DNA from: Ianthella basta
Lineage: Eukaryota; Porifera; Demospongiae; Verongiida; Ianthellidae
DNA: 64,000 bases
NCBI GenBank assembly: GCA_964019415.1
Contig: OZ025876.1
Location: 5,504,793 to 5,568,792 of the forward strand
Reading direction: 5' to 3'
The first letter of the stretch is position 1. Each line of letters begins with the position of its first letter. The notes under the pieces are model-generated. The model saw only the letters and a program-made list of their open reading frames with translations. It was not told the origin of the DNA and made no database searches. Both the position numbers and the translations under genes were made by a program. This document shows positions 1-64,000 of this stretch, piece by piece.

Positions 1-771
1 GCCACACCCACACCGTCCGCTGCCTACAGTCGGACGACAACAGGGTCATCAGTGGATCCTACGACCACACTCTCAAGATATGGGACATTGCCACTGGCAG
101 CTGCACACACACACTGAGGTAAGAGGTTGCAGTGTGGCTGAAATTGCTGAACAGCTGTGAGCAGCCTAGTGCCTGGTGTGAATGTGCTCTGTTGTGTACT
201 GTATGGTATCTATTACTTGATGTATTCTATGAAACCATACCACCTTCCTGTTCTGCTGATAAGTTGCTGACTTTTTGAAGTTGGTCTTGTACTGATGGTA
301 AGCATGTCATAATAGCATTCTCATGGGGCTTCTAACAGTGTCTCCTTCCACTTCATTCATATGGTCATTCAGAGGTGTGCCAGCTAGTGTGATTACATGT
401 CCTGCCAGTAGTAGCATACACATGTGTAGATGTGTGTGGGAGCTGCCAACTATGGTCTAATCACAGTTTGCTGTGTGCAACAGTACAATTGTTATATTTT
501 ATGTATGTATTTGTGACACACTTGTCTTTTCCTCACTGTGTGCAGGGGACACACGGACCACGTTGTCTGTGTCCAGTTCAAGGACGACATGTTGGTGTCT
601 GGATCTGGTGACTGTACCATCATTGTGTGGGACCTGTCAACGTACGAGATGAAACGTACTCTGAGGGGGCACAAGGCAGCTGTGACAACACTGCAGTTTG
701 ACAGCAGTCGCATCATCAGTGGGTCACTGGACCGTCTCATCAAGATATGGGACCTGGGCACTTGGCAGGTT

Positions 772-868
<97 letters not shown>

Positions 869-1323
869 AAGTGGCTAGTGTACTTTGACCCCATCCCCTA
901 CATGTAGTGTGTGCATACTCTGGACTGGATCCACTCGGAGGGCCACACAGGAGTCATCCGTCACCTCCAGGCAAACCACTGGAAGATGGTCAGTGCTGCA
1001 GACGACAAGACACTCAAGGTGAGCACTGCGACCAGAACAGGGAGGGCCTCACATTTGTATGCAGAGATAAATATTTAGAAGATTGTACACTGAATCACCT
1101 TCACATTGTATGATCTATAAGACAGTCAACGAACCCTCTATCCAGCTGATGCATGACCTCTCCACCACTCACTCTGTAGGTGTGGAGTCTGGACAGTGGG
1201 GAGCGACTGCTCACACTGCGGTCACACACAGACGGTGTCACCTGTGTGCAGTTCAATGACAAGGTCATTGTGTCAGGGTCTTACGACAGAACTGTGAAAC
1301 TGTGGGACTTTTCAGCTTGCTGA
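1..1323 (+). CDS. WD40-repeat protein, copy 1 (5' end outside window)
   Basis: Four exons are visible: 1-118, 546-768, 908-1018 and 1180-1323 (TGA). All introns are GT-AG and the phases agree; the visible part is 197 codons plus stop. It encodes about five WD repeats forming part of a beta-propeller scaffold for protein binding, recognisable by VISGSYDHTLKIWD, VSGSGDCTIIVWD, IISGSLDRLIKIWD, LKVWSLDSGERLL and VSGSYDRTVKLWD. The style resembles F-box/WD proteins, but no F-box is visible, so the exact family is open. The protein ends right after the last blade (WDFSAC). Exon 1 reads IATGSC where copy 2 reads IATWQ; a one-base difference keeps this copy in frame. Intron 2 holds a long GT microsatellite. 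Homologous copies lie at 23568 and 31288. This is the only one of the three with intact frame, splice sites and last exon over its whole visible length. Confidence 0.85.
773..867. repeat. (GT)n microsatellite in WD40 intron
   Basis: About 95 bp of uninterrupted GT dinucleotides directly after the donor site of exon 2. The same intron in copies 2 and 3 also carries GT tracts, of different length (33036-33074, 23833-23874), so the tract predates the duplication. Confidence 0.98.
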
Positions 1324-1707
1324 ACAGACTTGATCATGATCTTTTTCTATATTGTGATTGTGTAAACATGCATGAAGATTGTTTTGTGTTAATCGCAAAT
1401 TAAAGTTGCTTATAATTATGGCAAATTGATGTATTATAATGGCCATAACTATCGATGACAGACTGCATGTTCTGCTTTGGCACCATAAACATTATGCATG
1501 TGAGGAATATACAGTAAAGGGTGCATGCTAATTTGTACATCATACAATTATATAGTTATACACTTGAATTTGTCATGCACCTTAATATATACTACATGCA
1601 TACACTATAATAGCTGGTATAATTTTAGCTATTCTTAGCACATTTATTTTACTGATGACCAGAGACATGTTTATATATTGAGGTTTAAAAATACAATATT
1701 GAATCTT
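1324..1707. other. Intergenic 3' flank, no gene seen
   Basis: AT-rich stretch after the WD40 stop codon. It probably holds the 3' UTR; no canonical AATAAA was seen close to the stop. No ORF or repeat worth calling. Confidence 0.5.
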
Positions 1708-2111
1708 TCAACTGTACAAGCATGCATGGGGATGGTGTATATATAGAGTATATGCTTGCACATGCACAGCTACAGCTCTGTTGCTATGTTGATGTCCTAT
1801 GAACTTTGGTGAATGATCAAGATTTCTAAGATATTGGCTCACTTCACTCCCACAGTTCCTCTCCACTGCATCCAGCACACTATAGACCAAGTCCTGGGGA
1901 GAGCCCCACAGCCAGCCCTGCTCCTTAGCAAGCCAACAGTTACACCTGAACATCTCGCGGCAGTGCAATTCATTACTTCTGTTGGGTGTCTTGATTGCTT
2001 GCAGGACATAGTCATCAATGTCTAACTCTAGTCCAGTGGTCTCCCATCTTCCAGACACACGGACAACCACTTTATTACAACATGGGTTTTAGTGCAGTGG
2101 GTCAAGGAGAG
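1708..2111 (-). pseudogene. Death-domain exon relic
   Basis: Minus-strand homologue of the terminal Death-domain exons at 38851-39161 and 48168-48478. Shared features are the acceptor, the helix motif around GLELDIDDYVLQAIKTPN and the stretch LHCREMF. It is degraded. A TAA stop and a small deletion lie just after the acceptor, where the intact copies read HQKPILRDLNNK. A short insertion sits in the RRWLAREQ region, and the C-terminus runs past the usual HQSP stop. Death domains are six-helix homotypic interaction modules used in apoptosis and innate signalling. No partner exons are visible nearby, so it is a duplicated orphan exon. Confidence 0.7.
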
Positions 2112-2191
2112 CTGCATGGAATGAATGGGATGAAACAGCAGTAACATCCAGACACCTAGCTTCATACTTACGGCAGTTTCACACTGTGTGT

Positions 2192-2202
2192 ACACACACA
2201 CG

Positions 2203-2286
<84 letters not shown>
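2192..2286. repeat. (CA)n microsatellite
   Basis: About 90 bp of almost pure CA, followed by shorter CA-rich runs to about 2330. The ORFs across it on both strands are repeat artefacts. Confidence 0.97.
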
Positions 2287-2294
<8 letters not shown>

Positions 2295-2672
2295 GGTGCA
2301 TTACACACACACACACGTGCACACACAGAAGTTGTGCACACAAAGGCTATTTGGACCAGGAGCTATAGCCAGAGAGTCTTCAAGGAAGTCACTAGCCAAA
2401 TGTGTTATGAAATGTTTCAGCATTCAACTGCATAATATGCATGCCACTTTCTTCTGTGGTTGAGCAGCTTGTGTATCATGCATGCAGTCGCATATGTGCG
2501 ATTGCTAATAGCTATTTATAGAGTGTTCAAGGAGAGATGTTTGCAGTTCTGCCATTGCTCATGCAGGCAGGCTCAATTGATGACATTTGAGCCTGCTACA
2601 AGTGTTGATGTCACAGAGGCTGGGGGGAGGGGACTTGCATGGGACAAAGGCTCTAACAAATGACTATCAGCT

Positions 2673-4060
2673 AACTATCCTGCCAGTTGGTATGCTGTGT
2701 ACTACGTTTACTCAAATCCTTAAAGTAGTGTACCATATCTGTATATAGTGAAATGTGGTCCATTAATTAAGTGTTTACTCTCTTACAAACTGTTCCCATA
2801 ATGGTATGTTGTGTACTGCATGCATGGTAGGAGTGAACATCACACTGCAAAAGGGTGTGCTCACTGTGGCAACCAATTCACACCAATTTTGGGTGTGATC
2901 GTCACTTCCCATTTTTAACAGTGATGTACATTAATGAGCCCTGATTAGGGTACAACAGTTAATTGTCTGTGGCTCTCTATCTTTGTATAAGGATGTTAGG
3001 GGGGAAGGAATCACTGGTAGCCATTTAATAGGGCTTTTGGGACCCCAACCTCGTTGTGACACCAATACTCACTGCTAAAAATGTGGTGTGACCGTCACAC
3101 CACTCAGTGCTCGCACCAGGGGTGTGATCAGTCACAACTTACTTTAGTGTGTCGTTCACACTGACACCAGTATCCACACTAGTTGCTCATGTGGTTTCTG
3201 ATAGATTAAGAGACTTTGAAGTCATTCATACGCAAAGATGAGAGTTTTGCTTCGAATCCTACAAGGTACATATCTAAGTACATATAGTATAGCTATCCAG
3301 CTAGGACACAGCTTAGCCTGATGGTATGTTGTGTACAGCACGTGGGTTCATCTTGAACCTCCTCAAGCCAACTATGCTGTACAATTAGCTAGGTACTTTG
3401 TGTTGCTTCTTATACAAAGTATCCTGCCAGGTAATCTCCTGCCATGCAGGTAGTCTATCATTATCTGTAGTGAAATGCACCATGAAGTGCTTTATCTCTT
3501 ATACAAGCTGTTCACAATGGTGTGATCAGTCACACCTTTACTTCAGTGTGACATTCACACTGACAAGTATTCACAAATGTCCAGTTGCTCACATCATTTC
3601 TGATAGATTAAGAGACTTTAAAGTACCTGATTCATACACAAAGATGAGAGTTTATTTGGATTCCTTCAAGCTATCTAAGTACACATATATAGCTACCCTG
3701 GACACAGCTTAGCCTGATGGTATGTTGTGTACAGTGGGAGGACCTCCCCAAACTAAGAATGCTATTTGTGCAGTTTAATGTACCATCAGGTACTTTGTGT
3801 CACGAACAATCCCACCAGGTGGTATGCTGTGTACCATATCTGCAGTGAAATGTACCATGATATTGTAGAGGCTCATTAAATTCACTGATCTCGTACCAGT
3901 GAATTGTACCATGAAGTGCTTACTCTCTTACAAACTGTTCACATAAATGGTATGTTGTGCACTGCACGATTGGAGTGAACATGAACTGCAAATGGGAGTG
4001 CTATCAGTGGCAACCAATTCAAATCAATTTTAGGTGTGATCTTTACTCCCTTATTTTTGT
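2673..4060. repeat. 1.39-kb direct duplication, left copy
   Basis: Near-identical by eye to 7625-9012, with scattered substitutions. Inside, the short motif ggtatgYtgtgtac recurs at about 2690, 2802, 3322, 3718 and 3822, and palindromic tgtgatcagtcaca-like boxes recur too, so the unit is itself built from decayed internal repeats. A 104-codon ORF at 3398-3712 is preserved in both copies (8345-8659), but it starts in a repeat box and has no recognisable domain. I read it as a non-autonomous transposable element. Confidence 0.85.
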
Positions 4061-4067
4061 TTTTCTG

Positions 4068-4160
4068 CCAGGTGGATTGCCATGCCCATCAGAGACACAC
4101 TGCACCATCCCTACATCTGCCCTTGATTTTGGACAAAACATTTTTACACACCCTTGTTTC
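4068..4160. repeat. Inverted fragment of the 9.2-kb repeat
   Basis: The segment around gcaccatccctacatctgcc and the following acacccttg is the reverse complement of about 9187-9275, showing that pieces of the repeat family have been inverted. Confidence 0.7.
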
Positions 4161-4640
4161 TCGACTTTTTATGGAATGCAAATTGCACATAGGTAATGGC
4201 TGGTCTACTTGAAAGGCTTCCAAGCAACAGTGGCAACAAAGGAATGTGCTCCGAATGCACAGCAGGATGTGTAGTACATTGTGGGATGTGGCTGGGTGGG
4301 CAACCTAGGGTAGGCTGTGGTGGGCCGGGTGGGTGCAAGATGTATTACTTCTGTTTGGCTAACCTACGTATCATTTCGCGGAGTTAGTTGTGCTATAGGT
4401 TAGGACAGCGGAACAGGGGGCTAGGAGGCTGTAGCCCCCTCCCCCCCAAATTACATATCCAAGAAATCATGGCGCTAGGTAAGACTGGCTTGGTCACGGA
4501 GTAACTCCCACAAATCATATTTCACTGCCACTCTAACTCACTGTCTGTAGGGATATTGGCTATAGCTACGTATCTACCCACACCACAGGCGGTCTAGAGG
4601 TACGGCCCCTACATGCACACAAAAGAGCTGCACTATATCT
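4161..4640. other. No gene seen; G-rich/C-run intergenic DNA
   Basis: Contains a G-rich stretch (about 4265-4340) and a C run near 4437-4447. No splice-supported coding region was found on either strand. Confidence 0.4.
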
Positions 4641-4649
4641 ACACCCTTG

Positions 4650-5200
4650 AATGCAGGATGCTTGTGGAGAGGAGCCGGAAGTGACAGCTAGCTCTGCGCC
4701 TCCAAACGAACGCGGAAATGGCGGCCAGAAGCAAGGTTCGCAGTAAGGGAAAATGGCTGCCAAATGGCACGGCCGCAGATAACCTCCGAAACGGTGCGCC
4801 GGCAATTGTCGGACGAAGCATCTCCTGTATTCGCTCTCGTACAGTCATCTCAACGCGTTTTGGAACTATTGAATGGCAACTGAAAGAGGATTAGGCGATC
4901 AAGAGCGTCCGAACGTATAGTTACGTCAGCGTAAAATGGCGTCTTTCTCCCAGGAACGCCTCCCCTAGGTCTAGTAACCTCCATTTGTGGACTTGCTCGC
5001 GGAGTCATCAAACCTACAAATGGCACTTATCCGTCGAAAGCGCTGTAGAGTGGATAAGTTACTGTAGTCCCCTACTCCTTATCGTTCGTGAGTTACAGCT
5101 GACGGAGAAGAAGAATACGAAGAATAAGAATAAGATGAAACACTGCAAAAGGTGTCGACGCTTTCTACAAAACGGCGCGGTTGCGCGTGGAAGTAAGGTT
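4650..5200 (+). other. CpG-rich module, possible promoter/first exon, copy 1
   Basis: This stretch is far richer in CG than its surroundings and shares the order of several phrases with 55380-55870: aaaatggcgtc, a tail gttacagctg..ggagaagaagaat, then an ATG. Here the ATG at about 5135 opens MKHCKRCRRFLQNGAVARGS (two CxxC-like cysteines) and runs toward a gtaaggt/gttagct donor-like site. It could be a duplicated promoter with a short first exon, or a transposon end. No downstream exons were recognised. Confidence 0.3.
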
Positions 5201-5322
5201 AGCTCTGTATACTGTACAGCTTCCCTTCCTTGTAGGCGGTTTCTGGTTTTGGTTCTCACTACTGTTCAGGAGTAGCGACTTTCCGTTTGTATTACACCAT
5301 ATATAATATATATATATATATA

Positions 5323-5546
5323 GACCACCAGCGCAAGTTACAGCCGGTCAGAACCTGCACCGCTGCCATTGGAATGCACGCTGCAGCAAGCAATTGTAAG
5401 CTTGCCTAAGGGCATGCCATTGAATTGAGAGTGCATGGGAAGAAATTCAATGGCATGCCCTTAGGCAAGTTACAATTGCTTGCTGCAGCGTGCATTCCAA
5501 TGGCAGTGGTGCAGGTTCTGACCGGCTGTAACTTGCGCTGGTGGTC
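5323..5546. mobile_element. Near-perfect foldback (hairpin) element
   Basis: Left arm 5323-5426 and right arm 5444-5546 are reverse complements over about 103 bp, with one extra base and one substitution, around a 17-bp loop. It would extrude as a long hairpin. Such young foldback elements are typical non-autonomous DNA transposons. No coding capacity. Confidence 0.9.
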
Positions 5547-5850
5547 TTTTTCAATGACCAACTAGCGCAGATACTCTAGTGGCACATGTGGTGGTGGCTA
5601 CTGTAACTTGCACTGGTGGTCTTTTTCTATGACCAACTGACGCAGATACTCTACTGGCACAGGTGGTGGTGGCTGCGATATTGTAACTTGCACTGTGTGG
5701 TGGTGGTGGCGGTGGTGTTTTTTCTAGAGCAATGGCACATATACTGAATTGGTGGCGGTCGTTTCATCTAGAAATGCATGTGGTGGCCGTAATATTGTAA
5801 CTTGCACTGTGTGGTGGTGGTAGTAGTATATGGTAGCAGCACCTGATGTG
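5547..5850. repeat. Degenerate tandem repeats next to foldback
   Basis: Three to four degenerate units containing ctgtaacttgcactg, tggtggtctttt and gaccaact..gcagatactct. The first lines are an extension of the foldback's right-arm terminus, so the tandem array and the hairpin share their end sequence. Confidence 0.75.
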
Positions 5851-6065
5851 CATGGTGGTCTGTTTTCTTTCAACTGTAGTACATAATATACTACTCATTG
5901 CAACTTCCATTGTGGTGGTGATGGTGGTTGTATTTATCTATTGGTGGTATAGTAGCTGAATATTGTGGCTGGATAGTTGTGAGCAAGTGTATATGTGGGT
6001 GCTGCTCTGCTCCAGCATAGCAGCAAATGCCTACAAATTGGTGCCAAAATGTGATTGTTCAAAAC

Positions 6066-6425
6066 ATCGCCTCCATTTTGTGACTAATTAAGCAATCCTG
6101 CTAATGACATGAGCAAATGGGCCATCTAACTATGACCACTTAGTATCAAGACTTAGCGGGGCCGGGTAGGTGGGATAAGCATTGAACCTCGCTTTTCTTG
6201 GCCATTTTGCGACTAATTAAGAAATCCTGCTAATGACATGAACAGTTGGATTATCTGGCTAGGTCCACCAAGTGTCAAGACTGAGCGGGCCTGGCTGGTT
6301 AAATAAATCGTACACCTCACATATGTCAGCCATTTTGAGACTAATTAAGAAATCCCGCTAATAACATAGGAAGGTGGACCACTTGGATGTGTCCACCAAG
6401 TTCCATGTCTCAACGAGCCCAGTTG
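6066..6425. repeat. Tandem repeat, ~133-bp unit, three copies
   Basis: Units begin at about 6066, 6199 and 6329, each with ccattttg.gactaattaag, aatcctgctaatgacat and a ccaccaagt..caagac..agcgggcc core. Divergent copies, no ORF. Confidence 0.8.
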
Positions 6426-7125
6426 CATTAATATACAAGATACCACTATGCATCAATATAAATGCACCATACATTAAGTGTTCTCCTATGTGCATTTATA
6501 TTAGTATTTTGCAGGCTGCTTGTAGAAGAATGAAGACTTAATTAAAAATTCTGTCTCATTTAAAAGTCTTAAAATCTCCCATACTTCAAAGCCATACCTA
6601 GCATATGCTCCTGAAGGCCGCCAATCCTCAACAACAAAAATTCTTCGCGCAATATATATCAAGTCAATGCCAGAGCCAAGCAGAACTGGTCTACCGCGCT
6701 TCGATCTGCAAGGGAAGCACTGTTACGTCTCCACCCGGCCCACCACTCCTCTTCCATTGTACTTCTCGAACGTACGCAGCCTTAATCGATCGTACGGTTG
6801 TTTCGCGTACCATTCTCTTCAACTGTCGTGAAATGTCCCTTGCTGCTGCAGCCACACCGTGTTGTGAAGCGTACCTTCCAGTGGCAGCGCGATCCCAGGG
6901 ACTGTAACGCTTGTATGCGCCACGTTTCAGAGTGACGGTGACGGTTTTTCCTTCTCTCTTACCTCAACTTCCGAATCCAAAGCTGCCTGCAACTCTTGGT
7001 TCACACGAGCGATTGCTTGACGTGGTACTGCGGACGAGTGAGCCTCTGGGGTCCGGTAAACCGTCTGTACGCTGCAGGTACCGCACTAGAGCCATTTTAA
7101 CCCGCGCTCAGCTGTTGGCGTGACC
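6426..7125. other. CpG-rich sequence with unrecognised ORFs
   Basis: From about 6605 the composition becomes CpG-rich. Plus-strand ORFs 6605-6907 and 6911-7123 follow one another but have no recognisable domain, no repeats of known protein motifs and no clear splice sites. The block lies directly upstream of a transposon terminus (7130-7262), so it may be the interior of a decayed element. Confidence 0.35.
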
Positions 7126-7129
7126 GTTT

Positions 7130-7262
7130 TGTATGTATAAAGAACGCGTTGTTAACAATATTTCGTGTGATAAATTTTCGTGGTTTGAGCCAACCACGAA
7201 AATATTTTAACAACGAAAATTTCCCGAATTACGGTATACAAACAACCACCACCATCCCTACA
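7130..7262. mobile_element. Terminal segment of a MITE-like element
   Basis: Contains the hairpin tttcgtggtt..aaccacgaaa (about 7177-7203) and ends ttacggtata followed by caaccaccaccatccctac. The reverse complement of that last piece recurs near 11143, and a related one near 47670-47692, marking it as a repeated element end. The matching opposite end was not identified. Confidence 0.5.
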
Positions 7263-7299
7263 TAGCACTATCGTGCTGTCTGATGCAGTCCGAAAAGCA

Positions 7300-7560
7300 A
7301 AAGCTCACCAAACATTGGTTCAAAACTGACCATACATACCTACATGGGCACACGACTGGGTACAGACACACACAGTGGCGCTATGCATGCAAACAGAACA
7401 ACAATGGGCACAAGGATGTTGTATTACAACCACATGCTATTGCCACTGCATACCTGTTCTCTCTCCCAAGCCCTCCCCTCACACAGCCACACATAAAGAC
7501 ACATGCACACACGCACACACACACGCACACACACACACACACGCACGCACGCACACACGG
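7300..7560. repeat. Dispersed repeat plus CA/CGCA microsatellite
   Basis: 7303-7500 matches 11697-11900 (phrases ggttcaaaactg, gggtacagacacacacagtgg, ggatgttgtattacaacc). It ends in an imperfect CA/CGCA tract at 7500-7558. Confidence 0.8.
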
Positions 7561-7624
7561 GATGCTATTTACTGGGGTACCAGATACCCAATGTTTGCAG
7601 GGGATTGGGATGCCATCACCCACA

Positions 7625-9012
7625 AACTATCCTGCCAGTTGGTATGCTGTGTACTACGTATACTCAAATTCTTAAAGTAGTGTACCATATCTGTATATAG
7701 TGAAATGTGCCATTAATTAAGTGTTTACTCTCTTACAAACTGTTCCCATAAAGGTATGTTGTGTACTGCATGGTAGGAGTGAACATCACACTGCAAAAGG
7801 GTGTGCTCACTGTGGCAAACAATTCATACCAATTTTGGGTGTGATCGTCACTCTCTATTTTTAACAGTGATGTACATTAATGAGCCATGATTAGGGTGCA
7901 ACAGTTAATTGTCTGTGGCTCTCTATCTTTGTATAAGGATGTTAGGGGGGAAGGTATCACTGGTAGCCATTTAATAGGGCTTTTGGGACCCCAACCTCGT
8001 TGTGACACCAATACTCACTGCTAAAAATGTGGTGTGACCGTCACACCACTCAGTGCTCGCACCAGGGGTGTGATCAGTCACAACGTGACTTTAGTGTGTC
8101 ATTCACACTGACACCAGTATCCACACTATTTGCTCATGTGGTTTCTGATAGATTAAGAGACTTTGAAGTCATTCATACGCAAAGATGAGAGTTTTTCTTA
8201 GAATCCTACAAGGTACATATCTAAGTACATATAGTATAGCTATCCAGCTAGGACACAGCTTAGCCTGATGGTATGTTGTGTACAGCACGTGGGTTCATCT
8301 TGAACCTCCTCAAGCCAACTATGCTGTACAATTAGCTAGGTACTTTGTGTTGCTTCTTATACAAAGTATCCTGCCAGGTAATCTCCTGCCATGCAGGTAG
8401 TCTATCATTATCTGTAGTGAAATGCACCATGAAGTGCTTTATCTCTTATACAAGCTGTTCACAATGGTGTGATCAGTCACACCTTTACTTCAGTGTGACA
8501 TTCACACTGGCAAGTATTCACAAATGTCCAGTTGCTCACATCATTTCTGATAGATTAAGAGACTTTAAAGTACCTGATTCATACACAAAGATGAGAGTTT
8601 ATTTGGATTCCTTCAAGCTATCTAAGTACACATATATAGCTACCCTGGACACAGCTTAGCCTGATGGTATGCTGTGTACAGTGGGAGGACCTCCCCAAAC
8701 TAAGAATGCTATTTGTGCAGTTTAATGTACCATCAGGTACTTTGTGTCACGAACAATCCCACCAGGTGGTATGCTGTGTACCATATCTGCAGTGAATTGT
8801 ACCATGATATTGTAGATCTCGAGGCTCATTCAATTCACTGATCTCGTACCAGTGAATTGTATCATGAAGTGCTTAGTCTCTTACAAACTGTTCACATAAA
8901 TGGTATGTTGTGTACTGCATGATTGGAGTGAACATCAACTGCAAATGGGAGTGCTCACAGTAGCAACCAATTCACACCAATTTTGGGTGTGATCTTTACT
9001 CCCTATTTTTGT
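7625..9012. repeat. 1.39-kb direct duplication, right copy
   Basis: Partner of 2673-4060, 4.95 kb downstream in the same orientation. Few substitutions, plus a small insertion near 8816, distinguish the copies. Confidence 0.85.
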
Positions 9013-9360
9013 ATAACAGTGCTTCTTGCAACTGTTGTGTTGTAGCTAACATTGGGGCTGCATTATGTGCAATGATGTGTAGATTCTCATGCGTATGTCT
9101 ACATGCACAGCTGTATGTAGTCAGAACGATCTGCAATGTTCACTTGACAGAGCAATGTGTCATAAAGGGATGCATATATAAAAGGGTGTGTAAAATGTTT
9201 TCTCCAAAAACAAGGGCAGATGTAGGGATGGTGCAGTGTGTCTCTAGTGGGCATGGCAAATCACCTGGCAGAATAACTGTAGGAACAATGAGGAGGGCTG
9301 GTCCATGCAAAGAGGGAGACCAGCCTGTCCACGCAAAACCCATGCAGGTCATTAACATTC
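9013..9360. repeat. Dispersed repeat fragment
   Basis: 9013-9183 is repeated at about 11504-11672 (phrases cagctgtatgtagtcagaac and gatctgcaatgttcac). 9187-9275 is repeated inverted at 4068-4160. The ORFs here (9009-9365 and its shadow) are therefore repeat-derived. Confidence 0.75.
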
Positions 9361-10427
9361 ACTGACTTTGAATACGTTTGCACCATCCCTACATCTGGCA
9401 ACATTTTGCTGCACTTGCAGTCTTGCTACCATCCCCCATTTCTCACCTGCATATGGTTATGCAATTGTGAGTGTGCAATAACAAGCTAAAGGGCTGCTTC
9501 ATGCAATTACAATTGACATGCCGTGCCTCCTACTACTGCACAACCATTCCGGCTATTCAGCTTCCCCTTTACACCTACAGGTACAGCCTTACAATGTGCC
9601 CATCGCTCTACTTTGCTGTGCTCTATCTACCCTTTCCACCAAGTGTTTCCCTGCAAATTGCTTGCTATTCAATCTACTTTGCTGTGCTGTAGAATCTAGG
9701 ATCTCCTACTTTTTCAATGCATGCATTATGTGGTTCCATGTATCAGTTGCAGGCTCCATATTTTTTGGGTTTATCTCTTACGTAGCCAGTGCACTCTACC
9801 ATGAGACCCTGGCAAACCACTAAGCTCAACTACAGTGTCAATGCTTACCATAGGTGCTCACTACATCACCGCCTGCAAACCACCACACCCATGCACTTTC
9901 ATGTCCACACTGTTTAGCTCTAGGCCAGCACAAGCATTGTACACTTCATTGCCAATGTTTGTGTAGTTAAACATTCATATACATATATCCAGGTAGCTAG
10001 TGTGTTGCATGCGGCACGGTATATCAGACTCCGCAATTGCTATATAGCTGTACAGCCTGTCGTCATCAGCGCTTTAGTCATGTACATGGGTGTATGCATG
10101 CAGCTTGGTGATGTGTACATGGGGAGATGCATAGCTGGAATAGGCATGCAATCTTAATCACCTGCATGTACGTAGCAGCCATTTAGCTAAGCAGGGCAGC
10201 ACTGCGATAGTTGAAGGCTTTCTTACTGAAGTTGGTCTTGGGCTATGGAAGAGTGACACTGTCACATAGCTTACAACAGAAATACACTACTGCTAGCGCT
10301 CACACACAAAGAGCACTCATCCAGCCTATTTTAAGCTGTTTTTGGCAGCTTATATAGATACAAGATATGCTCATAACACATCACACTGACTGCTATTTAA
10401 CATAACTGATACACACAGTATGAATAT

Positions 10428-10430
<3 letters not shown>
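9361..10430. other. No gene seen
   Basis: Single-copy-looking intergenic DNA. Short overlapping ORFs at 9471-9823 have no domain and no splice context. Confidence 0.4.
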
Positions 10431-10467
<37 letters not shown>

Positions 10468-10512
10468 ACACACACACACACATGCATGCACACACACACA
10501 CACCACACACAC

Positions 10513-10559
<47 letters not shown>
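10431..10559. repeat. Compound (CA)n microsatellite
   Basis: CA tract interrupted by gtaca, tgcatgca and acgca units. Confidence 0.97.
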
Positions 10560-10561
<2 letters not shown>

Positions 10562-10920
10562 ATGGCTGAGTATGTGACTCCACCTGTAGAAAGAACAACA
10601 CACCTGTCCTGATAATGTCCAGTTGTAGATAATGGTTAGTGAGGGGAGTGGAGCAGACAGTGACTACAAGGTGTGCTGAATACACAAGAATGTCACATCA
10701 CTCCTACACCTTGTCCACATTGTTTGACTCAAAACACATCCAACATACTGTGTGCTTAGTGGTGGAATTACATGACTGCGTGACTCTATGGGGCTTCAGT
10801 TGTCTGCCTCATTTGCTTGTAGTGGTTGCAGGGAATGGTAGAATTTATGCATGGGCTGGAAGGAGAAGGAAATATTCATTCATACATGCATACTAGAATT
10901 GCTACAAAGACACACACAAA

Positions 10921-11071
<151 letters not shown>

Positions 11072-11099
11072 TTAACATGCATATCCATGCCATCAACCA

Positions 11100-11460
11100 A
11101 GTGCACTAGCTAGTATAGGGCGGTCATCCTCACACACATGGTAGGGATGGCAGTGGTTGTTTGTATGCTGTAATACAAACAAAATTTATATAAGCAGGGC
11201 TACTCCTGAGCAGGACCAAAAACCGGCAAACGAAGCTTACCATGAGGAAGCGTGGACTGAACAGTGCACGTAACTAACCTTACTTCACAGCGAAGGTGCG
11301 CCTACACGTAGATAGCGCCCTCAACATTTTCCACATTTCGTCTTCTTCCTTGACAGCCGTAGCGTACGAACCAGAGGAACCAGGAAAATATTTCTCGCAC
11401 CATATTGCACCATTTTTGGCTAGCTGTATTCCTTTGTAGGTTAGAAGTCAGCGCTTGCCA
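11100..11460. other. Repeat-derived intergenic DNA
   Basis: Holds a copy of the element end tagggatggcagtggttgtt (about 11145) and a CpG-richer segment (11200-11330) that resembles 45090-45190. No gene seen. Confidence 0.45.
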
Positions 11461-11912
11461 CGACTCCTGCAATTTTAGGTGTGATCATCACTCCCTATTT
11501 TGTATAACAGTGCTTCTTGCGACTGTTGTGTCGCAGCTAACACTGGGGCTGCTTTATGTGCAACAATGTGTAGATTCTCGTGTGTATGTTCACATGCAAA
11601 GCTGTATGTAGTCAGAACGATCTGCAATGTTCACATGACAGAACAATGTGTCATAAAGAGATGCATATATAGATGCAACTGTCTGGGGAGCAAGGGCTAA
11701 CCAACCATTGGTTCAAAACTGGCCATATATACCTACATGAGCACACGACTGGGTACAGACACACACAGTGGCGCTATGCATGCAAACAGAGCAATAATGG
11801 ACACAAGGATGTTGTATTACAACCACATGCTATTGCCACTGCATACCTCTTCTCTCTCCCAAGCCCTTTTCTCCCCCACACAACCACACATAAAGACACA
11901 TGCACACAGCCA
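11461..11912. repeat. Composite of two dispersed repeats
   Basis: 11461-11672 matches 8985-9183 and 11697-11900 matches 7303-7500. The order of the two pieces differs from that near 7-9 kb, so they have been rearranged. Confidence 0.8.
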
Positions 11913-11919
11913 CACCACA

Positions 11920-11924
<5 letters not shown>

Positions 11925-12008
<84 letters not shown>
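11925..12008. repeat. (CA)n microsatellite
   Basis: About 84 bp of pure CA. Confidence 0.98.
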
Positions 12009-12010
<2 letters not shown>

Positions 12011-12099
12011 ATCTGAGTCAGTGAAGGGAACAAGAAGATATTGCTGAAAGAAAACCAAGGGTGTATTAGGAGACATGCAAGGAATGTTTTAGTGAAAGG

Positions 12100-12330
12100 A
12101 CCAACTACTCAGCGAATGGATGGGAAGGCATTCAAGGTCTTCGCTGCTGCCAACAGTCCGCAGTCGTCTTGCGGCTCACTGTGCATCGTCCGTATATTAA
12201 AGTACGCGAACAAAATGGCGGTCTCCAGGAAATGCCGCTAAAAGCAGGAATTGCTCGGCATGTGCATGGTGTTGGTCGAAGACGGGTACGCTTATACAAG
12301 TAAGTATCGGTTTTCCATTATTTTATTTAG
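12100..12330 (+). promoter_or_regulatory. Candidate promoter / 5' UTR exon of the EGF receptor gene
   Basis: A CpG-richer patch (12140-12300) ends in a good donor, caa|gtaagt at 12299/12300, 230 bp upstream of the first coding ATG (12527). A TATA-like tataaatt lies near 12459. Together these suggest a non-coding first exon or a promoter, but no transcript evidence is available. Confidence 0.35.
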
Positions 12331-12526
12331 CGCGGAGCCAGGGTGGAGTCCTGAATCGTCCAAAACGCTGAAATTTGTGACGACATGACTGAAGCAATCA
12401 CTGCGCTATCGCGTGTGGGGTAATTATGACAGAACGTAGTCTATTAGTCTAGCCTAGTATAAATTGACCATGCTGCAAGATTTCAATTACTCGTGCCAAG
12501 TGCCAAAAAGTGATTGGTGTCAAGTC

Positions 12527-15500
12527 ATGGTACACTTTATTGTACCACGAGTGGCACTGCTTCTCACCTTGGCAATTATACTTCTGGAATGGGCTGCAGC
12601 CCTCCATTTCAGAGGGGCCACCATCCAGTGGAGACCAGTGGACCCAGTCAACTTTGATGGCAATGTGAGTGCTTGTTAAATCAGCACTTGAACCTCTATA
12701 CATAGGCCATCACAATTCGGCCATGCACTCTCCACAACCAAACACCATCATGCAGGGGTAAACTTGGTACATATGGAGAGAAAGCCAGTGTAACCTGCAT
12801 GTGGGGGCCAAAAATAGGAAATCCACAGCTGTGTTGATTCATTGTTGCGCTACGGTAGAGAAGGAAGTGCCTGCGCAATACTACAATATGTATGTATAGA
12901 TATTATGTTATGCGCAAACCTCTAGTCTGCGCAAAGCTGCAATCCTCGGGCTATATACATGCTAGGATGGGAAGAGGTTGGCTTCTATGAAGTCATTTGT
13001 ATACATTCTCATTCACTCCTGCACTATAGGCTCCCCTTCGGAAAAGCCAAATTGGCATGAATTTGCAGTGGCAGTGCAGACATTCCACCATTGGCCATCC
13101 ATATGATTCAGTTGTAGTAAGATACTCCTGTATGCCTTTGGTGGCTCTTTGGCTAGCCATAAAATAGAAATACTGGCTGGAAAGTATCATGTTTGTCTAG
13201 CGTCTAGTCTGTGCGGACTGTCCCTCACAAAATAGCTAGAATGACTTGTTTGTCTGCTCATCCGCGATTGGGACAAAAACTGCTACACGAACGCCATCTA
13301 ACTCTCATGGATTATAGAGTACACACTGGGAAGTCCCTTCACGAGTTGAAACTGTCTGTCTTGCTGTTCTTGGGCGGACATCCTTCGATTTCTTGTTCCT
13401 TCACGACGACAGCCCATCTATTAACTATCGTTTCTGTTTGAATTCCGGTATCGGCTGTCATTGTAGCCTCTACCTTCCTTTGCTGCCAGTGCAGATGCTT
13501 ATAAACCTGACTGGGCCGACTTGCTGGATTGTGACTTGCTGTAGCAGGAAGCGGGTGCCCGGCTAGTTTAATTATATTGCGCGTCATTATTAATTAATGT
13601 TGCGCACCCCATTCCTACCACGTGGTTGAGAGTGACTACATTGGTTTGTCCTCATACTTTAATACCTACTTGTTAATTGACCTATATAGCATGCAAGAGG
13701 AACCAACCTGTATAGGACCGGAATCTCCTTTGCCTTTAAGGGGGTGAACCACCCCCCAGTGTACCCCAGTGTGTGGTATACACCTGTTGTATAGCATGAC
13801 GTCATAGTGCTTCCTGTTAAGGGAGTTACGTCATATTGTTTCCTGTGACAGATGTCACGCATGAAATGCTCACGTAGCAGAAGTGACATCACACCAGGTA
13901 TAGCCAGCACATAGAGAACACCTGGGAAAATGGCCACCATCCTTATCATGCCTTTAAGGCGGAAAGAAAAGAAAAGGCAAAAAACATAAGAAAAAGGGAA
14001 AAATGATGAGACAGAGCTTCACCGTTACTTCAGTCAACAGCCAAAGGCATGCAAGGTTGTTAGGGATGGTATATGCACTCATGATCATTACTTTCGCTCG
14101 CAACAGTAGACCTATCGTGGCCTTGCTGCAACACTGTGACTGCATGGCGCCATTTGCAGTCTGACAATGCATAGTTCTGTTCAGACGCGTGACCAGAACT
14201 GGAGGTGTAGGTAGGGATACTGACATAACAACGTTCAACATGTCAAAGTACATACGTTCAGTAGAAGACTCGATCCTTCAGATTAGGACTGATAGCCACC
14301 AAACATGGTGGGAATACAGAAAGGCATAGTGGAGAGTGGCCATAGTGAGGGTAACATGACGAACCGAATTTTGGGTTAGAGTATATAATTATAGTTCCGT
14401 CGTAGTTCTATTTACATCTTTTAGGTCACCACCATATCTAGTACCATTTCTGGAAGAGGCACGGCATACAGTTAATGAAACACATACAGGATATACTTCA
14501 AACATGAAATTACTTGAAAACTATGATAAAAGTTTGGTTGGGCCGATATGTACAGTATGAGGGAAGTCGCCATGCAGGAATCAGTAGTGGCCTCTTGGTT
14601 GATCTTGAGATACTGATTATCATGATGAATTGTCTCAATACATAGAATGAAGAAAATCGCGCATTTCAGCCAGGTTTTTCTTCATGATCTTGTGCATGGC
14701 AGTGCTGATAACATTTTTTCTTGTGACCAATCACGGAGCTCAGGCACTTGTATAGACAGTTGTGCATTCTATGGCCATTTCCCAGTAGATGAAGAAGCTA
14801 AGGGGGTTTATGATTCACTCTCATACTCTTTGTCCATAGCACCTTTACTTTTCCTGTTCATACTGTCAATAGATACTCTTCAGAATCTTGGACTTGCAGG
14901 ATGAAGTGTTTGGGTGAAAGACCCTCCTGTCAAAAACTGTTTCTTGTCCCACTCACCAATTACTATTGCAAAATCCAGAGGCCTTGATGTCCAATCTGGC
15001 CTCTTGATCACAATCAGCTGTAGTGGTTGACAGTTCTATACCTTCATCATGGCCACTGAGTACATGGTTGAAGAGGTGGCTCGGTAGATGTGTTAGGACA
15101 TACCTTCCTCAACAGGGTTTTGTGAGGTCACAAAGGGCATTGTGATGAATGACCTACCCTCCTTTGTGGCACACAAGACCAAGATCGATTGTCATAGGTT
15201 CACCACATGCACACATAGCAGGTACGCAGGTTAGTCTGGTCCCATGGCCTGCCATAGGGCAATTCTAAGGGATATAGGGAGAAGATCATGGTTTGGTTGA
15301 ACGTGAGCTCCTCCAATTTTCCATCAATCTACACCAAATGTGGAAGGCTACATCACAGCAATCTGGGGAGTGACCTAAGTTGGTTAGTGTCTTTGCTGCT
15401 GGATGTCTTTAGATGAAATGAACAAGCAAAGAGTTTATGGATTACACCCAATTAAGGGGACAGTTTGATTGGTTGAACGTTCAAATTTTGAATAACATCC

Positions 15501-18500
15501 TGGGAACCCATGCACCTGAAGGATGGGTATTCAGCTAGTGAATACACCACCACCACCGGCCAACACCAACAGTAATAATCAATCAATTAATCAATCAACG
15601 AAGAGGTAATAATAATAAAATGAATGTCACAGTGACAATAATAATAGTAATAAGGCAATTGTCACAAATAAAATTAAACATGCTCACTGTACGTATGTCA
15701 CACTCATGTAGGTTGTGTTTATCCATCGTATTGCTTGGGAGAGAACTTCAAATGAAGGAGGATCATGTGACACTAACACAGTTACTGCTGGAGCTGTCAT
15801 TGGCAGTGGCAGTTTGAGCTGTAGAGGTGGTTGTTCAGGAGACATTGGATCATTGCAATATCAATGTACGGATTTTAGCGTTAGTGATAACTGGTCATCC
15901 GGACAAGGCAGTAATACCTTTAACTTTACAGAACACACCATGGATTTTGAAGCTTCGTAAGTGAATTAAACTGTGGAATGCACTACTTTCAAAGCAAGCC
16001 GTTCTCATTAAATATTTCATATGCATGTCTATATATGTAACCCAGCCTGTTTTGAACATCTGGTATACACAATTATATAGAGTAACTCCCAATGTTTTGC
16101 TACTTCATTAATCTGACTTATCCCATGTTCACAGTATGTACTGGAGGTCATGTTCTCTCTAGAATTGAAGACTATTCAATATTAAGTTTTGTGTCTACTT
16201 GTATGATATATTTATGTCCTCTGTTCAGCTACACTGGTTTTGGCTGGACTATCCTACTTCAAGGAGGTATTAGTGAGTGGGAGGTTCGTGTCAAAGGGAA
16301 CTTTACCCCAAGATCAGACAATGGAAAAATCAACTCATCACCAATTACTGTTTTTGTTCCGATTACCAAATTGCAGCGTGGGCGCTCACACAGTATTCCA
16401 GTACTAGGTATGTATGAGCATTATTTGTAGATTAATTCATGAAATTGGTATGCTGCATGTAAATGTGCATGTGAATGTGGGGAGTCTGCAATACGTAAAT
16501 TTGTATTCTAATTCATGTTGAAAATATTACAGACTTATAATCATACAACTGCTATTTTATCAAGCATTGGGACTGTAGAATAGGTGCATGTACTACATAC
16601 TGCACACTCTATGGCAGATTGGTATTCGACACATGCAATATCACTTCTTGTTTGCCAACCATGCACATTTCAACTTGTGCTATACAAATTGATCTATAAT
16701 CTGCCTTACAGTATCTGACCCTGATGGAGATGTTATTCGGTGCAGATGGGCAGAGTCAGAGTTTGGTGAATGTGCTGGTGTGTGTCGGGCATTTCCAGCC
16801 ACTCTGGACGAAGTGAGTATGCCCATTCAAATTAAATGTCATAAAACATGGATGCTCACAACAATGCAGCCAACCAGTTTCATGTGACATTATCAGCTTG
16901 GATTTAGTTGCATTTGCAATTCATGCAACCATTCTGTTATATACTTTGTGCTGCCACTCGTGCTGTACTATAGCTAGGGTGCATGGGTTTGACTGTGCCT
17001 ACCCAAGCTTTCGTGCTCCTCACAACACAACTATGTGCTACTTCATTGAATGCTCAATGTATGTGCATGGTCAGTTCTCTATATAACTAGCCTAGCCAGC
17101 ACTCTATATATAAACAGCTTTATTTGCATTGCATGCCTAATTCTATCTTTGCATGCAGTGTAAAAGGTGACAAATTGAATCACTTCTTGATTGACTTTCG
17201 CAGAGCATATCCGTGAACCATGCAATCAACCAATTATACATGTATTTATCCAAAAAATATAATGTAGATGAGTGAAGGGTGAGGAAGTAAGAGATTAGAT
17301 AGATGAAATGAAGTACTTGGGTGTGATAATTAGTAGTGATGGGAGGATGGAGAAAGAAGTGGAGGCAAGGATTGGGAGTGCTACACGAGTGATTGGGGGC
17401 ATGAACGAAACAGTATTGAAGAGGAAGGAACTGAGCAGGATTGAAAGTGGTGAATGCGACAATGATCCCCACACTATTGTATGGTTGTGAGACGTGGTCT
17501 GTCAAAGCAGCTACAATCTAAGGTACAAGCCACTCAAATGAATGTCTTGAGGCGGATCGAAGGAGTAAGTAGACTGGATAGGGTAAGGAGTGTGGACATT
17601 AGGGAGAAGCTATATACGTCAAGTGAGTGTTTTAGATATGGTAAAGACCAGGCAGGAGAAGTGGAAGGCTAGAATGGAAGAGATGATTGTGAGTAGGGAA
17701 AGAACAACCAGGAAGATTTTGAAGGCGAGATGAAGGGGAAAAGGCTTAGAGGAGGACTCAGAATGAGATGGACTGACAATTTCAAATAACTATAAAGTCA
17801 CTTAGTATCAATATCTATGCTTATAATATCCACTAGCTTAACTGTCAATTAGCATGTATAAGATATGTAGGGATGACCTCCAGTATCGGAGAAACATCTG
17901 TACTGTATACACATAGAGTATATACCATCATAATCATTGCGTGATGATTCAGTGAGAACTACATAATAATATTATTACTTTACATCTGTTCTCTGCTGTG
18001 TATGTAACCATATAGGAGAGGTGCAGACTCACATACACTGCAGCTGCAGATGCACAACTTGGTTGGTATGCTGTGGCTCTCCAAGTAGAGGACTATATCT
18101 CGACAACAGACAGTGTAGCAATGAGTAGTGTACCACTTCAATTTCTGGTACAAATTATCGAGGAAGTGCCAGGAAACATTTCTGCTCCAGTATTTGTTGG
18201 TGACATTTCTGAGGATTATACATACATTAGCATTCCTGTGGGAAGCACTTTTGAGCTGCGATTAACTGCAATAAGTGGAGGAGATGGTATAAAGTAAGAA
18301 CAACAGTTACTACATACATATGTACAGAATATTAATTTATCATTATCTTGTAACTGTTTTGTAAGAAGGTAGAATGTACACTTCTGCAACTGCAACATCA
18401 GTTCAGCCCAACTGCTCTGCACATAATTTTTCTATTCTGCTTATGCAACTGCAGCATTACAGATATCACCACTATATCTCCATCTGGTCTATCACGGACA

Positions 18501-21500
18501 GCTGTCACAGCTGGCAACATCAGCACAGAGTTTTACATCGATGTGACCTGGTCACCATCAGCTTCACAACAAGGAATAACCCTCTTCTGCTACTCTGCTA
18601 CAGATAGCAATGGGTAAGTGTTCATGAAATAAGAGAAATCAAATTGCCCATCTTAGGTTTTCTTTTGGCAATTATAATGACTTTACTCTCCCTTCAGACT
18701 TACTTCATCACTGAATTGCATATCCTTGGTAGTTGGAGGTAAGCTGAGATTGATACAATATTGTGTTAATATCATGCACCTGTGATAAAACAATATGCAA
18801 TTCTGCTATATAGTAACATAATTATTTTATGTTCTTGTAGTCATACAATCACAAAATACATTTGGGGGATCAGTTACAGTGAATGCATACAACTGGCCAA
18901 AATATAGGTCCAAGGGGGCTACTTTTAAAGGTCTGGAGGACTGTATACTTTGTGACAAGCCTTCCTGTTGACAGATGACATAGTTATTGTTCCATTCTGG
19001 GATTGATGTGTATGAATTCAAGCTCTATAATATAATGTAGGTTATTTTCTTCGGAATGATCTGCCACCAAAAACGTTCACAGGTACACCACTTTATGCCA
19101 TGGAGTGTTGCAAGGGGGCGACTTTTGGGAACAGGTGTACAGGGCCGGACAAGCTCATGGCTTGCCGAAGTCAGAAATTGCACGCAACTAGTATTATTCA
19201 TATGTGTTCAGCTTAGGTAACCGTTTATTATATGGCTTCATGTTCCTAATCTTGCATAAATTATATCAGGTATTCAAAATGGCACCATTCTGTGGAACAG
19301 TTAACAACTCTTTCTTGCCATTTCATTGTGATACTAGTCTTTCATTCAACAAAAAATATTCATAAGCATGTATATAGTATGATGATGTCCACGCATATAC
19401 TGAGTATCCAAAGAATGAATAGTGTTTATATAGAAGATGTTTAAGTAATTTGAATATTATAAGAGCCTACATAAAACTTAATATGTAATTTTCCCCCTGC
19501 GAAATACAGCATCAAATAAAACAGAAGATTGGCTGATTAGCTGTCAGTGACTGATTGTATTCTTATTTCCAACTGTTGTATTGCTAAGAGCATGCACCAG
19601 CATCAAGTAGCAAACACATTGCTCAAAATAGGCACAAAAATGTAATATTTCAAGTTACCACAGTTTATAATCTGTGTTGCCAATTTGTAAAAAACATGCT
19701 GACTATATATAAAGCAACACTCAGATGTGAAGCAGATTGATTCTTCTGTTGAGCTGATAGATGTCCAAGAGCACTTGGGAAGCATGTACCATCACGAAGA
19801 AAGTTGCTTCCAGAAGTGATAAATGACACTGCAAGAAGGAGCAGGAAAGAATGGCAATAGAGGATATGCAACCCATAGGAGACAGAGCCTCTTGCTGTAG
19901 GCCTCATTCCTGCATGCTGTTGTGGACTTGCACTCTTAAATATAGAATGATGATTTGCTACAGCTGCAGTGTGTATTGAGTATTACTGGAAAATATATGT
20001 ATTTGGTATTCCATTTTAACGTACCATTGAAATTCGGTACTGCATAGCTAAATTATGCAGTTAAAGTCCGTATATGTATAGGCTGGGGGTCTGAGGGTTA
20101 ACTATATATAACTATACTCTATAATATGTATATACCACTCACGTATGTGTATCATGTCCACCCTCCCTTAACTCTTCTCAGCTGTGTGTGATCCCACATG
20201 CGAGATGGGAGTCTGTGTCTCTAATGACACTTGCCAATGTGCTAGCGGATACAGTGGGCCTACATGCAGCATTCCAGGTATTTCCCTGCACTGTGTGCAC
20301 ACACAACACATCCATAGTATGATCCTATGTATTTGTATAATTGCCGAGTGTAGTGAGGCTCTGAACCAGGTTGCAGGCTTGCTTAGTTTTTGAATGTATG
20401 TATGTATGCAGCTCAAGCTTTTCAGGTCTGGAATGCATTTAGTTTAACAGTAGAGGAATGCAATTAATTATAGCGCTGGCTGAGTTCCTTTCCTGCATTG
20501 GCATGGACTCCAGGCTGCAAGGTCCTGCTATATAGGCCTTCTGCACAGATCATCCTATGGTACCACTGGATGATACAGGTTGCAAAGAGATTCCCCCTTC
20601 CTGCAGAGCAGCCATCATGTGCAATGGCTACTAGAGTCATGTAGTTGCATATCGCAAATATCGCCCGACCTGAGATAGTGCATGCTCAAACAGTGATCAA
20701 CGAGTACTTACAAACTGCAGATGACAGGTACCACCTTTTGTAGCCACTTCAGGCCACAGCATAATATTAATACGTTACTCCAGAGTATTGCATGACTTGC
20801 GTTTTAGCTAGGAAAGATGTGTCATTTGCAATGTTCTTGTTGGACCACTGACCACACCCTGCAACTATGTGAGGATTTAATGGATCATTTACAAAAGTGA
20901 TTCCATAACTGAGTCAACAAGCTCACCCAGTAGCTAGCTATCTCTCTGACTCCCTTTACACAGTATCGAAATAATTGCCATTTGATTAAACAGTGCATTG
21001 TGGAGAATGTGGTCGGTCTGTCATAGTGTGCATGGCATACGCATATAGTATGCTACACACTTGGAAATGCATTGCATTGTAATACATATATATAATTTTT
21101 CATGTTCCCAGTCAGAGCATGACATACTCCCTTCCTCCCTGGACCCATATAGTGACTTCCATCTGATCCTACATCATATCACATTTAGGGTAGGCTGACA
21201 TTTAGGGGTGCTTCCAACCACACACTTGTTGCGCTCATTACCACTAGCTTGTTCACTGGCAAGGATTTTGACTTAGCTTACAACTATAGTATCAAAATAT
21301 AAACATGCTGGAAAAGATCTCATTACACCAATAACATAATACTATTCTGTAGCAATGCATGACAGACTCTACTACATACAGGAATCTTGTTGTGTCTATT
21401 GGTCTCACAGCCCAGATAAGCAAGCATATGTATGTGTGCATTGTTCTATTATCTTACTGAGCTTGCTACCTGGACCAGCAGTCGCTTTGAATGTGTCAGT

Positions 21501-22756
21501 CTGTGCATGTCTTTCAGATTGTACATTCTCATCACCACAATTAATTGTTTTTGCTGTGCAGTATATTCAGCATGTGACCGAAATGTATGTCAGAATGGAG
21601 GCACTTGTAGTCAGCACATCTTTGAGTACATGTGCGAATGTACTTCAGCATACAGTGGAACATTCTGCGAAATTTGTGAGTAGACTACCATAATATTATA
21701 TACTTTGCATGCATGCCTGCATTACTTTAGCAGTGATACTCTTCACTTTCTTACCCATCCCTTTAACTACAACTGTGCAGCCCTGCTCCTGAACACTGAT
21801 GCTGTCCTTGGTGGTGTGCTGGGTACTGCATTGCTTCTAACTGCAGTGGCAATATTACTATTTGCATTGCCATGTTTGGTACACAATTGGAAAGCAAACA
21901 AATAGTAAGTTTGCTTGTAATATATGTGATGGCATGGCCTACCAGTAACATATACTGTCCCTGTTGCCAAATGCACATTTCTCTGTAGTAATGTATGCTG
22001 CAGCGCTGTCATTACATGTGGCACTTTGCTACTATAGAGCACTATTTGCAATTAGCTGCAGCTGTACAAGATCCAGCTCACTGGTAGCTGTTTCTTGTAC
22101 AACTTGTGCAAATTCGTATTTTTCTGTTACTTTGTGTACCTGTACACAAGAGACAGTTGCGAATGGCCAAATGTTTGTATAACTATGCATGAATAATGTT
22201 AACATGGTTATATGTAGAGGGAGCAAGGTATAGTGACAGCAGATAGTATTGTGTGTTCTAGTCTAAGATGAAGAGTGCATGTGTATGCCAAATATATATA
22301 CAGTACTTCAATTGTTTATAGGTATGTAGCTGTCAGGTCAAAATAGTGATGCATTCTCACATGCACCTCTCCCTTGCCTCATTCTGTGACGTAGCCATCT
22401 CAGTAGTGCTTCAGCTGAACAGGACAACACCACAGAAGGTATGCAGACCAATTAACAGGTTCTAGCAGTTTATAGTTATAGTCAACTCTTGCAGCAGACA
22501 GTGTTTCAAAGCATCCTGTTTTGCCCATAAAAATATGGTTGCATTACATCATACAGTAAGTGGTTTAATTTAATTGATTTCCACCATTAATAATATATTA
22601 ATTCTCCATCACTGATTTGTATATCCCAGCAATACCCATTGCTACTAAAAATATAATTGCAACTTCCTCTCTGATCCTCATGATCACTAACTACCCATTT
22701 CTCATTTCCCTCCAGGTTTGGCCAAACCTGCCAAGATTGACGATACTGATATCTGA
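12527..22756 (+). CDS. VWDE-like single-pass membrane protein with two EGF modules
   Basis: Twelve exons: 12527-12664, 15712-15956, 16229-16407, 16712-16812, 18016-18293, 18455-18613, 18698-18738, 20182-20277, 21562-21675, 21781-21904, 22395-22438, 22716-22756. All are GT-AG, every phase joins, and the total is 1560 nt (519 aa plus stop). Order: signal peptide (VALLLTLAIILLEWAAA), an extracellular region with GGSCDTN, SLSCRGGC and YQCTDF cysteines, DPDGDVIRCRWA, then GWYAVALQVEDY and PLQFLVQI. These are the motifs of the extracellular region seen in invertebrate VWDE/EGF-type proteins. Two EGF modules follow (CDPTCEMGVC and CDRNVCQNGGTC), then a membrane helix (GVLGTALLLTAVAILLFAL) and a ~35-residue cytoplasmic tail. 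Family assignment is from memory of motifs; ligand and role are unknown. The start is the ATG opening the signal peptide; an in-frame upstream ATG (12464) would only add residues before it. Confidence 0.85.
12665..15711. other. Intron 1 of the EGF receptor gene
   Basis: Three-kilobase intron. ORFs at 13211-13441, 13339-13587(-), 13659-13949(-) and 14647-14904 show no domains. The element-end word gttagggatggt occurs at about 14061, and simple AT/trinucleotide-rich sequence lies at 15545-15640. Confidence 0.5.
17294..17790 (+). pseudogene. LINE reverse-transcriptase fragment in intron
   Basis: Frameshifted translation gives MKYLGVIISSDGRMEKEVEA, RIGSATRVIGGMNETVL, QLQSKVQATQMNVLRRIEGV and ends in RMRWTDNF. 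These are motifs of the C-terminal part of non-LTR retrotransposon polymerase, after the catalytic palm. Several frameshifts and lost segments show it is dead. It sits in the intron between exons 4 and 5 of the EGF receptor gene, in the same orientation. Confidence 0.85.
18739..21561. other. Introns around EGF exon 1
   Basis: Apart from the EGF exon at 20182-20277 nothing coding was recognised. A stretch with ctacttttaaaggtctggag / cgacttttgggaacaggtgt (18910-19140) looks like a decayed repeat. Confidence 0.4.
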
Positions 22757-23124
22757 AGCAAGCTACAGAGGCTGCATAATTAGATAACGTAGTGGAGCTC
22801 AATTAGATGCACATATTATACGTAATCATGTGTCAACAAACTAGCAGTAGCCATTTGTTTTAGCATTTAGATGTAGCGAAACGTAGAGAGCATGTATTTG
22901 TGCTCTAACTGAAAACTGTACATTACTGTAGAAAGTATAAAACTTGATGTAGTGTTCATTGATTGGCTCCAATTCACTTCATGCAGTCCTGAGCACTGAA
23001 AAGCATGCACTAACCAATTATGGTATCGGAGAGTCTAGTATTACTCTCTAGCAATGTAGGGATGGTATATAATATATAGGATGTTTGTGTATCCGTCAGG
23101 CATAGATTGTAGGAATGAAATCCT

Positions 23125-23345
23125 ACTACAACGAAACCTGCATGTGTAAGACAGCCAACCTGTACATGCTGGCCAGCTCTGACTGACCTTTATATAGAGG
23201 TGCACGTGGCTGCTCTACAGAGGTAGATGGCAATTCTGTAGTGCCATTTGGGGCCAGGGAGGCTGGCTGTTGTAGAGAAGTGGCTGCCTAGCACAGTGAC
23301 AATCTTAGACAGTTCCACTGTATACACTGTATTATATATAGGATA
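23125..23345. repeat. Dispersed 'agaggtggctg' repeat
   Basis: Shares the order cgaaacctg, taagacagcca, tgacctttatatagaggt, ggctgctctacagaggtag and gaggctggctgttgtagag with 29400-29600. A diverged inverted piece lies at 63455-63560. It contains an internal period of roughly 15 to 20 bp. Confidence 0.75.
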
Positions 23346-23567
23346 CTCTTTTACCATCATAGTCACAAGGGAGAAGTGGTCGTTCAAAGGTGTGCCAGCT
23401 AGTGTGTTTACATGTCCTGCTAGTAGTGGCGTACACTCCATTAAGACTACCAAGGATGTGTGTGGGAACTGCCAACTATGGTCTAATCACAGCTTGCTGT
23501 GTGCAACAGTACAGTTGTTATATTTAATGTATTTGTGACACACTTGTCCTTTCCTCGCTGTGTAAAG

Positions 23568-23831
23568 AGGACACACAGACCATGTTATCTGTGTCCAGTT
23601 CAAGGACGACATGTTGGTGTCTGGATCTGGTGACTGTACCATCATTGTGTGGGACCTGTCAATGTACGAGATGAAACGTACCCTGAGGGGGCACAAGGCA
23701 GCTGTGACAACACTGCAGTTTGACAGCAGTCGCATCATCAGTGGGTCACTGGACTGTCTCATCAAGATATGGGACCTGGGCACTTGGCAGGTTGGTGCAT
23801 GGGGTTTGGGGTGAGTGTGCTTTGTGTGTGC

Positions 23832-23884
<53 letters not shown>

Positions 23885-24584
23885 CATGCATGCAAGTGGC
23901 TAGTGTACTTTGACCCCATCCCCTACATGTAGTGTGTGCATACTCTGGACTGGATCCACTCGGAGGGCCACACAGGAGTCATCCGTCACCTCCAGGCAAA
24001 CCACTGGAAGATAGTCAGTGATGCAAATGACAAGACACTCAAGGTGGGCACTGGGACCGGAACAGGGAGGGCCTCACATTTGTATGCAGAGATAGTACAA
24101 TTATGCAAAATGCCTTGTTTGTAGCCACAGCAGCAGTGCACTGTGTCATATGTTGTATTCATACACATGGATCACTTATGTGACTTTGCTCTAACCTCCG
24201 GCTCAGTGTAGGGTTCGCTAGTGCCATATGACTGACATATACATACCACATGTAGTGTATCTGAATCTTTGTGCACTGGTTCTGTAGTGAATCAAACAGT
24301 CCAGTCTGACTCCACGGTCTAGTCTGTTCTTTTGGTTTACTATGTCCAACAATGCAATGGCCATTCCCCTTCACATGTATCTTATTATTACTAACTGGGT
24401 AACCAGTTGATGAATGACCTCTCCACCCCTTACTTTGCAGGTATGGAGTCTGGACAGTGGGGAACGACTGCTCACACTGCGGTCACACACAGACGGTGTC
24501 ACCTGTGTGCAGTTCAATGACAAGGTCATTGTATCAGGGTCTTACGACAGAACAGTGAAACTGTGGGACTTTTCAGCTTGTTGA
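23568..24584 (+). pseudogene. WD40-repeat gene, copy 3, lacking 5' exons
   Basis: Exons 23568-23790 (223 nt), 23933-24043 (111 nt) and 24441-24584 (144 nt, TGA) match copy 1 in length, phase and sequence, and the frame is open. The upstream homology to copy 1 starts inside intron 1 (about 23370), and the exon carrying VRCLQ..VISGSYD is not found between 22757 and 23567. The duplication is therefore 5'-truncated. The acceptor is aaag instead of cag. It may be transcribed as a partial propeller; I call it a truncated copy. An AATAAA sits at 24780-24785. Confidence 0.8.
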
Positions 24585-24811
24585 CGGACTTGATAATGAC
24601 CATGAATCAAACCTTCTTTATGCTGTGTTTGTGTGATTATGAAAGTGGTATTGTGTGAAATTGCCAATTGATGTAGCTTACAGCAGTCAAACCATCAATG
24701 GATGATTGTGATGAATCGCAAGCCTAGAATGTTTATGAGTATAATACTTCTCTCACAGAAGGATACAAGCTTGGCAATGAATAAATGGATATATTGCAAT
24801 TGTTCTTGTGC

Positions 24812-27599
24812 TTAATGGCTCATGCCATCTGGGGGTAGTCTTCGGTCAGTGGTGAATCCTCGTCTTTCTTCATACACTACGGTTGGCCGGAGATGAAAAC
24901 AGAGAGGGATATGAAGTTTGTTAGTTTCCTCTTGTGCAGTCAGATTCCCTGAGTTTGAGGAGGAGGATGACAGCTGATTGTGGATATGTGAAACTGCACA
25001 TAGTGGATAATGAGATGCATGCACAAGAGTTAGGTATGTAATCCACTGAGTAATTGTCCTGTTTGGGTGATGCTGCACATTTTACATTCTGATGGGATTG
25101 TGTGAAACTCTGTAAGCCACCAAGACTGACACATTAGGTAGTTGTGGCAATTTATCTGAAGAGAAATTCATGGTTTACCATTTAGTTTAATTTGTTATAA
25201 TTATTACAATACTGGAGCATGGTAATGGCAGAGGAGCCTTCTAACATTGCCAGCTGCAGATATAGACCACTTTCCCCATGACATGACAACATAATAACCC
25301 TAACTATACCTCTATTACTGTTCTCATCAGTGACAGTGTCAGTGGACACATTAGCAACTTCATGGCCAGACATTGATGTGGTGTCTGTAGAATTGAATCT
25401 GCATGCATGCATGTCACAAGAGGTTGTCGCCAGGTATAATAGACACAGCAGATCGATAAAATATGCACTCAATGAACTTTTGCATGTGGACTCACAAGAT
25501 CTAGAGCGTTGCCTACTGTATCAACTGCACACACATTGTTAGTGCAATAACTTCATGCACTTTCCCCTGGGCTATTGCATGTACTAGACTGCTTGGTATC
25601 ATTTCAATGTGCAAAAAAGCTGCTCTTTCCAGTGATGTATTACAGTAGCACATTTAGTACAGCTGCGATTGCTGTGACTCAACTTAGTTTGATTTTGTAC
25701 AGGAGCAGCCCTCCTGGGGTTGTGTACAGTGGCTTCCTATACATTGACAGTGTGTTCCCCATGCAAGCATGAGATACACCTATGTGTTATAATAGTCTTG
25801 TTCTCCAGCCCCTATTATGCACCATAGGCCCATGGAAGCAATTAAGACTATTGGGAAGCATCTGCGAAGGCAGAGCAATGGAATGTTGTAACTTTCTCCA
25901 TTGGAATGGAGTCCTATTACCTTATCTATTTTAGGTCATTGAAGCCACAAAAATACTCTATTCATCACATGCACTATACATTGTTCGTGTTTACATAGGA
26001 CATATTTGACTGACAGAATGTGCTATAAGTAATATATATAGTATAGTGATTGCGCAACTATAGGGATTTAAGCATTGGCAGGTGGTCCTATATATGTGAT
26101 ATAGACCTGAAAAGAGGTCTGATATCGGATCAACTGACTTTAACGGACACGACGATATTATGGTATAATGACGTCACCGGAAGCATTCTGTGACAACCCC
26201 GACATCTTTGGGCTAGCTTCGGTTGCCTCTTCAAGAACTTAGCTTTGGGCGCCCGCTATAACAACTTAGCCTTGGGCGTACGCTATAACAACTTAGCCTT
26301 GGGCGCACGCTATAACAACTTAGCCTTGGGCGCACGCTATAACAACTTAGCTTCGGGCCATCTGTAAAGCTAGGGTTAGGGTTATGTTTTGTGTTTGTTA
26401 TAGAATGTGCCCAAAGCTAAGTTGTTGAAGAGGCAACCGAAGCTAGCCCAAAGATGTCGAGGTTGTCACAGAATGCTTCCGGTGACGTCATTATGCTATA
26501 ATAATTATAGTCGTGTCCGTTAAAGTCAGTTGATCCGACAGGTTATTGGACAGCTCGCGGAGATCGCGGTCGGAGCAGAAGTTGTCGTGAGGTTTAGTGC
26601 CAGCGATACCTCGGCGCAGTGGCTGGTTTGCTAGACTGGGACCCTCATAAGAGCCAACAAAGTGGAAGCAGCAGAGCAGGTTAGCTCGTATCCCCGTATA
26701 ATCCCCGTTACGCAACGTGCACAATATAATGTTTAATATAGCTAAAATGTCTTCCATACGATTCCTCACTTTCCTCTTCTGCTCTTGCCTCCTCAAGAGA
26801 AAGACACCTTGGGGCCGGTTCCCGATTTCTGCTGCCTCTCTCAGCGGGGAGAGTCCTGGCGATGCGTGAGATACCTTGCGTCCACGAACTAACATTTCAC
26901 TGCCATGAATAACCGGATAAAGGGTGAACATGTCTTCTTTCTTCTGTTAAAAGGCCCGTCGCTCTCTAAGATCACTCCCGACGTATGATTTTTGTTCAAG
27001 AGCAGTCGTTCGTTAACGCCTATGGTTAACACGTCGGCCATTTTTACTCGTACGAGTGAGATTTTTACTCGTACGAGTGAGATTTTCACTCGCACGAGTA
27101 CGATTTTCACTCGCACGAGTACGATTTTACGCTAGATTCACCTGCGTGTTGTCTGGCTAAGTATTTTTAATCGCTACTGTAAATGCATGTATGTTGCAAA
27201 TACATGCATGGGACGCCATGGGGTAGTTCTGTTACCATTGAATGCTGTACTACAGCTAGTGTACAAATTAATCAGAAAACACAGCAGCCCAGGGCGAGGC
27301 GATTGATTGGCTATTCTTACAGGATGCTTACAAATACACTTTTCGTGATATCTCTACTCGCATAAGGCATTCTACCCAGGCCATGTCCAGCTAGGCTTCT
27401 CAGGAACAGGGACAGACTGGGAGAGAATCACCAGGTCACCAATTGATATTGTAGCCATAATTATGTATATGCATGGGTCTTACCGCTTTTTCTTGCAGCA
27501 AATTCGCAGGCAGCAGCGGAATGCTGAAACCACGAGTCGCCAGAACATGATATAAATCTTGTACACGACGATGATAGCTCGCCATATAATCCTGATAAC
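24812..27599 (-). CDS. Receptor family gene F (5' part uncertain)
   Basis: Exons 27599-27484, 25398-25310 and 24993-24812 (TAA), with phases 0, 2, 1, total 387 nt (128 aa). Exon 1 encodes a hydrophobic, membrane-type helix followed by a Cys/basic juxtamembrane run (FRCCLRICCKKKR). Exon 2 carries STDTTSMSG..VSTDTVTDENS. Exon 3 carries VSHIHNQLSS, QEETNK, the conserved tyrosine VVYEERRG and the end LPPDGMSH. Exon 1 opens in phase 0 after a good acceptor, so an upstream exon is expected. The sequence immediately upstream (27661 onward) is a retrotransposon LTR, which may have broken or displaced it. The 3' end faces WD40 copy 3 tail-to-tail. Function unknown; inferred membrane signalling protein. 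Confidence 0.65.
26126..26537. mobile_element. Foldback element with internal 27-bp tandem array
   Basis: Arms 26126-26250 and 26409-26537 are reverse complements over about 125 bp (cggatcaactgactttaacg at the outer end), with few mismatches. The loop contains about four tandem 27-bp units (26253-26361: cgctataacaacttagcc, ttgggcgca). The arm-inner motif acttagctttgggc is the same sequence as the tandem unit, so the array appears to have grown from the arm end. It lies in the first intron of gene F. Confidence 0.9.
27046..27128. repeat. Four tandem palindromes around ctcgtacgag / ctcgcacgag
   Basis: Four ~20-bp units, each with an actcg.acgagt palindrome separated by gatttt-type spacers. The first two are perfect (actcgtacgagt); the last two carry cgcacg. 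It could be a binding-site array or a decayed repeat. Confidence 0.85.
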
Positions 27600-27660
27600 C
27601 TACAGTGGACCGAAAGCAATCGTACCGGTGTGGTTGTATTGCTACTATACGCAATGCGCA

Positions 27661-28231
27661 TATGTAGCGGACACATGCATGCTGTGTGTGGTTGTGTTGA
27701 GTTGTTTATTATAATTATTTCCTGTACCATATCACTTTGCTTTATCACCACTTCCTGTACTGCATCATTCACTTCCTGTTTTCGCATCACGTGCCTTATC
27801 CACACAATGCCTTTTATCCCATTGTTCCGTTGTTGTATGCATGAATATATTCCTGTGTATGCTTGTAATAATGAGTTCAGTTCTGCTCCTATGATCGGTA
27901 TACGTGTGACGTAGCCTACTACCATCATATTGGTGACCCCGACGCGATCGTTCTCATGGCTGAAGACGCTTCCACTGCAGTCCTGCAAGGCTCCGGATCA
28001 CCGCCGCCCCAGCCCGCCGCAGTCTCCGCGGTATCCCTTAAGATCCCGCCCTTCTGGCCGGCCGACCCGCAAGTCTGGTTCGCCCAGGTGGAGGCTCAGT
28101 TTGCCACCCGCAACATCACCACTCAGCGGACCCGCTTTGATTACGTGGTGGCAGCGCTAGCGCCCGAGTTCGCGACCGAGGTCAGGGATCTCCTCCTCGC
28201 CCCACCTAACGCGGAGCCTACTACCATCATA
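27661..28231 (+). mobile_element. Ty3/gypsy-like LTR retrotransposon remnant
   Basis: An LTR-like block ends cctactaccatcata at about 27929. It is followed by a primer-binding-type sequence tggtgaccccgacgc (27931) and an ATG at 27956 opening a gag-like ORF ([20 protein letters not shown], then [20 protein letters not shown]), which is the capsid N-terminal motif of gypsy elements. The gag reading stops at about 28214, where agcctactaccatcata, the LTR end, reappears. This fits a deletion joining gag to the end of the 3' LTR; protease, RT and integrase are gone. Confidence 0.8.
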
Positions 28232-28399
28232 CATATATGTCCCACCTGCGCGAGAGCCATCAGATCCTCATGTGTGGTGTCCTCCAATTGCCCGTTGTGC
28301 GTACTTAGAGTATACTCAACCCCGTACTGGACTAACACAACGGAAGCCTAGCAATTCTATTCAGAGCTATGTGCACAATGACTTGTAAGTCGATCTCCT

Positions 28400-28725
28400 T
28401 TCAGACTACACCCGCACATAGCTATAACACCAACATCATGTAATGTGGTCACTACAACCACAAGCCAGTATAACAAAGTTGAACCAGAGAAAGAAGCCAT
28501 ATATGGGAGACTTACACCCCCACATAGCTATAGCACCACCGTGTAATGTGGCCACTACAACCACAAGCCAGTATAACAAAGTTGAACCAGAGAAAGAAGC
28601 CATATATGGGAGAGGCGTAATTGCTGCCAGCCAGAATGTCCATGGTGTAACACAGAATGGTAGGGCAGGCATGATAGTCAAAACCTCCTCATTCAGTGCA
28701 TGCTCTATACACTTTATGTGGTCCA
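28400..28725. repeat. Tandem ~100-bp repeats, also at 31029
   Basis: Two direct units (about 28408-28507 and 28508-28612) share accacaagccagtataacaa, agttgaaccagagaaagaag and ccatatatgggaga; the following 28615-28725 adds cagaatgtccatggtgtaac. A diverged copy of the whole block lies at 31029-31245. Confidence 0.85.
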
Positions 28726-28784
28726 GTATAACAATGAAAGTTGAGCCAGAGAAAGAAGCCATATATGGAAAGGCTTATCATCAC

Positions 28785-28880
28785 AAATAGTACCCCACCT
28801 CCTATTAAATGACACCTCAACACATCCTTCTGAAGCATTTTGCCCTCCAGAGAGCCTAACTGTCACATTGGGAAGGAGAT
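28785..28880 (-). pseudogene. First half of an SRCR domain
   Basis: After an acceptor at 28881-28882 the minus strand reads VTVRLSGGQNASEGCVEVSF then NRRWGTICDD, the canonical start of a scavenger receptor cysteine-rich domain. The frame then enters the 28.4-kb repeat (KPFHIW) without a donor, so the domain is cut off. The complementary C-terminal half lies on the plus strand at 29188. Confidence 0.8.
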
Positions 28881-28954
28881 CTGTGAAACAGGACAAGTGG
28901 ATGAAAGGGTGCTGGACGCCCATGCTTAATGAGCAGAGACAAAACATAGACTGT

Positions 28955-29190
28955 CCATTAGTAATAGTATTGGCAGGGTACCATTGAAGCAAACCTTTGA
29001 TCTTGAACTATGTATACACAGAGGGCTAGCATTTGTGCACACAATGACTTTGTCTAGCATGCTAGACCCTCTCTGTCCACTAACAATGACTCTGCTTTCA
29101 GCAGTATCCATAGTTACAACTATCTAGTGGCACCACTGAAAGTGTTTTGATCGCTGCAACCACATTTTGAATAGCTGGTCACAATAGGTC
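28955..29190. repeat. Inverted repeat, left arm
   Basis: Reverse complement of 30047-30284 over about 236 bp with a few substitutions and small indels. It lies between the two SRCR half-domains, and its inner end coincides with the acceptor of the SRCR exon at 29188. Confidence 0.9.
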
Positions 29191-29303
29191 TATCTACAAT
29201 GTGAGGTGTACTGGAGATGAGGCCTCAGTTGCTGACTGTGATCACAGTGAATGGGGAGACCACAACTGCCAGCACTCTGAGGATGCCGGAGTGGTCTGTT
29301 CCA
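29188..29303 (+). CDS. SRCR domain, C-terminal half exon
   Basis: Exon bounded by an acceptor (aatag) and a donor (cca|gtaagc), entered with one leading base. It reads IYNVRCTGDEASVADC, HSEWGDHNCQHSEDAGVVC, the conserved second half of an SRCR domain with its cysteines. SRCR domains are extracellular ligand-binding modules of secreted or membrane receptors. No flanking exons of the same gene were found on the plus strand, and the matching N-terminal half is inverted, so this is probably a fragment of a rearranged gene. Confidence 0.7.
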
Positions 29304-29399
29304 GTAAGCTACTTAGCCATGTAGCAATGGCACACACACACGTACAAGCCCCTCCCCCTTTATTGTATAACTGGATTGCAAGATTCTGTTTTCAGCTAC

Positions 29400-29600
29400 A
29401 GTGAAACCTGACTAAGACAGCCACTTGTTGGCCAGTTCTAACTGACCTTTATAGAAAGGTGGCTGCTCTACAGAGGTAGATTACAATATTTTAGTGCTAT
29501 TTGAGGCCAGGAAGGCTGGCTATTTTAGAGAGGTGGCTGCATGCCTTACACAGAGACCTTCATAGACTGGTTTTGCTATATTGTATAGAATGGACTATTG
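29400..29600. repeat. Dispersed 'agaggtggctg' repeat, second copy
   Basis: Homologous to 23125-23345 in the same orientation. Confidence 0.75.
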
Positions 29601-30046
29601 CTAAGAATGAAAGAACTCCTTGCACTCTTGTATTAGTGTTGAGCATTCAGAAAGGTGGACCACTGGATTACATAGTGCATGGTGTATTCTCACATGTTCT
29701 GTGCTAGTCTAGAATTAGAACTGGTCCCCTTTCCTCAATGGGCCTTTCTGCTAGAGACACGAAGTGTCCAGCATGGAGAGGGGTGGGTGCAGAGATATCC
29801 ACGTAGTTTCTAGACTTGCACCCACCTGTACAGTGTGCATGTATTTCCCCGGCAGTACAGTGATGTTTGTTCAGCACATTTGGCTTTAAAGAGGTGGTTG
29901 CATTGTCTAGTGGTTCATGTGCGCTGTTTGCATGGGGCTGGGAGGCGGCTGTGTTAGAGAGATGAATCCACTATTCAGTGACCATGAAGATTAGGTTTCA
30001 CTGTGCTTTTGTGCTTTCATGTTTATGGAGACTATTATGCCACCAA

Positions 30047-30284
30047 GACCTATTGTGACCAGCTATTCAAAATGTGGTTGCAGCGATCAAAACACTTTCA
30101 GTGGTGCCACTAGATAGTTGTAACTATGGATACTGCTAAAAGCAGAGTCATTGTTAGTGGACAGAGAGGGTCTAGCATGCTAGACAAAGACATTGTGTGC
30201 ACAAATGCTAGCCCTGTGTGTATACATAGTTCAAGATCAAAGGTTTGCTTCAATGGTAGCCTGCCAATACTATATTACTAATGG
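30047..30284. repeat. Inverted repeat, right arm
   Basis: Partner of 28955-29190. Together the arms enclose about 856 bp containing the SRCR half-exon and the dispersed repeat. Confidence 0.9.
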
Positions 30285-30479
30285 CTGCCAATAGAATATG
30301 ACAGCTATTTCCTATACAGATCGTACCCTTGTACCCTACAGTGTTTCTTGTTAACAGAAAAACTTTAACGTGTACTTTGTGACATAGGATGATAGGACGT
30401 CTGCTTATATCAAAGAATAGAATTTTAGCTAGTTCTGTATTGGTGTAATATCTGTGACAGCGTAGACACCATGACTAGT

Positions 30480-30572
30480 TTGGTGGTGAATATGTGTGTG
30501 TGCATGCATGCATGTGTGTGTCTCTCTCAGTGTGTATAATTGTATTGTGTGTCTGTGTCTGTGCAGTGTGTG

Positions 30573-30615
<43 letters not shown>

Positions 30616-30960
30616 AAGCATGTGTGCATGTCTCTGTACATGTGTGTACGTATGTATTAGTGTGTGTGCGTGAGTGCGTTGCTTCGAATCATGTGTGTAT
30701 GTGTGTACATGCATACAGGAGAATGTGTCTTTCGTGTGTGTGTGTGTTTGTGTGCATGCACACACAGACGACTTGCACAGGTGTGCCTGGCAGTACACAA
30801 GCCGTGGCACCTGCTTATACTAGCCACTTACATGTGGAACCTCCTACCCTGACTGTTTGATCATGTGACTCCTATGCTAGATTAAACACCAACAATAGCC
30901 AATAGTTCCACATAAAAGCCATATATAAATGCCCAGTACAACCCCCCCCCCCCCCCCGAA
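30480..30960. repeat. GT-rich tract and poly(C) run
   Basis: GT microsatellite 30567-30613 within a longer gtgtgcatg-rich zone, and a run of about 16 C at 30942-30957. No gene seen. Confidence 0.9.
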
Positions 30961-31028
30961 CTGAACTAACACAATAGAAGCCTAGCAATTCAATTCAGAG
31001 CTACGTACAATGACTTGTATGTCGATCT

Positions 31029-31245
31029 CCTTGGAGACTACACCCCCACATAGCAACCAACATCCTGTAAAGTGCCCTCCACAACCACAAGCCAGTGTAA
31101 CAAAGTTGAACCAGTGAAGGAAACCATATACGTATGGGGAAAGGCTTAGTTGCTGTCAACCAGAATGTCCATGGTGTAACGCAGAATGGTAGGGCAGGCA
31201 TGATAGGCAAAAGCCTCCTCATTCAGTGCATGCTCTACACTTTGT
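31029..31245. repeat. Diverged copy of the 28.4-kb repeat block
   Basis: Contains ccacaaccacaagccagtgt, aacaaagttgaaccag, cagaatgtccatggtgtaac and ctcattcagtgcatgctct in the same order as 28408-28725. Confidence 0.85.
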
Positions 31246-31287
31246 GTGGGCCTGTTAACCCTCCTTCCTTTGTCACCTAATCTGCAG

Positions 31288-33033
31288 ACTAGAGAGGTAT
31301 CGGATGTCTTCCCAGGGACAGAAGAAGCAGCTGGAGAGACACAACCTGGCTGACAGCTCAGTGCAGGTAAGGGATGCATGGGGCAGTGGGTGGGGTGGAG
31401 CAGTTATAGGGGTGGGGCAGTGAATGAGGGTAGGGCAACAGGTGTGGAGCAGAGAGGGTAAGAGTAGGAAAGTGGGAAGAACGGAGCATTTGTAAGGATG
31501 GGGCAATTGGGTGGAGGTGGGGCAGTCGGACTGTGGTTGGGGCGGTGATGAATGGGACAGTGTGTAGGGCATGCACGTACGTATGGGATAGTGGGAGATA
31601 TATAGCATAGGATAGTGACGGATGGGTGATCCTTTTGCAGCATCAGACCCTGTGTTACTGTACTATATATGAGGTAGACATGTTCTACCTTGACAAACTG
31701 ACTACTTTGTGCATGTGTGGTTAAATTTTTGCTGTTCAATGTCACTACAAGAATAGCCATTACAGTTGATTTTCTTTTCATGTTCTCCATCTTTCTCTAT
31801 GGTAAGTGGAATGAGATATGCAGACAGATATCTATACTTTGGAGGAATTGGTCTTGTAGTTATTGCAATATTCACACCTCTGAGGAACACACCCAAGGTG
31901 GGTGGGGCACAGGCACACAGAGGTGTGGCTTTAGGACACTGGGTGGGGTAGAAGGAATTGAACAGAGGGAAGTATACTGTCACTGAGTGGAGGCATTCCT
32001 TATAACTTGCATGTTGGAATGGGGTCGCTATTTGCAAGGGTACTCCCTAATGATTTCATCTTGTTATTTCCTCACCCACCCACCCACTCACACACACACA
32101 CGGTAACCTGTATCATGTAACATAATTATGTGTTCTCACTGTGTGTAGGTGTGGGAGCTGTTCACAGAGAATGTCAGCTGGCTGGGGGCCACTTGTCGTG
32201 TGACCATGGTCGGCCACACCCACACCGTCCGCTGCCTACAGTCGGACCACAACAGGGTCATTAGTGGCTCCTACGACCACACTCTCAAGATATGGGACAT
32301 TGCCACCTGGCAGCTGCACACACACACTGAGGTAAGAGGTGGCAGTGTGGCTGAAAGTTCAGAGCTGCTGTGCATGGGCAGCCTAGTGCCTGGTGTTATC
32401 CTGCTCTGTTGTGTAAAGGTATCTAATACATGATGTATTCTGTGAAAACACATTGTCTTCCACTCTTCCTGTTCTGCTGGTAAATTGTTGACTCATTAAA
32501 GTTAGTCTTGTGCATCCCGTAAAGGTGTAAACTCAAACTCACACAGTGCCACCAGCACCATTGCTTTTGTTTCAGTTATCTGACCATTCAAAGGTGTGCT
32601 GGCTAGTGCAATTGTGTGTTCTGCAAGTATTCACACTCCATAAATGTACCAGGACTGTGTGTGGGAACTGCCAATAATAGTCTGGTCAAAGCTTGCTGTA
32701 TGTATGTATGTAGCAGTGATGTTGAGGTAATATACATAATTACACACTTGTCCTTTCCTCACTGTGTGCAGAGGACACACAGACCATGTTGTCTGTGTCC
32801 AGTTCAAGGACGACATGTTGGTGTCTGGATCTGGTGACTGTACCATCATTGTGTGGGACCTGTCAACGTACAAGATGAAGCGTACCCTGAGGGGGCACAA
32901 GGCAGCTGTGACAACACTGCAGTTTGACAGCAGTCGCATCATCAGTGGGTCACTGGACCGTCTCATCAAGATATGGGACCTGGGAACTTGGAAAGTTGGT
33001 GCATGGGGTTTGGGGTGAGTGTGCTTTGTGTGG

Positions 33034-33077
<44 letters not shown>

Positions 33078-33260
33078 ACGCGTGTGTGTATTGTGTTTGC
33101 ATGTGTGCATGTGAGACAATTGTACTTTCACCCCATCCCCTACATGTAGTGCATGCATACTCTGGACTGGATCCACTCGGAGGGTCACACAGGTGTCATC
33201 TGTCACCTCCAGGCCAACCACTGGAAGATGGTCAGTGCTGCAGATGACAAGACACTCAAG
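31288..33260 (+). pseudogene. WD40-repeat gene, copy 2, frameshifted and 3'-truncated
   Basis: Exons 31288-31366 (LERYRMSSQGQKKQLERHNL), 32149-32331, 32772-32994 and 33150-33260 are recognisable. It supplies the region upstream of the first blade (VWELFTENVSWLGATCR) that copy 1 lacks in this window. Two defects: exon 32149-32331 is 183 nt and ends in phase 0, but the next exon must be entered in phase 2, so the spliced frame would stop soon after. The last exon (VWSLDSGERLL..) is absent, because homology to copies 1 and 3 breaks at about 33411, where tactttgcag becomes tactttgcgttatac. Without the last exon the final blade cannot close. Confidence 0.75.
31380..31570. repeat. G-rich degenerate minisatellite
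   Basis: Recurring ggtggggcagtg-like words in the WD40 copy 2 intron. Strongly G-biased on the plus strand; proline-rich minus ORFs are artefacts. Confidence 0.7.
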
Positions 33261-34008
33261 GTGGGCACTGGGACCAGAACAGGGCGGGCCTCACAATTGT
33301 ACACAGAAATACATATTTGGAAGATGGCACACTGAATCACCTTCATATTGTACGATTTAAGACAGTCAACAAACCCTTTATCCAGCTCCTCCTCTCCACC
33401 CCTTACTTTGCGTTATACGCAGCGTTATACGAAGGCTAATACATGCCGTAGAGTCATGGGCATATTGCATAATCCTTGTCGGTTACCATTGATCGATGCA
33501 GATATCACGATCATCAAGAGGAGAGAGAAGGGAGTTGATTTGTTTGGGTTAGAGCACAAAATACTAATTGTCAGCCCATTTTGGTATCCTGAGAAATTTA
33601 GACCACTCAGTCCCCGAGGTTCGATCTTGTCCTAATCCCCCAGACACAATTTAATCAGCATTTAACTGTACATTACATGGACAGACAATGTGCTGCTAAT
33701 AGTAGGCTTGCTAAAGACTGATATGGTTGCTGTGATTGATAGATCTCTCAAGAGTACAACATTATATATGAGTACTTCCCTCACAGAATAATACAAGCTT
33801 GGGAAAGTATAAAAGGGAACCTGTTTTGTCTGTCAAACAGCAGTCACAAAACATATTGCACATGCACATGTTTGAGTAGAAAGCTTATAAGGTTACGTTA
33901 CTGGAAAATATTACATAAATAATACTGGATAATATTATATTATAAATAATAGTATTGTGGATCTCCACATAATTATAAGAATGTTGAAGATGATAGCATA
34001 AATATACT
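33261..34008. other. Intergenic between WD40 copy 2 and gene E
   Basis: Contains a CpG-richer patch (33410-33640, ORF without domain) joined at the truncation point. From about 33770 it shares ctcacagaa.atacaagcttgg with 24755-24775, i.e. the flank duplicated with the WD40/receptor module. Confidence 0.5.
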
Positions 34009-35437
34009 CTAATCACTCATGCCATCTGGTGGTAGTCTTGGGTCATTGGGTCTCTGTTCATACACTGCGGTTTCCTGGTGGCGAAGATGGGGAGGGGTAC
34101 GAGATCTATTAGTTTCCTCTTGCACGGTCATACTCCCAGTGGAGGAGGTGGAGGAGGTGGAGGAGGTGGACAGCTGATTGTGGACACGTGAAACTGCACA
34201 TGGAAGAAAATGAGATGTGTGCATGCATAAGAGCTACCTTGCAGTAGTGTTACTAATAATTATAACATTTTGAATTATAACTTACTGATTATTATTTTAC
34301 TATATATAGACAAATGTGGGGCATTATGGCAGCTATGTACGTACATGTATGTACATGCACACTACCACATTTGCACACAACTGGCACAATTACACAATCA
34401 CACTTACAATGCATGTACAGACCAGTAAGGAGGCTGAGGAGATGTGTGCATGGCGTGATGTAAGGTAATTAGACAGGTGCTGCTGCGATGGTGGCATACT
34501 GGAGTTGCAGTAGAGGATGCATAGCTAGTGTGCACCAGAATTATAATGTTTATCCATCGACTGGGCTGTAGCTAGGAATTTAAGTTTGTATTCCTTTCCT
34601 TCTAGTCAGCAATTGCTGGAAGCTTGCTATGAAGAATATTCCGGAAGTTTGCAAGCTCCATTTGTCATCATCATCGTTGCCTATTGCATCATCACCAATT
34701 AACTGGAGTCCTTTGGAGGACTATTGTTCACTGAAAGTGAATGCTATTGTAATTAAATTAAGACATTGCTTTTTCATTTCGATGTACATTCTGTATGACT
34801 TATAATCAGTACGAACATTCACTGCAATGTATTAGGAACATTGCAAGTATAATATATGTATGCAAGGCACTATAGATATATAGCTGAACATTGGCATTTT
34901 AATTTTGATCCACCAAATGCTAACAAATCACAAACATCATACTGTATTAGACACACCTCCACTGCTGTCCTCATCAGAGGCAGTGTTACTCGACACATCA
35001 GCGATAAATCCAGATGTTGTGCTGTCTGTCGAAGAGCCTGCATCTGGCACTGGACCACCGGTATGGGCAAAGCCATTCCTACAGCTGTTTCTCCTGCATA
35101 CGCAATATACATAAAACTATATATGTAGATAGCTACACAATAAAGCATAATGCAGTCTTCATAAGTATGTTCATGATCACTTAGCTGTACACATGTCCTA
35201 GTTTATCAGCCCATACCATTGGCTGATCAACTTGTCACCATTATTACATTGCAGTGGCTACTTTAATTTTTCAGAATCACACCATGCTGCATATTCATCT
35301 CACTGTTTTCGCTTGCAGCAAAAGCAACTCCTCAAGCAGCAAAAGAATACTGAAACCAAGAGGCGCCAAAGTTTGATGCACAACCTTCTCACAACATGGC
35401 TGATAGCTCTCCATGACATCCTGATAAGCTCTTTCAT
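34009..35437 (-). CDS. Receptor family gene E
   Basis: Exons 35437-35304, 35093-34957 and 34193-34009 (TAG), phases 2 and 1, total 456 nt (151 aa if the exon-opening ATG is the start). Exon 1: basic/hydrophobic segment with LWRLLVSVFFCCLRSCFCCK, a membrane helix running into a Cys-rich juxtamembrane stretch. Exon 2: RRNSCRNGFAHTGGP then SSTDSTTSG..SSNTASDEDSSGG, matching exons of B and D. Exon 3: VSRVHNQLS, four repeats of STS, VQEETNRSRTPP, the conserved AVYEQRP and RLPPDGMSD. The exon-1 ATG directly follows an acceptor, so an upstream exon with an ectodomain may exist. It faces WD40 copy 2 tail-to-tail. Confidence 0.7.
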
Positions 35438-36940
35438 CTATAATGATGCATAAATTAATATAAAGAATGGAACTTGACATAGAGTAGCAGCATTTATAAT
35501 GACAAACTGCATTGTGGTATGCAAAATGCATATGTGCCGTATCCTACCATAACCTGCCTAAAAACGAGCACAGATTTTACAATTGGGTGGAGATTTATAA
35601 CGAGAAGCCACGATGTGTCTCCTCTGGCACCGCCGGGACTGAGGCTGTCATCCTGGTTGCACGTGATCATGAACCGCCGCCATATGCATGTAAGGACCAT
35701 GTCCTTCAACTGTGAGCTTTAGTAACTTACTTGGCCTGCTAGTGGTCTTCGACGCAAACGCATGCACGTGAATGAAATGAAATGATCACGGGCCATTGGC
35801 TCAATAGTTTTGGCTCGCAAACGCCCTCGCCCAAGGCGACCCTGGACCCTGACGCCCCCGCAGAAAGGAATTCAAAGGACGTCTGGTCAAAGGTTAGAAT
35901 TCACACTTGCCCACTGGCAATTTCTCTTGAAGTTTTGGAAGTTAGGTATGGTCTAAGTGCCGAAGGTTGTCTAACTAGAATGGATAATCATCGTAGCACA
36001 AACACTTACTTTCTCCTGTTAGAGAGGAACGGGGAGTCGTGTCCCTTTAAGAGTTCCAAAGCCACAGGTTGTTGGTTTCCTGCTCACTGGAGGCGTCCTT
36101 ATAACCCTGTTTGCTGTGGGCTTCTGCTATCCTAACTCAACGAAGACTCTCAGGAACACGCCACTCACATGTCCGAAGGATTCCTGTTCTGCATCCCAAT
36201 ATGGGTTATTCCCCTACAGCTGATTGGGGCGAGCCCGAGCGAGCCCCGCACGCACGATGAACGGCGAGTTTGTTCGGCGGTTGATTCGTCGCAGCTCGTG
36301 CGTTTTATTATTAGACGTAAATTTTTATGGACGCCGCAAATATGGCTGCCACTAGGAAACCTCTACGTATTTCTGATATTCGCCGCGGAAAGCTTCCAGA
36401 GGTGGTTAGTTAAATCTAACAAAACGAGGATGAGTGAAGACTGAGTATTCGCGAAGGCCACCGAAAGGACATCAGGAAGACCAGTGACTACTCTCCTCTG
36501 TCCTCTGTACATGTTATCTAGCTAGCTAGTCTGACCAGCCACCAAAGCTCTTCTGTCCACATCATCTTATCCCCTCTCAAATCGTATGTAAATAACATTC
36601 CAGGCCCATTTCATTCCGTAGCCAACCACGTAGCTATATAGCTATATTTATGGTGCACTGTAAAAACAAAGTAGCGATATCTGTGGCAGGGTAGTGAACC
36701 TCACTAAAGAAATATGTACTCCATGCTCACCACTTTTGTGCAGCCAGCTACACTTGAAAAGAAAGGTTGAGAAATGGTATGAAATTAAGAAGCCAGCCGA
36801 AGGGGAAAATGTCAGTCATCATGGGCCATAGACACTGATCTATGCATCTATAGCTGACCTTTTAGCTGCTTAGCCATGGCCTGGGTATGAGGCTACCTAG
36901 TGATTTAAGATGCATTGTACCGTTTAAAGAGCACAAAGCA
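35438..36940. other. Upstream region of gene E; CpG-rich patches
   Basis: 35590-36480 is CG-richer than average, with short ORFs (35782-36135, 36169-36444) lacking domains. An ATG near 36347 opens MAATRKPLRISDIRRGKLPE and could be a short first exon, but nothing confirms it. Confidence 0.35.
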
Positions 36941-36944
36941 GTTA

Positions 36945-37145
36945 TGACAAGTTATATGCAGTTTAACTGCAGCTAGTTGCATCATCAGTGGGTCACTGGA
37001 CTATCTCATCACGATATTGCATCGCTCCTTCAACTTGCACTGTGTTCATGAGATGGTGCCTGTTTGGGTACATGCACATGGTGTGTATTACAACTTCCAC
37101 TTAACCTATTACTGAAATCCCACTATAAAATTAAACAAACATTAA
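36945..37145 (+). pseudogene. WD40 exon-2 fragment
   Basis: gcagttatgacaag..gcagttt followed by catcatcagtgggtcactgg matches the WD40 exon 2 segment coding AVTTLQF..IISGSLD, about 75 bp, now degenerate. The same fragment plus flank occurs at 47855-48080. Confidence 0.75.
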
Positions 37146-37156
37146 CAGTACTCTAA

Positions 37157-38775
37157 TGGGATATGGGAATCTTATTAATAAAACTAGCAGAGAAGGGCGC
37201 CTTCGGCACCCTCCTCTGCTCCGGCGCCCAACGCAGGTGCTTCCAATGCCAGTGCTTCTGATGCAAAGCACTTCCAAATCTGGCTACTGAATGATAGCTA
37301 TAGATGCTGCAGTTGCAGTTAGCTATAGAGTTGCATGCAGCTGACTCCTCTTCCACCATGAATCACCTTCTGCAAGGTCAAGCGTCTTGTATTGCCCTCC
37401 AAATTAAACAGAACTGACTCATGATGGCCCCTTTGAGCTGATTCCTGGTTGTTCTCTTGAGTTGACTCCCCTCGAGCTGGCTCCTGCGTTTCCCTTGGTG
37501 CTGACTCCTGTGAGTGAAGGTTGAGTGATGGTCTTGGATTTCTGACAGTTGTCGTCGATTCATAAGAGCTCTCATCAACCCTGAATGTCTTGACTTCTTG
37601 GTTAGTCCGGTGTTGCCCTTAAATGTTCGGCATATGCGCACTGCAACGGTTGCAAATTGCATTGTTTGGAAGAAACGTATTACGATGACGTCATGAGATC
37701 ATTGCGCAAGCCTAAACCCCGCATAACTTGTGCCAATCCTTTCGCCATCGAGCCGCTTTCACTTGCGTAAGACGGCGCTTTCCGCTATATAGCTTATATC
37801 ACCCACAGCCTTCTACATTGTGCTAAAACTATAGCAAAGAAGCCGTCGCACCATCTTCCCAGGAGGAGTTGTGTAACAAAGGAATTAGCTTCGAATTCCG
37901 TAATCTACTTCGCTTTCCTCCGTAAAACAAAAATGGCGTCCTATAGTAACGTATGGCGAGTTGGCGCAAAACCTTCATTTCGCAATCTTTCGCAGGGAAA
38001 CCCAGCCGAAGACACCCTCCGGATAGCGCTTCGACATTCGGACCGCGTTTTCTGCGAACCCTCCGCACGGTTCCCGAGATTAGTGCGGACAAAAAATCGG
38101 CCTAGCTCCATTATACATACATACATACATGAATCGGCCTATTACAGCACCGGAGTTAGAAAGTAAGAAGCTAAAATGTGTGCAAGTTAATGAAAGAGTT
38201 CCAGATGGATACTGGCCTATCAGTAGCTAGCTAAAATGATTCGTTTTCCAATTGGCCTGTTGGTGGTTACTCTTTCTTTCTGCTTTCTAACCACTCTCGA
38301 CTGGCACTGATGAAGCTGTGCGACACTCAGGGGCGTCACCCACCTGAGCCAGGATCTCTTTCACTGTGGCACGCGATTGAAGGTGTCTACACAGTGTCTC
38401 CACTGCCCACACGTAGCCGCCGCAGCTGATGCCACCGCAGAAACATCGCGCGATTCGCCAATGGCTGTGGAGAAGTTAGGAGAGCCTTCTATGAGGAGGA
38501 TGGTTGGATGTTTGGCGTGGCGGCCCATAGAAGACGATTGTGTAGTCCCCAGAGATGCTCGATGGTCTGCGTCGTTCGGAAGTGGTACTCGCTGCTGACG
38601 AGGAACCTCAGCATTGTTACTGTGGGTTCTGTTCTAGTTGGAAAGGTCGTCGAGCAGTGAAAAAGTGTGCCACTTCCATGCTGATGTCTGCTTGGGTGAG
38701 CGCCCTCTGACACCACGTGGTCTCTAAGCTGCCATCTTGATGACGTCACAACCCCCTGCTCCATTATAATAAGAT
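37157..38775. mobile_element. 1.6-kb insertion, unclassified
   Basis: The flanking unit (WD40 fragment then Death exon) is present without it at 47855-48480. There actctaat is followed directly by aatgtggtac, whereas here 1.6 kb intervenes. The insert is CpG-richer, with repeated gctgactcctg words (37330-37510) and ORFs 37378-37662(-), 37829-38092(-) and 38489-38764(-) without recognisable domains. No clear terminal inverted repeats seen. Confidence 0.65.
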
Positions 38776-38850
38776 AATAATGTGGTACAGTAACAATTTA
38801 AGTATGTTCGTGCATGCATGCTAACAAGTATTTCAGCTGCTACGTTCTAT

Positions 38851-41800
38851 CTATGGACTTTGGTGAATAAGTTCTCTAAGCTCTCGGCTCACTTCAGTGC
38901 CACAGCTCCTCTCCACTGCATCCAGCACACTAGACCAGGTCCTAGGGAGAGCCCCACAGCCCTGCGCTCTAGCAAGCCAACGCCTGAACATCTCGCGGCA
39001 GTGAAATTCATTACTTCCGTTGGGTGTCTTGATTGCTTGCAGGACATAGTCCTCAATGTCTAACTCTAATCCAGTAGTCTCCCATTTTCCAGCCACACGG
39101 ACAACCACTTTATTATTGAGGTCTCTCAGTATAGGCTTTTGGTGCAGTGGGTCAAGGGGAGCTGCATGAAATGAAGGAGTGAAACAGTACTAGCAGTATG
39201 AGCACCTAGTTTCATACAGCATGCACATACCATGCATTTATAAACCATATACGCATGCGCATATATGCGTGCCCAACACCCATGTGCATGCTCCCCCACA
39301 TGTGCACCCCCTCCCATGTGTGTGTGTTGCACACCTGTACAACATACAGCACATGCATGCAATCACACACACACATCAAACACTTACGTACGTATACTCA
39401 CTCACTCTATACCCACAAACGGCCACTCTCCATTACGCTGCATGTGCAGCTGTGCATGTTTGACCACTTACATGAAGTAACTCGGTCAAGAGACAAACGC
39501 CCTGAGAGGTGGACTGTTGTTCCAGTTGGTGTAGATTGTGCAAGGCCTTCAGAAGCAGCTGTAGTGAACAGTAAATGGCATAAGATAAAACAACTCAATG
39601 TGATGACAGCATGCAACACAGTCAATGCTAGTTTTGTCTCACTTCTACGTATAGACTGAATATACAACTTATCAAGTTTGCATCCTTAGTGCCTTGTTTA
39701 ACAATAAATATGATAATTATAGTACAGTACACATACCTAAGCATCTGTGCAGCAGCACCAAAAACTTGACACATTGTTACAATGGATGACCGCTGGATGT
39801 GGCACAAGCTCGACATAAAATGGAGGCCAGTTATGAGTACATGCATACATACTGGTAACAAAACATTGAAACTTCAGAAAATGTTGCCTCTAGCCTCCAG
39901 TAGAGCCACAGATTACAATCAGTAATGGTTAGAATCAACAGTTGAAGGTACTTCAGGACCTGAATGTTGGGACAGTGCACTGCCGGACCGGCCTGCAGGG
40001 CCGGTTCTGGTGACCACTAACTGAGTATACCTAGGTATGTACCTAATGTGTATACATACATTAAACAGTAGATCGAATTATATTGGTATACGCAGAGTAC
40101 ATGCATGTATGCATACTATGAACACATACTATACTAAAGACACCTACTGTATTCCACCAAGTATACATCAGCAAATTCTTCCACACAGTAAAACACTCCA
40201 CACAAACTCTCCTAAATATGATCACTCACAAGAGGGCAAACGCTCCAATAGTTCAATTGCATTCCCAGCATTCACACTCTGTGTAGTGCTTGCTGGAGTT
40301 TGAAGAATAGCTGTAATGAAGACACACAACGCAATGTACGAACACACAGTATAAACTTATGTACGTATGAACACACAACATGAAGTACATAAACACATAG
40401 TTACGTGCACAAAGTCCACATAATGCATACATAATGATATGCATGCTTCATATCTAGTGGGTTTTGAAGAACACATGATACACATGTGTACATAGTCTCA
40501 CTATGCACTGCCTACTTACCTGCTGCTTCCCACACGGATATTCTGGTAGGTTGAGAGCTAGCCTCGGCTTGAGCAGGTGCAAGTGTGAGTGATGGAGGAG
40601 ACGCTGTGGTGAAGAGCAATGGTAGAAGACAACATAAGCGAAGCATGCATCTGTTCCAGCAAGGAGGAGTTAGACTGCTCTTGCAATGTGCAGGTCATGC
40701 ACACAACACACATAATTATATAGAATGCAGCACAAATTAGATAGTATTGTACATGTGTGGTCATAGAAATGCTAGCGCTTGTGATGCAAATTTTGTCTGT
40801 CCAACTACAGTCATGCCGATACAAATACACATGTACACTGCCTACTCACCTGCTGCAGCCTGCTGAGATATGCCTGCCTGAGGGGTAGCCTCAGCTTGAG
40901 TAGGGTTCAGAGTAGGAGGTGGAAGAGCAGCTGCAGTGAAGAGCAACATGCAGTATAAGACAAATGCACATGTATGCTGTGGTGGTAGCAAACTAGCTGT
41001 ATACAAGAAGGAGCTAGATAAATGCATTAGCTCCGGTACATGCATGCCTTAAAAGCTAGAGACATGCATGTACTGTTGGTTGAGGATTGCATCTTATAGC
41101 AAATAGGCCAGAGCTACAGTATTAATTTGTTCACAGGAGCATTAGGAACCTTAGCCATTAACACATGCATGTTTGCAGTAGCAGTGTACAGACAGAGGTG
41201 CATATCACTGTGAGTGGTTAGCAGCAGTGATATATAATTGTGGTATATGCATTCCTGAGATACAGGGGATAGAGAGGTGGATATAAGATCGATCTACATA
41301 CTCCCAATGGCATTCACTACAAATGTATGAGTACAGGGGCCTGGGCACACTTTACAGTCACCGCAGGCCTTTACAGGGCTTTACAGACATGCTACAATAC
41401 ACGTGGAAGTGATCAGTGTACTGTGACTGATGCACGCTCACGTTTCACTGTTTCATACACTTTGATTGGAAATGAAAATTGTTCCCTATCTGTTCCAGAA
41501 ATTATGACTTCCAGTACTCGTACCCTTGAAGCGGCTTTATCAAAGTCAGGAGGAGTCCTGTAAATTACAGCATACTGGATAGCTGGTGGGTACAGTTTGC
41601 TGGCAACTTTGCGTTTCAGCTCATCCTTGGTGTAACGGTTATGAAACACAACATCATCCTGGTGAACCTGAAGAAATGTATTCCATGACAAAGACACATG
41701 CATTCTGAATCTGCTTCCTTCACACAAATAATGCCTCAGATTCTAAAATCATAGGTTTATGCCTTCAACATACATGCATGGTACAAACATATGAAAACAG

Positions 41801-44013
41801 ACATAAAAGACACACACACACACACGCACACACACACACACACAATCTTACAGTATTTGCTCCCTCCAGTGTGGCAGTCCATTCTTCTGCTTTACTCTCT
41901 GATAGTTTTCCACAAACACTACCCCTCAGTAGTGCAAATCGGAATGAAACATAAGTGTCCTCGTTCACTCTCCAGCTCTCCCAGTATTTTGCCAAAATCT
42001 ACAAGGAAATGTAAGGTAACATGCACAGAAAACAGTATATACATTTCCTGTGTTGTAAGAAGATGGACTGAATTATTAATATTACCTCCAGCCATACTTC
42101 AGTGAAGTATGTTATCACAATCTTAGTACGGGTTTCAGCAGCAAGGCGCCGGTCCCACTGCGTAGCAAGGTACACCGAGGTAGCCTTCTTCTTGAATGCT
42201 ATTGCAAATAAAGAGCTGTGGCCATCAATGTCGAAGATCCCATGGCTCTTTGAGAAGGTACCTCCCCTCACCAGCTCAAAGTGAAACACTCTCTGCCTGG
42301 TTTTCAAATAGTGCGGAGCTATGACAAAGGACATACCATCTTTCACATGGTCCTCCACCTCCCCACCATACCAGTGGGGGAGGTGGAGTCTGAGGGGTAG
42401 GTTGACAAGGCTACCATCGTAGTAGATGTACACCACCATACTTCCAAATTGGTAGCCCTCTGGCAGTGCAAAGGAACCATCAGGAATGATGGCATAGCGC
42501 ATATACACATTTGCTATAGTAGCAACTGCTTCTCGAGGCACCTCCATGGTGATGGTTTTCTCTCTTCCCTTCAACACCACATTTGAAGGTTGCAAGCAAA
42601 GGGTGCCATGTTCAATTCGTACTTTGGAAATACCAAATGGAATCCAACACAGATCTCTCAGAGCAACTTCATCAGCTTCAAAAGAAAGACAGTGACTTGA
42701 TCATTACACACATGTGCACAGGCTTGCGTATATGTAAATTCAGAAACATGCAATCAGAGAAATCATGATCATGATGAGCTTTAATTCCCATTCTAGTAAG
42801 TATGACTCACGTCCTGTGACACCTTGATGACTGGAGATCTGAGGAGTAGGAAGGGACAACGAGCAACATCATGCACCTGCATCTTATATGCAACTACTGT
42901 AAATGTCATGTATAGATGTATGCACTTCCAAACCTCTGAAATAGGTGGGGGAATAAATGTCCTTGACAGCCGCAGTTGTCCTAAAGAAACCAAAGATCAT
43001 AACATTATACATGGTTACAAGAAAAGGAAGCCACACTGATGCTTTAACTGGTATTCCTTGATGTCTATGACTAGACAGCTGCATGCATAACATGTCTTAT
43101 GTCCATGCGCAGCTGCATAATTCTTATTACAATTGAACTTACCACGCTCATCAATGCCTTCCCCCTCCTCACCTCGTTCCCGCCTTCTCAATTCTGCATG
43201 ACTGACATGCAGTGAGAACATGGACAATAATGGGCCATAAAATGCAATATAGATAGACATGTGCAATAAGGAATAATCAATTAAAATATGGCTGCTCAAT
43301 TTTCAGAGGAATGTATGCAGAGAAGCATCTCACCATATTCTCTCATTTTGTGACGATATGTATCTGATACAACAACACAGCGATATGAAAATGTTCATAC
43401 TGATTAATAGGATGCCAATTACAAAGGATAGTAATGCTGTTAGTATAAAGTTCACTTCAATTTGACAATTGAGCAGTTCATACCACACAGACGATAAAGT
43501 ACTGGTCGTATTAGTTATGTCCTTTCTGAGCAGTGAATTTGTATCAATGTCCACAATGGTGTACACAACTGTGGAGTCATTTTGAGACCATATAGACACA
43601 CCAAAATAGTGAGAAGCAGTGGCACTCGGCAGACAGTCAGGTCTCAGGTCTGGGCCACATATCACAACTTGCTCCACATCACTGCCTATCTCCAAACACG
43701 CTGACACTCTTGTGAAGTTCCTCTCTACTATACACAGTGAAATAAACCCCGATATGGTTTCCATCTTGAGACTGTATTTACTGGAGACTTCATAACTTCC
43801 TGCCAGCAAAGAGTTGTTTTCAGACATTGACAGGTTGCGTAAGTCAGGGAGGATTAAGATTTTTGGTTCTTCACTCCTGTACACAGATCCATTGCAGTAC
43901 AAAGAATGTGGTGCATAAATAGCACTAATAACAAGGCCGATGCAGGAGAAGATGGAAAATAACAGAGCAGACACAACACCCATCCATATTAATATGCATT
44001 TCAATGCTTTCAT
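38851..44013 (-). CDS. Gene A: two-helix membrane protein with ZU5-like, UPA-like and Death domains
   Basis: Exons 44013-43334, 43201-43143, 42675-42086, 41998-41852, 41667-41442, 40930-40850, 40603-40520, 40310-40230, 39558-39472 and 39161-38851 (TAG). All phases join; total 2346 nt (781 aa). Order: helix ~8-33; loop of ~155 aa with NDS/NTT glycosylation sites and RPDCLP..HYFGVSIWSQNDSTV; helix ~190-215; Cys-rich then basic linker (ELRRRERGEE); ZU5-like domain (LPEGYQFGSMVVYIYYDG, PLRLHLPHW); UPA-like region (WESWRVNEDTYVSF.. to FPIKVYETVK); four Pro/Thr/Ser linker exons of 81-87 nt, all phase 1-1; Death domain (GLELDIEDYVLQAIKTPN, HCREMFRRWLA). ZU5-UPA-Death is the cytoplasmic plan of UNC5 and PIDD. 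The 5' start is uncertain: the first exon follows an acceptor and gene B has an extra short first exon. A candidate exon at 42980-42811 does not fit the phases. Confidence 0.8.
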
Positions 44014-44131
44014 GATCACCTATGAGACAAAGGAAGCAGATCAGCACATGGGTGACAAAGTATAGCATGCAGAGTGGGACTCATAAAAGTTAGTGTACGT
44101 CATGATATCTAAGAGAGATACATGTACTAGT

Positions 44132-44231
44132 TATAACATGGCCGCGAGGGCGCTGGCTGATTTATCACACGAGGGCGCGAAGTGCCTGAATGCGATAAAT
44201 CAGCTAAGCGCCCGAGTGGTCATGTTATAAC
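44132..44231. repeat. Imperfect palindrome (MITE-like hairpin)
   Basis: gttataacatg..gcgagggcgct..ctgatttatc is mirrored by gataaatcag..agcgcccgag..catgttataac, about 40 bp per arm. It lies just upstream of gene A. Confidence 0.8.
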
Positions 44232-44239
44232 TGACTTGT

Positions 44240-45080
44240 TACAATTCAAACAGCAGCGATTAGCGTTTAAATTCGTTCGCTGTCGAATAAATTTACCAAA
44301 CGAACCTGACTAAAGTTACTATAGAAACCAGAGAACACGCTCTTCTCGGAGCACAAGGCGAAAGGCGAGAAGCGTCGCAAGAAAAAGGCTGTCAGCGGCC
44401 TCTCGTACTGAATAAAGCGTCGGCGCCGCTTGAGTCGGCACTAGGGCAGATGATCAGAAGTCCTACAAGCAGCGTATGAATGGAAAACTTTCTTTTTAGA
44501 GAGTGTACTAGGATTTAAACGACTGGAGAACTTGGGAGTGGCGAGACCTACCTTCAAGTTGATCCATCAAGTGAACTCGGGAAAGGGAATCTTGAGTTTC
44601 TCTATCACTAAAGACATTACATGCACAATTACATGTCACTGCCATAAAAGTACACATGCAGTGCTGTGCTAGACATAAATTTATGTTGATGGCCATGCCT
44701 CCAAGTGCCAAGCACTCATCATTCCAGAGCCAATGTTCATGAGAAAGTTCACAAGGTGATGAACATCAAAAGCATTTTGCTAAAGCAGTAAACAAAACGC
44801 TTGTTTAAGGCTAGAAAGTGATTGGGTTAGCAAATAAGAGCCCCATCCGACACAGTGTGTTATGAGGTGTGAAAGCATAAACAGTGCCGTTATGCGAAAT
44901 TAGCACACTGCAGCTTGCTTTGATGTATGGCTCCCTCATGTAAGCAGCCAAGCTTCCTTCAAGCAAAAAGCAGCCAGCTTCCTTGGCACAAATAGCACTA
45001 AAGCATTACAATCCACCTCTCTATAGAGGTCAAATAGAACTGGCCCCACAGCATGCTGTAATACAAACAAAAAGTAGCAC
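44240..45080. other. Upstream of gene A; no gene seen
   Basis: A possible minus-strand exon near 44610-44548 (ends gatcaacttgaag|gtaggt) is phase-incompatible with gene A's first exon, so I do not include it. Confidence 0.4.
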
Positions 45081-45089
45081 TATTGCCAT

Positions 45090-45870
45090 ATAGGGCTAAA
45101 ACTGGCAAAATTCTTACTCATGAGGAAATGTCGGTTGTACACCACCAGAACTAACCTTACTTCCAAGTGAAAGTGCGTGGTCGGTATCAAGTACGCCAAT
45201 GACCAGGTGCGGAAGGGCCGGTCACTAATGTTAAAAATGGCGTGTCGGCCCGCGGAGAATTGACGAAGGACGTCTCGCTCTTCGGCCGCAATGCAGCTAG
45301 GCGAACGGCACCCCGCTAAGAACATGGCCCCCCAGTCCCTCAACTGGCACGGAGCCGATTCCCAGCAAGGCACCGATTTTATGGCTGAACAAACATACAT
45401 AAAAATCCCAGATCCCGTGAACTATAGTAAGAAGCTGAATGCCCGCCCTTCGGGCAGGCAGGACCGGAAGTCCTATATAGAGACCAATAGCTTAAAACGG
45501 CGTCTCGGCCAGCGGAAAAAAGGAAGCGCTTTCTTTGGCTGCAGGGTAGCTAAGTGAACGGCACTCCTCTAAGCTCATGTCACCCCACTCCCTTAACTGG
45601 CATGGCTCGTATCAAGTACGCCAATGACCGGTAGTAGAAGGGCCGGTCGATAATGTTAAAAATGGCGTATTGGCCCGCGGAGAATTGACGAAGGACATCT
45701 CGCTTTTCGGCCGCAAGGCAGCTAGGCGAACGGCACCCCGCTAAGAACATGGACCCCTAGTCTCTCAACTGGCACTGAGTGTCTCGAGCCGATTCCCGGG
45801 AAGGCACCGATTTTATGGCTGAACAAACATACATAAAAATTATAGATCCCGTGAATTATAGTAGGATAAT
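45090..45870. repeat. Two direct copies of a ~260-bp CpG-rich repeat
   Basis: 45178-45425 and 45606-45855 share atcaagtacgccaatgacc, cccgcggagaattgacgaag, ctaggcgaacggcaccccgc and ggctgaacaaacatacataa. A shorter piece lies between them with the hairpin word gcccgcccttcgggc (about 45439). A third copy is inverted at 47280-47530. Confidence 0.85.
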
Positions 45871-46280
45871 CTAGGTATATGCACGTGTGCACGTGCCTTG
45901 TGTTCATCTGACCACAGCTAACCATCATCTCAAATTGAGCAGCAATGCTAGCTAGCTATATAGCTAGCTAGGTAACCAAGTTGAACACGCACTTACTCCA
46001 CAACATGCCATCCATACATGTACATCTATAATTATACTCATAGTATACTTACTTTAGTTTCTGTTGTAAGGCTCCCAGGTTACAAGCACAAAAGTAGTGG
46101 CCTACCAGAGAGGGTGGATGTCATGGAATATTCATTAGGTATTTCCCCTTGAGTAGTCCCTACACGGTTGTTGTTAGCAAACCATATAAAGGCAATGGAC
46201 CACACATAATGTGTTCCCAACATCCATTTTTAAGGCTTGGAACGGGATATGACCCATGAATATTCAATGCACATGGATAA

Positions 46281-46883
46281 TACCGTATCCGCTCTAAACA
46301 TTCGTCATTCTAATTTTCGTCAATGAAAAAATATGCTCAAGTGTACTCTAATCGTAACGAATTTCCTGTCTCCCTAATTTCCGCCATTGGCCTCTAATTT
46401 TCGTCATGAACAGGAAGCGTTCTAAATATTAAAATATTCATCGGAAATGCCTGCAATATATGGCTGCGAGGACCAAGGAACAAAGCCTAGGAACAAAGCC
46501 AACAACGTTCGCTGTTGTCTTTGTCCTTCTGGCATTGTTCCTTTTGTCTATAAGCCTTCTCAACGCTGTGTACGTCTTTCATTTTCCTTTTGGTGCGACA
46601 ATGGAGTCAGTAAGTTCAGCGATCGCGAATCGTCTCCAGATCTTCTCGTTCGGACGGTAGCCTCGCGCACTGCTGTTCGCACGGTCAACGTGAAAGCGGC
46701 CATTACAGCAAGGAACGCCCAAACTGAAAAGCTCTCTAATGTTTCGCCTTCGCTCTAATGTTTAGTCCGAAAACTCTAAATATTCGTCACCTTCGACGTT
46801 ATTCTCCATTCCAGCTTTAATTGCCTCAAAAGACGAAATTTTCGCTGCACTAGGGGTGACGAATTTTTAGAGCGGATACAGTA
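46281..46883. mobile_element. TIR element (~600 bp)
   Basis: Ends are inverted repeats: taccgtatccgctctaaaca at the left and ttagagcggatacagta at the right (about 25 bp, two mismatches). Inside are repeated attttcgtcat/attcgtca words near both ends. The ORFs at 46447-46758 are CpG-rich with no domain. MITE-like non-autonomous DNA transposon. Confidence 0.8.
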
Positions 46884-47279
46884 TTTAATATAAATATAGC
46901 AATTCACAAACACAACAAGACCACTTTGGATGAACAAGAATACATGCAAAGTACTATTGAAGCATACACAGCTACTTTATGTTTGCAATGGTGTGCACAA
47001 GTGTGTCAGCATTAAAGTCATGTGCTGCATCTTGATCCTCCAGGGGAAGGTCTGGGCGGTGTGTGTGTCGTATATTTAACATCATGCGGTTGTGGGATAT
47101 CTGTTGCAGTCTCCTCTTGTACGTTTGGGGGAGGGTTGTCTGCAGCTGCATGTCAAAATGACATACAGCTTAAATAGAAGCTCAATGAATTGATCATGAT
47201 AACCAGGAAAACACGTTTAACACAGTACTGTGTATGGCAAAATAGATATTACATGTGCTATGATTGAATGCGTTAATCT

Positions 47280-47660
47280 TACTATAATACACCGGATCTC
47301 GGTTTGTATTATGTTTGTTCAGTAGTAAAATCGGCGCCTTGCAGGGAATCGGCTCGAGGCGCTTCATGCCAGTTGAGGGACTGGGTGGGTATGTTCTTAT
47401 AGGGGTGCCGTTCACCTAGCTACCTTGCGGCCGAGTGCGATTCCTTCGTCCGTTCTCCGCGGGCGACAAGTCATGCATTTTTAAAATTATCAACCCTTCT
47501 ACTACCGGTCATTGGTAGACGTGATACGCGCCATGCCAGTTAAGGGAGTTGGGGGACATGAGCTTAGGGGAGTGCCGTCCACCTAGCTGCCCTGCAAGAG
47601 AGCGCTTTCTTTTTTCCGCGGGCCGAGACGCCATTTTTAAATATCGGTCTCTAGGACTTC
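47280..47660. repeat. Inverted third copy of the 45-kb repeat
   Basis: Reverse complement of the 45.2/45.6-kb unit (accgg.tcattgg, ggcggccgag, gtgccgttcacctagctacc), followed by a second partial copy 47530-47660. Confidence 0.8.
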
Positions 47661-47854
47661 TGGTTATGGAACTACCACCACTATCCCTACACAGATAATT
47701 AACCTGATTGTGCCAGGCCTTAATGCGCCTGAGAATCCGATTGTTAGGTCTGAGTGCCAGATTGTTCAGATTGAATGATATAATTTTCTTCTTATGTCAA
47801 GTCTGCAATACATGTACCCAAACAAGCACCATCTCATGAACACAGTGCAAGTTG

Positions 47855-48080
47855 AAGCAGTTATGACAAGTTATTAATGCTGTATGCAGTTTGACAGCAG
47901 CTAGTTGCGTCATCAGTGGGTCACTGGACTGTCCCATCACGATACTGCATCGCTCCTTCAACTTGCACTGTGTTCATGAGATGGTGCTTGTTTGGGTACA
48001 TGCATTGCACATGGTGTGTATTACAACTTCCACTTAACCTATTACAGAAATCATCCCACTATAAAATTAAACAAACAGTG
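47855..48080 (+). pseudogene. WD40 exon-2 fragment, second copy
   Basis: atgcagtttgacagcagcta then gtcatcagtgggtcactgga, again from WD40 exon 2. It is colinear with 36945-37145 and is followed by the Death-exon unit at 48168. Confidence 0.75.
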
Positions 48081-48167
48081 CTCTAATAATGTGGTACAGC
48101 AACAATCTAAGTACATCCATGCATGCATGGTAATGCATAGTTCACCTGCTATTAAAGTATGTTCTAT

Positions 48168-48478
48168 CTATGGACTCTGGTGAATAAGTTCTCCAAGCTC
48201 TCGGCTCACTTCGGTGCCACAGCTCCTCTCCACTGCATCCAGCACACTAGACCATGTCCTGGGGAGAGTCCCACAGCCCTGCTCTCTAGCAAGCCAACGC
48301 CTGAACATCTCGCGGCAGTGCAATTCATTACTTCCATTGGGTGTCTTGATTGCTTGCAGGATATAGTCATCAATGTCTAACTCCAATCCAGTAATCTCCC
48401 ACTTTCCAGCCACACGGACAACCACTTTATTATTGAGGTCTCTCAGTATAGGCTTTTGGTGCAGTGGGTCAAGGGGAG
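48168..48478 (-). CDS. Death-domain terminal exon (orphan or alternative exon of gene B)
   Basis: Intact 311-nt exon with acceptor (catgcag) and stop (TAG), nearly identical to gene A's last exon: PLDPLHQKPILRDLNNK, ITGLELDIDDYILQAIKTPN, HCREMFRRWLAREQGCG, ending HQSP. It enters in phase 1, the same phase in which gene B's exon 51181-51045 exits. It could therefore be an alternative 3' exon of gene B, giving a Death-domain tail instead of the tyrosine tail. Alternatively it is a non-functional duplicate carried with the WD40 fragment. Confidence 0.7.
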
Positions 48479-48822
48479 CTGCATGAAATGAAGGAGTGAA
48501 ACACTACTAGCAGTATGGGCACCTAGTTCCATACAGCATGCACATACCACTCATAAACTGTACACACATGCACACACGTGTGCCCAATGCTTGTGTGTGC
48601 ATACTCCCCCACATGTGCACCCCCTCCCACGTGTGTGCACTGCGCACTCTTAAAACATACAGCACATGCATGCAAACACACACACATCAAACACTTAGGC
48701 ATCGCTATGTATCAGTATAAATACACAGTACATTCAGTATTCTCCTATAGGCATTTACATGCAATCTTTCAGCCTTTCGAACTTATGTATGTAGAGAAAG
48801 TAATATGTGCTTCACTTAATTA

Positions 48823-51800
48823 CTAAATCCCACCCGGTGGTTGTCTTGGCTCAATAGTGACTCCTGGTCTGTCATCGTACACTGTAGCTGGACGGGAACG
48901 AGCAAAGAGTGGAGGAGTGTTCACTCTAGTAGCCTCCTGTTGTACCATCATAGTCACAGAAGAAGCAGAGGACACCTGACCATGGGCATCTGATGCAAAG
49001 AGGAGTAAGATCACAAATAGCATGCAGTCACAATCAGTGAGTGGTGAAGCCTTAACCTGTCACGTGCATTACCTGTCAACTATGCAATGAACTACACATA
49101 ATTATACAATTATAAATACTAGCTGAATACCTGCCCTTCGGGTGGGTTCTCACACTATCGCTTGAAATTTGAGCATTTAACCAAAATGAATCAAAAATGT
49201 CCATGTAATTGGAAGCATTCCGTAGACTTGCTCCATAAAACTCTGTGTGAGTAGAATTTCTTTTGTTTATTAATCTTGTCTAATTGAGTCCAGCAGCAAA
49301 GGCGCTAACCACCATAAGTCACTCCCATATTGCCATGATATAACACTCTTCTAATTTCGATGAAGATTGGTTGAAAATTGAAGGAGTTTCCAAACAACGT
49401 CAATGGGCTCTCCAAACTGAGGAATAGCTATGGGCTTATTGCATGAGAAACTATAGCAACAGCAGCAAGCTATCCTGCTCTACGTAGCATCCTACACACA
49501 TTGTCATCAATTACAAGAGCCAGGCTGACGTCAGCTCTCAAGAAACAAGGCCATTTGCTTCAGTAACACATTGTGACTGTCAGGCTTGTACCAAGTTCAA
49601 CCATTGTTTTTGCACAACGGTCACCTAAATTTCACTCAGGTGGTGTGTAGTGCTTTGCACTACTTTGGAACTACTGCCAATGAAGAAGGAATACCTTACC
49701 AGGTCTGGCACACTGCCACATTTGGACACCATGTATTTATGCATGCTTCATGACTAACAAGTACAATGTCATGTACATACGTAACAGTTACAAGCCGCCC
49801 AAGAGGTGTCTGTGGGATTTTGAGCACGAAGCTCAAGGCATGTAGGGCCTGAGCGCTGAGTGGTCTAAATCCAAGCAGACAATGATTGGTGGCATTTAAG
49901 TTTTACAGATCCAAAACTGCTCTCAAATCCAATCAAAATGTCTTTCCTCTGTTATCTTGATGATGTCCTTGTCATTATAACCGATAACAACGGAGTGGAA
50001 GCCCAATAAAAGAACTCTCCAACACCTGTAAACCTTCCTGCTGCACCCCTTCACCGTGAGCCCTTAATCCTACTAACTATGTAGGGTGGTCATCTGTCCA
50101 GAACTGACTGAATAGTCTGCAGCAACAGCGCACACATTACAGCAGATATAAAATGGCTGTGATGACGTCATATAACCGCACACGCACTCTGCCTACAACA
50201 TACTATATGGGATTTATAAACCCCCACGCTCCGCCCACAACGTACTATTATTGGATTTAGATTCATGGTAGGGGGAGAGTTTCTGAGTGTAAGCACAGCG
50301 ACTGGATCAACTTCAATTAACTTCAACTCAAGCTTCAAATCAACTTCAATTAATATTCAGGACGTTTCGGTCTGAGGACCTTTCTCAACTAGTACAATAA
50401 CTGACTGGGACCTTTCTCAACAGGTACAATAACTGACTGACTGTTATTGTACCAGTTGAAAAAGGTCCTCGGACCAAAACGTCCTGGATATTAATTGAAG
50501 TTGATTTGAAGTTTGAGTCAAAGTTAATTGAAATTGATCCCGTCGCTGTGCTTACGCTCAGAAACTCTCCCCCTACTAATATCCTTACGCAGCAACGAAT
50601 CTTTACTGCATCATTTAGAATCATGTGTGAAGCGATTGGAGAGCTTCTCAGAGATTCAGAATCATCGCTACGTGGGATTAATAGCTAGCTATAGACATTT
50701 GAGTCTATGCAGCTACAAGGAAATTAGGAATGCAGAGTGAACTTCTCGGGAATGTGGCTTATCATGATGATAGAGTTACTATCGAGTTACTAGAGTTTCT
50801 ATGCTTTTTCTGCTGGCCATTCCTACATCTTGTTTAATTCTATAGGAATTTTATACACTAGTTACGTATAAATGTCGCCAATTGCAATCGTGATGCCACT
50901 GTTTCAGGTGCTTTCTTGCAGCTGGGCGTATTCTGATAGCAAAACCACATTTAAAATCAAGGTGTGTTAAAATGATTATGGCACTTAATACACTACACCG
51001 GGACTCACCTACACATGTAACAAGAGTACTAAACTACTACACACCTTCTTCACTGCTGCCCTCATCGGAGGCATCATTAGTAGACACATCAGTACCAGCT
51101 CCAGACATTGATGTACTGTCTGTAAAATAGCCTGCCAGTGGGCGTCTGGTAGGGACGAAACGGTTCCTACGGCCATGTCTTCTGCATACATGTACACCAA
51201 ATTTAGTATGTGCATACATACAAAACGCAATTTACACAAGGTGTGGATTAATTTATGCACATCTCACCGGTGTCCTGTCTCTGACAGTGCAGTACAAATG
51301 GAATCTCTACTGGACAAGCTACCAGCAGGGAGGAGCTCTTTTTCCAGTTCCTCTTCCTCACTGCTGCTAACATCTAGAAAGGCACTGGGCAACCCATCCT
51401 GATGCAACAGTGTGCTATAGAGAGAAAACATCTATATACATTACAATAAGATTGAAATTAACGCAGGAACTCACAACTATGTCGAACAATGGTGTTGTTC
51501 CATTTTTGTGACTGATAGCATGTCTTTGCGCACAAGTGCATTAGTACTATAGGATAGTGCATGCCTGTCACATTTTCGGTGTGTCATTCATGCCATACAA
51601 CTGTCAGTTGCCATGAATGTCAGGAGATGACATACAGAAGGTAATCATTTCCTTATACAATAATAGTTGCAGTGACTGTGTCCACTAGCCAGCCATGGGG
51701 ACATGTCTTATGTAAACAATACAGCTTCTGCATGGACGCTATCAACCTTCTGTATGTATTCCCTCTCTTCTCCAGGTGGGGCTAAAATGGTACAACTTCA

Positions 51801-53348
51801 GTACGAAGACAAGATTCTATCCTATGTTAAAGATTCACAAACTACTGATTGTGTTCTCCTATAATGGGTGTCTACGTTTCCCATACTTGATATCTAAAAC
51901 GTGCCTCCCACATAGGATACGATTAAATGGCAGTAATTGATAGCGTGCTGCTTGGTTGAGGGGCTAAGTAATGAAAGCACTACAGTAATCGAAGTACAGT
52001 TCTGTCATTCAGCGTTGCTATGTGGGATTAGTCTGCAAATCAATCTGTTCAAGAATTTCGCCAAATGCCATGCAGTCTCTTGATCAAGAGTGTGCATTCA
52101 CCTGGGTCCAAATGAGGTTTCCTTTTCCTCCCCTCCTTCCTCAAGGGATTCAAAGCTTGTCCTGGAAGGGTATCCATTAGTTTCCTGTAGATTACTCAAA
52201 GCCAACTCATCATCTTGCTTCTGCTTCATTAGCCATTCATAAGTAACAATCAAAGTGTCAACACTGTAGAAAACACAGTTTATTCATACATTTGTCAACT
52301 GCTGCTAACAACCAGAGAATCACTGTTAATGCATGCAATGTTATCTCACCATTTATACCTGCAGTTTTGGCAACATTTCCGATTTGAAAAGCAGCAAACA
52401 AAACACCCCACACAATGGACCAAACAGCAAATACTCAGAACTTCCAAAACACCAAAAATGATCAAAGCGATTGTTACTTCTACTGTGACTTCACAATAAG
52501 CAAGCACATACAGCCACACAGCTGTTAAAGTAGTAGTGGTGTTAGTCAGCTCCTTTCCATAACTTGCACTTGAATCAATGTCCACAACGGAGTATTCAAC
52601 AGTAGAGTCATTCTGATACCACAGTGAAACTCCAAAGTAGTGGTTAACAATGGAACCTGGCAAACAATCAGGTCTCATCTCTGGACTGCAGACAACAACT
52701 TCTTCCAAATTAGTGCCTATCTCAAAGCATGCTGACACTCTTGTGTGGTACTTCTTTAGTACACACAGGCTGATCACTCCCAAATAGTCTTGTGTCAACT
52801 TGAGACTGTAGTCACTGGATAGTTTGTAGCTACCTTCCTGCAAAGAAGCTCTCTCTGATATAGACATGTTGCGCAAATCAGGGAGATTCAAGGCATTTGG
52901 ATCTTCACTTTCAAAATAAAGCGCATTACAGTAAGAATAATCTGATGCAAAATTACCCCCAATCATGAAAAATAATAAGATGGCTGCGGCAAAGAGAAGT
53001 AACACAGTAATGCATATCATAGCAGCCAGCCGTAGGTAGCCGTAATACTTTTCCACCTACGCATATAAAGGGAACAAGATAGTAAGAGTTAGCTAGCGTA
53101 CAAAGCAGGCAGGCCTCATTAAGGCAATAAAACTCTCAACGCCATGTACGTAGCTAGCTAGCTAGATATCCTCACAGAGTGGCAGACTAGCTACCATAGC
53201 TTCCAAGCTAAAGTTAGAGCGAAATGGTCAGCAGAACAACAGGCTAGAAGGCAAAGGCTTTGTTTAGGAATTAACTTAATATAATTGTACAAATAATCGT
53301 TAGCAGGACTTCACTTACTTTGGAAAATAAGTACGGTATCAAAGCCAT
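48823..53348 (-). CDS. Gene B: two-helix receptor with ITIM-like and terminal tyrosine motifs
   Basis: Exons 53348-53319, 53056-52359, 52263-52102, 51414-51268, 51181-51045 and 48989-48823 (TAG). Phases 0,2,2,2,1; total 1341 nt (446 aa). Start chosen at MALIPYLFSK, which joins in phase 0 to VEKYYGYLRL. Helix 1 (MICITVLLLFAAAILLFFMI), loop of ~160 aa with LPDLRNMSISE, VSACFEIG, RPDCLP and YFGVSLWYQNDSTVEY, helix 2, then a Cys cluster (CCLVHCVGCFVCC). Tail: IVTYEWLMKQ (V-T-Y-E-W-L, ITIM-consensus), DVSSSEEEELEKELLPAG, RRHGRRNRFVPTRRP, STDSTSMSGAGTDVSTNDAS, ATVYDDRPGV and the end PRQPPGGI. Both termini are predicted cytoplasmic. No known family recognised; the loop is shared only with gene A here. 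Role in receptor signalling is an inference from the tyrosine motifs. Confidence 0.8.
49000..50260. other. Intron 5 of gene B: repeat-derived
   Basis: Contains gctgaatacctgcccttcgg (49123, related to the hairpin word at 45439) and a segment with cgatgaagattggttgaaaa (49358), both typical of dispersed elements. No coding exon recognised. Confidence 0.45.
50267..50575. mobile_element. Foldback element in gene B intron
   Basis: Arms 50267-50402 and 50441-50575 are reverse complements over about 135 bp (gtaggggg, gagtttctgag, gtaagcacagcgac outermost; ggacctttctcaac innermost). The loop contains a tandem duplication of the arm's inner end, gacctttctcaac.ggtaca. Confidence 0.9.
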
Positions 53349-53700
53349 GACGATGCTTCTCTCAAGTTGACCAATAGAAGTAGCATGATTTTATATTAGT
53401 TTCAGTGCAGGGCTTAATATGGGTGCTATATATAGTTGTAGAATATTATTATAAAATAGCCTCTATTGGCCACTTAATTAAGAGCCAGGGGCGGTTACGC
53501 GTATAGGTAGTAAATCACGTTTTGCAGGAGCATTGGACCATAGACCATACTATAGATAATATACTTTGGTGTATAGTATCTATGGGCCGACAGAGTTGAG
53601 CATGTTTTGTCTTCCTCACATAACCCCACTCCATGCTAGAACAGCAGATCCAGATAGCTAGATCTGGGTACAAGGGTATGATACTGAGCTTAACAATCGT
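53349..53700 (-). promoter_or_regulatory. Upstream region of gene B
   Basis: AT-rich DNA directly upstream of the gene B ATG, presumably holding its promoter. No specific motif claimed. Confidence 0.3.
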
Positions 53701-53868
53701 TAAGGTGAACCAAACACACTGTCAGTCTCAAGAATGACATCCAGGGCAATGCCTGCTTGGAGGGTCTACAATCTGATGGCATTGGTGGAAACATGGGACA
53801 TGGTCTGTGGCTGAGCAAATGGAGCTCCTTGTTGGTCTGAGGGAGGAGATACACAACTTCATCCATGA

Positions 53869-53933
53869 CCTAAGAAGGGTGAGAGGTATAGTGTCGGCTT
53901 GGGCAGGTCCAAGTGTAGGAGATGGAGGAGGAG
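53869..53933 (-). pseudogene. Orphan Pro-rich linker exon
   Basis: After an actgcag acceptor it reads PPPSPTLGPAQADTIPL, a clear paralogue of gene A's linker exons (PPPTLNPTQAEATPQ at 40930 and PPSLTLAPAQAEASSQ at 40603). No phase-1 donor follows, so it is a relic. Confidence 0.65.
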
Positions 53934-54061
53934 CTGCAGTGAAGAGCATTAGGATAAAAAACAGTACGCCTTGAGCTGTGATCCAACAAAGAGGAACTAT
54001 ATATAGGCTATATACCGAGATCCGAGGTGACTACGGGATTTAGAACAATGTGGGAAATCGA

Positions 54062-54160
54062 TTACTATAGAGGCCCACGTGCAAAGCACAAGGGCCTCTA
54101 TATTGGTTTCCTAGTTTCCTGGTTTGCCAGTGTGTGTGTGAGTATGTGTGCGTGTGTGTG
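54062..54160. repeat. Short hairpin and GT tract
   Basis: tagaggccc..gggcctcta (54068-54100) forms a hairpin; a short GT tract follows at 54130-54170. Confidence 0.7.
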
Positions 54161-54872
54161 TGTGTGTGTGTTGTGGCATGTGCGTATGTGATTGCATTCT
54201 GGCTGGTGCACACTTCCAATCCCATTCTATTCACCTCATGTAAACTCTATGCATATATCCAAGTGTGCATGCTTTGTTCCTTTCATCACAGCTGCAGGCC
54301 ACAATCACTGCTCATGTACAATGACTCTATGTTACCCTGCATGCATTGCCTAGTAGGATTAATTTTGATAATTATCTATCTTGCATGTAGCTGAATATCT
54401 AGCCTATCAATAATATGCAGTTCTTACTAAAGTGTAATTAAATAATTGACAGGAGGCAGTGAAGGGGAAATATATAAAAGTAGAAGGGGAAACTGTCAGG
54501 AGTGGACCTCTACCTGACCTGTATCTAAAGTTTTGGCATGTTCTGTGCTCAGATTCACGTCCAGAAGAAAATATTCAAAACCATGCATGCGGAGAATGGG
54601 GACCCACAAGAATTGATTGAATTCCCCCATTCTCCTATGCTAAGGGGAACCTTCTTCGGAACATCAAAATTTAGGGAACCCACGCAGGGAAAACATCTGA
54701 TGAATAATACAGTAAAGTTAAAAGTAGAAACCTGTAACAGTTCCTAAGTGTATATATGCATAGCATCTGCAGGTCCACAAAGCATAACACACGATCAATT
54801 AGCAAGACGCTAATAATACTAAATTGATGACATTCACATGCACATGATATATGGCTGCATGGACGCAACAGT

Positions 54873-56407
54873 CTAATCACTAGTGCCATCTGGTGGTGGT
54901 CTTGGGCCACTCTGTTTGCAAGTTTCATATACAGGTGGCTGGGGGCAGGGAAAGACTGGAGATGAGCCAGTACCAGAAGTTTCTTCCTGTGCTTGTGTGG
55001 TCCCTAAATCAAAGGAGAATATAGTTTAATATTGAAATTAGTTTAGATTAAAGATTTGCGTTGTGGTAATGGCAATTGGTAATTGTAATTGGCAGTAATT
55101 AATTACACTTTCACAATTATATACAATTACATTTCTCCTTCTCTGTCCCTAAGTGCCCTAGACACTCAAAGGCCAAAATCCTCTGATTAACCTACTCTTG
55201 CAAACCAAGTTGATCCAACATTCTCTGTACTACTTGTTTCTGTACTTTTTGTGCCATCCCTAAATCCTTACTATTTTTGTAGAAAATTTTTATCAATTCT
55301 AGTTTCTGTGCATTTTTACGGTGTGCAAGTTGCACATGCTAAGCTGCAACCACAGGACATCGGTGCAGGTACCTAGGACTCTATTTCCTGGAGCTCGTCA
55401 GCACCCGTTCCGCAGCCACCGTAAATAGTGAGAAACGGTGACCGGAAGCTAACCGAGTATTAAGTAAAATGGCGGGATGTGCATGACCACGGATATCCTT
55501 CGAAACGACGCGCAAACTAACTTAGACCAAAGCTTGTCTCGTATGCGCCTCCGAACGGATATCTGACGGTCGTGCGAGGCTATTAAGCAGACATTGAAGG
55601 AACAGTAGTAGGAAAACTGGCGGTCGTCAAAGTCCTTGTAAAATGGCGTCTAGCGCGTAACGTCTCCCGATAGACCGGTAACCGTAATGAGTGATACCTG
55701 CTAGCGGCGGTTTCTAACCTACAAAAGAATACAGTTCGGTTAATTTGCATTAGTTCGATAGCTAAGTCTGTTCGTCAGTTACAGCTGGAGAAGAAGAATG
55801 AAGACGAAAATGGATGTTTTCGAGTGCCATTTTTTCGCCGACAGACCATGTTCGCTTGCCTTCCAGGTCAGTTTAGTTTAAGAATAGTTGATATTTAACC
55901 CTACTTAGCTTTGTTTAGGCGCTTTTCGAGATTTCGTTCCTATACCAATGTATTGTAAATTCGAAACACCCTGTACCATACTTACATAGAGAGTACTATC
56001 GTATTCTCTGATAGGTAGGGCGGTCGAGTGCTATGCTAAGGACCGTATGTATATAGGACATTGTTTGACTCTATCCATTGTGTGCGCCTGCTCTGTTAGT
56101 GCAGGTATAATGAGATGCATGATAGCGCAACCACAATGATTATGAGATGCAAAATGGCTGGTATAAATAGCATTGAGATTAGAATCAAACGGTGTATATG
56201 TTATGTTTATATACGTACGACACAGACAGAGCCACCGTACTCCTCGTCGTAAGGGGAAGGGGCTCGCTCAGCATCGCCCCAATTATAAGCTCTACTTCAA
56301 GTAAATTCGAGAGAAGAATCCCCTGTCTCGGAGCTGCGTACGGGCCTGCTCTCAGTAATGTATGCAACAGTGTGTACAACCATCTCACCTTTGATACATT
56401 TATACAG

Positions 56408-56443
<36 letters not shown>

Positions 56444-56530
56444 TACGTTAATCACAATGAACAGAAGAGTGGTACTCATCCTAATCGCATGACTGATCGC
56501 TTTCCATAGCTTCCTGAGTGGTCCTTTCAT
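54873..56530 (-). CDS. Receptor family gene C, short form with polycysteine run
   Basis: Exons 56530-56389 and 55003-54873 (TAG), joined in phase 1, total 273 nt (90 aa from the exon-opening ATG). Exon 1 begins MKGPLRKLWKAISHAI, continues through a membrane-type helix (TTLLFIVINVF) and then a run of about ten cysteines encoded by a CTG/CAG-type repeat, ending LYKCIKG. Exon 2: TTQAQEETSGTGSSPVFP, PPVYETCKQS and RPPPDGTSD. The middle exon present in B, D, E and F (STDST..) was not found; the direct join still keeps frame because exon 1 ends in phase 1 instead of phase 2. An upstream exon cannot be excluded. Confidence 0.6.
55330..55900 (+). other. CpG-rich module, copy 2 of the 4.65-kb module
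   Basis: Shares ordered phrases with 4650-5200 (aaaatggcg, ggtctagtaac-like, cagttacagctggagaagaa). It opens an ATG at about 55799 (MKTKMDVFECHFFADRPCSL) followed by a donor-like cag|gtcagt at 55868. Opposite in orientation to gene C and inside its intron. Same two readings as for copy 1. Confidence 0.3.
56409..56441. repeat. (CAG)n trinucleotide repeat, coding in gene C
   Basis: About eleven CAG units. Read on the minus strand in gene C's frame they encode polycysteine just after the membrane helix. Confidence 0.95.
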
Positions 56531-57134
56531 CTATATAGATACATGTACAAACAACGCGACTCAAACGAGTCTCACAACCTATAAATACTGCATAGATACA
56601 TGTGGCCGCGCGGGATCAACTCAATAGTATAGCTACGGCGGCCGTGTACTTACCTCCTCCCAAGAGCGCCAAATGGAGCGGTATGACGGCGGAAGACACA
56701 GTCGCACTGTCACGAAAATATTGGTCAAAACCACCATCAGCTTATTAAAATCTTGCGAAATGCGGTTAATGCGGCCGGTGTGCGGAAAGGTCGTACGAAA
56801 AGGTCGTAGCTATGACCTATTTCACGAATGAGACCAGTGACATAGTGATTGTGCCGATCGGGATCTTCACTTGCAGCTTAAGCTACCATAACGAATCTGG
56901 CTGACAGACCTGTTTCGTTCGCTACGGAAACATGATCTGAAGAATGCTTCAGTTTTTCATGGTTTGTAGGTGACGCATGGTTAGCTATAGCTAATTATAG
57001 CTAGAATGCGCATTCTGACTCGCGCTCTATGAAAAGCACAGAAACGGGTATACATGCACAGAACATGCATTAGGTACAGACAATGGAAGGACTCTTACGC
57101 AGTGGAGCATTAGCCATGGTTCCAATATGCATGG

Positions 57135-57450
57135 CAGGGGCGTAGCCAGGAATTTTATAAGAGGATTTCCTGTTTGTTAGGCCTAATTATGACCAGCTTT
57201 TGGTCACAATACATCACCAAAATGGCTGCCGAAAGCAAAGTGAAATTTGGCTGCTAGAGTCACGGGAAAACAATGAAGGAGGCGAACAGTTACTATCTAT
57301 TACAGTAGAAAAGGCCAGTAGCAATGCTAACTCATCCTCAAGTGCGTTGCTCTCAAGAATTTCTCTTTAATTTTTTATTGTCATTGTATGGCTAGCTGCT
57401 TGAAAGGGGGTTTCCTGAAACCCCTGGAAACCCACCTTCCTACGCCCCTG
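57135..57450. mobile_element. MITE with TIR and 5-bp target duplication
   Basis: 316-bp element with terminal inverted repeats caggggcgtag / ctacgcccctg, flanked by catgg at 57130-57134 and 57451-57455. No ORF; a non-autonomous cut-and-paste element. Confidence 0.9.
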
Positions 57451-57455
57451 CATGG

Positions 57456-60113
57456 ATGCATTTAGGAATGCATGTGTATATATATGGTACGACATCTTTT
57501 GTTCAGGGGTCCGTGGCTAATGCTCCCCTGTATACATGCATGCATGTGTTAACTACATGCTTTCATTGTTTCTGTACTAATAAATCTTGTGCCATCCCTT
57601 TCTTGTGGAAATTGTAACTGTTCTCTTCACAAAATATTGTTCAAGCATGCCAGCAATCTTCTCTGACATCTTTAAACTGCAATATATACTTTCTGCATAT
57701 TACCTAATGCCATGCGCATTCATAATAATAGCTATACTATAGCTATATAGGAGGGGGACAATGCCATGCATTACTTGTATTATACTTTAAATGATATTAT
57801 ATCACAATCCTCCCTTTTCACAAGGCCACGCCAAACCAGTTAGCACGTTCACATGGGCACTTAAACAGGTTCTTAGGTCATTTATAGCAAAGTAAACTGA
57901 TTGAACATGATGTCATTGCCCTTGAACCACTTTATGTCCATGTGAACACTTTATGCCCATGTGAAGGTTATCGACTAAAGCTGCTTTTAAAATGCTTCCA
58001 TAACTGGTTTAAGGTTGGTCATGTGAAAAGTGGGAGTAGCTAGCTATTATTGCCGAGCTGAAAGGTGAGGCAAGTAATCGTGATGTGTTGTCGCCCCCCC
58101 GTTTGTATATATAATTATATAGGTATATATGTATATCCGTCCCAGTTAACCCGAGACACGACAGCAAGACGCTCTACTTGGCCACCATCGGCCACGAATC
58201 TGCTCAACACTCCACTTTATCGCTGCATTCAGATTGCTCTTAACGTCGCTCATTGCTCCACCGAAGGCTACACGCCTGTTGGTGATTCCACCATATTGTC
58301 TGACATCATTTGCCCCACGTGGCAGGGATCACTTTCATTGTTCTCTCGGGTGAAGCACAAAACGCGTGCTGTGTTAACTAAGCAGGGACTGGCTTCCCTG
58401 TGCAGCTCCAAATATGTAGGTGTCAATGGGTCTGTTGCCATCCAGTGCTTCGTCTGGCTTGCTATCCCTTCTTTCTGCCAGCCAGTGAAAGCAGATTGTA
58501 GTTCTATTATTGCCCAAAATGTACTTGCCCTGGTCAAGTTATGCTCATTCACTGTACTTTACTGGAATAGCTAGCTATAAATACATTCAAGCGAGGCTGG
58601 TTGCATTTTGATGTATGCCCTAGTATGTATTATATAACACACACACAAAGGCCATCTGATGATTTGATGCATAACCTCCAGGTCCTATTACATAAGTATA
58701 GCTTGAATAGGTTACCCACTTGCGCAATTGCAATTGGTTTTGCATAGGTCACACTGAATGCATGTAGCTAACCTCTGTGTTAAAAATCTCACTGATGCAA
58801 TATAATTATAATGACTATCATAAGTAGAATTTATGTCATGAAACATTGATTATGTCAGAATACATACTGAAAAATAGCAAGTGACAAGATGATGTATCGT
58901 CAGGATATTGTTAGTTAATTGCGCTCCACCCGACCCTCAGACATTGCAAGGTCCACAGCACTCATGTCGATTCGGCCTGGTTGATGATAGGTTGACCGTG
59001 CACTCCTGAGGCATGCGATAGCTGATCACAAGAGGGCAAAGCTGAGGCGGCAACAAAGCAATTCCATCACCACGTTTCCTAGGGTGACAATTTATGTCAT
59101 GTCTGCATTTGTACTATACCTTAGCTACCACATGCACAATAGCTATTGTAGACACGTGTACAAATTACGGCCATCATGCATCTGATGATCTTGACCTCTA
59201 TGTAGTTCACCTTCTTGGGTTTGTATAGGTCATATGTGCACGTGCATGACCTTTGTGTTATTATAACAATACCTGTGTATGTATGATGCACTGTCATGAC
59301 TTTGTGCTGAGTGTGCATAAGCATGAGGAGAGGCAGTCATGCATGTGTGACATGTACAAATGACCATGGGCATCCGAGAATGAATATGGGAGGATGAGGA
59401 GAATAGGAGAGGTTTACTAGCATGGTGTATAGACATTCTGGCAAAGTCATGCAGCTGAACAATACTGAATGAGTGGCCTGCATGTCAATTGAGATCAATG
59501 TTCAGTTGCAATGTGGCCCGGTGACATTTTGAATCAGCTTCTTGACTCTGATTAGCCTACCCATGCAGTGCTGTTGCATGGTAGCTAGAGAGGAGAGATG
59601 CATGTTCTCTGAAAGCACCCTTCTAGGACATTGCATGGTAAGGTCTGTATGCATGCGTTAAAGCAATTACACATACTGTCCCCCCAATCCTCCCCCCTTA
59701 ATTACCTGACCTTTGGTCTGACGTTGGGCAACTTCATGCCATAAAAGGCTAAAGTACGTAGCTGATCATGAAAATTGAGTTTAGCCAGTAGCATAAATGG
59801 CAGTTAGCTTGGAATTCACCCATTCTACACAACTCTATGTATGTAAGTGCGGTATATAATGTGAGACGTAATTATATAGAAAAAAGATACACACCAGTAT
59901 TTCAGAGTAACTAAACAAACTGAGTCTCTGATAACATGGCATCAGCTATGTACTGCATACATTAACAGTGTAAGAGTATTTGTAATTACACTCCTGGGCA
60001 ATGTTCAGTACATCCCAGAGAATACATTAAATAAGGCACAAAGCTATAGAATCACGACAGTTTATGCTGAACAAACATTTTGATCAATTCCACCAAACTG
60101 GAGCAAAACAAGA
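57456..60113. other. Intergenic; one unrecognised ORF pair
   Basis: 58065-58574(+) and 58268-58552(-) are both long for random sequence, but neither shows a known domain. The minus frame has a cleaner composition (FWAIIELQSAFTGWQKEGIA). It may be a transposase remnant. The rest shows no exons. Confidence 0.35.
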
Positions 60114-60230
60114 CTAGTTGCTGCCTTCTTCCTCAAGGAACTCAGAGCTTTGTTTAGAAAGATTAATGTTTTGATTATCTTCGTCTGTTTTACTCAATGC
60201 TAATTCCCATCTTCCAGCTCCCTCAATTGT
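60114..60230 (-). pseudogene. Orphan receptor-tail exon (member G)
   Basis: After a ttacag acceptor it reads WELALSKTDED..LSKQSSEFLEEEGSN and stops. It is homologous to D's exon 63865-63692 (EELAINCQEE..YKQSSEFLKEGG) and B's 52263-52102. The tyrosine of the ITIM-like motif is absent, and a stop replaces the donor. No membrane exon is visible upstream. Confidence 0.65.
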
Positions 60231-60457
60231 CTGTAAGTTACAGCAAACACATTGACATTGTATAGCTGCATGACTTGAGGGAATAATACATCATTAGCCC
60301 TCTCACACTCCCATATACATTGCATAATAATTTGAACATGTATGCCTTTTTAGGGCACATTTCCTTCCATAGAGTAAGGCAGACTACTGAGTTTGGTATC
60401 ATTTTTGTTCACAGAAGAATGGAGTATCTGCTCATGAGGATGGTTTTTGGTTTCCAG

Positions 60458-60547
60458 TGACAACCGAGATGCAATTGTACTAAAATGCAAAAATCTAACG
60501 CAAAAAACGGACGACATATTTCAGAAATTTGTAAACTTTGTGAACAG
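60458..60547 (+). CDS. Possible CARD-like exon fragment
   Basis: Between an acceptor (gtttccag) and a donor (aacag|gtgtgg) the plus strand reads DNRDAIVLKCKNLTQKTDDI and FQKFVNFVNR, whose spacing resembles the last helices of a CARD domain (NRDxA..L...L..k..dxFxkFv..L). It is short and isolated, with no upstream half found, so the call is tentative. Confidence 0.25.
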
Positions 60548-60559
60548 GTGTGGAGGCAT

Positions 60560-62063
60560 TTCAGTTACAGCGCTGAATAGCTTTGAAAATTGTCTATCTA
60601 ATAATACTAAGCACAGTGCAACCACAGCAGTAAGTAGTGACTTATGCTTACGAAAAGTTGGCAGACCATACGCAGTCGAAACTTGTAGCTGCAAAGCATA
60701 CAAAGTTCTACATCTACAATACAACTCTTTGGCTCTTCATATTCGGGCTCACTAACAGCATTACAAGCAGATTCATCTCCTTAGAAGGCTTGTATCACCT
60801 CTTCATGCAAACTCATTTTCGGCGGTCGGCCATTTTGTTACAAATTACGGAGAGTATCCAATGTTATACAATAGAATACTACGGAATTCGGCTATGTTTC
60901 AGTGGCTTGCACCATTCATGGGCAGGTCCACAGGAGACGCGTAATAGGTCAGGTTTTACACTTTATCCAAATTCTACAGGAATTGGGCTATCTTTTAATA
61001 CCAGTCACGCAGCGAGTCGTGCTTCCGTCCGAGCTACGAAAATTCGGCAAGCTTGGGTCTATTTGGACCCACAGGAGGGTAGAAGGGTTAGCCATGACTA
61101 CCTGCTCATGACAGGGGATTCTGTAAAATGGGGTTACTACAGTGTTTTCAAATTGGCTCTAAGACTTCAATGCCCAGATAAAATGCATTACAGAAAGGTA
61201 CAAGAGAATTAAATAAAGGTATTTCAAGCTAGACTGGTTGAGTAAACCAATTTCCTTTCAAGGGGCTAAGGATTGGAAAATTTAGTAATGGATCATGAAA
61301 CTGTTAACAACATTGCATTATTGAAGCAATTGATATTAAACCTGCCCAATCAACATTTGGACTGATCCCGTTCTCTTGAATTCCCTATCTCTGCTATGTA
61401 GGTGGCTACGTAGCTACATGATAGAATGTGTCATAGCTACTTGCAGGATTCCCATGTAATGGATGAGCGATACTAAATTTTACAATGGAAAATGATGATG
61501 CCAACAGTTACTGACAATGACAATAATGATGATTATGATGATGATGGTGATGATGACCAGATGATGATGATGATGGCATGGGGGCTAAATGAACTTACCC
61601 CTGCAGATGCCATCCTGAGGGACTGCAGCATGCAGAGACACATTCCTTAAGATTGTGGAAGGCAATGCACGATCACATGACGCAGCTGACATGTTATCGC
61701 TGAAGTTATAAATACACCATCACTAGTACTACTGAAGCCATTAATGTATACAGTGGTGACAGGCCTTGCTGAAATGATTCACCCTTTCTAAGTTTGACAT
61801 ACATGTACAGGTCTTCCTTCAACTCCTATCCTCACTTTGCATAGCACCAGATGCACAAAATTGGAAATAACTCCAGTGTAATGATGTTGTATTGTTTAAT
61901 TTGGTGTAATAACCATACAATCAATGCACACATTGAACAAATCAAAACACTAGTAACAATGGTATACAGATTAGTACCCATTATCCAGGCATAGTATAGC
62001 TAACAGAAAATAATTATCTTGTTTATAATAATATACTATTGTCAATGAGTATACATATCACAA
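60560..62063. other. Intergenic; ATG/GAT microsatellite
   Basis: 61510-61575 is a GAT-type trinucleotide array. The 191-codon ORF at 60637-61212 has no recognisable domain and mixed composition. Confidence 0.4.
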
Positions 62064-64000
62064 CTAATTGCCATCCGGTGGTAGTCTTGGCTCAGTAGTG
62101 ACTCCTCCTGGTCTTTGTTCATACACTGTGGTCAATTGACGAGCAAAGAGTGGAGGGGTATCCACTGCAGTAGCTTCTTCTTGTACCATTGCATATGCAG
62201 ACAAGGAGGACAGCTGCAGCTGATTGTGGATATCTAAAAAAGCAATAAAGAACTTATCAACCATGGCAATGTTGATATTCTAGCTACTGGTATTTTGGGT
62301 GAACTAGATCAGAGGAAGGTTTGATCTGGAAACAGAATAGTAATTGCTATTTTTAAACTGCATGACTCATGGCTATCTATGGAAACCAAGCAGACAGAAT
62401 TCAAATGTGCTACACAAAATTTGAATCCATGCAACCTATAGAAGTGCATAATATCCTAATTAAGGCTCTATCACAGATTCACAGACAGTCACTGATATAC
62501 GTACGTATGGAGTATAACGAATTCTTATACCAAGGCCCTAACTTATCGGATGGGTCTAGAGTTAGCAATTTACTGTAACTTATATATGATAGCATACCAT
62601 TGGCACATAGCTACATTCGGCACAGCCGCCTCAATGTTAAATTGATGTATATACAAAATACATGCCTTCACTGCTGTCCTCATCTGAGGCATCATTAGTG
62701 GACACATCAGTACCTGCTCCAGACATCGATGTACTGTCTGTAAAATAGCCCACTGTTGGGCGCCTGGGAGGAACAAAACGGTTCCTACAGCCATGTCTTC
62801 TGCAAAAGTATACAAATTTCAACAGAATCAAAACTGTCGACATGGGGTATGCGGGGACACTTTGCAACATCAATATACATGCACAGGCATATCTCACCGG
62901 TGTCCTCTCTCTGATACTGCAGTACAAACAGATTCCCTACTAGACACTCGGCTAGTAGGGAGGAGTTGAACTTGTATCTCTTCCTCACTGCTACTAACAT
63001 CCTGATCAGTTTTGGACAATCCATCCTGATGCAGCCTGCTATATAAAAATTAAAGCATACAATTAGGCAGGAAATGAAGAGAAATCTGTGCCTTAGTGGC
63101 ATACAAGTGCATGCATGTACGTATATGGATTGGTCAGCAGTAAATGCACATAATGAATGGATATCCCAATGGATACTGATCATGATATTCAGGAAATGTA
63201 TACTCCTTCAGTTTTCAATGGATAGTGCCATATCTGGTATTGGAATATGGAGAAGACTGACTCGGTCTACTAAGTAGCCAAAATTTGGTACAAAGTAGTA
63301 ATGCTTTGGCTTTGCCATGACATCATTAAAGTTAATAGGTTTAGAGTATAATTATACATTGATAAGAGCAAGAGAAAGTTGTTGCTTGCTGCAGACTGTA
63401 AACACATCGACCGTACAACATAGCATCAGCTACTATTTTACACGTGCGTCTGCGCTCATACAGTGGAACCTGTCTAAGATCGTCACTGTGTTAAGGCAAC
63501 ATACACCATGCACCTCCCTAGCCCCAAATAGCATTAACATAGCATTAAAGCATTGCAGCTGACCACTTTGTAAATAGCAGCTATATACTGAATCAGTGTA
63601 TTGCATTGTATCAACCACATGGTTGATTCAATGCATTGGTCCCACATGCATGCATACACCCTCACTGTCAAGTATGTGTGTGTGAGCTAACCTGAGACCA
63701 AGTAAGGCTTCTTCCTTGTCTCCTCCCTCCTTGAGAAACTCTGAACTTTGCTTATAAACACTTCCTTCAGTTTCCTCTTGACAATTAATGGCCAACTCCT
63801 CACTGTGTTCCTGCTTCATCACAATTTGTTGATAAGTGACAGCAGGGGTATTGGGTACAGGAGCACTATAGATAGTGCAACAAACAACTATATGATTACT
63901 ATATCACACTGACTGGCAAGGATTTGCTTACACAACAAAGAATGCATAACACTTAGACCATATGTATAGTGTGCAGGATGTCGCCTCACCACTTTGGCTT
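62064..64000 (-). CDS. Receptor family gene D (5' part beyond window)
   Basis: Exons >64000-63990, 63865-63692, 63038-62898, 62799-62666 and 62233-62064 (TAG), phases 2,2,2,1, paralogous exon by exon to gene B. Tail: AVTYQQIVMKQ (V-T-Y-Q-Q-I, ITIM consensus), YKQSSEFLKEGGDKEEALL, DVSSSEEEIQVQLLP, RRHGCRNRFVPPRRP, STDSTSMSGAGTDVSTNDAS, TTVYEQRPGG and the end RLPPDGN. The membrane/ectodomain exon should lie just past position 64000; its last 11 bases (ending caaagtg, minus strand) are inside. The exon 62799-62666 ends in an unusual GC donor (gaag|gcatgt) where the paralogues have GT. Confidence 0.75.

Follow-up and report, generated by a model that had tools for sequence, protein, structure and literature searches.

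What kind of protein is encoded by a cluster of membrane-protein genes in the sponge Ianthella basta, and what do its tails carry? The window is the whole stretch of DNA that was analysed (64,000 nucleotides). Coordinates are window positions; those written with two dots refer to features on the minus strand. The preliminary description had read the locus as a cluster of related membrane-protein genes with interchangeable tails, and this reading holds: the loop exon has 24 matches in the genome, and three tail types were modelled on homologous loops. With moderate confidence, the genes are taken here to encode tandem, probably lineage-specific two-pass receptors with a six-cysteine loop outside the cell and shuffled tails (death-fold or T1-T4), acting in immune or cell-death signalling.

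The loop exon and its relatives

Genes A and B share a homologous exon (47% identical; open frame in both), as had been proposed from the first reading. It encodes two membrane spans (TM) and, between them, a loop of ~150 residues with six cysteines. The exon is found at 43334..44019 in gene A (hydropathy peaks 2.43 and 2.59; 5′ start provisional) and at 52350..53056 in gene B (peaks 3.09 and 2.63). Among the genome matches, 18 are located in one cluster of ~280 kb (C9, 5.55-5.83 Mb); the family extends ~250 kb past the window end, which had been missed. Related genes are also found on the small contigs C48 and C91.

The loop set includes 19 members: the gene A exon and 18 other homologues in the sequences searched. 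Five of the six cysteines are found in 18/18, 18/19 or 19/19 members, the sixth in 10/19. The first TM is absent by hydropathy in three of the 19 frames. Neither Pfam nor NCBIfam gives a credible match to the 19 members (best E 0.021 in each case, for a single member), Ig, TSP and TNFR-repeat matches in Pfam being absent, and the PDB gives none up to E 10 with a profile or a single sequence. In these databases, no strong match places the loop in a known family. The term "undescribed" is therefore appropriate for the loop; it is not for the tails as a whole, where a Death domain and a ZU5-type exon had been overlooked. Among the matches listed from the open-licence literature, the receptor architecture is not described. 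The fold prediction proposed earlier as a check was made by AlphaFold2 from the two window sequences only (pLDDT 48.5, pTM 0.39) and is too poor to assign a fold. The low-quality model displays a helix, several strands and a helix, which is a hint only.

Exons T1-T4 and genes without a loop

The tail exons T1, T2, T3 and T4 are on the minus strand in a fixed order, with intron phases 2-2-2-1 in genes B and F; genes C and D have the order anchor-T3-T4, with phases 2-1. Homologous tails of fixed order and phase had been attributed to six genes. The order stands; five clear T4 exons (F, G, B, C, D) were found, and a weak sixth at 47021-47152 (E 3e-3). Near 60.2 kb only an orphan T1 fragment is found (60117..60212, profile E 3e-12). 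As judged by sequence comparison, the homology of the tail exons exceeds chance. In single-sequence searches of the genome, T3 of gene B finds T3 of gene F at 3e-19 and that of gene C only at 0.4; T4 of gene F finds T4 of genes B (3e-10), C (7e-6) and D (3e-5). In iterated profiles, which include the scored exons themselves, the clear window exons reach E 4e-11 to 3e-32 (T1-T3) and ≤6e-14 (T4). The motifs described earlier are present and vary: exact copies number two for HNQLS, two for VYEQR and three for LPPDG, and QEE[AT] is found in F, C, D and G, B having QQEA instead.

The spliced frame of gene B, predicted from genomic DNA, is open over six or seven exons. The first exon (MALIPYLFSK, 53319..53348) has an ATG and a GTAAGT donor and enters the loop exon in phase 0. 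It is followed, after the loop, by T1 (52102..52263; profile E 3e-32, self included), T2 (51268..51414; 1e-27, self included), T3 (51045..51181) and T4 (48823..48989, stop at its end; search match 48826-48987). EYAQLQEST (50904..50932), with an acceptor in frame and a stop, is a possible alternative last exon. The predicted model of gene F (439 aa) is open over five exons: the last bases of a loop exon (63990..64000) that extends past the window to cluster position 64690; T1 (63692..63865); T2 (62898..63038); T3 (62666..62799, GC donor); and T4 (62064..62233, stop at its end; search match 62067-62231).

Genes C, D and G are devoid of a loop. Their first exon, in place of the loop, is short, basic and Cys-rich, and they keep part of the T1-T4 tail. 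Model G (90 aa) joins the Cys-rich exon (56389..56530) to T4 (54873..55003; search match 54882-55025). Model C (151 aa) joins it (35304..35437) to T3 (34957..35093) and T4 (34009..34193; search match 34018-34185). Model D includes the Cys-rich exon (27484..27599), for which no start codon was found, T3 (25310..25398) and T4 (24812..24993; search match 24821-24985).

The ITIM consensus of cytoplasmic tails is [SIVL]xYxx[LIV]. An ITIM-like V[TSA]Yxx[LI] is found in T1 of four of the seven tail genes: B (VTYEWL), F (VTYQQI), L69 and L83. It is absent from L97, L89 and L76. With ~3 conserved tyrosines, one such match is close to what chance would give. The motif, convincing at first in four copies, was not retained as a hallmark of the tail, three of the seven genes being without it.

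Death and ZU5-type exons behind the loop

The tail had been said to match no named domain. This is partly correct: exons just downstream, which had not been joined to the genes, encode a Death domain. The two intact copies of the window, both missed earlier, are found at 38851..39161 (gene A; included in the Death alignment, stop at its end) and at 48168..48478 (behind gene B). Profile searches indicate homology: all ten aligned family members match PF00531 (E up to 1). Three cluster exons outside the window exceed the cut-off of 22.6 bits (43.5, 42.4 and 40.4 bits), and the two intact window exons are singly below it (14.3 and 12.2 bits). In the PDB, the profile of the Death alignment matches PIDD (E 5.7e-5 and 8.9e-5) and also FADD.

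The model of gene A, predicted from genomic DNA, includes 12 exons with splices in frame throughout: loop, ZU5, linkers and Death domain. It does not carry a T1-T4 tail. The loop exon is followed by linker exons 2 (43143..43201), 3 (42934..42980) and 4 (42811..42838). Exons 3 and 4 are doubtful: the frame of exon 3 fits, its donor (GTTTGG) scores only 0.1 bits, and exon 4 depends on it. Since exon 2 ends in phase 1, it could also be joined directly to the ZU5-type exon (42086..42675), likewise missed earlier. Two exons then occupy the position of UPA: 41852..41998 (homologues behind ZU5 in L033, L034 and L035) and 41442..41742 (homologues in L034 and L035). When the donor of the latter is not used, the frame continues to a stop at 41413; both forms are open. 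Four phase 1-1 cassettes precede the Death exon: two Pro/Ala-rich linkers (40850..40930 and 40520..40603), linker 3 (40230..40310) and linker 4 (39472..39558).

The ZU5-type exon is assigned through its relatives. It has at least 150 scored matches in the genome (239 candidates), and at eight loci these overlap, by 189-267 bases, matches to PF00791 over the cut-off. The gene A exon itself does not match PF00791 up to E 10, firmer support for ZU5 or UPA was not found in the PDB, and the AlphaFold2 model of this exon alone (pLDDT 37.0) is too poor to use. PF17217 (UPA) gives zero matches in the family exons; this silence does not prove that UPA is absent, because 14 controls are also unmatched. 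Of the 31 best Death matches, at least 23, that of gene A included, follow a same-strand match to the ZU5-type exon at a distance of no more than 10 kb, in a count that drew on 39 of the 150 ZU5-exon matches listed.

L037, 8 kb upstream of a ZU5-Death gene on C13, displays repeated helical-looking modules, three of which were scanned against Pfam without a convincing match. Receptor function is therefore not to be assumed for other ZU5-Death genes.

The loop genes and the Death or ZU5 exons could be adjoining but separate genes. The receptors would then terminate in T4 or at the stop behind ZU5, and decayed, interleaved ZU5-Death genes would be the source of the window's Death domains. Such a reading, which we hold to be unlikely, accords with the broken third Death copy (1797-2167) and with gene A, where an in-frame stop precedes the linkers and one donor is very weak. 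It also accords with gene B, whose Death block is a segmental copy (88% identical) of 38775-39386. The join from T4 to Death is frame-compatible, and B alone among the seven T4 exons examined has a GT there. This donor scores 2.2 bits versus 7.4-12.3 for 19 donors, and 18% of all GT equal it. The matrix was trained on these 19 regular donors, taken from the same gene models, four less regular ones being left out: A exon 3 (0.1 bits), D T3 (GTATAG, 0.5), F T3 (GC, 3.8) and F T1 (GTTAGC, 4.8). Gene B is thus not alone in scoring low, and these four junctions are likewise doubtful. Gene B may be joined to a Death domain, the frame fitting and the donor being poor. What argues against separate genes is a compact gene outside the window, whose three predicted exons (347 codons) join the loop, a 68-base linker and Death in a single frame. 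In gene A, moreover, the junction phases agree, the direct join of exon 2 to ZU5 included, and the ZU5 and Death exons keep the order and distance found elsewhere.

Receptor model, known systems and selection

Provided that the exons are spliced as modelled, the favoured two-pass receptors would have both their N and C ends probably in the cytoplasm. The six-cysteine loop would bind a ligand outside the cell, and the receptors would cluster. The second TM would lead into a tail of one of three kinds, swapped between genes through shuffling of exons and segments: linker and Death (compact gene), ZU5-linkers-Death (A) or T1-T4 (B, F). Once clustered, the Death domains would seed a death-fold complex and thereby trigger immune or cell-death signalling; members with T1-T4 or without a loop may modulate or compete. 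This organisation suggests a home-grown danger- or immune-sensing receptor family.

UNC5 has an ectodomain of Ig and TSP1 domains, a single span and a cytoplasmic ZU5-UPA-Death region. The gene A model has the same order of membrane span, ZU5-type exon, intervening region and Death domain; it places ZU5 and Death C-terminal to the span, with one weak junction and a ZU5 assigned through relatives. It differs by its two spans and unrelated loop; no Ig or TSP match is found in the 19 loop members, and UPA was not detected. TNFR death receptors also combine a Cys-rich ectodomain, a membrane span and a Death tail, whereas two spans are found here and TNFR repeats are unmatched in the 19 loop members. 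To our knowledge, known death-domain receptors (UNC5, TNFR) are single-span proteins. PIDD and FIIND proteins (CARD8, NLRP1) share the succession of ZU5 and a death-fold domain, the Death domain of PIDD being the best PDB profile match, but the family here encodes membrane proteins and no LRR was seen. The autoproteolytic ZU5 motif is given as HF/S or SF/S in a passage of PMC3210808; GHSSLF, conserved in all four aligned ZU5-exon members, has Ser where that motif has Phe, its placement relative to the autoproteolytic site being made by eye and not from a structure. Passages of Kaur et al. (2021, PMC8195603) describe an expansion in Crassostrea virginica (Cys-rich ectodomain, one TM, DED and TRADD-N) and a Death/TRADD-N expansion in Amphimedon. 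These share with the present genes an expanded family with variable death-fold or other modules and, in the oyster, a constant ectodomain; they differ, as far as these passages go, by one TM and a DED-TRADD-N core, instead of two TMs.

If the receptor model is true, a two-span tandem class with an ectodomain of no assigned family and exchanged death-fold tails would be an added route to animal immune or cell-death receptors. The family offers a concrete gene set for ligand and output tests.

Vertebrate paired receptors (KIR, LILR) carry homologous ectodomains on different tails, some of them ITIM-bearing. Related ectodomains, differing tails and some ITIM-like motifs are also found here, but there is no Ig match, a Death domain replaces the ITAM adaptors, and the ITIM-like motif is confined to four of seven tail genes. 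It is quite unlikely that a paired activating-inhibitory array arose in this non-bilaterian independently of KIR/LILR, Death tails triggering, ITIM-like T1-T4 tails restraining and loopless members acting as decoys. If it did, gene B with its copied Death cassette would be a tail swap under way.

The preliminary description had pointed to self/non-self recognition. Allorecognition receptors with hypervariable ectodomains would agree with a tandem array with shared tails, with the relatives on C48 and C91, and with a synonymous divergence (pS) higher in loops than in tails in 21/21 pairs of seven genes, these pairs not being independent. Low tail divergence may however reflect constraint, not conversion, because identity between T2-T3 introns lies mostly at 48-63% (81% in one pair; six of the seven genes, the 1014-base intron of L76 being left out). 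Gene conversion of the tails was not retained, constraint being as likely. Across the eight loops on the minus strand, the ectodomain has a lower pN (0.16-0.38) than the TM parts (0.42-0.58). For dN/dS, 33 loop pairs were tested, and every value is under 1 (0.28-0.88; paralogues of one genome). Since the loop varies less than the spans beside it and no tested pair has a dN/dS above 1, the paralogues do not support self/non-self recognition, which is very unlikely.

The family might instead encode two-TM channel subunits, or parts of another multimeric membrane complex, that carry death-fold tails and would resemble P2X or ASIC in layout (two TMs, Cys-rich loop, both ends presumably inside). 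This is highly improbable, the loop being without Pfam or PDB similarity and about half the size of a P2X ectodomain.

Loop exons and T1-T4 tails

The family reads, from its predicted proteins, as tandem two-pass receptors whose ectodomain is unassigned and whose death-fold tails have been exchanged. The predicted ectodomain is a six-Cys loop of about 150 residues encoded between TM1 and TM2 in one exon; as the preliminary description had stated, this exon is common to genes A and B (47% identity). The genome (209 Mb, 96 contigs) was searched with B's exon, giving 24 matches (E up to 1e-3) on contigs C9 (18), C91 (three), C48 (two) and C14 (one). The proposed clustering holds: the 18 matches on C9, which carries the window at 5504793-5568792, span 5.548-5.825 Mb. 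Another stretch of C91 has 72-88% DNA identity to parts of this cluster. Three loop matches (C48:5285-5725, C48:48504-48944 and C91:7721-8161), the C48 pair being inverted, have equal scores and frame lengths and are possibly assembly or haplotype leftovers.

An iterated profile found 19 loop exons in 294 kb (the window, L009-L028 and L029-L031). No first TM was found by hydropathy in three of these 19 frames (c1 235426, c1 252647 and c2 25904), which may be decayed or may have a different first exon.

The tail exons T1-T4 have a fixed order and phase in iterated profiles and gene models, as first described, and the homology of T3 and T4 is confirmed by single-sequence searches, which are free of profile circularity. 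Within the window, T4 is clear at five places and weak at a sixth. The ITIM-like motif of T1 is found in four of the seven tail genes.

Death-domain exons and gene models

The earlier reading of the tails stands for T1-T4 but not for the absence of any named domain: it overlooked two Death-type exons, 94% identical to each other, one 345 bases behind B's T4 (48168-48478) and the other 2.9 kb behind A's ZU5-type exon (38851-39161). Alone, these score 14.3 and 12.2 bits against Pfam Death, below the cut-off of 22.6. The exon family is nevertheless assigned to the Death domain because three relatives within the cluster score 40-43 bits, ten of ten aligned members match (E up to 1), and the family profile matches PIDD (E 5.7e-5 and 8.9e-5) and FADD (6.4e-4) in PDB; both window exons are thus Death-domain exons. 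B's exon lies inside an 88% copy of A's, part of the intron included. A third copy (1797-2167; about 83% DNA identity to A's) has an in-frame TAA.

All gene models are predictions from spliced frames; A and F are modelled as 5′-partial. A: 833 residues over 12 exons, in the order loop, ZU5, 'UPA position', four linkers and Death, with an alternative form of 628 residues that stops ahead of the linkers. B: 449 residues with a T1-T4 tail, and an optional 549-residue form with the Death domain. F: 439 residues, one GC donor. C, D and G: no loop, 151, 128 and 90 residues, no start codon being found for D. A compact gene outside the window would encode, from Met to stop, 347 residues with a loop, a single linker exon and a Death domain.

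Some junctions are weak. B's T4-to-Death donor scores 2.2 bits, a value reached by 18% of all GT, versus 7.4-12.3 for 19 regular donors; A's exon 3 (0.1 bits) and D's T3 (0.5 bits) also have weak donors. Weak donors, missing first TMs and the ITIM-like motif in only 4/7 genes are counted against the receptor reading. The weak donors leave its odds unmoved, because A's exon 2 can join the ZU5 exon directly in the same phase, bypassing exon 3, and the compact gene is independent of A's donor.

The ZU5-type exon of gene A

A's exon (42086-42675) has no Pfam ZU5 match alone, and three relatives 63% identical to it match ZU5 only, all below threshold. At least 150 of 239 candidate genome matches were scored, and eight overlap above-cut-off PF00791 (ZU5) matches on the same strand by 189-267 bases (C5:1605759, C6:8065534, C2:13230638, C4:7575171, C16:6957932, C1:4574126, C1:4736244 and C10:2527384). 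The region behind it is named 'UPA position' only, because Pfam UPA was not found in gene A; controls gave no match either. The family's GHSSLF appears to lack the Phe of the autoproteolysis motif given in PMC3210808, and self-cleavage is therefore not predicted.

Of the 31 best Death-exon matches, 23 (that of A among them) lie within 10 kb downstream of a same-strand ZU5-exon match, and ZU5-Death is, on these predictions, a common gene layout in this genome. Given this, a loop exon appears to have been joined to a ZU5-Death tail in gene A. By-eye comparison of the matches listed gave no ZU5 match besides A's in the loop-bearing C9 stretch or on C14, C48 and C91. Large arrays of ZU5-type and Death-domain exons are seen at C6:9.05-9.39 Mb, C1:14.6-15.1 Mb, C13:6.94-7.0 Mb and C9:2.8-7.3 Mb (at least 150 matches per query across the genome, of 239 candidates for the ZU5 exon, 437 for PF00531 and 700 for the Death exon). 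Upstream of a ZU5-Death gene on C13 (L037:3691-7500), about four helical-looking modules of about 60 residues are repeated (LYQEKLVTEQELEDLK...); three gave no convincing Pfam match.

Divergence, proposed role and neighbouring features

In a tree of the 19 loops, the eight on the minus strand group together (88/92 support in the full tree; 100/100 when compared with the three compact-gene loops alone, 8 rows not counted), and the compact-gene loops form a separate one (100/100). The self/non-self comparison drawn at first is not borne out: dN/dS is 0.28-0.88, below 1 in all 33 loop pairs tested of 171 possible (counting method). Across the eight minus-strand loops, the TM parts have a pN of 0.42-0.58 and the ectodomain one of 0.16-0.38; among paralogues at least, this is the reverse of what a hypervariable recognition face would show. 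Across seven genes, the mean synonymous difference is lower in tails (0.369) than in loops (0.532), in 21/21 pairs (95% bootstrap interval for the difference, 0.098-0.228), which may reflect constraint or conversion.

By its predicted domains, the family would belong among death-domain receptors, a kind already known; an immune or danger-sensor role is suggested by the tails. The top-ranked open-licence literature gave no account of death-domain receptors that form a two-pass family. The closest published theme is the oyster and sponge expansions of death-fold proteins described by Kaur et al. 2021 (PMC8195603), one of which combines a Cys-rich ectodomain with a TM; Dysidea avara is reported to have 25 NLRs with a DEATH domain (PMC12909245), and DEATH-domain genes are listed among those altered by microbial cues in two sponges (PMC6208332).

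Elsewhere in the window, 2673-4060 and 7625-9012 are a direct duplicate (1.4 kb, 96.8% identity). Three diverged copies (1-1147, 23377-24094 and 32213-33387; 83-91%) carry plus-strand frames (SGSLDRLIKIWDLGTW) that we take to resemble WD40 repeats, and a minus-strand frame at 28714-29007 (VRLSGGQNASEGCVEVSFNRRWGTICDD) resembles an SRCR domain.
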